The notes under the pieces were generated by a model, which was given only the letters and a program-made list of their open reading frames with translations, searched no databases and had not been told where the DNA came from. A stretch of 63,679 nucleotides of DNA from Terramyces sp. JEL0728 (taxonomy: Eukaryota; Chytridiomycota; Chytridiomycetes; Rhizophydiales; Terramycetaceae). Positions 1-63,679 of the stretch are shown here, piece after piece (position 1 is the stretch's first letter; every line of letters begins with the position of its first letter). The stretch spans positions 1-63,679 of the forward strand of contig JADIIU010000078.1 of NCBI GenBank assembly GCA_027603945.1, read 5' to 3'. Made by a program: the position numbers and the translations under genes.

Positions 1-416
1 ATTGGGTTGGATTTAAACATATCTTGCGACACTAAATTATATCAGATGTACTGTTTAATCGATTTCCACAATTGCTGCAAAATTGAAACATTCCATCATT
101 CCTAGCTCCGCATTGAGTGCAAAACATTTGGAATTAAAGTTGAACCTATTTCATTTCTAACGCGCAGACTCTCAACGTGTGATGTCATAACAGTTTGCAT
201 AAGAAAACCGTTGAATTAAAATCCAGTCACAACGGTTTACCAACCAAATGGTCTTTTCGCATGGTTTCTTGAAATATCTTTCCAGATCAACTGCGGATAA
301 ATTATATCATCAACATTATCGAATAAAAGTACAGATTGCGGATATATCAGGAACATAATCAGCGTAAATATCTCAAATCGGAAAGATGCTACTCAGAAAT
401 CGAATAATATTTCCGT
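1..416. other. Intergenic, left edge
   Basis: No reading frame, RNA gene or repeat that I can support. It lies downstream of the first EF-hand gene, which reads leftward and stops at 417. Confidence 0.5.
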
Positions 417-837
417 TTATTGCTGGGAAGGCATATTATGGTGATAGTGTTGGCTCTCCAAAAACTCTTCCCACGAAATTTTCCCGTCAGAATTAATATC
501 ATCTTCACTCAACGTATGTTCAATCATGTATTCTAAATCTGCAACTGGAATTTCTTCAGTTAGTGGTTCATCATATACTCCGTACCCTTGGAAAGCTAAT
601 GCGAGCTCATGCCCATCCCTATATTAACAGTGGTTACAAGTGACCGTCCTTGTTGTAATCATGTAATGAAAAAAAGTAGAATGGCGATTCGTTATCGTCC
701 GCATTCTCATCCCCCGTTGCTTTTTTGAATTGAGCGCTTGATTTCTTTATATTTCCATAGTTGGATTCCTCCGTATCATATTCACCCCCAAACTTTTTAC
801 AAAATGCAAATGCAATCAAAATTGCTTTCAAGATCAT
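417..837 (-). CDS. Secreted EF-hand protein A (MCFD2-like)
   Basis: Exons 837-638 and 618-417 with a 19-nt intron (619-637) give 133 aa. The protein has a hydrophobic N-terminal signal peptide and two EF-hands. The first calcium loop, DYNKDGHLDGHE, is completed exactly by splicing; the second is DINSDGKISWEE. Short length, signal peptide and the FFSLHDYN lead-in resemble MCFD2, the calcium-binding cargo-receptor partner of LMAN1 in the early secretory pathway. That family placement is inference. A tandem paralog lies directly upstream at 902-1312 on the same strand and keeps the intron in the first loop, so the two arose by local duplication. Seen: loops, signal peptide, intron. Inferred: ER/Golgi lumen location and function. 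Confidence 0.8.
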
Positions 838-901
838 AAAGAGAAAAAAAGTTTATTCCTGATCATTGATAAGGTTATGATGATAGCTACATTAATAATG
901 G

Positions 902-1312
902 CTACACTTGAGATTCCAAATATTCCGCCCATGAGATTTTCCCGTTTCCATCCTTGTCATCTTCATCCATTGCATGGTCAATCATCCCTTCCAAATCTTC
1001 CAGATCATATTCGTTCTGCATCTCTTCCTGATCGTACAACTCATACCCCATCAGTGCCATTCCAAGTTCGTGTCCATCCAATTCGCCTTTCATTATATCT
1101 TTTTACCATCTAAATTAATCCAAAATACCCTTGTTGTAGTCGTGCAAACTAAAGAAATAGAAAACATCGTCCTTTTCGTCTCCGCTTGTTTCTGTATTGT
1201 GTTTTCTGAATGATTTCACGCTCTCATGATAATTCCCGTAGTTTGATTTCGACAAATCCACTTGTTTCTTTGCTAATACCAGTGAAAACAAGAAGAGCAG
1301 TGGAATCTTCAT
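902..1312 (-). CDS. Secreted EF-hand protein B with 3-nt micro-exon
   Basis: Exons 1312-1129, 1109-1107 (3 nt) and 1086-902 give 123 aa. N-terminal signal peptide, then two EF-hands. Introns are 19 nt (1110-1128) and 20 nt (1087-1106). With the 3-nt exon ATG the first loop reads DYNKDGELDGHE, a canonical 12-residue loop that matches paralog A (DYNKDGHLDGHE). Skipping it as one 39-42 nt intron would give an 11-residue, non-functional loop. The C-terminus ends ESQV; a further possible 21-nt intron (887-907, donor GTGTAG) would replace V with LSS and is less likely. Role as in paralog A: luminal calcium-binding protein by resemblance to MCFD2. Confidence 0.78.
1107..1109 (-). other. Predicted 3-nt micro-exon
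   Basis: Coding exon ATG (minus strand) between a 19-nt and a 20-nt intron. It supplies two bases of the Asp and one of the Gly in the first EF-hand loop of gene B. Support: it restores both frame and canonical loop length, and both flanking introns match the length and GTA...AG form of the other introns. Confidence 0.7.
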
Positions 1313-1443
1313 TTATTATGGGAAAATCATTTCAGATTAAAGTTGGATATGTGGCGTGGGAAAACACGAATACTATTTCGTAGTGCGATGAGTAAGTTCT
1401 CTCGCAGTAGTAAGCACGCAGCGACTAAAATAGGTCTGATTTA

Positions 1444-2151
1444 TTAAAAAAGAAAAATGTCATTTTGGGTAGTAAATACAGTGCGATCATTCAAGAAATA
1501 ATCATTCAATCCAAAAGGTCTGAAATTGGCTAATGGATCTTCAAAAGGAATAGGAGTATCATACATTGGTATTCCGATAGTAGTGTCTGACAGTGGATTC
1601 ATGGCAAACGAATCGAGGTACTGGCTCCACCCTATTACAGGACTATTACTGAATGTGCTGGCATCTGAAACGGAGTCGCAGAAAGAAGGACGCTTTTCCA
1701 AGCGAGCATCTAGGGCAGGACTAATGGATTCCTTCTTTTCTGGCAGATCAGCAAATATGCAGGTATCATTAGATGTTTCCGAGCAAGTTTCTTCCTGTAT
1801 AATCGGCATACTGGTTTCGAGGTTAAATAATCCTTTTTCTTGTAATCTGAGTCTACTTCTTTGCTTCTTTCCATATTTCTTGCTAGGCCACTTGAAATCC
1901 GGATATTTTTGCAGATGCAATTCTCTAGCAATCATTGCCAGTTTCTGATATTGACTGCGAACGCTTTCCGGTTCTTTGGCCCACATTTGGCCTGCAATCC
2001 TTGATACTTCGTGACTTTTGGTGGTGTTGTGTTTCTTTGTAATCTGCGATAACATTGCTTTCCTGTACACAAAGAAAGCATTTGGTGGTTTTCTTACGCT
2101 GCTTATTTGGGCGGCTACCACTTGAGTATCTTTAGCCATTATCTGATGCAC
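1444..2151 (-). CDS. MATA-type HMG-box protein
   Basis: Single-exon 235 aa protein. An HMG box of the MAT-alpha/sexP-sexM class spans about residues 20-95: it begins RKPPNAFFVYRKAML, continues SRIAGQMWAKEPESVRSQY and ends in a basic KWPSKKYGKKQRSRLR stretch that can serve as nuclear localisation signal. Such boxes bend AT-rich DNA in the minor groove. Proteins of this subclass include fungal mating-type determinants and other developmental regulators. The remaining C-terminal half is acidic and Ser/Thr-rich, typical of an activation region. A second Met at residue 5 could be the start. No other mating-locus gene (sugar transporter, RNA helicase of the sex locus) flanks it, so a mating-type role is not established. 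Confidence 0.85.
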   Translation of the reverse strand: MHQIMAKDTQVVAAQISSVRKPPNAFFVYRKAMLSQITKKHNTTKSHEVSRIAGQMWAKEPESVRSQYQKLAMIARELHLQKYPDFKWPSKKYGKKQRSRLRLQEKGLFNLETSMPIIQEETCSETSNDTCIFADLPEKKESISPALDARLEKRPSFCDSVSDASTFSNSPVIGWSQYLDSFAMNPLSDTTIGIPMYDTPIPFEDPLANFRPFGLNDYFLNDRTVFTTQNDIFLF

Positions 2152-2555
2152 ACAATTCGTGTTGTTTTTATATGATTTTACCGGCCGTCTTCAACCGTGT
2201 GAACTCTGCCACAAAACGGTAAAGTTTGCGGTCCATAACTTTGAGGTGGGCACGACATGAAGATTATTTCGGGCGAAGCGAATCAGTGCAGCACATGAAT
2301 GCACTTTGAGCTGGTGCTTGTTGATCAATTACGCACATTACAAGACGCAAATATTAATAATAAATCCCTGATCTTATTCGTATTGTACTTGTAATCTTTA
2401 TCTCGCACTATTATTGAATTTCTGATTGCTTGACGGCCGAATCGGGACCCAAAAACCTCTCTCAAAATTACCCATCATTTTTCCGTTAAAAATCCGTCAA
2501 GCAAACACATGCAACTAAAAGCGTAGTACATGGCCGCTACAGTAAGCAAATCAGA
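2152..2555. other. Intergenic
   Basis: About 400 bases between the 5' end of the HMG-box gene and the 3' end of the 92-aa gene. It should hold the HMG-box promoter. I see no conserved reading frame or repeat. Confidence 0.4.
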
Positions 2556-2862
2556 TTATTTTTCCAGTAAATGTTCCAGATCTGGTGAAAATGCAGCAAC
2601 AATAACTTTGTTCAATCCAAGTCTGATCAGCTGCTTCCAAGTTACTCCTCCACCCGACAACTTTAATATTTGATTTCTTACGTTTCCTGCAAGTTTGAGA
2701 TTCTTGAAAATAACTGATTTAGGGAAAATTACATTTTTCTTGTTCTTTGGTGGGGATTACAAGAATACTTACCAGGTCTTGATATTCCATTGAACTGTGC
2801 AGATTCTCAAATAGCGGATACATTGGATTCTTTCGTGAAATATTTGGGGAGAGTGATTGCAT
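2556..2862 (-). CDS. Small conserved-looking protein, unknown
   Basis: Exons 2862-2773 and 2744-2556 give 92 aa. Neither exon is long enough to stand out as an open frame, but together they read cleanly from ATG to stop. The protein starts MQSLSPNISRKNPMYPLF and its second half, from KSVIFKNLKLAGN to VTWKQLIRLGLNKVIVAAF, looks like a compact basic alpha/beta fold. I do not recognise it. The intron (2745-2772) is 28 nt, the only one in the window outside 19-22 nt. An alternative AG 6 nt downstream gives a 34-nt intron in the same frame and removes NK. Confidence 0.55.
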
Positions 2863-3029
2863 TTTATGCTAAGAAATCTGGAGCAAGAATTTTATGTGCG
2901 TTCGATTGATTCTTTCATCGTATGATTGCCGTGCAGCGTTACTCAAAACCTGTTATTCCGGCCAGATTGCTAGAATCTGTAATTAATCTATTCAGGCGAT
3001 GATTTATTAAGGGTCCAGACTAGATTAAG

Positions 3030-3809
3030 CTACGTTAGAGTGGTTTTGGTAAACAGTTCGTGCTCCAACAGAAACTGCACCACGCCATCAATTTCATCCA
3101 ATTCTCCGTTGGCCAGCCAGTGTAGCACTATCCCAAATAACCAGAAATTCTCTATCCATGTTATTCCAGCATCACTACATTTTTCTACTAGGAGCTGTCT
3201 CTTTGAAGGAGAAAAAACAGAATAGTTTCCATAGTTGATATCTTTCCCATGGTATCGCGCAAATATAAACGAAAATGAGCAAACCAATTTATCCATCGTT
3301 AAACTGATTTCTGAATTATTCGAATCATTAGTAATCTGGTAATTTAGTATCATATCAATTGTCGTAAGCGAGTGGGTATTTGACAATGGAGTGTCTGGTG
3401 CAATCAAAGTGAACAATTTTCGTTGGTCGCTCCCCAACGAAATACCACACTTGACACACCAACTTAATCTATCATTCCTGGCATGTTTTAATTTGATTTC
3501 CTTGTTCAATTGAAATACCAACAGTTTGTCTTTGAAATCACACGTTACTAATTTGACAGGAGTTGATTGCTGTGATTCTATTGCGGCATTGGAAAATGTA
3601 AACCAAGGACCTCCGCTTGAGTTTAATAAATAGAAATCAATTATCAGCGGGGAGTAGTTGAGATGACTAACGATACCAATTTCCATTTGGCTCTGCTTTT
3701 TAAAATTATTTACCTTCCACCATTTTGACACTCGTCTGCTTTGCCAGAGATCTCTGATTGAAAGATTTTCCATTACCAGTATGAACAATTCATTTGGCAG
3801 GCTAATCAT
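3030..3809 (-). CDS. F-box protein
   Basis: Single-exon protein of 259 aa, from the Met that begins MISLPNELFILVMENL; an upstream Met at 3845 would add 12 residues. Residues 1-40 form an F-box (LPNEL...LSIRDLWQSRRVSKWW), the Skp1-binding module of SCF ubiquitin ligases. The remainder shows no LRR, WD40 or ankyrin repeats, so the substrate-binding part is unrecognised. The gene is divergent from the phosphatase gene at 3921, with about 110 bases between starts. Adaptor function for ubiquitination is inferred from the F-box alone. Confidence 0.7.
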   Translation of the reverse strand: MISLPNELFILVMENLSIRDLWQSRRVSKWWKVNNFKKQSQMEIGIVSHLNYSPLIIDFYLLNSSGGPWFTFSNAAIESQQSTPVKLVTCDFKDKLLVFQLNKEIKLKHARNDRLSWCVKCGISLGSDQRKLFTLIAPDTPLSNTHSLTTIDMILNYQITNDSNNSEISLTMDKLVCSFSFIFARYHGKDINYGNYSVFSPSKRQLLVEKCSDAGITWIENFWLFGIVLHWLANGELDEIDGVVQFLLEHELFTKTTLT

Positions 3810-3920
3810 GAAAAGTAGAAGGCAATAAATCACATGTCTATTCAATCATAGTAAACAAATAAAATATTTCTAGAATAAGTATTTCTAAATGCATAATAAT
3901 GATCCATTAGCAATTCAGAG

Positions 3921-4941
3921 TTGCTAGTGAGGAAATCTTTCAAAAAAAGTCAAAATCTCCGAATGAGAAGTTGCAGGACATTAGTTCTACTCATGTCGCT
4001 GGCAATTATGATTGGAGTATCGTTCTATCGATATCCTGATTTATACAATTTGCTGTTTGATAAAATAGCAACATATTTAGACCAGGATTCCAACAAACCA
4101 GATAGGATTGTAGCGGTTGGGGATTTACACGGAGACTTGGATAACAGTGTTAAAACATTGCGCATGGCTGGTTTGATTAACGAGAACAATGATTGGATTG
4201 CCGGCAAGTCAATATTTGTACAAACTGGAGATATAGTTGATCGCGGACCAGATACCATTGCTCTTTATAAATTGATGATGAAGCTGACTGAACAAGCGGG
4301 GAAAGCCGGAGGAAGAGTAATCAGATTCTTATATAGGTTGTTGAAATATTGGGAAACCACGAAGTTATGAATTTGCAAGGGGATTTAAGATATGTTACAA
4401 GGGAAGATTTTGAGTCATTTGGTGGATATGAAAATAGAGAAAAGGTATGGTCTGAAGACGGCTGGATTGGCAAGTACATACGCACTTTGGGGATATCCGC
4501 TTGGATAAACGGAACTGTTTTCTTTCATGGAGGGTAACCATTACTTACAGCAGCGCAACCGCAGAGTGGGCAAACCTGCATATAGAAGGGCTGAATGATA
4601 GAGCAAAAAAGAACATGCATGAACCTAGAGATCCGATTTTTGGCGGTGATGGCCCTTTATGGTATAGAGGATATGCTCAGAATCCCGAAAGCAGAGAATG
4701 CGGCCATCTGGACAAGGCACTCAGACTGTTGAATGTATTGCTAGTTTAATTACAGGCCACGCGACTGGTAATTGGGCACACTCCTCAGCCAGGGCACATT
4801 CTTACCCGCTGCAACAGTAGGATTTTTGTTATTGATGTTGGAATATCCCGGGTGTATGGCGGCTATTCTGCAGCGCTGGAAATTATAGGAGATCAGGTGT
4901 TTGGGCTATATCCAAACAAGAGAATAAAGTTGACCAAGTAA
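3921..4941 (+). CDS. Shewanella-like (SLP) metallophosphatase
   Basis: Exons 3921-4316, 4337-4533, 4554-4734 and 4756-4941 give 319 aa; introns are 20, 20 and 21 nt. A signal-anchor (LVLLMSLAIMIGVSFY) near residues 20-36 precedes a calcineurin-like phosphoesterase fold. The metal-binding motifs appear in order: GDLHGD, GDIVDRG, GNHE and, in the last exon, GHTPQPGHI. GNHE is split from the preceding beta-strand by the first intron and is only restored by splicing. The layout matches Shewanella-like protein phosphatases, which are secretory or membrane-tethered Ser/Thr or Tyr phosphatases in plants, protists and some fungi. The substrate is unknown. An alternative start is Met15. Confidence 0.85.
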
Positions 4942-5133
4942 CCTCAAATCCGCGTTCAGTCGTATTATTGATCTTGCTGATTGTTTTCCATTTTTTATCT
5001 GCTCCTCATTGTTCAGAGTGACGAAAGCAAGAAAAGCGCCTCGCACTCTTTACATCGCGTCAACACTCACAAACCAGCAACCACTGGACTACACATTTGT
5101 AAGCGGCAATACCTAAACAGAAAACAAACTAAA

Positions 5134-5777
5134 ATGCGTGAATACAAACTTGTTGTCTTGGGTTCCGGAGGTGTCGGTAAATCTGCCCTCGTAAGCGATA
5201 AGCTAACTGTAGACGGTTCAATTTGTACAATCGATTTTCGTGGAAAAATATGACCCAACTATTGAAGATTCTTATCGTAAACAAGTAGAAATTGACGGTC
5301 AGCAATGTATGCTTGAGATTTTGGATACTGCAGGAACAGGTAGGTTTTACTTTACTCAGAACAATTTACGGCAATGCGTGATTTGTACATGAAGAATGGA
5401 CAAGGATTTATTCTTGTATATTCTATAACTTCACAAGCAACGTTCAATGATTTGGTAGAGCTCCGAGAGCAAATCCTACGTGTAAAAGATACCGATAAAG
5501 TATTCAATAGCTGATATCCAGGTTCCTATGGTTCTAGTAGGAAACAAATGCGATTTGGAAGACGACCGTGTTGTATCAAAAGCCGATGGACAATCATTAT
5601 CTGCGAAATGGGGCGGATGTACATTTTTAGAAAGTAGTGCTAGAAAAAAAATCAATGTAGACGAAGTTTTCTATGATCTTGTAAGACAGATCAATAAGAC
5701 AATGCCAGACAAGGTACCTCGTCTGTAATTATTAGGACAAGAAAAAAGAAAAAAAGAAGGGTTGTCTGATCCTCTAA
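5134..5777 (+). CDS. RSR1: Rap1/Rsr1 Ras-family GTPase
   Basis: Exons 5134-5190, 5213-5339, 5360-5499, 5522-5713 and 5736-5777 give 185 aa; introns are 22, 20, 22 and 22 nt. P-loop [10 protein letters not shown], effector loop [11 protein letters not shown], switch [15 protein letters not shown] (the Thr after DTAG is Rap-specific), NKCD and ESSA guanine-binding motifs are all present. The last exon adds a lysine run and the CAAX box CLIL, whose final Leu predicts geranylgeranylation and membrane attachment. This is the yardstick for the tiny introns: every splice restores a residue conserved in Rap/Rsr1. In yeast Rsr1/Bud1 directs polarity-site selection. A Ras-family GEF is encoded 8.7 kb downstream (14441-17330). 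Confidence 0.95.
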
Positions 5778-5831
5778 ATTGATAGTAATGATTTTTCAAT
5801 TTATCGTAATAAAACAAATTTTTGAATGCGC

Positions 5832-8019
5832 TTAAAGTTTTCCACCTTTTGCCAGGTCTTGTTTCATTGATTGCGCGATTGAGTATGCTACAGAGTAGGT
5901 AGTGAGCATAGGGCTATGTTAATCAAATATTACTTTACACCACTGGCAGTAGGGAATACGCTGGCATCCGCGACATACACTCCCTGCAGGTCGTATAACT
6001 CGCCATTAGGCTTGACTGCACCATCAGACTTTTTCCCTGACATTCTGCAAGTACTCATTTGATGCGCAGAAAAGATGGTCATTTTTTCAGTGTTTACACC
6101 GGATTTATGCACTCTTTTGAGAAAGTCTTTGTATTCATTGGAAGCAAGAGTCTGTTCAGGAGTGTGGGCTGGATTCTTTTTGAAAGGAGGAACATCGGAT
6201 TGCGTAGTATAGACTTCTGTTGCGCCAGCAGCTAGAAGTGCACTTAATCCAACTTCGAATCCTTGAGCCATGCTGACTTTATCAGCATTACCTAATTTCC
6301 AATTCAACCGTCCATTATTATCGCCGTCAATATATATTTGCCCTTCAGAGTCTTTGTCTCTAGTAAGCACGATTACGGAGACGGTGTGGGGCCAATTAAG
6401 GACAGATCGCTTGTGCCCTTTACTCGATTCCCATTTTTGACACCCAGTATACATGGAAGGATGAGAAGCTGGGATTTCTAATATTAAATACAACACACCC
6501 AATCTTGCGCCGTAGCCTTGTCCATCCGCATTTGCAACTTGGTTAGACAAAGTGGTCATGATTGAACCCTTATAGGACAAAATATCCTTGTCGGGGAAGA
6601 TACCAAAGACTGTAGTGACCGGATGCACTCTCAGGTGCTTTCCAACGTGGGTAGAAAGGCTGGGGATTTTGGATTTCAGCAATATCACAGGAGTATTCAT
6701 TGATCCAGCAGACAAAACAACTTTTTTGGAATTGATTCTGACGGGTTTTCCATTCTTTAGTGCCAATACACCTACTGCCTTTCCGTTTTTGTGTAATACT
6801 TGTTCCACCTGAAGATCACTGATAAACCTGCAACCTGCTTCTGCTGCATCCTTAATCCAAGTGAGAGTAGATGATAACTTTCCACCGTTTGGACAACCAA
6901 ATGTACAGAACCCACACTGATGGTCTTGTCCACCTGTATTTTGAGGAATAGCAGTAACATGATAGCCTAATTTCTTGCAGCCTTCATAAAACAAACTATT
7001 TGGAGTATTGTGTTTGTCTGGCTGCACTACACCAACTCTTGCTTTTGCAACATCAATCGAATTTTGGAACTCTGGAGTAGCAAAATGTAAAAGTCCCCAT
7101 TTTTCAGCCCATTCTTTGCGAGTGATCTCAGGGAGTTCCAAAGAAGCAGACCTACTGTTATTTCTGGTTACCAGTTAATGGCAGATCCACCGCCAAAAGT
7201 TTTCCCCGCCAAAATCAAAATTCCACCGTCTTCGGAGTAGTAGCCGCCTTCCTTTTCATAGTAACTAGAAAATGAAGCCTTTTCTTCTAGTGAATAGTCA
7301 GACGGGTGCACATAACTGCCTTTTTCAACGATAATCACGTTATAACCTGCTTTTGATAGTTCAGCTGCTAAAACACCACCACCACATCCAGAACCAACAA
7401 CTACCACATCGCATTCAAGCTGGACTTCCTTTTCAGATTCAAGAGGGCCGTCAATATTCATAAATTGCGGTCGCCAAATTTTGGATGCACGATGAGCATT
7501 TATTTCCATTTCCTTGACCGGCCCATGATACTTTAATGCGTTCCATGCTTTGTTTTGTTTTTCATCATCGTAGGTTCCGTATGAATGCAAAATAGAGACA
7601 AGTCTGAATATTCTGAAGAGCAATCGCAAATCAGATAGGTAGCTGTTGCTAAGAGCAAGCAACACCTTTTCACGATCATCCCTGGCCATATCAGGGAATG
7701 GTTTCAATCCAACTCCGCCAGAGAGAATGTAGGTTCCTAGTGAGGTTGACAAACTTGACAAAATAAAGTTGATTGCTGGCAGCTTATCCTTTGGAACTGT
7801 CCTGTTCATATATTCTTCTATGACAGATCCAGCATTTTTCAAATGAGAAGAAGTCTTGAATTTGTATAGTGTCTCTCGATATGCTCCATCAACATGCAAG
7901 CTTGGATCGATGGCATTCAAATACGCTGTTTCATTTTCAGATATTTCCTGTGGATTCAATTCGGCGACAAACGTATCGGCGATTGCTTCTAGTACTGCAG
8001 CGATTGCTGATTTCTGCAT
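5832..8019 (-). CDS. FAO1: Long-chain fatty-alcohol oxidase (GMC family)
   Basis: Exons 8019-7172, 7151-5934 and 5913-5832 give 715 aa; both introns are 20 nt. FAD-binding Rossmann motif GSGCGGG at about residue 210, the FAO hallmark QCGFCTFGCPNGGK, and the GMC C-terminal catalytic segment FSAHQMSTCRM are present. The last intron splits the Asn codon of SGVNPM; without it the protein would stop just before the end of the FAD-binding domain. FAO enzymes oxidise long-chain alcohols to aldehydes with O2, giving H2O2, in peroxisomes or ER membranes (omega-oxidation). The C-terminal GGKL is not a classic peroxisomal targeting signal. Confidence 0.92.
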
Positions 8020-8158
8020 TTAAGTCTTGAAACCCCCAGATGTTTTCACGGGCCACCTTCCACAAAATTTAGCCCCAACTCAGGAGGATACTAGTAGCCT
8101 GGCCCATATTACATAGTTTCTGGTATCTTTGGGGAATGCAAAGTTATTTTTATTTTCA

Positions 8159-8446
8159 TTATTTAACGACTACTCTAGGCTGGTCTGCATACACACCAGC
8201 TGGATTGGAATTCACTACTACCCTAGGCTGCTCCGCATATCCAACAAAATCATTTTTAAATTTTGCTTGTTCTGTTCTATTGTCCAAGTACACTCTTGGT
8301 TGATCCGCAACGGTATTGACAACAACTCTTGGCTGTTCAGCAGGCTGTGTAAGAATGGTTTCCATGCTTTGAGATGGCTTTGGCGGTTGTTTTTCTTGTA
8401 TTCCAAAGCAGTTTTTAACGTAATTCATTATTTTATCGACATTCAT
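8159..8446 (-). CDS. Small repeat protein with QPRVVV motifs
   Basis: Single-exon 95 aa protein. After an N-terminal helix-like segment (MNVDKIMNYVKNCFG) it carries four copies of a short motif, (A)(E/D)QPRV(V/Y), the clearest being AEQPRVVVN twice and ADQPRVVVK at the end. Spacing between copies is irregular. No signal peptide or membrane segment. I do not recognise it; the repeats look like short linear binding motifs. It sits between the fatty-alcohol oxidase and the LRR receptor, all on the minus strand. Confidence 0.55.
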   Translation of the reverse strand: MNVDKIMNYVKNCFGIQEKQPPKPSQSMETILTQPAEQPRVVVNTVADQPRVYLDNRTEQAKFKNDFVGYAEQPRVVVNSNPAGVYADQPRVVVK

Positions 8447-8532
8447 GTTTGAAAATTCAAAAAATGTGCCACCGCAATTTTAGAGTTTTTTGGTTTATCG
8501 TTCCACAAGAGGTAATAGCTAATTAATTTATT

Positions 8533-9386
8533 TCAGGTATTTTTAGTAATCATTTGAACATTAAAATTATCTCTTGAAGCACGGAAACTGAATCTACGAT
8601 CAGCGAAACCTCCTGTTGCATCACTTTCAACCATATCGATGCTTGCCCTTCCTGGTTTATCATATCCATCTCCATTATGTATTGCAAGGATTGAGGGCAA
8701 GCCTTTCTCCTCCTTTGCAGGCCTCCTCTTCTTCCATAGAATTAGCAGCAGCACTAGCCCAACAGAGAATATCAATCCTGCTGCAATTAATGCTATTGTA
8801 GTATTAGGCATGGGCCGATTCGTATTATCAGAGTCCTGCAGTATAGTGGGCAACGACTCTATACTATAGGCTTGTGTAGTACTATGCACGGTGGTTTGTT
8901 GGTGTACAGGTACTGTTCGTACAATAGTATGCAGTGTAATGGCTGGAATATATACAGAGGTGGTTTCCGCTACATTATCTTCAGAGTCGGGTAGATCAAA
9001 CCTGGATTAACGCGCTATTACTTGAAATTGGTAAACTGGGGCATACTTTGTATTGCTGTTGGAATATGGCCAGCGAAATTATTTTCTGAAAAATCCCTTT
9101 TGATTAATATCGGCTTACAACTCGTACAAGTTTCTTAGATTCGCTATTGTAGAAGGAATATTTCCACCAAGCTGATTGTTACTCAAGTCCCTGGCGTTAA
9201 AAACAAGTACAGTTTCAACAGCTGAGTAAGATTTCCAATTGAAGAAGTAACAATTCCTGTTATATTCCGATTCGACAGTTGGACAGCAGTTATTCTAGCA
9301 TTTTTACACGTAATCCCGTCAAGTAAACAGCACTTTCTTGCTGGAAACGAAATCGAACTTGAAAGTATTTGGCAATCTGAAGCCAT
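8533..9386 (-). CDS. LRR receptor-like membrane protein A
   Basis: Exons 9386-9211, 9190-9119, 9096-9022 and 9001-8533 give 263 aa; introns are 20, 22 and 20 nt. A Cys-rich LRR N-cap (ARKCCLLDGITC) is followed by about three plant-type LRRs with the GxIP signature (LDLSNNQLGGNIP, LDFSENNFAGHIP), a Thr-rich stalk, one transmembrane helix (IALIAAGLIFSVGLVLLLIL) and a cytoplasmic tail of about 70 aa starting KKRRP. There is no kinase domain. All three introns are phase 2, and the 72-nt exon encodes exactly one 24-residue LRR. The start ATG lacks a signal peptide, so an upstream exon may be missing. Ligand unknown; surface sensing is inferred. Confidence 0.75.
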
Positions 9387-9804
9387 GATTTTTTGTGATT
9401 GTTTATTCTATTTAAGGGATCGGCGATGGACATCTGAATCGGAGTTTATCGTGAGAAACGAGCGACAAGACTCGCAAAATAAGCATCCCACGAACAGTCG
9501 ATTGATGAAACAGATATGGTTATAGCAATCGGATTTAATTAGCGTGGCCTTACATCTTGAATAATGACATTTACTTGGTGCGCGACATGTTATAATTATG
9601 GTAGTACTAGCTTGACAGTTCAGCTAGCAAAGCAATCTGCGACGATAATATGACGAGACTGCATAAGTTTTTGTAATATTTTAAAAATGTCGCTATATTG
9701 ATGCAATACTGCTTCTCAAGTCAAACCAAGCAGGCTAGATTTAAATCAATGAAATTAAAAATAATATATATTCAATAAATTCTAGGTAAATATCCAATGC
9801 TAAA
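9387..9804. other. Intergenic between LRR genes
   Basis: About 400 bases upstream of LRR gene A. It should contain that gene's promoter and perhaps a missing signal-peptide exon. A 6-bp stem (ctagct/agctag) occurs near 9608-9628, too short to interpret. Confidence 0.4.
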
Positions 9805-11361
9805 TCAACTAGTTCCTTCAACTTTCTTTTCAAGAGAATCAGAATCTTTATCCAAAGATTGGATTGATCCAAGTGATCTTAACGACTGCGACCTTCGCAG
9901 CGATTCGTTTAATTTGCTCAGTGTGCTTTTAGTTCTATTACTGGCAATTGTTTTAAAATCGGAAATTTCCACCGAATCTCTGAATGAATCCTTAATTCCT
10001 TGAATCACGTCCAATAAATCGTTCAAATTTTGTAGCTGATTGTTCTTTGCGTATTGCTTTTGTAGATCTTGAAATGAGCCTAATTCTTGTTCAATGTCAT
10101 GTATAATTTCTTGTGCATCGACTGCGACGGAATTTTTGGGGCTAGTTCTTTCGCTTGTACAGTATTGCTCTACTGCATCATCCTCAACTAAACTAACCCT
10201 TGCGCCTGGATATGACAGACTCCTTTGTCTGGTAATTTGAGAAGTGTTTGCCCTTGGTAGCGAATTTCTTTCTAGCTTGGCATTCAGCCCAAGCGTGGTT
10301 GTAGATATCCTTGGCGTCAGATCTCGCATGGGTATAATAAATGGATTGTGAATGTTTTTCTTTTCCAATGTTGTCATAAAGGGGTTGTGTTTGATATTGG
10401 GATCAACATAATTTTCCTGATTGAAAAGATCCAGCAATTGATGAGGGTAAATTTTATCGCTATAAATATCAGAATAAGCTTCGTAGTTTGGTGCGTAATC
10501 CACATATCCAGCATACACATTCGGCTGATTATCAAAATCTTTCGGCATTTTTGTATCGTACAGAAATGGGTTGTGTGCATTATACGTGGAACTTCTGCTT
10601 ACTCTATTCGTTGGATCTATTGCGTATATCATTGGATCTAGAGTTCCTTGGGACTCTCTACTCAGGGTTTTAAAAGCCTTTTCGTTTTTCTAATATTAAA
10701 CAATAAATACTCTCTTTTTGTAATAATTCCACCCGCAAACGATCGCAAACATCACAAATGCAAATACTCCAACAATTATTCCTATGTACAATCCATTGTT
10801 GTTGTTTGACATACTCGGTGGTGTGCTCTTTCCATCAATTTGAAAATTCTGATAATTCTTCATATTCACAATTTCAACAGGAACAGGCATAGTGAAATTG
10901 TTTCCAATCAGATCAAGAGCTTGCAAGGGTAAATTTGCAAGTTCCAAAGGTATTTTTCCAGACAAATTATTAAAACTTAAAATCCTAGAATTACAACAGA
11001 TTTACAGTGTATCCAAAAATTCCAGTGAACCTAATGCTGGTGGTATAGTTCCGTGTAAATTATTACTACTTAGATCCCTAAATTAATGAATATTACAGTT
11101 TGGTGAGACCTGCAAATGAAGCTATAGCACTGGAAATCGTCCCGTTCAAGTTGTAAGAATTTAAGCTTCTGATATTAGCAATATTTACATTTCTTTGATG
11201 GAGTGATCGCTGTAACATACTATCCCGTACATCCTGAGACAGCACTCGCCCGATAACGTTGACTCTCCACTGAGTGCTGGAAATACTGTCCTTAGAAACG
11301 TATCGCAATCTTTTGAAGACATTGCAACTTTTTTGGCGGCTGTGAGTTTTTTGCTTCTCAT
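9805..11361 (-). CDS. LRR receptor-like membrane protein B, long tail
   Basis: Exons 11361-11189, 11168-11097, 11077-11006, 10984-10711 and 10689-9805 give 491 aa; introns are 20, 19, 21 and 21 nt. An LRR N-cap with ECCLRMYGIVC, four GxIP-type LRRs (for example LDLSSNNLHGTIP and NLSGKIP), a transmembrane helix (YIGIIVGVFAFVMFAIVCGW) and a cytoplasmic tail of about 300 aa. The tail has repeated NPF motifs (AHNPF, KHNPF, IHNPF), which in other proteins bind EH domains and mark endocytic cargo. The first three introns are phase 2 and bound two 72-nt exons, one LRR each. The start is uncertain: 11361 is the first in-frame ATG, 11322 is also possible, and no signal peptide is visible. Paralog of receptor A. 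Confidence 0.72.
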
Positions 11362-11431
11362 GTGGCGCAGCAAAAACTCTTATTTTTTGTTTTGGAGTTA
11401 AAATTAAGGATGTTTCATTGCGTTTGATCAT

Positions 11432-11803
11432 GAGATTATTTTGTGATTGTTGGAAAAGACAGTAATACCGGAATAATAAAAAAACAAATTAGCCATACTC
11501 GCCATAATTTCTTTTATTCTTCTTGGTAATAAGAGGTGGTGGATATTATTTAGTCTGTGAGACAGGGCTTTTACTGACCAATAAATATTTGAGCAATCGA
11601 GACGCCTTCGAGAGACTCGCAATATTCCCATATCAGGATCAAAATCTGAATATTAAGCTATCTCGTGTGCAGAGATTCTTGGCATTTGTCTTGTGCCAAC
11701 AACGAAAACGTGCATAACTAATCATCCACTGATCCAGTAAGTTCGCAGTAACCATCCGCTGATCTGGTAAATAATCACGTTATAACAGATCTGACTAAAA
11801 GAT
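11432..11803. other. Intergenic
   Basis: About 370 bases upstream of LRR gene B. Short open frames exist on both strands, but none has composition or similarity that supports a gene. A signal-peptide exon for LRR gene B may lie here. Confidence 0.35.
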
Positions 11804-12820
11804 TTAATTAGTCATGTATTTATTGATGAAATATTGTGTATCCAAGTCTGACGGCGGGCCAAACTCCCATAGCGATAAATAGTCTGGATTAGTAATCTGT
11901 TCTTTCTGCAACATACCCATGATTCTACTAATAACAAATCTAGGAGATTTGTGCAGATACTGTTTCCTGCAAATAGGTTTCCAGTACCTAATAAATCTTG
12001 TTGTTGGTTTAAGTTTAGTGGTAGAATTCGGTGATTGTTTATGGTACTTTCGTTTTCTTTTTTGTATGGGATATGAAGGTTCTTCTGGCAGAGTAGATGG
12101 CGGTGATAATGGTAATGAGTTTAATGGAGTGTTCCAAAATGCTAGTTCTGCGGGTCCAAGTATGTCATCATCTTTCCCAGTGAACAGTTCGAGAAGAAAG
12201 TCTTGATTGTAATTAGCCAGAGCCAAGTGTGGAGAAGAGACGGCACTTTGTTCAGGAGTAGCCAAGTACGAAGCAAACAAATCTATAGGATCTGGAGTTG
12301 AAAATGAGGTTTGCTTGGTAGACTGATATGGAGCAGCAAGTGATTGATCAAGTATTTGCGTTGAGGGTTCAAATTGAAAATCAATTGCAGGCAAAGGTTC
12401 AATTTGAGAAGAACCAAAAAAAGTAGTAAAATCTGTAAATGGAAACGACGGGAATGGATCTGTGTCTATAGCGTTGAAATTGGTTGGTTCATTTAATGTC
12501 ATATGCGAGCAGCCAGTGGATTTGTTGAAATTTTGTGTTGGTAGCGCAAAGTCTTCAGTTAGTAAGGAGTCAGTAAAATTTGGTAACGAATCAGCAATAG
12601 TCGGTAGTGAGTCAGACAAGGAAGGGGGTTTTGGTAATGCTTTAAATTTCTTCATTTTAATATTGTCTTGTCCAATGTTCCTATAGATATTAAAATCCGT
12701 ATTGTATTTCTTTTTAGGTGTATTGAAAGTCAATTCGATTTCTTTCATGTATTTATCGTACCCTCTCAGTAAGAAATCATTGTTTTCTTGCATTTGGTTA
12801 AAACGGAATCTACCAAACAT
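11804..12820 (-). CDS. Unknown protein, probable nuclear regulator
   Basis: Single-exon 338 aa protein. The middle is rich in Pro, Ser, Phe and Asp (FPSFPFTDFTTFFG; DSLP repeated three times near residues 70-88), like an acidic-aromatic activation region. A basic cluster KRKRKYHKQ follows and then a 70-residue C-terminal segment (TRFIRYWKPICRKQYL ... YINKYM type) that looks folded and conserved. No HMG box, zinc finger or homeodomain that I can recognise. A transcription-factor role is a guess from composition only. Confidence 0.6.
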   Translation of the reverse strand: MFGRFRFNQMQENNDFLLRGYDKYMKEIELTFNTPKKKYNTDFNIYRNIGQDNIKMKKFKALPKPPSLSDSLPTIADSLPNFTDSLLTEDFALPTQNFNKSTGCSHMTLNEPTNFNAIDTDPFPSFPFTDFTTFFGSSQIEPLPAIDFQFEPSTQILDQSLAAPYQSTKQTSFSTPDPIDLFASYLATPEQSAVSSPHLALANYNQDFLLELFTGKDDDILGPAELAFWNTPLNSLPLSPPSTLPEEPSYPIQKRKRKYHKQSPNSTTKLKPTTRFIRYWKPICRKQYLHKSPRFVISRIMGMLQKEQITNPDYLSLWEFGPPSDLDTQYFINKYMTN

Positions 12821-13338
12821 TTACGTTTATGGTATAAGACAACAGCCACGTTTAAAGCATTTTTACGGGATATCGGTGGAATTAAGGGAACCAAGTTGGA
12901 GAAAAGAGCAGGTTGCGCATCCATTGCAATCAAAAGTTGAATGGTGATTTTACTGTACCAGGAAGAGTCTAGACAAATTGACTGATGCTGGCCACAAACT
13001 TTTTTTCTCAGGTACCACGAAAGCGGTTATATTCCAAGCTGATGGTGAAAATAACCATTCGCTAAAGAGTATTTGAATAGCAAAAGTGCTTTTTGTATTG
13101 GAATTGAAATATAAAAAAGATTCACTGGCGCCAGTCTAGATTACTAGGATGAAATCCTCTTTAAATTAGGAAATTTGAATACGGCGACTACATGTGAAAC
13201 AATGAGAAAGCACAAACAGCTTAGCATAAATGGCGATACTGCAGATTGATATTCAAATATCTCTAGCAGGAGACAAATGTTGATGGTAGAATAATATCAG
13301 TTCAAGATACCATTTTATTACAGAGCAATAGAACCACA
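12821..13338. other. Intergenic
   Basis: About 520 bases between the start of the unknown gene and the end of USE1. I see no supported gene, RNA or repeat. Confidence 0.4.
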
Positions 13339-14109
13339 TTATAATTCATTGTGGTTTACAGTAGTTGTCGGTTCTAACACACCGGTAGTTTGTACTGCAG
13401 TCTTTACATCAGGTGTTATTTGTTGCACTGTTTTGGTTTCCTTTACATAAACTACTTTGGAAGGAGATACAATGCGCATATAAATCAGCATCCATGCCAT
13501 TACTAGTACAGCCAAAAGAACACTTATCCATATCATAATAGTAGTGGTCCATGTGCTCTTTGTAATCTGCTTCATTCCTGCTCGTGATGATTGCACTTTA
13601 GTCGTGGTATCTTGTATCTTTTCATCTAACGAATCCAAGTGCTCTTTGTCTTGTTTTAATTTCTCGTTGAATCTAAGAGTGGAGTTTAACAGCTGCTTTG
13701 ATTGTTGCGCGAGTATTTCCGTCAGCTCTTCTTCACTCTTATCCAGTACTATTGCTTCTTTTAGCAATTCACTCTTTTTTTGGTTAAATGTTGGTTTCAT
13801 TCCTTTGAATTTCACTTGCTTTAGTAACTCTGCTCGCTCTGGTTCGATCGTCATCTGTAATAAGTCTTCTATACTTGGTTTCTTGATTTCTTTTTCTTTT
13901 GTTTCTGGAATTTTCTTTTTCAGTTCGTTAATGGTTTGGATATCACCAGTGGAATGTAGTACCGTCTCCAAGTGTGCCAGAGTTGATTTCAGTTTCAGTT
14001 GTTCGTATTTATTGGATATTGGCTTGGTTTGTAAATATTTTAAAAGAGACTTGTATTCTGTTGTACTCAACATTTTATAGATTGAGAAAAAGAATTGTTT
14101 TAATGCCAT
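13339..14109 (-). CDS. USE1: USE1-like ER SNARE
   Basis: Single-exon 256 aa protein (Met13 is an alternative start). The order matches Use1/p31: a helical N-terminal region, a SNARE heptad region around residues 130-185 (LTEILAQQSKQLL ... LDSLDEKIQDTTTKV), then a transmembrane anchor (IMIWISVLLAVLVMAWMLIY). Use1 acts with Ufe1, Sec20 and Sec22 in Golgi-to-ER retrograde fusion. Unusually, about 40 residues follow the anchor and would face the ER lumen, where other Use1 proteins end almost at once. Family call rests on the SNARE pattern and the anchor; other Qc-type SNAREs are possible. Confidence 0.72.
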   Translation of the reverse strand: MALKQFFFSIYKMLSTTEYKSLLKYLQTKPISNKYEQLKLKSTLAHLETVLHSTGDIQTINELKKKIPETKEKEIKKPSIEDLLQMTIEPERAELLKQVKFKGMKPTFNQKKSELLKEAIVLDKSEEELTEILAQQSKQLLNSTLRFNEKLKQDKEHLDSLDEKIQDTTTKVQSSRAGMKQITKSTWTTTIMIWISVLLAVLVMAWMLIYMRIVSPSKVVYVKETKTVQQITPDVKTAVQTTGVLEPTTTVNHNEL

Positions 14110-14440
14110 GTTCTTGCCGTTAAAATACCATCTTAGGCTCTATTATAATAATCATGTGAGATTTAAAATACTTTTCAGCAGTGAAGATAACTATTCAGCA
14201 CATGGATTCCAACTTATTTTGCCAAAATCACTCTGTCTTGTGACCACTTTCTTGTGCTACCATGATAGAAAAGCGAATTTAAATAATTAGAATTCCAATT
14301 ATAAAACAAATACCTGATTGGGGACTTGGCATTCAACCACCGTCCTCCCCTTGTATAGAAATTCAGCTGAGCCTATCCTTTTCACAATCAAGTGTCTCCT
14401 TAACAAGCAGTGAAAAGTGGCTTTAGCTTTTTCAAAAAAT
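14110..14440. other. Divergent promoter region, USE1/RasGEF
   Basis: About 330 bases between two divergent starts. A short open frame inside it shows no protein-like features. Expected to hold both promoters; no motif recognised. Confidence 0.4.
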
Positions 14441-17330
14441 ATGAGAGAAGTGCTGGTAGTAGCTCTCTACGACTACGAATCTACAGAGGAGAGCGGCCTC
14501 TCATTCATCCAAGGCGATGTTATCCAGGTCTTGCAGAGATTACCCTCTGGTTGGTGGGATGGGATGCTAAACAAAAAACGAGGATGGTTATCAATAATTC
14601 ATCATAGGTTTCCTTCAAATTATGTTACTCTTCCAGAATTGAAATTTGAAGACAGTATACAGGAACCAAACGAACTGGAATTGCCGTCTAGTCTAGCTGG
14701 GAATTGGGGAATAAAACCAACTGCTAATGGGAAATCATTTAAAATCAGCAAGAGGAATACTTTTGATGATTTGCCTGATGGCGAACTCTCTTCTTCAAAT
14801 ATTGTATTTACTTGGGGAGGACTTTCAGTTTTCATTATCTCCAAAATCAAGTTTCTTATCAAGGATGTTCACGAGGACAAAAAGGAAGCTTATATACAGG
14901 ACACTTCGACTGTAGTTGAAGCCATTAGGATAATGCTACACTCTTCCAATATGGCTGATCCCAACAGTTGGATTTATAGCGATTATCCTCACCTAAAGCA
15001 ATTACAAGCAATCATTATTAATTGGAATGGAAGATTGATATTGGCTGCTAAATTGGCCGCTACCGTCTGGCCCCCTCCTGAAGCTCAAGATCAATTATTA
15101 CATGCTTGTCAAGAATTAATAGGTGCAGTAAGACAATTCGCAACTGAATGTGGCTCATTGAATATCAAAATAGTCCATCCGCCAGCAGAAGAATTGGTTC
15201 AATATCAGAAAGAGTTTGGGAACCAAAATACAAACATGGTGGCAAAATTAGAGGAATTAGTAATCAGTTTGGTTGATATGGTTGGATACCTTGAAATTCA
15301 ATATGTCAAGGATATTAATCAACTTGCCACAAGATTATCTGGTGTCAACCTGGACAATTCTATTCAGGATATTATCAAAGCAGTTGCGAATTTCATGTCT
15401 ATTGTTGACGAAATCCCTCTTGATTCACTCTTTGAAGACTTGACTGTTGATTTCAAAGTCAATAGATTAACGCTATTAAACTGCGTAACTGATTTGTCAA
15501 CAAGAGCAAAATTAACCAATGTGAACCAAACACTGATTAGTGTTGAATTGGTACACAAGGCAGTCAAAGATTTGCTGATCTCAACAAAGTTTTTGATTGA
15601 AGAAAAGGAAAATATGGAAAATTCGACTCTTCAGAATTATATTGACCAGCATAGTGCTCCTGCGCCGAAAACTGCTAGTAGAGGACTCCGACATGCTGCG
15701 TCGCTAACATTCAATGAAGCAAATCACTATAGAAACTCACTTCAACCGACTTCGCCTGTCCCTTATTCTGCAGCAGATAGCACAAGTTCAATTCCATATT
15801 CTGGCGGGTCGGAAAAGAGACCTTCCATTGCGTTTGATTCGCCAGTTGGCAGTCCTGGAGCAGATTTCCAAAATATTGCGCTTTCCATTCGAAATTCTCG
15901 GCTATCTTCTGATCAAGGAAGGTATTCTATCGAAGGACGTAGAGTATCTAATATCTCTGCAGCTTCCAAAGTATCTTCTAATGCCTGGTACTTGTCTCAG
16001 GATTATCAAACTCAAGATATAGTAATCAATAACGATGGACTGGTTGTGAGTGGAACGATTAAAGCACTTGTTGACCGTCTTACTACACATGAAGGCGTCG
16101 TTGATTTACGATTCCTAACTACCTTTTTGATTGGATATAGAACGTTTACTAATAACCAAGAGCTTTTTGGTTTATTATTTGAACGGTTCATCCTGCCAAT
16201 GCCAAATGGTTTAACCGCAGACGAAGAGATTGTGTGGATTGAAAGAAAGCAAAAAGTAATTAGACAGCGGGTTTATGGTGTGTTAAAGATGTGGGTTGAG
16301 TCATTTGCATTAGATTTGGAAGAAGATCGATTTTCATTGAACCGAATTGCAGAGTTTATAGAAAAAACAATGAAGAGCGCAATGACAGTATCTTCCACAG
16401 CTCTTCTCCGATTAATAGACAAAAAGAGAACCTCGGGGTTCCAGCCTTTCCAACCACCATCTGCACTACAAAAAGACAAATTCCCAGATCCAATCCTTCC
16501 AAAAAGCTTGAAAAAGTTCAAACTTTCTGAAATTGATCCACTGGAAGTTGCCCGTCAAATTACCATTATGGAATTCAAAATATTTAAGGAAATCAATGTT
16601 GCTGAATTGTTGGCAAAATCGTGGGGATTGAGGGCACCAATCCCAAAGAATATTGATTTATTAATTGGGTTTTCCAACCATATTACTGAATGGGTTACAT
16701 GGACGATATTAAATGTGTCTGATGTAAAGAAAAGAGCGCGAATGGTTGGCTTCTTTTTAGCGGTTGCAGATGTAAGTTTTAGTTGATTATAGCGATGTGC
16801 ATCACTCAACAATTATAGCGGACTGACGGCTATTTTGGCTGCGTTCAATGCAGAGAAATTAGCCAGACAATCTCGTACATGGAAAGAACTCAGTTCCAAA
16901 TACCATGATGTGTTGAAAGCACTCCGTCACTTGATGTCTGCAGATAACAACTTTGCAGCATACAAATCCACGTTATATAAATCCACACCGCCCTGCATAC
17001 CATTCATTGGCATCTATTTACAGGACCTAACGCTATTAAACGAAACAGTTCTTACAAAATCACATGTATCCAACCACATCAATTTCAACAAAATCAACAA
17101 AACCTATGATATAGTCCATCTTCAATTAAAATTCAATGCGCCATACTATCTTAAAGTAGTACTTGAGGTCGAGGCATTCTTGCACGATCAAATCATGACT
17201 GACAGATCAGAGAGGGAAATGGAAAATCTATCATTGATGCACGAAGGGTTACAGTAAGTTTTTTCTAATTAGTAATGATGATTTAGTCGAACAGCAACGG
17301 TACCTGCTCGCCAACGCAGGTTTATTCTAA
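14441..17330 (+). CDS. SH3-RasGEF (CDC25 family)
   Basis: Exons 14441-14586, 14608-16771, 16793-17253 and 17273-17330 give 942 aa; introns are 21, 21 and 19 nt. SH3 domain at residues 4-55 (ALYDYE ... GWFPSNYV), a degenerate WW-like segment (NWGIKPTANGKSF), a helical middle, RasGEF-N at about 523-640 and catalytic RasGEF at about 690-915 (LDPLEVARQ-type start, LNNYSGLTAILAAFN). The first intron lies inside the SH3 at GW/FPSNYV; it is 21 nt with no stop, so reading through inserts seven residues without breaking frame. The order SH3, RasGEF-N, RasGEF matches yeast Cdc25/Sdc25, activators of Ras/cAMP signalling. The local partner could be the Rap1 at 5134-5777. Confidence 0.9.
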
Positions 17331-17581
17331 TAAAATACATTTTGCATTCTGGTTGAGCTAATCCGTTTGTATCAGTGGCAGCTTGAACAGTATTATACCG
17401 GATTGTTACGGTGCAGGTTACAAATAAGAGTTGAGGATAATATATTTAGTATGGATACAATACAACGGGAGAGCTTTATTGCCAACTCAGGTAGCAATGG
17501 TTTAGGTGCGGCGATTCAAGCTGGGCGTCTCCGCTCTCACAAGACATGGGAATAAATACCCTCTCCTTATTTTTAATTTAA

Positions 17582-17824
17582 ATGTCTTTTGATCAGCTTT
17601 TCAACAGATCATCAATCAGTCAAGGAAATTTACTGGTACTTATAATCGGGTTCGTAATTACCACACTATTTATTTCGCTGGTTATTACTGCGTTCGCTTC
17701 GCTGCTAAAAGCTAGACAAGAAAGAGCGAGAAGGATGGAGTGGATTAGATATGATCCTGCAACTAAAAGGACTGTTGCTGATTCATTTGGGCCGACCGTA
17801 ACGAAATCTGTTTATAACCTGTAA
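17582..17824 (+). CDS. Small single-pass membrane protein
   Basis: Single-exon 80 aa protein starting MSFDQLFNRSS, with one transmembrane helix (LLVLIIGFVITTLFISLVIT) at about residues 18-42 and a basic flank (KARQERARRMEW) that predicts a cytosolic C-terminus. Not recognised. Upstream, 17331-17581 holds an open stretch (ATG at 17452, 34 codons) that I do not call as a gene. Confidence 0.5.
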   Translation: MSFDQLFNRSSISQGNLLVLIIGFVITTLFISLVITAFASLLKARQERARRMEWIRYDPATKRTVADSFGPTVTKSVYNL

Positions 17825-17859
17825 ATCTTTTAATAAATTATACGTTTCCCTTGATTCCG

Positions 17860-18124
17860 ATGTCTTATTCCAACTGTGATCCAGACATTGTTAGCCATAT
17901 CCTGTATTACCAACAACGGACACAGGCAGTAGTGCCGTCTATTCCAAGACCATCTCAGCGAGGAATTGAATGCTTGGTCAAGCAGTGTGCCGTATCTCTA
18001 CAACAGCAAAGCTATCCCGATTTTGTAGTAATCGATTGATAAATAGATTCAATTGTGCGCTGCTTCATGTCCACATTCGAACGGGAAATTGTTTTTACAA
18101 ATCTTTTCTAAACATGATAAATAG
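17860..18124 (+). CDS. Small Cys-containing protein, unknown
   Basis: Exons 17860-18024 and 18047-18124 with a 22-nt intron give 80 aa, starting MSYSNCDPDIVSHILYYQQ. The N-terminal half looks conserved (PSIPRPSQRGIECLVKQC), and further cysteines follow after the splice (CAASC). There is no signal peptide. Its last 11 bases overlap the start of the ankyrin gene at 18114. I do not recognise it; a small mitochondrial or complex-subunit role is conceivable but unsupported. Confidence 0.45.
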
Positions 18125-19094
18125 CCTATGTCCAGAATTACTGCTGCTGATAGCTCAGTACTTTGATGCTCCAGCAACATTTCTGAACCTGATGCGGACT
18201 TCCAAACAGCTACATACGAGTCTGAATAGGATAAAACGCCATGTATTCCCTAACCAGCAACTAAAAACGTCTTTGGATGCTGGGAACACAAGCGATTTTA
18301 TATTCTTTCTACAGAAAATAACAGACAAATCAAATTTACTTCAGCCCTGTTTTACCACAGCATGCAAGAACGGTTACTATGGAATTGCGAAATACTTGCT
18401 GGAAAATCAAGAAATTGACCCTAATGCGAATTATAATATAGCAATGTGGTTCGCTAATGAAAATGGATTCTCTGATATATTTTTGATGATACTTGAAAAC
18501 AACAAAATGCAGACGAATTCTCGGTATGCCAATTGTGATACTATCTTGCACTGGGCAATCGGAAATGGAAATACTGAAATGGTACGGATGTGTCTGCAGC
18601 ACACTGATCTGGACCCTTCAATTGACAACAATTTTGCAATTAGAAGAGCAAGTTCAATGGGACATGTACGAATAGTGAAATTATTACTGCAGGATAGCAG
18701 AGTTGATCCCAGTGCAAAGGAAAACGACTCTATTATATATGCGTGTAAATGTGGCCACGTATCAATAGTTAAACTATTACTGGGCCATTCATCAGTCGAT
18801 CCGAGTGATCGACGCAACGAAGCAATAATATGGGCTACATACCATGGACACAGGGAAATAGTATCGCTACTATTAAAAGACAGTAGAGTAGACCCTTCGG
18901 CGAACTACAATGAAGCATTATGCTACGCAAGAAAGAATAGAAGTATGGATTTGGTACAACTGCTGATTGCGGATAAAAGAGTAAAAGCACTGTGCAGTAC
19001 TTTACTGCTGGTCCGTTTGCGTTTGAATTACCGATGGCAGCAATTGCGTAAACAACGACAAGATCGTCGAGTTGTTAAATTTTTTAGTTTATAA
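18114..19094 (+). CDS. F-box-like ankyrin-repeat protein
   Basis: Single-exon 326 aa protein. The start MINSLCPELLLLIAQYFD, through FLNLMRTSKQLHTSLN, is F-box-like. Residues 60-310 are divergent ankyrin repeats with recurring D(S/E)RVDPS and (N/D)xxI..A...GH..IVKLLL units. This architecture is expanded in chytrids and related groups; members may be SCF adaptors, but targets are unknown. An upstream in-frame Met (18108) would add two residues; this ATG gives the F-box-like start. Two further proteins here share a related N-terminus or fold (49810-50673 and 60248-60946). Confidence 0.75.
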   Translation: MINSLCPELLLLIAQYFDAPATFLNLMRTSKQLHTSLNRIKRHVFPNQQLKTSLDAGNTSDFIFFLQKITDKSNLLQPCFTTACKNGYYGIAKYLLENQEIDPNANYNIAMWFANENGFSDIFLMILENNKMQTNSRYANCDTILHWAIGNGNTEMVRMCLQHTDLDPSIDNNFAIRRASSMGHVRIVKLLLQDSRVDPSAKENDSIIYACKCGHVSIVKLLLGHSSVDPSDRRNEAIIWATYHGHREIVSLLLKDSRVDPSANYNEALCYARKNRSMDLVQLLIADKRVKALCSTLLLVRLRLNYRWQQLRKQRQDRRVVKFFSL

Positions 19095-19218
19095 TATATA
19101 TAGTGTTCTTGTATTTTGCAGAAAGCCTTCCACAGTAACGCCTAATATCACCAGTAGAGCAGTCTGGTAGCCAAAATAGGCTAAAAACAAATTACTAATA
19201 AAATATATTAATGCACAA

Positions 19219-20346
19219 TCATCGTCTGTCTGGACTATCTTCATTCACGCTGGATTAAATGAAAATACCTTATTATCCCTACCAGTATGGTCATATCATC
19301 TACTTTACCACCTTGATAATAAAAACCCTCTTGGATGGCTCTATTTTGAAATGGGGAAGTTGCGTATCGATTATCCTCAGCAACAGCTCTTGCTTTTCGT
19401 AGCAGAGCGTCGGCCATTTGCTGCGGGTCGCTAATCTGTATATTGGAGTGCGTGTGAGTTGCAATGATATCCACAATCTCTTCGTCAAATACGTTATCAA
19501 ACAGACCGTCAGAGCCTAGAATCACAATATCTCCTTCTTGAATCTTGACAGTAAAGCTCTGGGTATCGTTTGGGGAATCTCTAGAAACTGTTCCGAGTTG
19601 GAATGGAAAGTTGAAAGAATGCTGTTGTTCTTCACTTCTGAATATTGGCTCGCCTCCTCTGATTATCATCACTGCACAATCACCAATATTTGCAATTCGC
19701 AATTCGTCTTCCTACAATCAAAATAGAAATACTCGTAGCAATAGTATCATCACTGTCGTTGATCCAACAATATTCTCTTTCCTTGCATCTGAATTCACCA
19801 TTTCATAACTCTTTTTCAAAATGTCTTTTGGCGATACTGAATTGTATTCCGGTAATGTTAAATCAATTTCTCCACTGAAATCATCATATTTTTCCAATTC
19901 TTGTCCGGCGTAATGCATTAATTTTAGAGAATAGAGAGCCGGGTTGGCGCCATTTGTTATAGAAGGATTACCTTTAACGTCTGCCCATCCTCCTACTCCG
20001 TCGGCAACTCCCATCGAATCATACCGCTGGAAAAATGCATCTTCTCCAACTTGTATTGAAATGTACGGGTCAACTGGTCTTGGAATTATAGGAAGATCGG
20101 TTGATTTAGGTTTCGCTGAAGCCCCGGTAATAAATCGATAGCTCTTCTTTTTGGGGAGCTGTGTAAACGGCTATCATCAGTAGAAATTACTTTGTCTATG
20201 AGGCCCAAAATCGAAGGCTTTTGAGGTTCTTTCTGTTCTAGTAGGACCGGAGTGGGTTTGAATGAATGAAATCTTCTTGGAATGTATCTTATTTTGGAAT
20301 TTCTAGCTCGAGTGAATATATATTTCGTCGCTTGCCTCGTCGACAT
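19219..20346 (-). CDS. PTC7: PTC7-type mitochondrial PP2C phosphatase
   Basis: Exons 20346-20192, 20171-19733, 19711-19269 and 19249-19219 give 355 aa; introns are 20, 21 and 19 nt. A basic N-terminus (MSTRQATKYIFTRARNS) predicts mitochondrial import. PP2C motifs appear in order: YRFITGASAKPK, GVADGVGGW, LRIANIGD, GSDGLFDN and DDMTIL, with the metal-binding Asp residues present. Reading through the first intron hides the conserved YRFITG start of the fold. Yeast Ptc7 dephosphorylates Coq7 and supports coenzyme Q synthesis. The final 19-nt intron (19250-19268) is likely but not certain; without it the tail ends RYFHLIQRE. The gene is divergent from the LEKR1-like gene, with 48 bases between starts. 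Confidence 0.9.
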
Positions 20347-20394
20347 TCTGAAAAACGTAAAGACGATTCCAGTTAATTTTTCCCAATACGGTAA

Positions 20395-22401
20395 ATGACA
20401 CCACCACAAGAAATAAGAGCTTTACGACCGCTACCGGAAGAGATTCTAGCAATGTCAGAGAGCGATACTGCGTGTCAGTTTTGCGGAATATCCTATTTGA
20501 TCCAGAGCAAGTATGATAAGATGGAAAAACTGGTTAAAGATATGCAGAACGAATGTCAAAAACTTGGAGTAATTGAAAATTAAATACAGAAATATGCGGA
20601 AGAGTATCCTGGATTGATTGCGCGCTTGGACGAGCTGGAAGATGAGCGGAAAGTTGTCTTGAAATCGAATAATCAAATGAATACGCAATTGGAACACTTC
20701 AAACAAAGAGAAAAAGAACAGAGAACTGATTTGGATTCAAGGAATAGAGAAATATCGGAACTGGCAGGCCAACTGGTAAGCCGTGTTTAATGAGAAAACC
20801 TGTCAAGAGCAAATGAAAACCAAAGAATCTGAATACACGACAAGTAAAGAACAGAGGCAGGCAAAGCTACTGAATCTACAATATGATATAATGGAAACGA
20901 GGAACGGAATTAGTAGTGTGACTGGGCTGGTAAAGTCAAATTTCTCCCATACATTATCGATATTCTGTAAATCACAGTTGAATCTACTTGCCGAATCAAT
21001 AACGGCAGCTCACAAAGAAAAGTTGGATAAACAAAGAGAGATTGACGGAAACATACTTCAAGGAAAAACTGCAGTACTAAACAAGGAAATCGAACAACTG
21101 AAATCTAAATTGGATGAGAGTAATGCCAAATCAGAGAGATTGGCCCAGGATATTCAGATTTTCAAGAAAGAGCAAGCAGATCATCTCTCTGGTCAAAGAT
21201 TGTATACACAAGGTCTGCAGAGTAATTGTCTGGAATTGGAAAATAGAGTAAATACAGCAAATAGAGAGATAATGGTAATTTAAAATAATCTCAGGAATTA
21301 TCTATGGAGAGAGCGAAATTAGACCAAGAACGAAGAAAATTGCTCGAAATGTGCAACGAATTAAAAGAACGAGAATACACTTCAAATTCAGAATTAGAGA
21401 AAAAAGTTTTAATGCTGCAAGGAGAAAATGTGAGACTGGAGGTACTAAATGTTAATCGCAGAGAGAACTGGAAACAAAGGTCGACGAATTGCAAAAGAAA
21501 CTCACTGCAAGCCAACTTCCTGACGACTCTACTTTGAAAAGAGCACATCAGGCACTTGCCAAGAAAGATGTATTTGGGTTTAACCCTAGGAGCAAATGGT
21601 AGCATTAGAGAAAACGATTCGCGAGTTGAACACAAATTTGACGAATGGAAGGATAGAAAGGACCCAAATTATAGAAGCACACCAAAGTAGAATCAAACAG
21701 CTCCAGGAAAAGTTCTTGGAGGATTTAAAGAAAAATAATGACAGCAAGGTAGAAGTGGAGTTCAACCTCAGGAAATCATTGGCAAAAGAACACGAAATAG
21801 CACTAGCAAACCTGAAAGAAAGCTTAGATTTGGGGTTTAATGACACTAAAAATGGGCTTGTGAAACAGATAGAGTTGTTGAAATCCCATAATATCAACAT
21901 TCAACTGAAAATGGAAGAAAAGTGGAATTCCAGGGAGCGTGATATGCAAACACACTTGAAGGAGCTATCTGTAAACCCCATTGACACTAGGAAAAGTTTA
22001 TCAGTGAAAAGAATACGCTGGTTACGAATATTAGGGACCTAAACAAGAAAATTTACGAGTTGGCGAATACTGCTAAACCGGAACCATCATCCTTTGAAGA
22101 TCAGCTGAAACAGTATCAAACCAAGCTGAGCAAGAAGGATATGGAAATCGCGTTCTTGAAGGATACTGTGCGTGTTGAATGTGAAGAGAGGATGGGACTT
22201 GTCGCGATGGTTGCAAAATTACAGAGAGTACAATCAAAATCTCAAGAACCCATTGATAATGTAATGGAGGTTGAGTCTGTAAAGTCTGAAAAGGAGAAAC
22301 CAAAGCAGCCTTTGAGCCAAAAAGATGCGGAATTCTTTAAACTAATTCAAAATGCCAACCTTAAAAACTCGAAACGTTTAGCGAAACAAAAAATAAAATA
22401 G
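20395..22401 (+). CDS. LEKR1-like coiled-coil protein
   Basis: Exons 20395-20568, 20590-20775, 20795-21274, 21295-21441, 21462-21569, 21590-21970 and 21991-22401 give 628 aa; introns are 21, 19, 20, 20, 20 and 20 nt, and all six are phase 0. A short N-terminal motif (LPEEILAMSESDTACQFCGISYLI) is followed by almost continuous coiled coil and a Lys-rich end. The CQFCGISYLI signature and length resemble LEKR1, a poorly characterised animal/protist protein. That match is from memory and should be tested. It ends 49 bases before the NME8-type gene on the same strand, which suits a ciliary or basal-body context. Confidence 0.7.
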
Positions 22402-22450
22402 TCGACTCGCTAGATCTTTCAACTTGACGTCATTATTTTAACTTTTGCAG

Positions 22451-25037
22451 ATGAGCGCGCACGGAAAGAAAACAGAAGTAGCGCTTCCGTCTCTAGTAGT
22501 TGCAGATGAGGAGTGGACAAAGCTGTTGGCAAAGAACGGAATGAAAAGTAATTTATGTATTAACATCAGTTGTGGACGTGTTTTGTATTTTCAAACTTAC
22601 ATAGCAAAATGGGCAGGACCGTGCGAAGCAATGAATTCAATTTTGAAGAGATTAAAAGTAGAATATGGAGAAGAGCTTGCTATTTTTCAAGTAAATCTCG
22701 TTAATACAGGCTCAATCAGATTCAATCGAAGGATTAAGAAATTTCAGAGACAAGTCGAGTCCTACGTTTTTAATCTTCTTTGTACTTGCTTTTAATGCTA
22801 GAACGATATTCTTGTTCAAATTGTTCATGGTGCGAATTCTCCATTAATCGAAAGAGTATTCAAGGAACAAGTTGATTTGGAAAGAAACGGCAGACCTCAC
22901 AAGCCAGTAAATTATTATTGATATCCAGGTGGAAGGAGATATACAGCTGGTGCCGGCTGAGGAAGTGAGACCATCGGTAGTTGAACCAGAAGGCAGAAAA
23001 TCCCAATATCAACACATTCCCGACCCAAAGCCAGTTTCCTCCAGCAACGAAGCTATTGCATCTCCATCAACTCCAGATAAACTTGCCGAAACATTTGCGC
23101 TCATTAAACCAGATGCAATGATCCCAGCAATGATTGAAGGGATTCTAGAACAGATCAGAGTTAAAAGATTCAGCATTGTAAAGAAAAAGAAAGTCTGGAT
23201 GACGCCAGAAGTCGTTGAGGAATTCTACAAAGAACACGTAAACCAGCCTTTCTTTAAGTCTCTCGTAACATATTTTACCTCGTACTTTTAATTAACAAAG
23301 TGGTCCTTGTTTGGCATTAGTATTATCCAAAGAAAATGCAGTGAAGGAATGGCGTGAACTAATTGGACCTGCAAACAGCAAGCAAGCAAAAGAGACAGCA
23401 CCTAAAAGTTTAAGAGCTCATTTCGGAACGGATAACAGAATTAATGCAGTTTTCGGATCTGATTCGCAAGAAAGTGCAAAAAGGGAAATCGAGCTTTTCT
23501 TTGGAGCAGAGAGTAAAGTTGTTGAACTACCAATTGATGAAAATGAACTATCTACTAAAAGTTCGCCTGGAATACAAAAGACACTTTGTATTATTAAGCC
23601 AGATGCTGCAAACCACAGAGAAGAAATTATCGAGAGGCTTATTTGTAGGGGTCTATTGATTTCAAAAAGGGAGGAGATGCATCTGAACAACCAACAAGTA
23701 GAAGATTTATATCATCATATCAAAGACACTGAAGCATTTCCACCTATTCTAGAACAAATGACAAAATCAACAGTCCTAGCACTAGTCTTGAAAGGAGATA
23801 ATGTAGTCAATATTTGGAAAGAATTAGCTGGCCCTGAAAACCCAGAAATAGCAAAGCAGCAGCTTCCATTTAGTATTAGAGCTTTGTATGGACACAATTC
23901 CATTTCGAATGGGGTCCACGCTTCGGAATCTGCAGAAAGAGCAACCCAAGAAATTCAGATTTTCTTCCCTTACACCCTCGAACGAGGACCTAGTGTTGTT
24001 GATGCCCGCTATGGAACTGCATCAAATCCATTCCCATTAGGCCATCATGGCTCTGCAGAAGAAATTCACGCAAGAACAGAACGAACCGTTGCGTTAATCA
24101 AGCCAGACGCATATGGCAGCGGTAAAAAAGATGCAATTCTTGAAAGAATTTCAACTTCTGAATTCAAAATTATTAAAGCAGCAGAAGTGCAGTTTAGTTT
24201 GGCTCAGGCACAAGAGTTCTATAAGGAACATCACGGCAAGCCTTTCTTTGATGAACTTGTCAATTGGATGAGTGGGTAAATTTCAATTAATGACAGAACT
24301 CCAATTTATGCAATTGTTTTGGAAAAAGAAGGTGCGATTGATGCTTGGAGAGAACTTGCGGGACCAACCAATTCCATCAAAGCGAGAGATATTGCTCCTC
24401 AAAGGTAATTGAAGGTAATGCTAGTATTCGCGCTTTATATGGAACTGATGGCTCACATAATGCGGTGCACGGTTCTGATTCTCCAGCGTCTGCAGAAAGG
24501 GAAATTAAGATAGTGTTTGGAGATCAAGTTTCACCTTTCCCTGAACCGCTGTTAGGTGCCGAGCAGCAAGTTGAAGCGGAGGAAGTTCCTCCAAGACCAA
24601 GTCAAGCAGCAGCCCGTTCGTCAGTAGTCGCAGCGGAAAATGTTTTGAATTTAATACTTGGAAATGAAAATAAGCAAGGGTCTGTACCTAATGTGATGGA
24701 AAAGTCTGGATCAAAGGCACAACTATCAAAGTCAAAACCAAACCTTGCTTCCAGGACAAATCTTGCTGGCGAAGGTGCAAAACAAGGCTCAAAGACAAAT
24801 TTAAGTGGGTCAGAAATGAAACGTGCAATTTCCTCACACTCAGTCAAGAATTCCAGACCTGGATCTGCAGCAAATTTAAACAAATCAAAAACAAATTTAG
24901 GTTCTAAAGCCAATCTGGGATCTAAATCAAATTTGGCTAAAAATTCAATTCCTGACGTTGAACCAAATATTAAAGAAAAACCTGCTGAAGAAGTACCACA
25001 AGGTGACTCTGCCAGTGTTCCAGCCCCAGCCGAGTGA
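22451..25037 (+). CDS. Thioredoxin-NDK protein (NME8/TXNDC3 type)
   Basis: Exons 22451-22547, 22570-22584 (15 nt), 22605-22690, 22710-22781, 22802-22906, 22929-23281, 23301-24275, 24297-24404 and 24425-25037 give 807 aa; eight introns of 19-22 nt. An N-terminal thioredoxin fold is followed by three NDK domains (ALIKPDA, IIKPDA, ALIKPDA) and a low-complexity tail with NL-spaced repeats (SKTNLGSKANLGSK). This matches NME8/TXNDC3, an axonemal protein tied to dynein arms. The thioredoxin site is WAGPC, so the first Cys is Ala. NDK1 has NAVFGSDS, with the catalytic His replaced by Phe; NDK2 (NGVHASES) and NDK3 (NAVHGSDS) keep it. Likely structural plus partial kinase activity. Confidence 0.92.
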
Positions 25038-25118
25038 TTTTAGGGTAATATTAATTATTTGTTTTCAATTGTTGCCTTTCTATCCGTGAATGCCATATAT
25101 TTACAATTAAAAAGTAAT

Positions 25119-25874
25119 TTATTTGCAGCAACATGATTCACCAGATTTCGGTTGATCTGGGGCACAGCTACAACCGCATCCACACCCAGATCCTGTATTT
25201 TGAGTTATTGACGAACAACAACCACTTTTCTCACTCTGCTCTGTAGGATTGGAGGCTACTTCAGTCTTTTCGGAGCAGCAGCTCTTTTTTAGAGAGGGCG
25301 AGGAGACGACAGAACTCTTTTCTTTCCCTTTGTTTTTTCTATCTTGAGGTAACTCGGAACATATACACTTTCCTCCAAAATGACAATTGCATGGATTATC
25401 TACAATTAATTTACTAGTACCGTTTTCCTTTGGAGGTAATTCAACCATGTTAATATTTATTCCTTTCGGAGTAAAGTTCGTCGTCACATCCTCTGGCGAA
25501 GGATCTTTCTGCTTCATTATTGTGATTTCAAACGGTTCCCTTTGCTGTACCTTTGCACTCAACTCATCGGTGTTGAATGGATTATCTGGCGTAAATACTA
25601 GCTCCATCCCGTTTTCAAATACGACTGTATTAAGCTATACATTACCAGTGATATGCGTTTCGTACTCTTTTGGCGGTGTAGCTCCACATCTGCATTTATG
25701 GTGCGAATGTCCTTCTCCTTTTTCCCTTTTGGTTCTGCAGGCTGGACATTGAGAAGCTGGACGTCCTTTTCCTTTTAATTCAGTGAGAGTCCTTGTCGTA
25801 TGCGAGCATTTTGAAGCTCTATGGCCCTTTGTGCATGTAGTGCATGAGAACTTTCGCTTTTCCCAGACAATCAT
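25119..25874 (-). CDS. Copper-fist transcription factor
   Basis: Exons 25874-25646 and 25624-25119 with a 21-nt intron give 244 aa. Residues 1-63 form a copper-fist DNA-binding domain: MIVWEKRKFSCTTC, KGHRASKCSH, the minor-groove KGRPASQC and CRCG. This is the family of Ace1, Mac1 and Cuf1, which sense copper and control its uptake or detoxification. The C-terminus is rich in clustered cysteines (CGCGCSC, ESCCCK, NPCNCHFGGKCICS), resembling the Cys-rich copper-sensing regions of Cuf1/Mac1. Its ATG is close to the neighbouring WD40 gene, so the two may share a short divergent promoter. Confidence 0.9.
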
Positions 25875-26030
25875 GGATATGAGTTGGGAAAAAAATAACG
25901 CCTCTCGGTTTCAACTGGAGCATACGAGTTTCATTGAAACTGGACTAATAATCAGAAGAAACCCAAGTGGTATTGGATACCAAAGGTCCGCCAAATGTTG
26001 TTTGCTTGCGATAAATTTTAAACGCGTCCA

Positions 26031-29000
26031 ATGCAAAGACCAACACTGCAGTATGACTTGTGGAGAAAATCACCCAGTATGAAAATGAAGAGGTTTATAA
26101 TTGATAATAAAGATTTCAAACGGAGCAGTACGATACAGCAGAAACCACGCTCCCAAGCACTTGGATTACAGCCATGGCTCCGATTGAAGTATTTGTACTT
26201 GACACAGGGGACATCATTTATTGCAGTTGGAGGAGCATCGAAATCAAACAACTTTTTTGTAATTGAAAACACTGCAGCGAATAAACTGCAAATGACTTCC
26301 GAGTCGGATCCAGTTTCAAAAGATTCTTTGATTGTAGAGCTGGATTAACATAGATTCGATCCACATTTACAATGCCAAGTCCTTCTTATCACATCTCATC
26401 ATACGGAAACAAACTGATTACAAGTGGTCCAAACAGTACCGCACAAATATTCAAGGTATATCCACACGACTTGGCGCTGCAGGGAAAGGGACTGGAGCAG
26501 CTACACGAAGTGACATTTAACACCACTCACTTGAGTGAAATTCCAGTTTCAGCGCCAAACAAGATGATCAAGTCAGTTCGTACACAAGCTGCTTGCTTTG
26601 AGCCGACTGTTCTCGCTAAAAACGACGAAGACACTCCAATTAGAAAAGTACTTGGAATACAAGGACCAAATGTCTACATGTACGACATTCCAACATCCAA
26701 AGTCATTGGACACGAAAAGCTGGGAATAGATACCTTAAATAAGCTTTCATACAGTCCACACGCGCCTTTCGGGTCGTTGTTAGCAACGTGCAGCCAAGAT
26801 TCAACCATATCCATTTTGGATACAAGGACCCTTCAGCTGGGAAATACTTCTGTTGTCTGGGCAGTTCCCGATGCCCACAACGGAGATGTAATGGACGTTT
26901 CATTCAATAATTTCATCCCGTATTGGCTTGCATCATCTGGTGAAGATGGAGTCGTAAAGTTCTGGGATATTCGATATTTGAAAGGGCCGGCAGGAAGGAT
27001 TGACGGTCACTACGGAAGTATTCCTTCAATTGCATGGTCAAATACACATTGTGATATGCTTGCTAGTGCTTCGTTGGATAGAAGTTGCAGAATGTGGAGT
27101 TTCACCCCTTCAAAAGCTACTGTCAAAAAGCCCTGGAAAGAATTTATGGTTGGATTTCCTGGCTCGGAATTTGAAAATATTAATCAGCCGAATCTTGAAG
27201 ATCATTTGATTATTGGATCTACCATGATTGGAGAATTCACTGAATATACATCCCCAGTTATTGCTGGTAAATTCAATTAATCTAGTGGCCGCTGCATCTC
27301 TACACGCCGACACATACTATACTATTACAGCAACCGGGGCCATTTCAAGCCATTTAATAAGATCTAAAATGTTTGAACAGTTGCTTGATCGCAAATACGA
27401 AAATTCCTTTGAATTCCAAGTGGAATTGGGAATCCATACTCGTCAATTAAACGACGCATATGAAGCAATAGTGAATCTATCCAGAAATGAATATCCAAAA
27501 GACAGAATTTTAAAGAAGCATGAAAAAGCTTTGATTGAATTGTGTACAGTTCCAAAACCAATCGCAGAAAGTGCCTGGGGAATTGGAGAAGGCAATGAAT
27601 TAGATATGGTGAAAATCAGGAACGATTTCATCAAATACAGTTATGGGCTACCACCAAGGTTTGATGCATACCCACAATGGCAAACTATTATATCTACTTT
27701 TACCCAGTTGCAGTATGATTTGGCTGTATTAAGACACAAGATATGCTCCGGTCTCGAAGATGGGAACTGGGAAATAGTATTGAAACTCGAAGAGGAATTT
27801 ATGGTTGGCATGGAAGTTGATCATGAATTTATTGATGTTGAAACAATTGAAATGATTTTAAAAACTTTGCTGGTCAACAAATACAAGAAAGGACTAACGG
27901 TTGGCCTTGGATTGGGCCAATTGCTAGCAGATGTGCCAAAATACAGGTTTGATGCGCTGGCTGAGCTGATGTCTTTAATGATATTCCCGACAATTTTCGA
28001 GCCATTCGACTGGCTACCTGGCAAAGATACAGACCTGATGAAGGCAAATAGTTTGGTGCGTCAAGATACACTTGAAAGGTATTTACAATATGTGCAAGAT
28101 GAACATGAAAAAGGCAACATGGACGTTAGATCTTCAAAACAAATTAAACCAGACGACGATAGAACAGCTAGGAAATTAATTGCATCAACTTTGGGCGAAT
28201 CTAAACAAGCCCTGCCAATGCTCTCACTTGAACTGTAAATTATACTAAAATAGTCGAATGTTGAAATTAATTGAAAGTCCGCCTGAAGAGCATAATGAAG
28301 AAATTGTACGGATAATGCAAAATGTGCTAATTGATTCTGGGGTTTCAGGGAGAAAAGGAAATCTAGTACCTTTTGAAAAGACTTTTTCGGCTTACAGTAA
28401 TATGATGTACTTGAAAGCTCTCTTGGATACAAAAAGATATGAAGAATATTTCGGTGTAGCTATTAATATCATGATTGTATTTTTTCTTAATGTAGCTTTC
28501 ACACCCGTTTGAATTTTCAAAATGCGTGCTGCGACAAGTAGATAGGGAAGGGATTGTCGGCGCAAAAGCATATGTGGATTCAATGTACACTAGCGCAATG
28601 ACAAACTTGACGGCTGTTACCTCTATCCAACCACTAACTGCAGGCATAAAATTCTTGAAAGAAGCTGCAGCAATGGTTGTGAAAATGACTGCTCACTTGA
28701 TGGAAGGACTAGAAGCATTTAAACTAGACAAAGACTGTCTGGATACACTTACAAAAGTAACTACTATCCTTTCTGGACTAATGCAACAATTAACTCCGAG
28801 CATTCTTAAAGCTTTCGAGTCTATGGAAAAGATTCAAAAATCAATGTTGAAAGAATATGCTTTACTGGTCCACGACGCGATTAGAGTATCTCAGAGAGCC
28901 TTTCCACTGAGAGACAATAAGCCCAGAAATGTAGCGGAAAAGGCAGCCTATGGCCTGATTGTACAAGATGAAGCGCAAGCAATAGTGGAAAAACTATACA

Positions 29001-29035
29001 GAAATTATATCAAAGGAGAATCTTTTTCACAATAA
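26031..29035 (+). CDS. WD40 protein with helical C-terminal half
   Basis: Exons 26031-26333, 26354-27266, 27286-28234, 28254-28476 and 28496-29035 give 975 aa; introns are 20, 19, 19 and 19 nt. A beta-propeller occupies about residues 60-430, with clear WD repeats (SSGEDGVVKFWDIR, ASASLDRSCRMWSF, CSQDSTISILDTR). The remaining 540 residues are mostly alpha-helical without membrane segments. Propeller-plus-solenoid proteins often serve as coat, tethering or transport-complex subunits, but I cannot name a family. The 5' end is uncertain: 26031 is the first ATG in frame and no clear exon was found further upstream. Confidence 0.75.
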
Positions 29036-29108
29036 ATTTATTTTGATCTGGTTTTATTTTATCGCTATTTGAATAAATATTTGTTTTTACAATTGGATGA
29101 AGTGTGTG

Positions 29109-29468
29109 CTACACCTGATTGATTGCATAGTTCAGGTTGAATGAGTGGCTAACGACTGCGTGCTGATTCAAATTAGTTGAATGCGAATACTCCATTTCCT
29201 TATATCTGTGATATTGCTGATTGTAGTTCTCCTCGTAAATATTGACGCTGCTCATTCGGTCTGCTGAAAAAGTAGACCTTTTCGGCCTTGTTAGCGTAAT
29301 GTGTTTGTCCATATTGAATGGCCCAGGTAATTCAATTACGGCTGGTGTTTGCTTTACAGGAGGCAGCGTAGCAATGTCAGACAAGCTATTGCACTTGAAT
29401 ACTAGGATAACAAGTGTTGCGATAACCAAGATTACAAGGATGATAAACTCTATCGTTATTAGAAGCAT
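29109..29468 (-). CDS. Small N-terminal membrane-anchored protein
   Basis: Single-exon 119 aa protein. It starts with one strong transmembrane helix (IEFIILVILVIATLVILVF) and continues into a polar region rich in Tyr, Asn and His (EENYNQQYHRYKEMEYSHS). Not recognised. It is convergent with the WD40 gene, 73 bases beyond its stop. Confidence 0.5.
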   Translation of the reverse strand: MLLITIEFIILVILVIATLVILVFKCNSLSDIATLPPVKQTPAVIELPGPFNMDKHITLTRPKRSTFSADRMSSVNIYEENYNQQYHRYKEMEYSHSTNLNQHAVVSHSFNLNYAINQV

Positions 29469-29828
29469 ATGGTAACTTTGGAAACACTGTCAAACGTGGC
29501 ACGTACTATAATCACGTGCTTTTAACTTTCCCCACAAAATGTCATACAAGGTGTAGTTGAGTGCTGTAGTCGCCTGGTATTAAATTGTATGCTTTATAAT
29601 ACTACTGATTGCACTCAGTAGTTGTGCAATAATTTCTTTCGCAGCGCTACTACATGTAAGTGAGTGTCCTGGACTAGTACCGCTGATGTACAATATCTCC
29701 AGCAATAGTATTTTTGAATTGGTGCAATGTTGAACTTGTCTCCAGCATCAATTGGTGTTCCACATGTCGTATCACATGTTGGAAATGACAATGAGTGATC
29801 AAGCCTAATAAAAACTTTCCACGATACA
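29469..29828. other. Intergenic before serine hydrolase
   Basis: About 360 bases between two divergent genes. A minus-strand open frame (29615-29896) encodes a hydrophobic start and several cysteines, but it overlaps the hydrolase start in antisense, so I do not call it. Confidence 0.35.
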
Positions 29829-31196
29829 ATGAAGACAGTAGTCAAAAATAACACCCTACTACGCATAACACTCTGTTTGCTCATCCTACTCCTCAATTAC
29901 AGGTACTGGACTGGGAAAAAACACTTTCCATTGGTTTGTAAACTTGTCGGATTGAAATGCCCACTATTTCTGGTCCAGGGACAAGTGCATGAAGGATATG
30001 AAAGTGTCGTTGAGCAGTTTAAATTGAATTTTGAAGAAGGATTGGAAATCGGTGCGAGGTTCACTGCGTATCACAAAGACAAGAAAATAATAGATATCTA
30101 CTCGGGATACCATGATAGATTCTTCAACAAGCCATATACGGACAGCTCATTACAATTGGTATTTAGCAGTTCAAAGTTTGTCGAAGGAGTTGTCGTTGCT
30201 TATCTCGTGGACAAAAACATACTGGACTATGATATGAAAATCAGTTCTGTATGGCCGGAATTCGCTAACGGAAACAAAGAGAATGTTACGCTAAAAGATT
30301 TATTGGGGCATCGAGGTGGAGTAACGTGGCTCGACAAACAACCTACACTGAAAGATATTGGGGATTTGGACCATATGGCGAATTTACTAGCTCTCCAAAA
30401 ACACAATTTTAATGGCACAAAAACTCAAGGTTACCATGCGGTCACTCGTGGTTGGTATCTGAATGAGATTATACGCAGGACAACAAAGAAATCAATGGGT
30501 GAATTAATCAAACAAGACATAATGCCCCTAATAGATATAGAATATTATCTAAATATACCAGAAAATGTTGAATTCAGAGTATCTCCTCTCTTGGGCAATC
30601 CAGCACTCCGCACACTTGCAAATCTTATCCTCCCGGAAAAGTACAAATCAGAACCAATCCCAAAAGGATTTAATGCTCTGTTGGATAGGAAATCTATTGG
30701 GTTCAAAGCATTAAACTCATCCCCAAAACAAATTGTACCATTTCCCCATTCGCACAACAGAAAACAAATATGGAAGAGTGAAAGCCCTTCTTTTTCTGGA
30801 ATAACAAACTCATTTTCGGTAACTAATTGCTTAATATAGTTGGCAAAATTAGCTGCAATGATGGCTAATAATGGCACAATAGATAATATACAGTTAATTT
30901 CACCGCAGACTATACAGGAATCACTATTGCCACAAGAATGGATGCAAGACACCGTTGTTACTAGGAATGTTACTTTTTCAAATGGCGGGTTTGGCCTGGA
31001 TTTTGTCTTTCCTGGTAACAACTTGAAATGGCATGGATGGGGAGGTGTCGGAGGTTCAATGGTATGGTTTAACCAGGAAAAACAATTGTCGTTCTCTTAT
31101 GTTATGAACGCTTGTTCGTTTGCTGGTATCGGTGACAAACGCAGCTGGAGACTAGTGTCTGCCTTTGTAAATGCGTTTGAAGAATTGGAGAACTAA
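29829..31196 (+). CDS. Beta-lactamase-fold serine hydrolase (LACTB-like)
   Basis: Exons 29829-30818 and 30840-31196 with a 21-nt intron give 448 aa. An N-terminal signal-anchor (LLRITLCLLILLLNY) precedes a class-C beta-lactamase-like fold. The SxxK nucleophile motif is FSSSKFVEG, the Tyr motif is in GYHAVTRGWYL, and the third motif lies in HGWGGVGGS. Eukaryotic members (LACTB, fungal esterases) act as peptidases or esterases, not antibiotic-resistance enzymes. Topology predicts a luminal or extracellular domain. Substrate unknown. Confidence 0.85.
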
Positions 31197-31331
31197 TACC
31201 CTTTAATAAATTATTATTATAATTGAGGGGATCAAGATATTTGCGATCAGGAACAGTCCTCATTCGATCAACTTGGACTACCTGTAAGCAGATTTATTCA
31301 GATTTTGAAACAGCAATTTAATTTCATTGGT

Positions 31332-32525
31332 TTAGAGTCCCCCTTCTGGTATCTCTGCAATTTCTTTTTTCGCTTCAAGTAATAACGCTGGCTGATTATC
31401 TTCCCTAAAGATAATTTCTGCGACATTGTTGTTTTCATCCAAACGAATGATTTTTGCAATTATGGGAGCAAAACGAACTCTCCGCTTATCTGCTTTTATA
31501 CTGGAAGTAATTGAATGCTTATGAATTGAACTATATGGATTGCTGTTGCCTTTCTTTGATTTGGTATATGTTAATGATCCTTCAATGTTCAAAAATGTTG
31601 GGAGTATCAAGGAGCCAGAACTGGCTCTGGTAGATGATTTTGGATTTGGGATCAGATCAGCTCCTTCTGTCTGTACTTGTTTCTCGCAGTCAATTCTCCT
31701 AATGTTTATCATTCTCTCTGTAATTAATCTTGAATACTGTTAATGGTCTTGAAATTCAGTGTCTGGATTCCTTCATCATAAATGGTCATTGAAGTAACAA
31801 AGAATATCTGAGTAATTCGAACAAGCATGCGTAATTCTACCTGTAGCTGTGCTTCCAGTGGGGTTACGACTTTAATGTACTTTCCTCCAAAATAAAATCC
31901 TCCAGCTATCAAATCCAGCAATAAAAAAATGCCCACTGGATAAAATGCCCTTTTGAATTGCTCTTTCAAGTGAAAATTCAAAACCCGGCTGAATTCGTTG
32001 CTGTTATATAATAGATGCATACATCTGTACCATATGTACAAATTCTGAATGCAGAGAAATACAAGCAAGAATAGATAGTATATGACGGCATACGGCTGCC
32101 AACTCTGCAGTGGACCTCCGTCATCAATTGATATCGCTTCTCCCCCAGTTAGGGCTACACCCAGAACGACAGCAACAAGCTGACATCCAGTTAGAAACTT
32201 GTTTGAAAAGTGAGTGATATATAGCAAGGGCCTGGATATCTCTAGATACAAAACAAACTACATTAATTCGACATACGCCAAAAATATAATACAGGAAATC
32301 AAATACCGCTAGTATATGTTCAGAAATATTATCGAATGTATATCTGTAGACATTGGCAACGATTCCTTCTACAAATACAAATACATGTAACAATAGAAGC
32401 ATAAATTCTGTCTGACGAGACCAATTTGAAAAATATTTGCGGAAAAAGCTGAATACCAGATAAACCAATGTAGTAATGTATAGTATTAATATTGAATCCT
32501 GCAAAATTGCTACATCCGTCGGCAT
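31332..32525 (-). CDS. Multi-pass (about 7TM) membrane protein
   Basis: Exons 32525-32277, 32257-31738 and 31717-31332 give 384 aa; introns are 19 and 20 nt. About seven hydrophobic helices are visible, from ILILYITTLVYLVF to ITQIFFVTSMTIY, followed by a polar cytoplasmic tail of about 130 aa with basic and Ser-rich stretches. Both introns are needed: the first lies inside a helix, the second joins the tail. The topology is receptor-like, but no family signature is recognised, and it does not obviously belong to the tandem array at 51-56 kb. Confidence 0.7.
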
Positions 32526-32848
32526 TTTGACGCGTCCGGCTTATTTCAGCAGGAAAAGGACAGCGAGTAAACGGGTAACATGAATACACAGGTTTTTGCA
32601 GGAATCAATAAGACTAGAGGACACAGTTAAATTTCAGATGCGCCAGTAATAGCGGCCATGGTACTGTGAACCTGAAAATTCATCTTGAACGATTTGTAGT
32701 TCTCGCAATATAGTAGTGTTACGTTCAACTAAAAAAGTTGCAGAACCAATCTGAATAATCTCAAATCTTCCAGATAGCACGAATGAAAAGGAAATTTAGC
32801 CTGCAATTCAAGTTGTTGAACCCAGTCTTTTTTTGTTGATCTTGAAAA
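32526..32848. other. Divergent promoter region
   Basis: About 320 bases between the 7TM protein start and the SDR start. No gene or recognisable motif beyond AT-rich tracts. Confidence 0.4.
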
Positions 32849-33568
32849 ATGCAAAAAGTCGTGATTTTAACAGGCAGTTCTAAAGGAATTGGATTCAGCG
32901 TTCTACAAGAATTATTAAATGCAGGGTCGCTAGTGGTTGGCTGCGGAAGATCGCCAGCAAGCTTTACACATCAGAACTACCACTACGTTCAAACGGACCT
33001 TAGCCAACCATCTGCAACTCTAACGCTATTTAATGAAGCAATTAAAAAATACAACCGCATTGATGCAGTCATCCATAATGCTGGAATTATTCAATTCCAA
33101 AATATCAAAGATATTGATGTTCAGCAATTGCAACTTTTATACCAGATTAACTTGTTTTCTGGTATCGAACTGGTTAAGCATTGTTTGCCAGAATTACGGA
33201 AAAATCAAGGGAGTGTTGTGCTGGTATCTTCAGGTGCAGCAGTTAGACCTGTGATGGGATGGGCTGCTTATTGCACATCAAAAGCAGCGATTAATAGTTT
33301 TGCAAGTGTGCTGAGCGCAGAAGAACCGCTTGTGGCAACTGTTGCCGTCAGACCAGGGGTTGTTGACACTGAAATGCAAACGGATATACGAAAGCAAGGC
33401 GGGGGGATAATGAGCGAAAAAGAACACTCTAAATTTGTTGGTATGAAGGAAACAGGAACGTTGGTCGCCCCAGCGGAACCTGCGCGCAAGATTGCTTATT
33501 TAGCGCTGCATCCTAAAATTGATCTCTCTGGGAAATTCGTAGATCATTCAGATATAAGCTTGAATTAG
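32849..33568 (+). CDS. Short-chain dehydrogenase/reductase
   Basis: Single-exon 239 aa classical SDR. Cofactor motif TGSSKGIG at residue 8, the NAG motif (HNAGI), catalytic Ser in VLVSSGAA and YxxxK as YCTSK. An Arg in CGRS after the second beta-strand favours NADPH. Length and the PGVVDTEM segment resemble the yeast YIR035C/sepiapterin-reductase-like group. Cytosolic, substrate unknown. Confidence 0.88.
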   Translation: MQKVVILTGSSKGIGFSVLQELLNAGSLVVGCGRSPASFTHQNYHYVQTDLSQPSATLTLFNEAIKKYNRIDAVIHNAGIIQFQNIKDIDVQQLQLLYQINLFSGIELVKHCLPELRKNQGSVVLVSSGAAVRPVMGWAAYCTSKAAINSFASVLSAEEPLVATVAVRPGVVDTEMQTDIRKQGGGIMSEKEHSKFVGMKETGTLVAPAEPARKIAYLALHPKIDLSGKFVDHSDISLN

Positions 33569-33838
33569 ATAAATACTTTCGAGGTTTACAAGAATTGCAT
33601 CAGTTTGGATTGCATAATAAAACAAATTCTATTTTATGTTGAGACAGATATGGATAGCAGATTGAAGTGCTCTGAACCAAATAAACGTACCCCGCGGCCA
33701 ATAAGTAAAAAGGCGGAAATACCCATGTTGATCGTCTGAGTTTGAGGGGTTTCCCCAGAATCGTAATTTAAATTTACCGTGATTGAGTAGTCACAACGTG
33801 ACCAGGTCATTAGATTTTGCCTTTCTTCAACTTTTACA

Positions 33839-35327
33839 ATGTTTCTGATATCTTCAATACTGAAATGGATTTATCCAAAACCAGCAGATCCGCCTACTGC
33901 CCGCACCTTTCCGACACATATGACAGATCAGCTACCGATAACTTTTAACGATCAGCAGTCAGATTATCATAGTGATCACTATCAACACTCCAGAGTAGGA
34001 GAGTTTCACCATAATATATTGATTCAAAAGCAAAATACGGAGGAGAAAACTACTTTTTCAATGCTATTGTCGTTCCTTTATCGGCTGACTATAGTCTGGG
34101 TAATATTTCATTAATATAGTACATTGGGGTTGCAGGAGGGTCTGTTTTACTTTCGATTCCAATATCCGCACTGGGACTTCCATTTATCTTGTCTATTGGC
34201 ATAGTTTCATTCGTAATTGCAGTGATTATGAAATGGATTGTCCAGGCTTGGCTAAACACCATCGTGTTTGCCTTTAAACTTGTCAAAACCCTCATTTTCT
34301 CTCCTACCTATTTATTACAGTACGCCGGTAGTATGTTGAGAAAGATGGTAATGTCTCTTGTCCAGAAAAAGAAGGAAGAAGTACCACTTGTAGATATTAG
34401 AAGACATTCTACTTCATCCAGATACACGGATAGATCCGAAGGTACTTTTTTTTAATCCAGACCTGCGATGGAAATATACTGAAAATGAAGAGTTCCGATC
34501 CCAAAAAATTCACATCCCGAGTGTTACACAATATGAGGATTACCAGCAAAATATATCCCCAAGGTTATCTTCGCCAAGCGTAGGCTCAGGTACTATTTAA
34601 ATAATCTAGTTTCCTCCTATAGAGACTTTGATCGAGTTTTAACTTCGCTAGAGCCAATGTTTCTTGATCTGACCCCTGAAGATCACTCTAGGATCGATGT
34701 TTGTTACCAGTTGTATGCGCTGACCACTGGAACTCCTGTAGATAAATTTGAAATATTAATTGGCCACCAAAGATCTGGTAACGAGCACCATGTATTATCA
34801 CTCTGGAATCAAGCAGACAATTCTGATATCGACCTATCCAAACTAATCGGCTTTTGTGAAGTAACTATTATTAATGCAGTACTTTTCTACTCCAGACAAA
34901 CCAGGTCAGATCAACATCGATAAACTTAATGTAAGCACCGCATATGCAGATAGAGGTGAGTTTAGTTAACGCAGGCTTTTCAAAAAAGATTATTCGCAAG
35001 CTAATGTACTTGCCTGGCGCTGCGTCGATCCAAGTGTGGAGTGTATGGGGAGCAGAGTCGTTTTACAAATCACTGGGATTCAGAAATGTTCTCAAATATG
35101 TCGATAGCTCACGGCCACGAAGAGTTGATGGCGAATACGGCCCATTGCTTATTTGGACCCATAACCAAGATAGAGTGCGCGATTCTTTTAGTTTGAATAT
35201 CCACGAGCAGCGATCAAAAGAATCGCTCGGTGCGCTCCGCAAAGATTCGCTTACTTTGAATTCTAAAAGCTCAATGTCAAGTTTAATTGATGGTATTGGC
35301 GCTTATACCCAAAAGCCTTCTGTATAA
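33839..35327 (+). CDS. Membrane-hairpin protein fused to GNAT domain
   Basis: Exons 33839-34099, 34120-34441, 34461-34589, 34610-34860, 34880-34955 and 34975-35327 give 463 aa; introns are 20, 19, 20, 19 and 19 nt. Residues 85-150 are hydrophobic (SVLLSIPISALGLPFILSIG and onward) and could form membrane hairpins like promethin/LDAF-type lipid-droplet proteins. Residues 230-410 look like an N-acetyltransferase: ADRGFSKKIIRKLM resembles the acetyl-CoA loop and helix, and SVWGAESFYKSLGF the GNAT C-terminal strand-helix. The fusion reads through five splices without a break. Both family calls are by pattern; the membrane-tethered acetyltransferase role is inference. Confidence 0.7.
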
Positions 35328-35345
35328 TATATATTTTGCAATCTA

Positions 35346-36135
35346 TTATATTACGACTATGTGAACAAAGGAATCTGCATAGGACATGTTTAGTGAGAGC
35401 CATTGAATAGGTGTTTCCATATCCAGCACAACTGAGTGCGAAATAACTTTTGAGGGGGTAATTTCTAATTCAGCCAACAACCCTCGCAGCGTATCTTGTA
35501 ATTTGACAATATTGCGTATCGTTTGCCCCTTATAATATATTCTCATTGGTATAGATTTCCACTGCTCGTCCGATTTTATGACTCCATCCTGAACTTTAAA
35601 ATATTGATCATGGTCGCCTTCATTAGCTGGATAAACCTTTCGCTACCGCATCCCATAAATCCGTCGTGTTATTCAATGCCAATCCCATTACTTTTTTAAT
35701 TGATCCGTTGCGTATATAATCTGCCTGTGGTTAAGAACAGCTACTTCTTTATACAGCGACATGAAAATATCATACAAGCAATTTTCACTATCCCAGATAA
35801 ACAAGTCTGAAGGCATGTCTGATTCATTCAATGTAACTGTCCATGGTGCAAACACGCCTCTGTTGAGATCGTACAACAATCCAATTGGCAAGTGCCATTT
35901 CAAACCCTTGTTTGCATAGCTGCACCAAGTTTTGCTGTAATCCAGCTTTGGCTGGTCAATTGATTCCAGTGTCTCATCTATTTGTTTGTAAATTTGAGGG
36001 AGGTAGGATATTCTAGGACAGAGCATCTATATCAGAATCGTGTACTTGAATGGACAAGTCTCTTGATGGGAGATTGAATATTATCGGTATCTTCATTCCC
36101 CAGACCTTTTTTGTGTATTCCAAGTTTCTATCCAT
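35346..36135 (-). CDS. ATG5: Autophagy protein ATG5
   Basis: Exons 36135-36046, 36026-35745, 35724-35637 and 35617-35346 give 243 aa; introns are 19, 20 and 19 nt. The start VWGMKIPIIFNL, the centre LPIGLLYDL, and the end WKSIPMRIYYKG are diagnostic of Atg5. Splicing the second intron yields KEADYIRNGSIKKVMGL, in which the Lys after GSI aligns with the residue that receives Atg12. Atg12-Atg5-Atg16 acts as the E3-like enzyme for Atg8 lipidation on the growing autophagosome. The protein is near the short end for the family. Its 3' end faces the GNAT-fusion gene, 18 bases apart. Confidence 0.93.
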
Positions 36136-36524
36136 GTTTTGAGATCTGACAAAATTAAATCAAGATACCCTTGAGGCTTAGTAAATGGATTATCAGAGTA
36201 GCCGGAACAGTATTATACTTGTGTTTTAGCGAACGGCCCTCTGGATATCCATTCATCCGAGCGGCGGCTATCTGGCAATTACTTGCTATCTTTGAGAGTA
36301 AATCTGGTCCAGTACAGGACCTATGGCCTTAATACTGGCACAGCGATAGTAGTAGGCCGTCTGGACACAAAAGCAACTCACAATAAACGCAGTTTCAAGA
36401 ATTCCGCATTTACGATTCATGCATAATAAATTCACCTTTTCCATAATTTACAGCTGGAAATCGTTTTGAATTTGCAAAAAAGTGACATTATCAGTCGACT
36501 GACGTATTCGTTTTCTTTAAAAAA
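36136..36524. other. Divergent promoter region, ATG5/7TM
   Basis: About 390 bases between divergent starts. Sequence is less AT-rich than its surroundings around 36230-36300, but I see no coding frame, tRNA or repeat. Confidence 0.4.
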
Positions 36525-37595
36525 ATGAATAATTCACTGATCGTGCCAGATAGTTCTCTAATAATATTACAAGGATCATTCTCATTATTTCACGGTATAA
36601 TGCTAATAATCGCATCTTCTAGTTTAATATCATTTTTACAAGTCAACTGGGAATACAGAATCAGATACAATAATATGCTCTTGTTTTTACACGCATTGGC
36701 AATACTGATAGATGTGTGTATACTATTGATTACCAATATACCGAATTCTGGATTAGTGCTGTTTCCTGCGCTTAATATTCTTCAATTTTCATACATGGTG
36801 TCAAATTTGGTTGTTGACATTGAATCATTACTCTTCATCAAATTACTAATCAATTGGCTTACTGACCGTAATCTAGCCATCATTCAAACCATTTTATTCA
36901 TTGCTGCGTGTGTGCCATGTAGCGGAACATTACTAAGAAATTCCTACTTTGAATACGGAATAAGTCATTCAATACAGCAAGATGTAATTAATATTAATGT
37001 AGATGTACGACTATGGAAATAATTTGTGGTTTGGTGTGAATATTGTATACGGAATCATTAAAACAATTTACATATCGCGCAAGATGAAGCAGTATATGGC
37101 AACTGCGGAATATCAAAGAATTAAAAGCTACCAAGCAAGACAAGATGTAGAAGAAATAGTCCGCAAACAGCTGTTATTTGCTTTTGCGTTAGGATTTCCA
37201 TTTGCCGTCAACCAAATTGCAAACTTTCTTTCGACACAAAATAGAGGCACTCCATTCGGTGATTTACTAGCACAGCAATCTTTATTCGCCGTATTATCTG
37301 TGTTTTCCCTCCAAGTTTATTTATACGTCCCGCTATCGAATCTGCTAAAGAAACTGCGGCTAGGCAAAAAGAAGAAGCAGATTGCTAAATCTGACTCTAT
37401 AGCGAAATCTATACTAAAGAAAACAGGCGAACCACCGGAAACAGACCAAGTTTGTATAGCGGGTACAAATTGTTAACTGTAGTGGAAGTGCTGCCTGACA
37501 AACCTGCGACGCCAAGAAGAGTAGATTTCAAAGAAGACATTGTAGTTATTGGTGAGGAAGAAGAACAAAAAAAGAAGACTTGCATTATACTTTAA
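36525..37595 (+). CDS. 7TM protein with C-terminal CAAX box
   Basis: Exons 36525-36983, 37003-37462 and 37483-37595 give 343 aa; introns are 19 and 20 nt. About seven transmembrane helices (from LFHGIMLIIASSSLISFL to FAVLSVFSLQVYLYVPL) are followed by a basic tail (KKLRLGKKKKQ). The last exon, found only by splicing, ends EQKKKTCIIL, a CAAX box predicting geranylgeranylation. The GPCR-like topology is seen; no receptor family is recognised. A prenylated multi-pass receptor tail would be unusual and might anchor the C-terminus to the membrane. Confidence 0.72.
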
Positions 37596-37737
37596 TAATT
37601 ATGAATTCCATGGATTTCTTTTAAATGGTCAGAAAGTACAAGCCCTTTCCCATTGTACTATCTCAACTACAGATTTACAACTTTTATTTCCCATTGAGCT
37701 TTCCTACTTTTTTTTTCTTTTTTTTGCAAGTTTAAAA

Positions 37738-38556
37738 ATGGGATTAGCAGGACCAAGGCAGAAACAAAGGATAACAGTCGACCCTCGTAATAAGAATTGG
37801 ACAGAAGATAAAGGTGCAATTGGGTTCAAAATGCTAGAGAAAATGGGTTGGTCAGAAGGAAAAGGTCTTGGCTCTGACGAATCAGGACGACAAACCAATA
37901 TCAAAGTATCATTAAAAACAAACAGCTGGGGTGTCGGTGCAGATGCAAAAACAGCCGATAATTGGTTAGAAAATACATTTGCATTGGACGACATGTTCAA
38001 GAACATTGCTGAAACAGACTCTATTTTTATTATGCCAGAGCCAGAAGAGAAACAAGCCCCAGTTATATCTAGCAGACATTTGTAATTCTCTATTTATTCT
38101 AGAAAACGGGCAAAGTTTGTAAAGAACAAAATAGTGTCGAATTTTGATTCCAGCTCGATTAATAATATTTTTGGAAAGAAGAGGGATGGAGAAAGGGCAG
38201 TGAAAGCGAAAGAAAAGGAAGCGCAAGACCAGCCGTTGCATATCGTTGATGGGCTTACTACTGTTTCCACAGGAACCGATATCAAGGATTATTTTGCACA
38301 AAAGATGGCTTCGAAAGGTATTAATTTTGCGTCTCTGCTGTCTGGTAATGTAGATCCTAAAGAATCAACTCCTGGACAAGATATCCCACCACTAGAACAG
38401 GACTCTCCACAATCAGAGGACGATTCTAAAACTCTAGACTCTCCAAAGAAAGAAAAGAAATCTAAAAAGGAGAAAAAGGAAAAGTCTAAAAAGAAGGACA
38501 AGTTAACAAAAGTCAAGGGAGATAAAGTATCAAAGAAAAAGAAGGAAAGGAAATAA
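37738..38556 (+). CDS. PINX1: PINX1 G-patch protein
   Basis: Exons 37738-38081 and 38103-38556 with a 21-nt intron give 265 aa. The start MGLAGPRQKQRITVDPRN, the G-patch (GFKMLEKMGWSEGKGLG) and the DIKDYFAQKM segment match PinX1/yeast Pxr1. The C-terminus is a Lys-rich run typical of nucleolar proteins. Pxr1 activates the helicase Prp43 in rRNA/snoRNA maturation and PinX1 restrains telomerase. A 142-base gap separates it from the upstream 7TM gene. Confidence 0.93.
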
Positions 38557-38688
38557 AAACCATTTTATCATTACAGATCTGGCTTTTCAACAGTAACAGA
38601 ACGTGACTTGGTACACAGATCGTGTGCGGTGTATTAATCCTTCCCGGTGAAATAGTTGGTCACTTTCCATGAATCACAAATCCTCAAA

Positions 38689-39439
38689 ATGTGGCAAATT
38701 CAGGGGGAAAAAGTTTCAAAGTTTATTCAAAAAATGGACTTTTTGTACAAGCAAGGATGGATGCAAGTGAAAAGAAATCTACTCACTCAAAAGCGCCTAG
38801 TGACTCTCTGCGCACCAGTGAATTTAAACGACGTCCAAAAAGTATTTGAAACCCTGACAGACAAATCCGCTCCAGTGCACTTGAAGAGTATTCCATGGCT
38901 AGGATACATCACTTCAGCAGCTGTAAAACGTAATAATACTTAATCCAGGCGTCCCATTCATTATTATTTCAACTGACCAGGAAGAAGACCCAATATTTGT
39001 TCATTTAGACACTTCAATGGTAATCAGCGATGAGGTAAAGCTGGGCAAACCATGCACATTTGAAATTGCTGTTGGATTAAAATTGTTTAGATTCTCCTGT
39101 CCTACTTCGTTGGAATATCAGGATTGGATGGATGCGCTTCATTTGGCTTTTGATTTAGTTTTTGTAAATGTGCCAGCAAGGCCAAAGACAGGCAGTTGGA
39201 TGAAGGATTTGCCCGAAGTTCATAATACGTTTACCAAAAAACCAACTAAACGACTACCGGATATTCCGATTGTAGCTACCGGTTCCAATGATAAAAGCTC
39301 TGTATATGTCAGCTCTCCAAAGTATAGCATGAAACCTAACAGTCCGTATATTTCTACTCCTATTGCCGATGAAGATTCTTTTTACTTTCAATCGGTAGAA
39401 GGACCTTTTCCGTCAATCAAGGACGATGATTACTTTTAA
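38689..39439 (+). CDS. PH-like domain protein 1
   Basis: Exons 38689-38929 and 38949-39439 with a 19-nt intron give 243 aa. The first 155 residues resemble a PH-type fold, ending in the typical C-terminal helix (TSLEYQDWMDALHLAF) that carries the near-invariant Trp. A disordered tail follows (KYSMKPNSPYISTP). Lipid or protein binding is inferred from the fold only. Paralog of the next gene, sharing FEIAVGLKLF/IEIQAGVKSY and the SW/GWM(K/R)DLP segment. Confidence 0.6.
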
Positions 39440-39917
39440 TAAATTGATTAGACTTGCCCATCCGATCACTAAGCCGTAAGCCATCCGTTACTGATAATTC
39501 CGCGTTATATTTCCTGATTTCCTTTTTTATCTTTGCCTCTTGCAAATCAAGGTCACAATTGCAAATCCATTTCAATGAATTAATCTGCTGCCCAGGATAT
39601 ACTGCGTTGCATTAGTGCATATCTCGATATTGCGCAGTTTGGATTGTGTATGAAGCAATAAATCGTTCATGTTCCAAAATCGGTGTCGAAAAGGGTAATT
39701 AGCACTGTCTTCAACAACCAAGCGTTTACTATGGTATGAACCAAAAATAATCCATCTCTATCTCAGAGGGTAAAAGGAAAATAATGATTTTCGAAATAAT
39801 ATTAGCAATGATTCATAGCAAAGAAATGTACTGCTGGATCCAAGACAGTTTGGTCCAGATGTCTTTTGCTTCTGAAAAAGGAAAGTATTTCGCAGTTTCT
39901 TTTATAAAAAAAATAGG
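39440..39917. other. Intergenic between PH-like genes
   Basis: About 480 bases. A possible upstream exon for PH-like protein 2 lies around 39810-39880 (MSFASEKG frame), but joining it would need a 32-nt intron, so I leave it out. Confidence 0.35.
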
Positions 39918-40573
39918 ATGCAGGAAAAGGAACTGATACTAAAGCGAGGATATGTTACTCTCAGAGGGTTGATGGATTCAACAAAGCAAATCTCTCTCTG
40001 TAAAGCCAAAACATTGGAGGATATGCAGCTACTGTTTGAACAATTGTTTGTCATTGACAAGTACAAACCAATTCATACAAGAACCCTTCCTTGGCTGGGA
40101 CACATTGCAAAAGCAGCAGCGGACGGTAATTCCTTACTGACTTAGAAACGCCTTTTCTGGTATTATTTTCGCACCAGCAGCTATTCGAAGAAGCCCCGAT
40201 TTTCATTCATTTCAACAGAGCAACAATAATTAGAGATGAGGTTTACTTGCAAAAGGCATGCAGCATTGAAATACAAGCTGGGGTCAAATCATACCTCTTT
40301 ACTTGCCAAACTTCTATAGAGTATCAGGAATGGATCCAGCAATTGCACTACATTAATCAGCTGGTAAAAGAAAAGAATCAGATCCATTTGGAAGGATGGA
40401 TGAGGGATTTACCGGCAATCGACAATAAATTCATTACACATGAGGAGCTGGGAGTGCAGCCAAAGAAAACTTCTATCCATGTAGTTGAAAAACCAAAACT
40501 GCCAGCAGACTTTGAAACTTTTATACTGTACCATGAATCCCAAAGATCGCCTACAATCGACGTCTCATTCTAA
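39918..40573 (+). CDS. PH-like domain protein 2
   Basis: Exons 39918-40125 and 40146-40573 with a 20-nt intron give 211 aa. It keeps the PH-like C-terminal helix (TSIEYQEWIQQLHYI), the SIP/TLPWLGHI segment next to the splice site and GWMRDLP in the tail. The intron sits at the same place as in paralog 1, so the pair arose by tandem duplication. The N-terminus is short, and an upstream exon may be missing. Confidence 0.58.
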
Positions 40574-40628
40574 TAGACCTATTTCAAAATATAATATTTT
40601 CGTGTAATTTTTTTTTCCATCTTGCAGA

Positions 40629-41795
40629 ATGCTAAAAATAAAACCAATTCGGCTGCCAGTTGGGATACGATTGTTTACTACAGAGCAAGTACCATTCTTC
40701 AAAGATAATCCTGCAGTCATCAGATATTTAGAACAAACCCAGTCGGTAGATTACGCAATGGTATTACGAAAAATGCAACATCAGCGTAGAGATTCATTGG
40801 CGACAGTGACTGCAATTGCTCACCATATGGATAAACAAAGCAGTTACAATTCTGAAAATCTGATTGATTTGATTACAACTTTGGCTCGGAATGAATATCA
40901 ACCTTCAAAAGCACCGCTAAGAGTCTTGGAAGCTGAATTCGATCGGATTAACCCAAACCCTGAAAGTGCGCTAGTTCTTGAACGGTTAAAGATGGGAGAA
41001 CCATTAAAGACGTCAATGGCGGCAGTGTATTTGGAACGAGGACACAAAACTGTCAAATATCCTATTGAATTATTTGAAAAGGTTTTAGATACTTGCACTG
41101 TAATTGGTGATGTGGAAGGTGCTGCCCGTGTCTTTGAAGCCCTCCAAGCGCAAGAATTGGAACCAACACCGAGGATTTTTGGAAATATGATTACTTGTTA
41201 TGGAAATAGACACGATATGTATTCTGCACAAAGAATGTTTGAGGTTTATCAACAATCTGGACTAAAGCAGCATTTCACTCCGTACATGGCTTACGCTCAA
41301 ACTTTGGTCCATGCGAGAAACACTCCTGCTGCATTGGATGTGTTGACACGGCTATTGCCTCAAGCTGGATTAAAGGCTGAAACTGCGAATTTTAATCAAT
41401 TGTTGGCAGAATTAGTGTATACTAATCAGATGGAAGATGCCGAAGAATTGTATGACATGATGAAGAATGAGCCAGATATGCCTAAACCAAACAGTTTAAC
41501 AAATGGGATCGCTGTTACGTTCTACACATTCCTGGATAAATTGGATAAAGCAATTGAGTTGTACAAACCGTCGTTAATCTACAATTTCACTCAAAGTCAT
41601 CTCAAATTCGGCTATTTTACTAGAATGTGTTTGGCAAAAGGTAGATTCGACGAAGCTGTTGATTCATATATGAAATACTCTGCTGGGGATGTCGGAACAT
41701 TTTATAAAATGTGTTCCAGTTTGAACAAATACGATACTGAAAAAGCTCTTAAATTGTATGAATCCGGGTTAAAGAAACTCATTGAAAAAAAGTAA
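40629..41795 (+). CDS. Mitochondrial PPR protein
   Basis: Single-exon 388 aa protein. The basic, hydrophobic start (MLKIKPIRLPVGIRLFTTEQ) predicts a mitochondrial presequence. Residues 130-380 carry pentatricopeptide-type helical pairs (for example AARVFEALQAQELEPTPRIF, AEELYDMMKNEPDMPKPNSL). PPR proteins bind organellar RNA for stability, processing or translation. The target is unknown. No introns, unlike most neighbours. Confidence 0.8.
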   Translation: MLKIKPIRLPVGIRLFTTEQVPFFKDNPAVIRYLEQTQSVDYAMVLRKMQHQRRDSLATVTAIAHHMDKQSSYNSENLIDLITTLARNEYQPSKAPLRVLEAEFDRINPNPESALVLERLKMGEPLKTSMAAVYLERGHKTVKYPIELFEKVLDTCTVIGDVEGAARVFEALQAQELEPTPRIFGNMITCYGNRHDMYSAQRMFEVYQQSGLKQHFTPYMAYAQTLVHARNTPAALDVLTRLLPQAGLKAETANFNQLLAELVYTNQMEDAEELYDMMKNEPDMPKPNSLTNGIAVTFYTFLDKLDKAIELYKPSLIYNFTQSHLKFGYFTRMCLAKGRFDEAVDSYMKYSAGDVGTFYKMCSSLNKYDTEKALKLYESGLKKLIEKK

Positions 41796-41833
41796 ATATA
41801 AGTAACGATAGGAATATTGGGGTCAATTTCGTC

Positions 41834-43593
41834 ATGAACAGGGGACTAATACGTGCACTAAAGTCTAGTAGTAACTTTGCTTCTGCCCTTGATATTGTCA
41901 AGACGCACAAGAAAGTTACCTCTTTGAATCCAACAAGTTTGGAAGAATTGGGACTGCTGTACTTCAAGAACAAGCAAAGCCTTCCTGAAAAGTTGACTGT
42001 TGAGGATTTCAAACTCATCTTCATGTCGTTGTTTGAAATTAGATACAAGCAAGGCGATGTGGCAATCCTTTCAAAGAATATAATGGGTGTGCTAAAAGAA
42101 TTCTTGAAGGAACATTCAATTACGCCTGAACTTAACCAGTTGGTCATTAATTCTTTCAAGCAAAAGAAGGACAGGTACGGATTATCAAGGTGGGAACAAG
42201 AGATGGTCAAACTGGGTGTTTTGACACCAGAGAATTTGTCCAGTGCAGAAGTAGTTGATGAAAACTACATTTTGGCCACACTCGATCAATTATGCAATGA
42301 TGGAGCGTTATCCGAAGCCATGGAAGTATTCAGACAAACCGAAACTGAAGGAAAACTCGTGACTCCAGAGATATTCAGGAAACTGTGCTTGTTGGCTGGA
42401 AAAAGAAATGAAGTTTCCAAAATTAAACATATTTGGTCTTCAACGTTGACCAAGGCTGCCGACTATCACTCTGGTGACGACCTGAAAGACTACAAAAGAC
42501 AAATTTACACTGCATTGATCTTTGTTGGAAACTCTATTAACAACTCACTGTTCCTTGCTGAAGTAGCTTTAGATATTATGCGTGATTTCAAGAGTGTTCC
42601 TAGAATGACAGATGCTTTAATTGCTGCCATCAGCAAATCTCGTGATTTCACTGATCGACATAAAGAAATAATTGATCAATTGCTTGCGTTGCGCAAAGAA
42701 ATTGAACCAAATTACAAACCAACAAGAGAAGTTGTTGAAGCAACCACAAGACATATCGATATTTCAAAAAGTCATGAAAATGCAATCAGAGTGTTTGAAC
42801 TTTTCAAGACCAGTGGATTTGCACCACCATCCAGAACCTATTCTTTTGCGATGAAAGCATATGCTGCGGAAAACAAAATGGAAAATGTCCTTGAATGTTT
42901 TGACGAATACCTGGAAAAAGAGGAAATTCAAGATGCATTCATATTTAACATTGCAATTGGAATCTATATTAAAAAGAACGACTTGAAAGGAGCTCTTCGT
43001 ATATGGAATGTTGCCAACCAATACAAAATTTCTCCAAATAGCAAAACTTTGGATTTGCTGTTGACTGGATACTGCGTAAATCATGATACTGATAGTGCTG
43101 TCGGGCTATTAGATGAGTTTGAAAAGAAATTCGATATTGCTCCGTCCACATCACACTACAATATTGTTCTTAAAGGTTACACACTGATCGATCCTATCAA
43201 TTTCAAAGAAATGACACAATTCTACAGTTCCATACCTACCAAAGATGATACTTCAGTTAACTTGATAATCGAAGGTTCTTTGTTGGCAAAACAGCCCGAA
43301 ATTGCTGAATCTCAGTTTAATTTGCAGAAAGGTAAAGCACCACTAATTTAGCTGCTCCCGTAACACTTAAATTGATGCTTGAGCATTACTCTCAATCCAA
43401 CTTTAGCAAATATTTGACTCTTGCAGAAGAATTATTGAATGCTAATTGCACTTCAGAAGTTCTTCAAACCTTGATAGACTGCAGCTTGAAAAACAATCGA
43501 GCTGATCTTGCCAAAGTATTTTACCAGCGTGCCATTAAGACTGGCGTTGACCCATCATTATTAGAGCAGTATAAAGCTCGCTTATCACAATAA
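41834..43593 (+). CDS. PPR-type mitochondrial RNA-binding protein
   Basis: Exons 41834-43331 and 43352-43593 with a 20-nt intron give 579 aa. The basic start (MNRGLIRALKSSSNFASAL) suggests mitochondrial import. Many PPR-like pairs follow (AIRVFELFKTSGFAPPSRTY, ALRIWNVANQYKISPNSKTL). It begins 38 bases after the previous PPR gene on the same strand. Role in organellar RNA metabolism inferred. Confidence 0.78.
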
Positions 43594-43628
43594 AGCCACT
43601 ATTATTTGAACTTTTTTCCAAACAAACA

Positions 43629-46244
43629 ATGCGCGTTTTCTGGCTGCTGCAATATGTAACTGCATGGTAATTGAACTTAACTCAGCGGGTACAAGTTACT
43701 AATACAAGAATGAGTACGCACGAAGAAATAAGCCATGAAGCTCTGTATTTTCTGAATTTGCTTGACAATTCAACCGTTAATATATTGCAAGACAACAAAG
43801 CATATTTAGAATCTGGATCGTACTTTCCTGATTGGTAATCAATCTGTAATTAGGGGTTATTCGTGTGCAGGAGCATCAGCCGAATCCGAGGAAGGTTAGA
43901 TTTGCTAACTGTAGCTCACTGGCCCCGGTTTTGGAATTACTCTTTGAATTACATACGTCAAACGTATGAAAAACCATACAGTGATGCAGCCCAAGGGCTG
44001 ATTGCATTTTTATTCGGAACAATATCTCACGGTGTAAGCGATGTCTTGTGGCATTCATTAGGACTGGAGCAAGGATTCATTGAAGTAAGCAACGTTTAAC
44101 GAGGCTATGAAATATGCGTTTTATGATGGAAATTATCAGAATAGCCATATGGATGCTGATATCGGAGGAGATTTGATGATTGCGCGTTTTGGTTATTTGG
44201 CATATTTGCAGGTAATATTCTTATGACGCAGCCATACTGGAAGATACCCACACTGGATTTAATCAATATTTATCAATTAATGGGTTACGAGGTCTCGTAC
44301 GGTGAATTGAACCTCTGTATTTTGCAAGGATATGCGGGAGTCCAGGGAAATAGATTGATTGGAAGATACGCATTACCAAACTTTGCTGCACGATCGCCGT
44401 TTTTAGTAGAAAAGTATTTTACGTATTTCAGGGGAGGTATTCATTCAATGGCGGTTGCGGTTGCTGAATGTTGGATTAGAATGTTCCAATCGCTAGAAGA
44501 CAGTGTTTACAGAGAATGCGAGCACATGGGGACTGCATACGAAACGCGGTCAGTTGCCAGTTCATCTTATACTGAAGATTATGACACATGTGTAAAGAAC
44601 AATTCAAACTACGCTGGATACATTATCTCTACTAACGGGTCACTGTCGCTTAGAGGCACACTGGCCTCAACGTTTATTAATGCCTTTTGCTTTTATTACT
44701 ACTCGCCAGGATTAGAGCAGGACAATGATTTTACTCCAGATCCATACTCTTGGATGGACATACCACTGCTTAGATACCCTTATATGATGCTGCAAGGCGC
44801 AGCTAGTCATGTTCTCTCTTGGTTTGATTTCAAATGTGCAAGTAATTCAGCATCCACTGTGTTTGTTACGCAGGTAGAGTATGCAAAATTAGGATCATCA
44901 ATAGCAACCGGAGATTTTACTGGAGATGGGCAGAAAGACTTGGTAATTGGTGCCCCTGGATATAGTTCAAATGGATTTGTGCAAAACGGAGCTGCATTTT
45001 TGGTGCAAGATGCAGCCAAATACCACAAATATGCAGGAACAATTGAACAAATATCCACCGTTATATCCTTTTGCAATGAAGATGGTGCCCAGTTTGGATA
45101 CAGTCTTGCAGTAGTAGATTACAATAGAGACGGAATCGACGACTTGGCAATTTCAGCTCCATACACTGGCCAATCGGTAGACAGGTTTGATGGAAAAGTG
45201 TTTATATTGCTTGGTAGCAAATCTGGACTACGAATCGACGGACAGTGGGATATCGTTATTGATGCTACCCAAACTGATGGGCCATTTAGAGTGTTTGGAT
45301 ATAGCCTATATAGCTTTGATTTAGACAATGACGGATACCTAGATTTAATATCTGCATCACCTCTAGCCTCCTTTGCCTCTGGTAACCAGGTAATTCTTAT
45401 TAACTATAGAGAGGGCAGGTCCAGGCATTTTTGTCAAAGAATAGCTTTTCTAATAATGTGACAATTGATGATGCGGATTGGACGTTGATTGGCAGCCAGG
45501 ATTATGAATGGTTCGGGTCGTCAATCACATTACTGGAGAGGCAGATAATAATTGGTTCACCAGGATACTCTGTTGTTGGTGATTCGACAAAGTCGTCGGG
45601 GAAAATCACTAGCTACAATCTAGACAAAACAATCAATGGTCGACCCACCTATAACAACTCCATTGCGGAAACAAGAGATTTTTCGCAATTTGCAGAAAGC
45701 GTTGATACAATCCACAATGCAACGCAGAATATTATAGTTGGGTCCCCTTCGAAAACCAGCAAACTTGCCAGAAACAGATTCATGAACCTTCCGGGGTTGG
45801 TTATACCTTTTGGTAAAGAGGGTTACCAAGCTGGCCAAGTAAAGGTATTTGACTGGCAATCAACATCCAAGCTGCCGCTATCGACCATCCATGGTACAAC
45901 CACCTTGGGCCATTTTGGTTCGCAAGTGCACTCTTCAGCAAAAGGCATATTCGTTTCAGAGCCGCTCGTGGATGGAGGTACTTTTCCAATTAACCCAAGA
46001 AAAAGGTAGGCTGTTTTACATACCAAATCAAAATATTATCCAGGGAGAGTACAGGGTGGATTCGGTTTACGAGAAATGTTGGTGTGGCAAGTACAAAGAA
46101 GGGTTTGCAAGCACTTTTGTTGCAACGGATATAGATAATAATGGGAAACTCGACATTATCGTTTCCTCAAGGAATAACTACAGGTTGAGCTGGGGTTCGG
46201 GGCTGCTATCGGGAAAAGTGTCTATAATTTGGGATGCTGTGTAG
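43629..46244 (+). CDS. GPLD1: GPI-specific phospholipase D
   Basis: Exons 43629-43666, 43686-43688 (3 nt), 43709-43834, 43854-43894, 43915-44084, 44104-44211, 44232-45389, 45410-45977 and 46000-46244 give 818 aa; eight introns of 19-22 nt. A signal peptide (MRVFWLLQYVTA) leads into CGMSTHEEISHEAL, matching CG(L)STH at the mature N-terminus of animal GPI-PLD. The zinc-dependent PLC/PLD fold follows (FGTISHGVSDVLWHSLGLEQGF), then FG-GAP/integrin-like propeller repeats with calcium-binding DxDxDG motifs (DFTGDGQKDLVIGAP, DYNRDGIDDLAISAP, DLDNDGYLDL). GPI-PLD cleaves GPI anchors, releasing surface proteins. Secreted. Confidence 0.92.
43686..43688 (+). other. Predicted 3-nt micro-exon of GPLD1
   Basis: Exon CGG between 19-nt and 20-nt introns. 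It completes Cys and supplies two bases of Gly in the conserved CGxSTH motif that joins signal peptide to mature enzyme. Without it the signal peptide and catalytic frame do not connect. Confidence 0.72.
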
Positions 46245-46259
46245 CTTGTAAAATATTTA

Positions 46260-48506
46260 TTAAACTCGCTTTGCTAATTGTATATACTCTACTATTTTTT
46301 CTTCGGCCTTGAACCATTCTTTTTCCTTGTCAAATCCAACAATCGAATCAACCATCTTGTTGCAATAGGGTCGAGACAAGTGTCCCTTGCTCCATTCTTG
46401 GCTCTGGACTTCTTTTAGTAATCGTTTATGCTGCTTCTTTAAATCATCCCACCACACAGTCCCATCACCTATTCCAAATACCAACTCGTCCACATCTTTG
46501 AAAATATCGCCAAAAACTGTGGTAACTGTTTTAACCGGTTCTTGGTTTACCATTATCAGGTGCTCTGGCGGTGGTAATGGCTGTGGGGTTTCCCTTTTGA
46601 ACACTATTTTTTTGGCTGGTGGAAGGTTTGGAAAATTGTTTTTATGATGCGCTTTACATGAATCGCGAACCAAGTGCACCAAATACGGCAGTCCCATCTC
46701 AAGTGGTATAGTGTCGCTCTTATTATGATACACAATATCTACCAGCTTGTCCAAGTATTCTTTTGGATCGTGTCCAGTTTGGTAGAAATCAACTTTTGGT
46801 ACTTGATACACTACTTTTGAAAATAATCTGTTTCCATCTCTCCAATAGTCCAACTGCGGTATTAGCACAATGCACCAATAGATTTTATGGTCGATCAATT
46901 GCTGTAATATTTTGGCCAGCAATGGTTTAGGAAATGTGTATTTGTTCTTGTAGAGTGTATACAGGATGAAACTGGTTTCATTAATATTTGGTGCATTCAT
47001 TAACATTGAATTTGTGACTTTTCTGTTCAGTTTTTCAGACAGTCCATTAGTAAATTCTTGTTTTGCTTTGTAATAATCTAGATCTAATAATGCAGGTATT
47101 ACATTAGTGTAATAATCATAGTCGTTTGGGTTTACTACCAAGTTCTCTTGGCCTGTATATAATAGCAAAGAGTAAGTTTTCGAGTTTGGTTTCGTGTAGT
47201 TGTTGATCAATTGCACAATATACTCTACTTTTTTCTGTAGTAGCTGCAATTCATTACTTGACAAAGATTTAACATTCTTTTTCAATTCCCGACTATCCCT
47301 TGGCTGGGTATCGCCTACCGCTGGAGTATTCATTCCAATAGAGTCTATAATCTCTCTTTCTAACCATACATTGAAGAATGTAACATCTGGTTTAATACCA
47401 TTGAGTAAAATGTGCTGATAAACACTCTTTCCATCTTCCAAACTGCCGTATTGTAATCCAAATGATAGAATAGTACAATACATTTTCAAATCGATTTTGA
47501 TATTGCTATGCAGCAGTTCGTCAAGTACTTGGTTAGCCTTGCCATGATTATTGGTTTTCAAAGCGTCTACTAGTGCATAATTGTACTGTACTATACTTTG
47601 TTTTGGAAACGAATATCCTAACGAATCACTTAATTTCTTTAGTTTTGCTTTTTCTAGTGAATACACAATATTCTTTTGCAAGGATAAATCTGGTATGATT
47701 GACAATCCTGTTTGTCTTAGTGGTATCATTAATGCCTTTGGATATCTAATCTGGGGCAGGATTTCTCTTATTACTGTTAGTGCTTGTTTCTGTTTGTATT
47801 GCCTTGAAAGTAGGTACAACATTCTAGCCAAGAGATTTTGGTTCATAATCAAATCCCCATCCTTTATCCCAAGTTTGTCAGCTGCTGGTGTATCTGTGTT
47901 CTGAAAAGCAGGCGGCTGCAATTCGCTTTCTCTAATCTTGGATCTTTTTGCAGAATCATCTGTTTTTCTGCTAATTTTGACAAAATATTCAAACGCATCA
48001 TCCACATGACTCTCCATCAAAAGGTAGCAAACAAGTTCATGGCCCTTGTATCCACAATCAAACATTGCCTCCAGATGCTTGAATAATTCAACATCGATTC
48101 TCCACTTTTTGATTCTGAGCAGTTCAGTTACTTTTGCTTTATCTTGATTCTGGATCGCTTTTAATAGTAAGTGATTGAATGTATTGTATGAAAATGGTTC
48201 AATGTAATTGTTTTTGTCAATGTAGTGCAAGTATAATTCTTCATTTTTTGTTTCGAGACTTTTTTGTTTGTCCAGGTATAGCATTGAAGTGTACAGGTTA
48301 CTGGGTACTGCTTGTTTTGATAGGAGAGGAAAGAGCAAGTCAAAGGCATCCTTTTTTTGCAGTCTTCTTGTATCAACTCCCAACACAACATCATCAACAA
48401 ATTTCCTTAAATTTTCATTTTCATTTTGCAGTCGTAGCTGCATTGCTTCTAATGTTGAGTAGCGTCTCCAAGCTGTATAATGCCCAAGCAGTGTAAATTT
48501 TCTCAT
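46260..48506 (-). CDS. Large PPR-like mitochondrial protein
   Basis: Single-exon 748 aa protein, from the Met of MRKFTLLGHYTAWRRYST, a plausible mitochondrial presequence; an earlier Met at 48665 would overlap the divergent PKR1 gene. Helical repeats of PPR type are visible in the middle (KANQVLDELLHSNIKIDLKMY, GKSVYQHILLNGIKPDVTFF). The C-terminal 200 residues lack repeats. Intronless over 2.2 kb. Convergent with GPLD1, 15 bases between stops. Confidence 0.72.
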   Translation of the reverse strand: MRKFTLLGHYTAWRRYSTLEAMQLRLQNENENLRKFVDDVVLGVDTRRLQKKDAFDLLFPLLSKQAVPSNLYTSMLYLDKQKSLETKNEELYLHYIDKNNYIEPFSYNTFNHLLLKAIQNQDKAKVTELLRIKKWRIDVELFKHLEAMFDCGYKGHELVCYLLMESHVDDAFEYFVKISRKTDDSAKRSKIRESELQPPAFQNTDTPAADKLGIKDGDLIMNQNLLARMLYLLSRQYKQKQALTVIREILPQIRYPKALMIPLRQTGLSIIPDLSLQKNIVYSLEKAKLKKLSDSLGYSFPKQSIVQYNYALVDALKTNNHGKANQVLDELLHSNIKIDLKMYCTILSFGLQYGSLEDGKSVYQHILLNGIKPDVTFFNVWLEREIIDSIGMNTPAVGDTQPRDSRELKKNVKSLSSNELQLLQKKVEYIVQLINNYTKPNSKTYSLLLYTGQENLVVNPNDYDYYTNVIPALLDLDYYKAKQEFTNGLSEKLNRKVTNSMLMNAPNINETSFILYTLYKNKYTFPKPLLAKILQQLIDHKIYWCIVLIPQLDYWRDGNRLFSKVVYQVPKVDFYQTGHDPKEYLDKLVDIVYHNKSDTIPLEMGLPYLVHLVRDSCKAHHKNNFPNLPPAKKIVFKRETPQPLPPPEHLIMVNQEPVKTVTTVFGDIFKDVDELVFGIGDGTVWWDDLKKQHKRLLKEVQSQEWSKGHLSRPYCNKMVDSIVGFDKEKEWFKAEEKIVEYIQLAKRV

Positions 48507-48548
48507 TTTCAAGATGCACTTTTTTGCAAATTTACAGTTTGAAACAGG

Positions 48549-48961
48549 ATGGATTTGAAAAATAGGAAAAATAATCAATCTGAAATAGTACAGCAGGCAG
48601 ACACAGAGATTAGCGCACCAGCAGAGCCAGTAACTGAACAGATAGAACAGGATGCCGTGGAGCAAGACGCAATAGAGCCAGAAGGAGGAATGGCTGCAGC
48701 AATCGTTGATTCGATATTTACTCCTGGCTACTCGTCAAAAATCCAATTCTTTATTCATTTTATCTTTGTATTCTTGTTTTTCAATCTGCTATTTCTTTAT
48801 TACATGTCGAGATCCTGGCATGTAATATTTTTGATTGGGTAATTTATTGTTGATGTAGAATTGCTACTTGCTTATGGGCTTCGCTCACCTGGTTCCTGTA
48901 CCAGCTGAAGGATTTGCCAGATAAAAGGGATCTAAAAGATTCCATCTTCAAATCAGAATAA
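48549..48961 (+). CDS. PKR1: PKR1-like V-ATPase assembly factor
   Basis: Exons 48549-48838 and 48859-48961 with a 20-nt intron give 130 aa. After an acidic N-terminus, the conserved core reads DSIFTPGYSSKIQFFIHF, then a hydrophobic pair (FVFLFFNLLFLYY; VIFLIGIATCLWASLTWFLY) and a charged end. This is the Pkr1 pattern (SxFTPG plus two helices, LWxSLTWF). Yeast Pkr1 is an ER protein that helps assemble the V-ATPase Vo sector. The second helix is completed only by splicing. Confidence 0.85.
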
Positions 48962-49123
48962 ACTTTTAATGAAATGGGTTTATTTGAAAATACTAAACCT
49001 AAGGTTAGAAATGTTCAATGATAAAGTATGGTTCAGACGTGCATATAATGATTCCGGATGCGAAATATCTTCAGGAATCAGAAGAGGGAGATCACGATCA
49101 TCAACACCAACAATAGCACCTAC

Positions 49124-49564
49124 CTAACGAGTTCTGAAATATTCCAACAAAACATTCATAGCTTCAGAATCCTCACCATAATCACGGACAACAACAACAG
49201 AAGCACCAACAACCTTTCTGGCGTTACCTTCACGGTCGATTTTGCATAATCCAGCCCATTCACCCAATTTCTTGGCATCATCAAGTTTAATCAAGTTGAT
49301 GTTGTGTTCAGCGCACAATGCTTCAACCAATTTCAAGTATTCCTTTTCAGTGCAGGTTTCAACCAACACACAGAGTTGGGCTTGTCTTCTGTCGAGTGCT
49401 TTAACACATTCTCTGATACCACGAGAAAGACCATCATTAATGAGTGCTTTCTTTAATACTTGTTTCAAGGCATCTTCTACAGAAAGAGTTCCTTGGGTAG
49501 TATCGGCTTGAACTTCAACAGCTACATCATCTCCGGCAGTGGACACTGAGGTTAAATTCTTCAT
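49124..49564 (-). CDS. RPS12: 40S ribosomal protein eS12
   Basis: Single-exon 146 aa. The core ([53 protein letters not shown]) is diagnostic of eS12, an L7Ae/L30e-fold protein at the beak of the small subunit. The N-terminal 30 residues are variable, as usual. A telo-box-like site lies about 117 bases upstream, typical of fungal and plant ribosomal-protein promoters. Confidence 0.96.
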
Positions 49565-49680
49565 GGGTACTGAAAACTATGTCATCGAATGCATTCTGCA
49601 AAGAACTGCAAACTCCTTAGCTTTGAGAACTTACTTTTAAGAGTAAAGAAAAAATTGAATTTTTTGCAAGAAAAAAAAAT

Positions 49681-49695
49681 TAGCCCTAACCCTAG
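49681..49695 (-). promoter_or_regulatory. Telo-box (TTAGGG-type) upstream of RPS12
   Basis: The plus strand reads tagccctaaccctag, two CCCTA units. It lies about 117 bases upstream of the eS12 ATG and reads AGGGTTAGGG towards the gene. Such sites bind Tbf1-like factors at ribosomal-protein promoters in many fungi. I did not find another two-unit copy in the intergenic sequence I read. Confidence 0.55.
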
Positions 49696-49809
49696 TTTTT
49701 GTCAGAAATAAAGTAGACTTGGTCTGGTATTCCGCTAATTCCAAGAGTTGCAAACTGGACAAGTAGTACTTTTAATTGAACGACAATTTTGCATAATATT
49801 TTCGCGATA

Positions 49810-50673
49810 ATGTTTGTGAATCTCAAAAATGAAATCCCAATAATAGCAAAACACTTGGGTATATTAGAGCATCAGCAATTGAAATATGCGATTAAAATCG
49901 ACTTTCCTACACCAATAGTAAACTCCCAGCACTTCTTTCGATCTATCAGGCACTTGGAATCCTACATGGACAATCTGAAGGATTTAAACATCAAATTAGA
50001 AACGGAATCTACAAAATTAATTAAATTGAATCTCGAAAATATCGCAGATATAAACAATCTAGCCTTCCGATTACACGAAGACTTTTTGTTATTGGGGGAA
50101 ATCAAAAGGCTGGATTTAGATTTGCTATCCTTGGATGTAAGACAGTCGCTAATGGACTTGGAATTTGATGAAGAATATTTGCTGCAGATTGTGAGAGGCG
50201 TTGGGCCAGGGAATCAATTCATTGGCAGAGTGTTTTCAAACGCGTGTGGATATGGCCAGTTAAAAATTGTAGAGTATATGATCAATGACTTGCATTATAA
50301 TCCGGTTGGGACTGGCAGGTCATTTTCTTTTCAAGATTCATTTGACAATGCATTCAGATTCAAACATCCAGAAATCATTCGATATTTATTACACGTTTCC
50401 AAAGTGGATCCAAATGTTATTTTCAAGAAAGGTATTGATATATGGAAGGACGCGAGATGGAATAAATACAACAATGATGATTTTAGAGACACTCGAGGTT
50501 TTGAAGACCCAAAACAGGACTATTCAGAGTTTTGGAATGTATTAAAAGAGGTTGCTGGACATCCTGGGCTTAGTATAGATGTAGAAACGTATCTACCGGA
50601 AGCAGAGGAACTGGGAGATACTCCACTTGTAGAATTTGTTCAATCTTTGCAAATCCAACAAGCATGCCTGTAG
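49810..50673 (+). CDS. Ankyrin-like protein of local family
   Basis: Single-exon 287 aa protein. The start MFVNLKNEIPIIAKHLGI matches the N-terminal module of the protein at 60248-60946 (KIPNEIPIVASYLRI), followed in both by a KIDxxxP segment. Residues 140-220 carry degenerate ankyrin-like units (ACGYGQLKIVEYMIND, FRFKHPEIIRYLLHVSKVDP). Function unknown; the N-terminal module may be a divergent F-box. Confidence 0.65.
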   Translation: MFVNLKNEIPIIAKHLGILEHQQLKYAIKIDFPTPIVNSQHFFRSIRHLESYMDNLKDLNIKLETESTKLIKLNLENIADINNLAFRLHEDFLLLGEIKRLDLDLLSLDVRQSLMDLEFDEEYLLQIVRGVGPGNQFIGRVFSNACGYGQLKIVEYMINDLHYNPVGTGRSFSFQDSFDNAFRFKHPEIIRYLLHVSKVDPNVIFKKGIDIWKDARWNKYNNDDFRDTRGFEDPKQDYSEFWNVLKEVAGHPGLSIDVETYLPEAEELGDTPLVEFVQSLQIQQACL

Positions 50674-51000
50674 CTGCCTCATTTAAATTACGTGAGATGC
50701 ATTTACCAGCCAATGTAATAACCTATTGAATAAAAAATTTTGAAATACTACTCTCCGATATTCCTCTAACCAAGATATTTCGCGGAATGTTGGATTCTTC
50801 AAGGATGTACTCGTATAACCAGGTACCAAGTTCGTAGTAGGAATTGTCTAATAAACAGGTAAATTAACGAAACCAACGAGTTCTCAATTTCTCATGTTAG
50901 ATTAGTCCGATAGCAGAGCTTCCCTTGATTGGCTGATATCCTAATATGGCCGCGGTTTTTCCATATCGTATTAGTCATTTTTCCACCTGACATTTAGTTT
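50674..51000. other. Intergenic upstream of 7TM array
   Basis: About 330 bases before the first array gene, with no coding signal. It should carry the promoter of the first gene. Confidence 0.4.
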
Positions 51001-51870
51001 ATGCAAACAAATCTTAATCAGATAATCGCGTATGTGGTAGGCATATCCAGCGGGATTCTCCTTGTCAACATATTCTTGGCGGTTTACAGGCTATATCAAA
51101 TACAAACTAATGAAAAAAAAAAGTACAGGTTTTGGCTGTTGCTGGCTAGTATTATCTCACTGACCGTCCATACCGCAAACTATTCCTTTATTAACACCGT
51201 TGAAAATGGCGCTACTTATTCCCCGGTAAACTACTATATTAGTAGGGTTTCATTCAACATTAATTGCGCGACTTTAACGATATTCACAAATATCAAATAT
51301 TTACAGCTGATGAAAAGTGTCTCTATGCGCTCCACCACGGAAATACTCTTGATAACTACCCATATTATTTTCATGTTTGTTGGGATAATCAGTGGTTGTG
51401 TAGATGTAACAAATTCACCTCAATTGCCACCAACAGCCTCAATCATTACAAAATTGCCATACTTGTACTATGCCTCTTCTTCAGCACTCTTTGGAGTTAT
51501 AGTTTTCTCATACAATATCATTCAAAGCGCGTTGCAAGCAGATGCTATAAAGTCAATGTTTGGCCAACGGAATATTTTGTGGATTATTGCAGTGGTAGGG
51601 AATATCAGCATTTTTCTGCAAACAGTTGCTTGGATCTTAATACTCTGGAACAACTTTACCAACAGTGTGATTTTATTTCTGGGCAGTATCAGCGAACTAA
51701 TGTTGAACGCGATATTCTTTATTGAAAACGGTGCAACAATACTGACTAAAATATTATGTTCCGAACAACTCGACATTTCAATTGCAGCTGGTCCCGTTCA
51801 GAATTCAATGCTGCTCTTGACTGAAGCAGAGTTGGGAGAACTATCGCGATCAAATTCAATTAGTAAATAA
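51001..51870 (+). CDS. 7TM array protein 1
   Basis: Single-exon 289 aa protein with seven hydrophobic helices, from IIAYVVGISSGILLVNIFLA to FLGSISELMLNAIFFIENG. The motifs shared by all five array members are present: YRLYQIQ before a KK-YRFW turn, NYSxxNT after helix 2, LPP before helix 5, and GN(x)SxFLQTVAW in helix 6. The N-terminus is short and the C-tail about 35 aa. It is not assignable to a known GPCR class. No introns. Confidence 0.75.
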   Translation: MQTNLNQIIAYVVGISSGILLVNIFLAVYRLYQIQTNEKKKYRFWLLLASIISLTVHTANYSFINTVENGATYSPVNYYISRVSFNINCATLTIFTNIKYLQLMKSVSMRSTTEILLITTHIIFMFVGIISGCVDVTNSPQLPPTASIITKLPYLYYASSSALFGVIVFSYNIIQSALQADAIKSMFGQRNILWIIAVVGNISIFLQTVAWILILWNNFTNSVILFLGSISELMLNAIFFIENGATILTKILCSEQLDISIAAGPVQNSMLLLTEAELGELSRSNSISK

Positions 51871-51937
51871 AGTTTGATTCAAAATATTTGCCATTTCAAC
51901 GCAAATGTATTCGTGCTCAACCGGATGAGTTCCGCAG

Positions 51938-52831
51938 ATGAATTTTAGCCTTTCTTTTCCGTTTTCGCGAATTTTCAAGGAACATAAAGGTATGATAAGA
52001 ATTTCAATACCACAAATTATTGCTTACATTGCTGGTATTTCAACCAGCATTTTGATAATGAACATAATTGGAGCCGGTTTTAGGATACGACAACTGCAAT
52101 TTCATGAAAATAGAAAGTATCTTTATTGGATTTTAACGTTAACAATCATATCACTAGCGGTATTCACCTCCAACTATGCATACCTTAACACTGAAGACAA
52201 AACACTGATAGTATCCAAAGTTCCATACTTTATTACAAGAATTTCCTATGGGCTTTTTTGCGCGTCTCAGACAAGCATGACTAATATCAAATACCTTCAA
52301 GTGGTGAAAGGCAAAAAAATGCGGGCAAATCTGGAATATACGGTAATCATGGTCAACTATGGAATGCTTCTGTTTGGGACTACCAGTGGGTGTATAGAAG
52401 TTTCAATGGCTAGTAGATTACCGCCAACAGTCTCAATCTATTCCAAGATCCCTACATTCTACTATGCCATCTCTTCTGTTTTGATTGGGCTGTTTGTATT
52501 TCTCATAAAACTAATCAAAAGTGCGATGATGGCGGATCTAGAACTGTCCCTCTTTGGCCATATTGGCGCCAACTGGAGAATGTGGTGCGTAGTAATTCTT
52601 GGCAATGTCAGTGTTTTTTCTCAAATCGTTGGGTGGTCGATTCTCTTGTGGAACAGCTTCGCAAACAATGGTTCCGTATGGCTGGGCACAATAACGTCAC
52701 TTTGCTTGAACGGGCTGTTCTTCATTGAAAATGCTACTGTAGTGGTTGCCGCTGAGCTATGCAACACGTCAAAGAAAGTTGAGGTCCAATCTCCAAATCG
52801 CAGTATCCACCAAAACGACTTGGAACTCTAA
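51938..52831 (+). CDS. 7TM array protein 2
   Basis: Single-exon 297 aa protein, the most divergent member. It has LPPTVSIYSKIP before helix 5 and GNVSVFSQIVGW in helix 6. The Met at 51992 (MIRISIPQIIAYIAGIS) matches the starts of its relatives better than the first ATG at 51938, which would add 18 residues. Follows member 1 by 67 bases. Confidence 0.73.
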   Translation: MNFSLSFPFSRIFKEHKGMIRISIPQIIAYIAGISTSILIMNIIGAGFRIRQLQFHENRKYLYWILTLTIISLAVFTSNYAYLNTEDKTLIVSKVPYFITRISYGLFCASQTSMTNIKYLQVVKGKKMRANLEYTVIMVNYGMLLFGTTSGCIEVSMASRLPPTVSIYSKIPTFYYAISSVLIGLFVFLIKLIKSAMMADLELSLFGHIGANWRMWCVVILGNVSVFSQIVGWSILLWNSFANNGSVWLGTITSLCLNGLFFIENATVVVAAELCNTSKKVEVQSPNRSIHQNDLEL

Positions 52832-52920
52832 ACTTCAATAAAACCTGTGTTTTGGACTTTGAATTTCTTTATTTTATGTGTTTAATCTACAGCTGGAGAA
52901 CGGCTTCAAAGTGTGTTTAC

Positions 52921-52940
52921 AATAACCATTTATGGTTATT
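52921..52940. repeat. Perfect 9-bp inverted repeat
   Basis: aataaccatttatggttatt: 9-bp arms with a 2-nt loop, followed by another aatggttat. It is nested inside a wider ctggaga ... tctccag pair (52892-52898 and 52949-52955). It lies between array genes 2 and 3 and could be a transcription-end hairpin or a binding site. Confidence 0.5.
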
Positions 52941-53081
52941 AATGGTTATCTCCAGCCGGTAATTCGTTAGAGCTCCATTGAGCTTTACTTTCTTGAAGCT
53001 GTCCATTATCTATCCCTTGTGGTAAAATTTTCATTCATCATGGGAAGAAAATTATCTGAAAAGTTTTTTCCCTAAGCAAAA

Positions 53082-53954
53082 ATGGCCGTAATACTAGCAC
53101 AAATGATCGCGTATGTTACAGGTATATCCGCAGGACTGTCTCTCATGAATATATTTTTGGCAACCTACAGATTATACCAGATTCAGATATTCGAACAAAA
53201 AAAATATCGCTTTTGGATGCTACTATTCAATATAATCGCACTGGTGACACACACGGCAAACTACTCGCAATACAATATAGTCGACTATTCAGCAGGTGTA
53301 CCGCGAAGCTATTATTATATTGGCAGAGTTGCTTTCAACATTACATGCGCGTTACAATCTTCTTTAGCAACAATTAAATATGTCCAAGCTATCACAAGCG
53401 TGAAAAAGCGGAACTATGCGGAAGTTTGTATTATAGTAGTCAACTCTGTATTCATGCTGACTGGGGTTATTTCCGGCTGTATTGATATTTTTACTTCTCC
53501 AACACTACCCCCTCCTGCCACGCTTTTATCAAAACTGCCAATATTCTTTTTCGCCGCGTTCTCTGCTCTATTTGGTTTTTGTGTATTCTCTCTAAAATTG
53601 CTAAAAAGCGCCATGGTTGCCGACCTGGCAATTTCGTTTTTCGGTCAGCTCGGTGGTGCTTCCAACTTGTGGTCCATCGTGCTCATCGGTATAGGAAACG
53701 TATTTCTACAGACGGTTGCTTGGGTAGTTGTACTCTGGAACAATTTTACCAACAGCGGATCTCCTTGGATCACTTGTATCAGTGAACTATGCTTAAACAT
53801 CATCTTTTTTATCGAAAATGGAGCGATTATTACCATCAAAGTACTCTGTGACCAATCCAAAGGTAGCGAGCATTTCGAAAGACAGAGCCGCGGCGACGAT
53901 ATTTATATTATGGAATCAAACGACTCTATTGCCGTGATGGATGAAGACATTTGA
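53082..53954 (+). CDS. 7TM array protein 3
   Basis: Single-exon 290 aa protein, closest to member 1 (shared QMIAYVTGISAGLSLMNIFLA start, TVAWVVVLWNNFTNS in helix 6, SELCLNIIFFIENGAI in helix 7). The C-tail is acidic (SNDSIAVMDEDI). Intergenic spacing to member 2 is about 250 bases, the widest in the array. Confidence 0.75.
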   Translation: MAVILAQMIAYVTGISAGLSLMNIFLATYRLYQIQIFEQKKYRFWMLLFNIIALVTHTANYSQYNIVDYSAGVPRSYYYIGRVAFNITCALQSSLATIKYVQAITSVKKRNYAEVCIIVVNSVFMLTGVISGCIDIFTSPTLPPPATLLSKLPIFFFAAFSALFGFCVFSLKLLKSAMVADLAISFFGQLGGASNLWSIVLIGIGNVFLQTVAWVVVLWNNFTNSGSPWITCISELCLNIIFFIENGAIITIKVLCDQSKGSEHFERQSRGDDIYIMESNDSIAVMDEDI

Positions 53955-54063
53955 TCTGCGCTCTACGAGAGTATTTTGATTTCGAACCAATATAATTCGT
54001 GAAAGGATAATTTCAAGTTTTAAATTTTTGCATAATATATTATTCGCCAAAACACGGAGTACA

Positions 54064-54945
54064 ATGAAATTCGTTACCACACTCACTGTAGCTTACCTTA
54101 CAGGTATTTCGGCAACTATATTAGCGATGAACATTGTCTTGGCATTATACAGACTGCAGCAGATTAAATATCACGAAAAGAAACAATACCGGTTTTGGGT
54201 TCTGGCGCTGAATATCGTATCCTTGATTCTCTACACAGTAAATTATTCCTACGTCAATACAGTAGAATCTACCTCGCTTTCCAAAGCCAACTTTTTCATC
54301 AGTAGAACTGCTTTCGCTGTATTGTGTGCAACCCAAACTGCACTAGCAATCATCGAAAACTTGCAGCCAATGGTAGATATCAACAAGCGCGATAGTTTGG
54401 AACAATTTGTGATTATTTTCCATACCTGTCTCACGATTTTTGGCATATCTGTTGGTATAATGGATGTCATAAACGGAAAAACTCTCCCTCCTCCGTCGTC
54501 TGTCTACACACAATTCCAGATATTCTACTACTCTATTTCATCAACGTTATTTGGTGTATTAGTGTTTACTGTAAATATCACCAAGGCTGCAATATCCTCC
54601 GACAAAGCTCGTGGAGAATTCAGCAACAGACAATATAGTATTTTATGGACAGTCGCATCAATTGGGAACACCAGCATTTTGCTCCAGACTATGCTTTGGG
54701 CAATTATATTGTGGAATATCCTGGTAAACCAAGGCACTCTGTGGGTCGGCTGCATTGCTGAATTGGGGTTGAACTGTATATTTTTCGTAAAGAACGCTTT
54801 CACTCTCCTCACTAAAGAGTTGTGTTCTAATAAGTCTTCACAGTCACCGAGAGGCAGTCCTATTCCACAGGAAAACAGCAATCCATCCAGAGATTCAGCA
54901 ACCCTCAACAAACGATCGACCGCTCATCTACTAAGCCCCAACTAG
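54064..54945 (+). CDS. 7TM array protein 4
   Basis: Single-exon 293 aa protein from MKFVTTLTVAYLTGIS; this ATG is chosen because it aligns with member 5 and the upstream bases ccaaaacacgg are shared. Helix 5 region FYYSISSTLFGVLVFTVNIT and helix 6 GNTSILLQTMLWAIILWN are nearly identical to member 5. The Ser/Pro-rich C-tail may be phosphorylated. Confidence 0.75.
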   Translation: MKFVTTLTVAYLTGISATILAMNIVLALYRLQQIKYHEKKQYRFWVLALNIVSLILYTVNYSYVNTVESTSLSKANFFISRTAFAVLCATQTALAIIENLQPMVDINKRDSLEQFVIIFHTCLTIFGISVGIMDVINGKTLPPPSSVYTQFQIFYYSISSTLFGVLVFTVNITKAAISSDKARGEFSNRQYSILWTVASIGNTSILLQTMLWAIILWNILVNQGTLWVGCIAELGLNCIFFVKNAFTLLTKELCSNKSSQSPRGSPIPQENSNPSRDSATLNKRSTAHLLSPN

Positions 54946-55021
54946 GTTCAAATAAATTATCCCAATTTCAATCATTCTCGATAAAATGGTGCAGATCAAA
55001 TTTTTCCAAAACACGGTTGCC

Positions 55022-55897
55022 ATGGAATTTGTTACCTCTCTAACGGTGGCATACCTGTCGGGTATTTCCGCAACTATATTGGTAATAAATATTGTGTTGG
55101 CACTGTATAGGTTGTACCAGATCAAATATCACGAAAAGAAACGATACCGATTTTGGGTTTTAGTACTAAATATCGTATCGCTAATTGTATATACCGGAAA
55201 TTATTCATATGTAAATACGGCAGAATTCATTTCACTCTCTAAAGTCAATTTTTTCGTCAGTAGGATTGCTTTCGCTGTATTGTGTGCCAGTCAAACAGCT
55301 TTGGCGATTATCAAACATCTACAGCCAATGACAAATATAGAAAGACGAGATCAGCTGGAAGTCCTAGTTATACTGTTCCACAGTTGCCTAATGATTTACG
55401 GTATATCCGGTGGAATAGTAGATGTGATCAATGGGTCAAGTTTACCTCCACCATCTTCCACGTTTACTCAAATTCAGATATTCTACTACTCCATCTCATC
55501 AACATTATTCGGAGTGTTGGTATTTACTGTAAACATTACTAAAGCCGCCATATCCTCCGATAAAGCCCGCGCCAATTACAATGCCGGGCAGTCTAGTATA
55601 CTGTGGACAGTCGCTTCTGTGGGCAATACCAGTATTCTGCTTCAAACGATCTTTTGGGCAATAATACTGTGGGATGTCCAAGTAAACCAAGAAACGCTAT
55701 GGGTTGGCAGCATCGCTGAATTGGGATTGAACTGTATATTTTTCGTAAAGAATGCTGCAACGATACTCACAAAAGAATTATGTGCTGAAAAGCCGTCGCC
55801 AGTCCCAAGAGCAAGTCCAACTCCACGGGATTACAGCCAGTCTGATTACAGTCTGACTGGAGAGTCTGCAACCCTAAACAAAAGATCATCTGTTTAA
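55022..55897 (+). CDS. 7TM array protein 5
   Basis: Single-exon 291 aa protein from MEFVTSLTVAYLSGIS (an earlier ATG at 54986 would add 12 residues). By eye about three quarters identical to member 4, so this is the most recent duplication. The Ser/Pro-rich tail is similar (PVPRASPTPRD). It ends the array, 31 bases before the next gene. Confidence 0.75.
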   Translation: MEFVTSLTVAYLSGISATILVINIVLALYRLYQIKYHEKKRYRFWVLVLNIVSLIVYTGNYSYVNTAEFISLSKVNFFVSRIAFAVLCASQTALAIIKHLQPMTNIERRDQLEVLVILFHSCLMIYGISGGIVDVINGSSLPPPSSTFTQIQIFYYSISSTLFGVLVFTVNITKAAISSDKARANYNAGQSSILWTVASVGNTSILLQTIFWAIILWDVQVNQETLWVGSIAELGLNCIFFVKNAATILTKELCAEKPSPVPRASPTPRDYSQSDYSLTGESATLNKRSSV

Positions 55898-55928
55898 CCT
55901 GATAATAAAACTTGAATTTTTCCCCGAA

Positions 55929-56249
55929 ATGCGATTCACGAGATTCTTCAAACCAATACAGAGAAGGACTTTCTTGTCGGAATCAGATCCAAATATCCAA
56001 AAAATGATATCGGCAATCAAAAAGAACCCGCAATTAATGCCCGAAATGCTTAAAATCAAGCAAATGTTGGAGGAAAAGAAATATATTGATGGGACGAAAT
56101 TTAACTATGGCAGAATGACGGATCTGGCTAAAGATAAAGAGATGCTGGAGCAACTAGAAAAATTCCGAAAGGAATTCCAAAAAGCTGGAGTTGAATTGGA
56201 TATGGCATCACTTGCTGCCGCGTTTAGCCAAAATAATAATAAATTATGA
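55929..56249 (+). CDS. Small mitochondrial-type protein, unknown
   Basis: Single-exon 106 aa protein. The basic, aromatic start MRFTRFFKPIQRRTFLSES looks like a cleavable mitochondrial presequence. The rest is helical and charged (MISAIKKNPQLMPEMLKI, LEQLEKFRKEFQKAGVEL). Not recognised. Convergent with SKI2, 35 bases between stops. Confidence 0.65.
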   Translation: MRFTRFFKPIQRRTFLSESDPNIQKMISAIKKNPQLMPEMLKIKQMLEEKKYIDGTKFNYGRMTDLAKDKEMLEQLEKFRKEFQKAGVELDMASLAAAFSQNNNKL

Positions 56250-56284
56250 ATTTGGTATATTAGAATTACCACATGCGTTCAGTG

Positions 56285-59200
56285 TTAAAAGTACAGGGAT
56301 GCAGCGAAAACGATATCTCTTCGAATGAGCTCGGCTGCTTCTTCAACCTTACGGTACAACCCAGCATCGCCGACAAGCCTTGCAGCACCACTGACTTCCC
56401 TGCAAGTTTCACTCAACCTGACGATACACCTAACTATGCTGCCTTCTAAAACATCAGTTAATTCGGTAATTTGCTTGAAAGGTAATCCCCGGGCCCATTC
56501 ATAGACAACTTCAACTAGTCCAAATTTGAGCGACTTTAAAACATCTTCTTCGTGGATATCTATCCCACACGCACGCTGAATTTGAGCGATTTTGACTGCC
56601 AATTTCTGAATATCTTTGATCCCTCGTTCCAAATTTGGTGTAAGCACAGGCTCGCTATCACTTTTCTCTTGGAACACAAAACAGGACAAGAGCGCAACAA
56701 TTTCTGCTGGCTCGTAATCGCTCAAGAAATTGTCAAGGATAAGCTCAGTCAATATTAATTCATCAGCAGTATTAATCTAAATTAATAAGTCGGTACTTCG
56801 CATGCAACCCGTCCTTTGATTTGCACAATTGCATTCTGATCAATGAACCCAAGCTCTTTAAGCACTTCAATGCGTTGGTGGTAATCAGGCAGCAATTCCA
56901 AGTTCATTTCAGAAAGATTTTGCTCAAGACCTTGTAATTGTTCGCGGAGCATGCGCTCTTTATGGACAATTGCATACTAGGATGAAAAAAAGATTACATG
57001 TGTGACAAGACTAGGACATAGACGACACTGGTACTTTTGCATCTGCAGTAAACACGCCTTCTTTTCTCTATATTGCTCTTGGAACTCTATATCTCTGATT
57101 TTACTCCAGTCATATTCAGAATATCCTTCTTTTTGTAGCTCAATGCCAGCATCATGTAAAATAAGCATAGTTTCCTTGATTGCACCAGATTTCTTTAATG
57201 CCATGATTGATTCTTGGTCTACTTTGATTTGCTTTGGAGTTACTACTGCTATGGTCGTGTAAGATAAACACTCAATGGCGTGGTTCAAGTCTGAACGTGG
57301 TGGAACCGAAACACTAGTTACTGGAAGGGCGGAAAGTTCTACATTAACAAAAGGTACCTGCCCCGCTAGCATCGTGTATATCAGTCAGGATAAACAACCA
57401 AAAGGTTTTTTCATTTCTGGTACTCATAGTCTGCTTACCCAGCGATGTGCTACTGATATTCCTAGTTGCCGTTTCCGCTGTTTGAACCACATTGCTAGCT
57501 CCAGATTTGAGGATAACAGCAAGGGCATTACGATACATTTGGTTGTTGATAATAACTACTCTGCCTTGAGATAGAGCCTTCATTCCAACCGAACTGTTAA
57601 CAATTTTTTCTTGCATCGTGTAGCCCAAAGTCAGTACACGGTAAGACACATCATAGAACAATTCAATGTCGCTATTACATATCGTGCAATCCAGCTTTTC
57701 CATACTCTGTAGTTTCTTTGAGCCTTCTAACAAAGCCCGTTCATGTTCAGGCAGTGCTTTCTGGGTTGAATTTTCACTAAACGATCGTTTAATCATATCC
57801 TCAACTTTGATTGCCTCCACGCGCAATAAATTCAAAATCATATTGTACGTTACTCTAAATTGCGATTCAAGTTTAGTTGGTCTACCGAGAATCATCTGCC
57901 GCACATCGATTTCGTCCGGAACTTTGTCATTGCATGCAATTATAACCATTCCGGTAGCATCAAGGCCTCGTCTACCAGCCCTGCCGCTCATTTGCGTATA
58001 TTCACCAGGGAGCAGCTGCCTAAAGTTTTGTCCGTCGTGTTTACGAATCATAGCAAATACCACCGATCTTGCTGGTGCGTTGACTCCCATAGCAAATGTT
58101 TCAGTTGCAAACAGGACTTTGACTAATCCGCGAGTAAACAAAATTTCTACAATTTCTTTTAGAATTGGCAATAATCCAGAATGGTGGACTGCAATGCCCC
58201 TAGACAAAAGATCCCTCATTCGCAGTATTTGTGGCAATTCCTTATCTCCCCCTTTGAGACAAGCTATACTGTTTTCAATAAAAATATGAATCTGCGCCTT
58301 TTCTGAAGCTCCTGTTGATAAATCCATATTTGTCAGCGCTTGAGCATATTCTTCGCATTTTTTCTTTGAAAAGGCAAACACAATAACTGGTAAAAGACTC
58401 TTTTTCTTTAGGTAGCTGATGAGATTAATGTACACATTCTTGTCGGTTGAAATGTTGCTATTTCGTCCACTGGAATTTGCAGGTCTAGTTACTTGATTGC
58501 CCCGACCTCTTCCCCGTCCTCTGCTGGTGTCCGCTTTGTCTTTTTTGGGGTTAGCAATATCATAAGCGTCTTTGTATCCTTTGGCAATAAAGTTTTTGTT
58601 TGCATCAACTATTTTGTAGGTATCTTTATCAATAAACAAGTGATGTTCTAGTGGTACTGGTCTCTTCAAAGTTGAAATTACATAGATATTCTTTTGTTTA
58701 GTCCTTCCAACCCAGTCTGCAAACTCTTTTGTATTTGGGACTGTGGCAGATAAAAGAATCAAGTTAACATGAGCAGGTAACATGATAATTACTTCTTCCC
58801 ACACTACGCCTCTTTCAGAGTCATTAACATAGTGCACTTCATCAAAAATTACAAATTCTACATCCCGTATTAGATCCGCTCCGCGGTAGAGCATACTTCG
58901 TAGAATTTCCGTAGTCATTACAAGGCATGATGCTTCTGGTTTGATTTGGATGTCGCCCGTAAGGATCCCTACATCTTCAAATGTTTCTTTGAAATCTCTG
59001 TATTTCTGGTTAGACAGCGCTTTGATTGGTGATGTGTAAATAGCTCTAGTCATATGTTTCTGTGCCAGCGCAATAGCATACTCTGCAACCACAGTTTTAC
59101 CTGCCGATGTATGAGCAGCTACAAATACAGATTCAGATTGTTCCAAATAATATACAGCCCTCTTTTGAAATACATCTAATTCAAACGGATAGGCAAATGC

Positions 59201-60014
59201 CATTTCAGGTACAAGATCATGAAACTCGGGGAAATCCAGATTAACGTCAATCATATGTGCCCAATCTTTTTGTGCTCTTTTCTGTGGTTTTGCCGTGATG
59301 ATTAAATCTGTCTCTGGCAGCAATTCATCCACATCTTTTTCATCCTTAATTTCTTGTACTATTTCCTCTACCTTTTCTTCCTCTTGTTCTTCAAATATAA
59401 AATCTTGGCCGGCAAATAAAGCAGAGATGTCCACTGAATTTTCCGTGTACTCTAAATTTAAGCCTCTGTCCAACCCAGGTGCTATTTGCGACAATTCATC
59501 AAACAAGTCTTCATTTACTTGCTTTTCATCCAGCTCTTGCGGTAATGAAATACCACCCGGCATGAATGGATAGTGGGTTGTCTTTCCTCTAACGAAATCA
59601 CTATTCTTTGTGGGATCTGCGTGAGTAAGGATTACCTCTTTGTAGTGAAGTTGAATTCTTTGCATTTAATTCGTTACTATCCAAATAATTCAATTTGAAA
59701 TTAGAAAAATCCAATTCGCCATCAAAATCCCTCTTGATTTCCAAAGAAACTAAATTCTTGCTTGTCCCAGAAGGTTTGATCAAACTATGAACATCTGGCT
59801 GCCTTTCCCAGTGCCTTGGTTTTAACTTGTTTTTTATATTTGGTTTCAAGTATTCTGAAAGGTCGTTTTGCAGTGTAAACGGACCTAATCCAAGGTTTAA
59901 TTTTAAATTATCGGCAAGGACCATGTTACCGCTTGTTCCCCGATGCTGGAATAGCGGCAGTTCATTGGTTTCTTGTTGCGTTTCTATCGTCTCCAAATAA
60001 TTTACAAATTCCAT
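56285..60014 (-). CDS. SKI2: SKI2 superkiller RNA helicase
   Basis: Exons 60014-59636, 59616-57358, 57338-56998, 56976-56797 and 56776-56285 give 1216 aa; introns are 19, 19, 21 and 20 nt. The N-terminal segment (RQPDVHSLIKPSGTSKNLVS; NSTSLQRDPTKNSDFVRG) is specific to Ski2 over Mtr4. Helicase motifs: AHTSAGKTVVAEYA at about residue 290, FDEVHYVND at about 385, SATVPN and QMSGRAGRRG at about 670. An arch insertion and the C-terminal DSHCT domain ending RRDIVFAASLYF follow. Ski2 with Ski3/Ski8 feeds 3'-5' mRNA decay by the cytoplasmic exosome. Each splice restores conserved sequence. Confidence 0.95.
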
Positions 60015-60247
60015 TTATAAACGAGATTGAAAAAAAGTGTGCAATAATACAAGAGTTTGGATTCGACTGGAAATCAACCCACTTTAATGTTTCTATAACT
60101 CGGACTAACATTATTTTATCCAGCAGTTGAGGAACGTGGGAAGCAAATAGTTTTCAGCCTACCAGTTAAACTCTTCCCCATTTTCATGTACAATTCGGCA
60201 TAACCTGGCGATACAGCCATGAAACGACTGGATAGTGAAATGAATGG

Positions 60248-60946
60248 ATGACTCACAAAAGTTTCCAATTCAAAATGCAAAAAATTCCAAATGAAATTCC
60301 TATAGTTGCAAGTTACTTGAGAATAGATGAATACCTCCACTTTCAATTCGCATTAAAAATAGATCTATTTATCCCCGCTCTCACTAAAAAGTACTACTTG
60401 CAATCCTTTGATTTGTTAGGGCCAAAGATTCAAAGGATAGCCCGCTTGCACAAAACTGACGATATACTGTGGTTGAGTGAGTACAAGTTGTATGAGGAGT
60501 TAAAAAGGTGCAATCCTTGCATTTCTAGCAAACTGATCCTGGCTGCTGAGGTTCACGATGATGAGCTGCTATTGGGATACCTGCAGGAGATTCCACTTGA
60601 TGACTATCCACCGATTTGTGAAAATATATGCAAGAACGGTCTGCACAGCTCGCTCGCTTATTTATATGGAAAAGTGGACTTTTCCATCAAGAACAACTAC
60701 TTGTTATTTATGGCTATATGGTTCAACCAGCCATTAATCGTTGAGCTTTTGTTGAAAGATGAGAGGGTGGATCCGAGCTTGAATGATAACTCTGCCATTT
60801 CAATTGCTGCAAATTCAGGTAAATCTGAGATTGTTGCAATTTTGTTGAAAGATTCCAGGGTTGATTGCACAAGAGCGATGATTGGAGCTAAAGAAAGAAA
60901 TCACAAGCATATCGTCGCATTATTGAATGGCAGGTTACAAGCATGA
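60248..60946 (+). CDS. Ankyrin-like protein of local family
   Basis: Single-exon 232 aa protein; the Met at 60275 (MQKIPNEIPIVASYLRI) is an alternative start that aligns better with 49810-50673. The N-terminal module is followed by ankyrin-like units, clearest at the end (VELLLKDERVDPSLNDNSA, KSEIVAILLKDSRVD). The KDxRVDPS wording is shared with 18114-19094, so the three belong to one expanded family. Function unknown. Confidence 0.68.
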   Translation: MTHKSFQFKMQKIPNEIPIVASYLRIDEYLHFQFALKIDLFIPALTKKYYLQSFDLLGPKIQRIARLHKTDDILWLSEYKLYEELKRCNPCISSKLILAAEVHDDELLLGYLQEIPLDDYPPICENICKNGLHSSLAYLYGKVDFSIKNNYLLFMAIWFNQPLIVELLLKDERVDPSLNDNSAISIAANSGKSEIVAILLKDSRVDCTRAMIGAKERNHKHIVALLNGRLQA

Positions 60947-61007
60947 ATGAGCAGATCCAAAACAATACGCGGGCTTTGATAACTTTCAAAACTGTTTATT
61001 ATGAGGT

Positions 61008-62674
61008 TCAAGTTTTGCGAAATAAAGTTCTAGAAACATTCTTGAAAAACGACTGAAACATGTTATCCTGGACAACAAAACTCTTTTTAAACCAATTAAA
61101 TCTGTTTTTCTTGTACACACTTTCATCAGTCAGAGTTTTCTTTAATTCCAAGTGAGTATGGTGTTCAGCGTATCTTACTGTTCCTTCGTTTGTCTTGTAT
61201 CGTACTAGATCTAGTTTCGGTATGTCCAATCTTTCCATTGAGAACTCGGATATTTGTTTGTTGCATATAGTCAACGTCTGTTTGGTTTTGTTTAGGAACG
61301 GAATGTTTTGTGAGTTTGGCGAGTTTACCCAGTTGTTTAGTGAGTAGCGGAGGTTGAGTGACCACAGCCAGAGCAAATCCAAATCATTCATGTAGTAGCC
61401 AGATGTAAAAGCTTGTTGTAGTTGAACTAGGGTATTTAAACACAACTGGCTCCACTCTGCAATATTCGCAATTTTTGATAGTTGTTCCAAATGTCTTGGC
61501 TTGAACGAATCAATTCTACATTCTAGGATTCGCTTCATTAGCAATTCTCCAATTTCTATTTTAAATGTTCTGAATTTCAGTAGTGCTTGCGACTGCGACA
61601 ACCACATTAAAAAGTCATCTAAAACCACGTCGATAAGTAAAGCTCCATGGGAATAATGCTGTACTACCCAGTACCATATCTCAACAACCCTCTCTTGTTC
61701 GAATGATCGAGTTTGGTACGGCAACTGTTGGCCAGACTGCCGGGAACTTTTTGTGTATAAAATCATTGGTCGGATTTCGTCCAGCGATATTTCAAAATGT
61801 TCAATCAATGAAGAAGCAATATCTGGTATAAAACTGCCATTTGGCCCAAACATACGGTTCAGCACTAGCGCTGCGCAATCTTTTAATTTCTGTTTTGGGA
61901 CCAGTCGATCCAGCATTTCAAATAACTCTGGTGAAGTGTAGTTTCGCAATTGACATAGAACGACATCATCTGAAATCCTGAATCCTGACATTAGATTTAC
62001 AAGTACCTTGGTCTAGTAAATGCTCCAATAATTCAAATTGTGTTTTCGCTGCCTCTTTATTAGGTGGATTCGTGACCATCATCCGTACTAATCCGTCATT
62101 GATTGAAGGAATATATAATCCCTGATGATTCAATAGCCAATCAAACACCCCAACATCTTTCTGTATGACCTTGAGTAGTCGAATAACGGCTGTCGGAGTA
62201 AGTTCCGGCAATGGTATAAACGAATATTCTTGCATTAACCCCAAAATATCATTAAAATTCAAATCAAAATCGTTTGAAAGGTATTCGAAATTTGCTACAT
62301 CATCTCCATTAAACTCTTTTTCATTGTAAATCCTCTGTGCATGTTGTAGAATGTAATGATCGATTTGAGTGTTTGATTTTTGGCATCTTTGAGCTAGAAA
62401 TCGAGGAACAAGAGATCCGCCTTCCACTAGCATTTGTATAAGCTTTTCATCTATGGATCAGTGATTAGTTACTGAGAATATACTGTTCTTTTTCATATGC
62501 ATAGAACAAAGATAGCGGAACGCCGTATTTCCCGTTTATATATCGCTTGATTGAATATTCATTGTATAGACTGTACAAGTACTTGCAAGTAGAAGTTGTA
62601 TTTTGCAAAGTGTGTATATCTGGTAGATACTTGAATATGCTGTATAACAACTCTACCGGTATTCGGGTCAGCAT
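61008..62674 (-). CDS. F-box protein, long
   Basis: Exons 62674-62473, 62450-62007 and 61984-61008 give 540 aa; both introns are 22 nt. The start MLTRIPVELLYSIFKYLPDI, through TLQNTTSTCKYLYSLYNEY, is an F-box. The long remainder is helical, with recurring hydrophobic Leu/Ile spacing but no recognisable repeat. The three exons are separately open frames that join only with splicing. A ubiquitin-ligase adaptor role is inferred from the F-box. Confidence 0.75.
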
Positions 62675-62845
62675 TTAGAGAAAATATTGGTTGTTTGTTT
62701 TAAGGCATTGGGCTTTTGGAGCAGGAGTGACTCGAATCATGTGAGAATCGCAGATTTCCAAAACGTGATTTGGTGGGGGCTCCTAAGATTGCGCGATCGT
62801 ATGTGAGGTGTGTGTGCGAATAATGATCTAGCATCAAATATTTTC

Positions 62846-62999
62846 ATGTTTGTTTGTCTGACCCTGCAAGAACCAATCTCAAACTGTAATTTTGTACCAA
62901 CGGCATGATTGGCCGCAAAGTTTCTTTTTCAAGAACCGTCAAAGAGGAAAGAAACGCTATGACCATGCCTACGCTAAAAAGATCTCGGCTGCAAATTAG
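62846..62999 (+). CDS. Possible small basic protein
   Basis: A tentative model with a 6-nt first exon (62846-62851), a 19-nt intron and exon 62871-62999 gives 44 aa. The frame FFFKNRQRGKKRYDHAYAKK is striking and resembles a ribosomal-protein tail, but I cannot assign it. The rest of 62675-63255 shows no supported gene. Confidence 0.25.
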
Positions 63000-63255
63000 A
63001 TTTGGTTTGTAAACGATTATTTATCGCCAGAACCAAGTCTATTGTATTACTTTTGACCAGTGAAATCTCGGACCGATGTCTTCAGCAAGGTCAAAGTATT
63101 GAGACAGTGTCGAATAAAGTTGCAAAAATCATATACTGCGAAAGATTCTCAAACAAACACTGCTGGCATACACTTTTACCAACTTGAAATTAATCAGCAC
63201 ATCGAACCGGCTTTGATTATCAATACACAGCGTACAGATCATGTTAAATAATATA

Positions 63256-63679
63256 TTAAATTCTAGTATCTCCAGTGATGTATACTGCGACTAGTGGCAA
63301 CCCAATCGCCGCAAATAGTACCATAAACCCTTGCAAGAATCGATACTTCCACACAGTGCCCGGCTGTTTTACTATATGGAACACTGGATTCTTGATAACT
63401 GAAGAGGTAGTTGAAGAAGCTACTGATTCAGCCAAACTTTCTGCAAATGAAGCCGTTGAGCCGCTATTCTAACATTAGAAAAGTTTACCATTTGCGATTT
63501 GAAATAAGCTTCGCCATCCATTGACGATCTGGATACTTGATTGCGCACTGCATTCATGGCTTTAGCTTTAACTATTCTCTTTTGCTCTTCGATTGTTACA
63601 TGGTTGCTTTCTAGATCCCCTTCAACAACTTTAGGATCAACCTCCCAAGAAACAAACCCTTTTTCTTCTCTGACGAGAA
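63256..63679 (-). CDS. Membrane protein, 5' end beyond window
   Basis: Partial gene: exons beyond 63679 to 63489 and 63468-63256, joined by a 20-nt intron, give 134 visible residues. A helical charged region (IEEQKRIVKAKAMNAV) is followed by a Ser/Thr-rich linker and a C-terminal transmembrane helix (FLQGFMVLFAAIGLPLVAVY) with a short end. The tail-anchor-like topology suggests an organelle membrane protein; family not recognised. Confidence 0.6.

Follow-up and report, generated by a model that had tools for sequence, protein, structure and literature searches.

The window, meaning the whole 63,679-nt stretch of DNA that was analysed, carries genes for a metallophosphoesterase, GPLD1, SKI2, ATG5, a PP2C-type phosphatase, a GMC oxidoreductase and two EF-hand proteins, among others, and these genes are interrupted by predicted introns of only 19–22 nt (Table 1). 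The genome also encodes Rap1, an NDK triplet protein (NME8-like by eye), an SH3-DUF7783-RasGEF protein and a class C GPCR, and a HYDIN/DLEC1-type gene was recognized by eye. This set of genes would suit a zoosporic fungus or another flagellated opisthokont and is non-specific.

An ab initio finder placed 57 introns in the window (20 of 19 nt, 25 of 20 nt, 9 of 21 nt and 3 of 22 nt), of which roughly 9% may be false as judged by decoys, and it failed to call ten others, four of them in Rap1 and six in GPLD1, within the 5′ half of that gene. The total for the window was 67 introns (23, 29, 9 and 6 of 19, 20, 21 and 22 nt, respectively). An earlier sequence-only reading of this DNA had claimed 79 introns (24, 32, 12 and 10 at these lengths, and one of about 28 nt). 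Its length profile was similar to ours, its set was not itemised, and no ~28-nt intron turned up in the window. The four Rap1 introns that it described were recovered. Of the other genes that it singled out, SKI2 has four introns, GPLD1 eight and ATG5 two in the modelled part, all three genes with junctions inside family matches.

Table 1. Positions of predicted short introns and candidate 3-nt exons in the window.
Feature	Length (nt)	Position	Strand	Support
EF-hand gene B intron	19	619..637	-	gene model + EF-hand match
EF-hand gene A intron 1	19	1110..1128	-	gene model + EF-hand match
EF-hand gene A candidate exon (ATG), between introns 1 and 2	3	1107..1109	-	one EF-hand loop residue
EF-hand gene A intron 2	20	1087..1106	-	gene model + EF-hand match
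Metallophosphoesterase intron 1	20	4317..4336	+	within Pfam stretch 38-190
Metallophosphoesterase intron 2	20	4534..4553	+	protein-family match
Rap1 intron 1	22	5191..5212	+	gap-free Rap-1b 3brw_D alignment
Rap1 intron 2	20	5340..5359	+	gap-free Rap-1b 3brw_D alignment
Rap1 intron 3	22	5500..5521	+	gap-free Rap-1b 3brw_D alignment
Rap1 intron 4	22	5714..5735	+	adds C-terminal CLIL (presumed prenylation box)
GMC oxidoreductase intron 1	20	7152..7171	-	within GMC_oxred_N stretch 254-461
GMC oxidoreductase intron 2	20	5914..5933	-	within GMC_oxred_C stretch 551-698
SH3-DUF7783-RasGEF gene intron	21	16772..16792	+	within RasGEF stretch 702-878
PP2C-type phosphatase intron	21	19712..19732	-	within PP2C stretch 140-224
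NME8-like intron 1	19	22691..22709	+	ab initio model
NME8-like intron 2	20	22782..22801	+	ab initio model
NME8-like intron 3	22	22907..22928	+	ab initio model
NME8-like intron 4	19	23282..23300	+	protein matches NDK in three stretches
NME8-like intron 5	21	24276..24296	+	within NDK stretch 517-651
NME8-like intron 6	20	24405..24424	+	within NDK stretch 517-651
ATG5 intron	20	35725..35744	-	within ATG5_HBR stretch 83-134
ATG5 intron	19	35618..35636	-	within ATG5_HBR stretch 83-134
GPLD1 intron 1	19	43667..43685	+	open frame from ATG 43629
GPLD1 candidate exon (CGG), between introns 1 and 2	3	43686..43688	+	upstream of Pfam stretch
GPLD1 intron 2	20	43689..43708	+	gene model
GPLD1 intron 3	19	43835..43853	+	within Zn_dep_PLPC stretch 17-198
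GPLD1 intron 4	20	43895..43914	+	gene model + family match
GPLD1 intron 5	19	44085..44103	+	gene model + family match
GPLD1 intron 6	20	44212..44231	+	gene model + family match
GPLD1 intron 7	20	45390..45409	+	ab initio + gene model
GPLD1 intron 8	22	45978..45999	+	ab initio + gene model
SKI2 intron 1	19	59617..59635	-	within Ski2_N stretch 67-188
SKI2 intron 2	19	57339..57357	-	within MTR4_beta-barrel stretch 802-1016
SKI2 intron 3	21	56977..56997	-	within MTR4_beta-barrel stretch 802-1016
SKI2 intron 4	20	56777..56796	-	within DSHCT stretch 1043-1211

At least 40 junctions lay inside protein-family or structure matches. Structure alignments of PP2A-A, with six introns, CCT-zeta, with four, and Rap1, with three, were gapless at the junctions, bar one residue near the fourth of CCT-zeta, and the spliced Rap1 product aligned with Rap-1b chain 3brw_D over residues 1–167 with no gap. 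The U2AF_lg profile matched the raw DNA in two pieces (251.7 and 27.9 bits, the larger one running through four stop codons) and, after removal of the short introns, in one stretch of 334 bits, above the curated cut-off. Similarly, SF1-HH rose from two pieces of 66.2 and 42.9 bits to 114.8 bits over positions 1–114 of 114 when spliced, and KH was matched too. Of 35 homology-guided introns, 33 fell in a listed matched stretch; NME8-like intron 4 was assigned to an NDK repeat outside the listed coordinates, and Rap1 intron 4 was placed via the prenylation box.

Intron lengths beyond the window

In total, 264 kb (17 contigs, GC 39%) of the 15.0-Mb assembly were sampled. A gene-model-free scan for GTA...TAA[CT]...AG peaked at 19–21 nt (z = 16.0 at 19 nt, 16.9 at 20 nt and 5.3 at 21 nt) and weakly at 22 nt (z ~2; 36 observed vs 26.6), while z never exceeded 2.9 at lengths of 23–120 nt in any scanned GTA pattern. 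Given GT-AG ends and a flat prior on length, a coding-aware decoder placed 43 of 73 introns at 19–22 nt, compared to 1–5 of 55–66 introns for five decoy end pairs, and yielded no excess at 23–120 nt. The trained finder, in which intron length was modelled up to 120 nt, predicted 254 introns (~1.2 per kb coding), maybe ~9% of them false by the decoy mean; nine decoy end pairs gave 13–34 introns (5–13% as many). The 19–22-nt class made up 250 of the 254 short introns, with the 21-nt share a lower bound since introns of 3n length without a stop can be read through by the finder, and a single intron was longer than 30 nt. Each of the 20 10-kb stretches sampled outside the window, on 16 other contigs, likewise had predicted introns of this class (2–18 per stretch).

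In principle, such a class could arise from indels in the sequencing or from a gene finder that reinforces itself, and the trained model was indeed derived from its own output. This explanation is refuted by the model-free scans, the structure alignments and the flat-prior decoder, which used GT-AG only; the low decoy yields and the junctions inside protein matches also stand against it, and we regard it as improbable in the extreme. Chance is excluded by the model-free scans, the flat-prior decoder and the decoy comparison together. At the level of sequence, the predicted 19–22-nt introns are thus confirmed as real, as extending beyond the window and as the near-sole class in the sampled part, with no peak at ordinary fungal sizes up to 120 nt. 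Scaled up to the whole assembly, and provided that the sample is representative, this density would amount to ~13,000 introns.

Splice signals and two narrow spacings

The sequence-only reading had described introns that all end in AG, all but four starting with GTA. GTA predominated in our set (234 of 254, or 92%, over 264 kb), with GTAATT as the commonest donor; AG was imposed by the finder, and three decoy acceptors gave just 16–21 introns. The branch-like element noted before the AG was also found, as T[AG]A[CT], in one clear copy in 191 of the 254 introns and in more than one copy in 7, whereas 56 had no match to the strict pattern. The second A of this element lay 5–6 nt before the intron end in 181 of the 191 single-copy introns. 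The putative branch adenosines occupied intron positions 14–16 and none lay at position 13 or below. In a two-dimensional spacing scan, the cells with p = 14–16 and t = 5–6 held 71, 57, 54, 36, 15 and 17 matches vs a background of ~9, and p = 13 was flat. Intron length follows from these two narrow spacings: 14+5, 14+6, 15+5, 15+6 and 16+6 give 19, 20, 20, 21 and 22 nt. The view that donor, branch point and acceptor are nearly superimposed was borne out. This spacing ruler matched 250 times in 527 kb of strand, and 170 of the 250 matches were predicted introns.

A G at position +5 was near background (16% of the 254 introns; 5 of the 35 homology-guided introns, with a C in Rap1 intron 4), and the branch element was separated from the YAG by only 2–3 nt, leaving no room for a pyrimidine tract downstream. 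The loss of +5G suggests that the donor may be chosen mostly by its position relative to the branch point and less by strong U1/U6 pairing.

Two pairs of ruler matches flanked candidate 3-nt exons, compared to none in the reversed sequence. Random placement of the 250 matches would give a few pairs within 30 nt (estimate ~4), so two pairs are unsurprising in number; a score-based scan found no pairs, missing even both candidates, and was uninformative. From frame and motif, the exon in EF-hand gene A is a good candidate. EF-hand_7 scored 33.0 bits with it vs 23.1 bits if a single 42-nt intron is removed, EF-hand_1 scored 30.0 bits with it and was not listed without it, and the paralogue at 417–837 is uninterrupted at this site. 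The GPLD1 exon is a candidate of moderate strength: a single 42-nt intron in its place would bring in an in-frame stop. Translation of GPLD1 could alternatively start at a downstream ATG near 43710. No solved structure matched the first 248 residues of the GPLD1 product.

Spliceosome components and proposed mechanism

The assembly encodes a canonical U2 snRNA (140.2 bits) with an intact branch-pairing region, together with U2AF2 and SF1 as identified by family profiles, so the losses of U2 snRNP, SF1 or U2AF suggested earlier were not borne out for these components. SF3B4-, SF3B6- and Y14-like genes were named by eye.

Short, uniform, frame-breaking gene inserts might at first sight also be internal eliminated sequences, removed at the DNA level, with the assembly representing the unprocessed genome. 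Known eliminated sequences end in TA or other repeats, whereas the inserts here have GT-AG bounds and hold a branch element of U2 type at a constant distance, their number collapses with decoy ends, and the genome encodes U2 snRNA, U2AF2 and SF1; we consider DNA elimination highly improbable. Removal from RNA by an endonuclease followed by a ligase, the route that tRNA and XBP1 introns take, would accord with the failure to find U6 and U1 in the assembly. Such a route would leave the branch element, the GT-AG ends and U2, U2AF2 and SF1 with no role, and SF3B4-, SF3B6- and Y14-like genes are present, which makes it vanishingly unlikely.

The normal end of U1 snRNA is ACUUACCU. Searches of the assembly gave 0 matches to the U1 model RF00003, 0 to an anchor pattern (control 2) and 0 candidates for the U1-70K N-domain, misses that are weak evidence and do not prove absence. 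Of 27 RRM matches, 25 were inspected and one more in part, and no U1-70K was recognized by eye among these 26; the remaining match is C19:110521, beside an RBM39-like one. U6 was likewise not found in the assembly with the family model and four patterns, two of which allow an intron inside U6, and this does not prove absence either. Two RF00026 matches of 27 bits (cut-off 44) keep ACAGAGA and lack the stretch pairing with canonical U2; they lie in a pair of near-identical 3.1-kb loci (similarity ratio 0.989) and were read as a repeat. Pattern 1 hit 6 sites (control 3), in which cmscan gave no U6, pattern 2 hit 19 (control 7), none U6-like by eye, pattern 3 hit 0 (control 0), and pattern 4 hit 4 (control 2), where the matched letters alone were inspected. 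No spliceosome works without U6, so the gene cannot really have been lost. For both U6 and U1, we presume that the sequence has diverged or falls in a gap of the assembly.

The near-background +5G and the failed searches for U1 snRNA and U1-70K would also agree with an intron-dense nucleus that has no canonical U1 snRNP. The tri-snRNP would then pick the donor directly, U6/U5 selecting a +5G-less donor 13–15 nt from the U2-bound branch point, and the intron would be one ruler-measured unit of 19–22 nt, strict enough for 3-nt exons between neighbours. We think this unlikely: the searches missed U6 equally, the Bigelowiella nucleomorph with introns of 18–23 nt keeps a 102-nt U1 (PMC6461891), and in Stentor U1 is retained along with three core proteins of its particle (PMC9505925).

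Of the readings considered, the one most consistent with our tests, in agreement with the earlier proposal of a general spliceosomal class, is that these are very probably ordinary major-class (U2-type, GT-AG) spliceosomal introns at minimum size, held by two rigid spacings. They have GT...AG ends and a branch element that precedes the 3′ splice site, and U2 snRNA and branch and 3′ splice site factors are encoded. The unusual features appear to sit on the 5′ splice site side, where +5G is lost and U1 and U6 were not found. Their excision is predicted from the DNA sequence. In the mechanism that we propose for these U2-type introns, the whole intron would be recognized as one composite motif (intron definition), with U2 pairing with the branch element and U6/U5 holding the donor ~12 nt upstream. 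The floor at position 14 may be the shortest linker with which the donor can meet the branch adenosine at the catalytic centre; likewise, the 5–6-nt tail may be the shortest reach for the second step. Since a pyrimidine tract does not fit, U2AF2 would need another mode of action; it may act on the T-rich sequence that precedes the branch point, via protein contacts alone, or elsewhere.

Comparison with known ultra-short introns

Such a genome would offer thousands of natural substrates for gauging the smallest donor-to-branch and branch-to-acceptor distances tolerated by the spliceosome, and lengths near the shortest introns of other lineages make it a natural test of the minimal spliceosome substrate. 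The retention of U2AF2 and SF1, although the usual U2AF2 binding place is gone, poses a sharp question. No report of such introns in fungi was found in the accessible parts of the openly licensed (CC0/CC BY/CC BY-SA) literature, and a word search of the available text of a rozellid paper (PMC10716661) and a fungal genomics paper (PMC10406608) found no mention of introns. A large recent minor-intron survey left out introns <30 bp in all species (PMC10639083); under such a limit, genomes of this kind would be annotated wrongly, with intact genes taken for broken ones.

Stentor introns are 15–16 nt long. In yeasts and protists such as Yarrowia, Trichomonas and Giardia, the branch point and 3′ splice site are fused into one motif, with the branch A a few nt before the AG, and the donor lies farther from the branch point or at a variable distance; in contrast, both distances are rigid here. 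The sequence-only reading correctly named nucleomorphs and ciliates as precedents, but the list is wider and includes mikrocytids (16–17 nt; PMC10245619). Its remark that it knew of none in fungi takes the present genome to be fungal. Paramecium and Nyctotherus have introns of ~25 bp (PMC5014332), and the Stentor spliceosome is largely conserved, with all five snRNAs reported (PMC9505925). Tiny introns are the rule in these ciliates as they are here, in a different lineage and at other lengths.

Nucleomorph introns of Bigelowiella natans, 18–23 nt long, are reported to have no identifiable 5′ splice site motif (PMC6461891). The chlorarachniophyte nucleomorph and the present genome share an ultra-short general class and small size, with the 5′ motif weakened here and unidentifiable there. 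However, the nucleomorph is a relict algal nucleus whose U1 and U6 are known, whereas here neither was found and the 15-Mb assembly has flagellar-type and GPCR genes. Uniform ultra-short spliceosomal introns also occur in the parasite genomes of the mikrocytids Mikrocytos mackini and Paramikrocytos canceri, with 224 introns of 16–17 nt in 179 genes of M. mackini (PMC10245619). Unlike these Rhizaria, the genome studied here has introns of 19–22 nt at ~1.2 per kb coding. Ultra-short introns are therefore already known elsewhere, and the lineage found here is apparently new and independent, and probably holomycotan.

Length distribution of introns

Our sample was the window, which is contig 78 in its entirety, plus twenty stretches of 10 kb taken from 16 further contigs; it came to 263,679 bases (39% GC), less than 2% of the assembly of 15,016,339 bases in 231 contigs. 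Matches to GTA ... TAA[CT] ... AG on both strands numbered 97, 101, 50, and 36 at 19, 20, 21, and 22 nt, respectively; lengths of 40–120 nt averaged 26.6 matches (sd 4.4), and the excess at 22 nt was only weak (z about 2). The sequence-only reading had named a genome-wide length peak at ordinary sizes as evidence against a general short class; no such excess appeared in the 264 kb, where no length from 23 to 120 nt rose above z 2.9 in any scanned GTA pattern. A codon-usage decoder that could remove any GT...AG of 12–120 nt at equal cost cut 73 segments, 43 of them at 19–22 nt. Using other ends, it made 55 (GC-AG), 56 (CT-AC), 61 (TG-GA), 66 (GA-AG), and 60 (GT-AC) cuts, including 2, 4, 3, 5, and 1 at 19–22 nt, respectively.

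The trained finder predicted 254 introns of 18–25 nt in 189 gene models (18 nt, 1; 19 nt, 74; 20 nt, 119; 21 nt, 44; 22 nt, 13; and one each at 23, 24, and 25 nt) and a single intron longer than 30 nt in the 264 kb. Intronless models numbered 81, and the median internal exon was 237 nt (147 exons). Nine decoy runs of the same model, with end pairs other than GT-AG, yielded 13, 34, 31, 31, 19, 16, 21, 17, and 21 introns, which puts the possible share of false introns among the 254 at roughly 9%. All 44 introns of 21 nt contained an in-frame stop, which is partly forced because stop-free 21-mers can be read through by the finder. Together, the model-free counts, the equal-cost decoder, and the trained finder compared with decoys are best fitted by 19–22 nt as the general intron class.

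Gene products across the junctions

Six introns (22, 20, 21, 21, 20, and 19 nt) interrupt the gene of a PP2A scaffold subunit, whose product aligned to chain 9j5i_D over residues 5–589 with all gaps far from junctions. CCT-zeta, with four introns (19, 21, 20, and 20 nt), aligned to chain 4b2t_Z over 1–455 with a single one-residue gap at 396/397, near the fourth junction at 393, and Rap1 aligned without gaps over 1–167 across three introns. In raw DNA, the U2AF large-subunit model matched in two pieces (251.7 and 27.9 bits), the larger reading through four stops; with four introns cut out it matched in one stretch at 334 bits, above the curated cut-off of 310.3. Likewise, two SF1-HH pieces (66.2 and 42.9 bits) became one full-length match of 114.8 bits. 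Junctions also fell inside Pfam stretches of SKI2, ATG5, GMC oxidoreductase, metallophosphoesterase, RasGEF, PP2C, NDK repeats, class C GPCR, the zinc-dependent phospholipase C part of GPLD1, and two EF-hand proteins, their placement resting on the matched stretch rather than on residue-by-residue alignment. Matched stretches covered 33 of the 35 homology-guided introns and 7 more.

The Rap1, NME8-like, SH3-DUF7783-RasGEF, class C GPCR, GPLD1, and HYDIN/DLEC1-type (by eye) genes are compatible with, though not specific to, a flagellated opisthokont, which would most simply be a zoosporic fungus or a relative. The SH3-DUF7783-RasGEF gene (14441–17257) has an apparent paralogue on contig 18 (L032, by eye). 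At 51001–55897, genes for membrane proteins that resemble one another, each multi-helix and without introns, stand in a tandem array (four seen); neither its one tested member (53082–53954) nor a separate membrane protein (36525–37595) had a Pfam match. In the window, ARAGORN detected no tRNA, and across the 264 kb (window and L003–L022) no match to an Rfam family attained the gathering score. The assembly is not fully haploid, since some stretches occur twice at about 98–99% identity (three pairs seen at different places: L063/L069, L065/L066, and L001/L002); these are second haplotypes or recent duplicates kept in the assembly.

Intron anatomy and spacing

Across the 254 introns, in which GT (100%) was imposed by the finder, donors carried A at +3 (92%) and +4 (61%), T at +5 (49%) and +6 (66%), and G at +5 in only 16%. 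The weak +5G was not due to training, because an untrained first pass (22% of 45 introns, 18–23 nt) and the homology-guided set (5 of 35) showed the same. Exon position -1 was G in 43%, acceptors were TAG (163), CAG (63), AAG (24), and GAG (4), phases 0/1/2 numbered 119/76/59, and intron GC was 30%. Relative entropy was 18.0, 13.9, and 15.4 bits for the 19-, 20-, and 21-nt classes, respectively.

The branch-like element noted earlier a few bases before the AG took the form T[AG]A[CT], with one clear copy in 191 of the 254 introns. In these 191, its second A lay at position 14 (106), 15 (70), 16 (12), 17 (2), or 18 (1), followed by 5 (113), 6 (68), 7 (5), 4 (4), or 3 (1) nt; an AG intervened between branch and acceptor in 4. 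A joint count of both spacings raised six cells only, position 14–16 by tail 5–6 (71, 57, 54, 36, 15, and 17 versus about 9 background), and position 13 was flat. Matches to this ruler (GTA donor, branch A at 14–16, end 5–6 nt later) numbered 250 in real and 79 in reversed sequence; 170 of the 250 were predicted introns, 26 lay unused within same-strand models, 21 were antisense, and 33 lay elsewhere.

These two narrow spacings explain intron length, and donors may be chosen by distance. Branch positions stop abruptly below 14, which may reflect a physical limit: few free bases would remain between the donor and branch helices, and a shorter linker would fail to reach. Recognition across the intron would be required if two candidate 3-nt exons are real.

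Candidate 3-nt exons in the window
Gene	Position	Strand	Flanking introns
EF-hand protein	1107–1109	-	ruler-perfect, 19 and 20 nt
GPLD1	43686–43688	+	ruler-perfect, 19 and 20 nt

With the extra codon at 1107–1109 the loop of an EF-hand is complete (EF-hand_7, 33.0 versus 23.1 bits), and the paralogue next to it has no interruption in that loop; in GPLD1, removing one 42-nt intron instead would create a stop.

Splicing machinery and known short introns

The sequence-only reading had proposed a search for losses or changes in U2 snRNP, SF1, and U2AF; no loss was seen in the parts covered, U2 snRNA, SF1, and U2AF2. A complete U2 snRNA was present (140.2 bits), in which both the GUAGUA region that pairs with the branch and the GCUAAGAUC stretch were intact; SF1 had helix-hairpin and KH domains; and U2AF2 had two RRM_1 stretches, the family model matching 68–507 of 510, close to the C-terminal end. 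SF3B4-, SF3B6-, RBM39-, CBP20-, and Y14-like genes were named by eye. The 5–6 nt tail leaves just 2–3 bases between the branch element and YAG, so U2AF2 would not bind its usual tract there; the T-rich stretch (positions 5–9, 51% T over the 254 introns) sits upstream of the branch point, not downstream.

Assembly searches found no U1 snRNA (family model and anchor pattern), no U1-70K N-domain, and no U6 (family model and patterns), and no U1-70K-like RRM was seen by eye among 26 of the 27 RRM hits (25 in full, one in part, C19:110521 excepted). U6 cannot truly be missing, so such misses prove little. A U6-like stretch with ACAGAGA (27 bits), in a repeat at 1501–1605 of the near-identical stretches L001 and L002, is probably no working U6.

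Introns of 18–23 nt are described for chlorarachniophyte nucleomorphs; in Bigelowiella no motif could be identified at the 5' splice site, and U1 is shortened yet real (PMC6461891). Mikrocytid introns measure 16–17 nt (224 of them in M. mackini), and U2, U4, and U6 are the only snRNAs identified there (PMC10245619); the Stentor spliceosome is largely conserved and includes U1 (PMC9505925). Ultra-short introns are therefore already known as a kind, and their shortness here is no record. In a study that sorts 5' splice sites into classes (PMC11732430), +4A is connected with the ACAGA box of U6 and its methylation; the introns here keep +4A and have lost +5G. As far as our literature searches can tell, what is new is that this lineage has such introns, their density combined with a two-spacing ruler, and the retention of U2AF2 and SF1 without a downstream tract.
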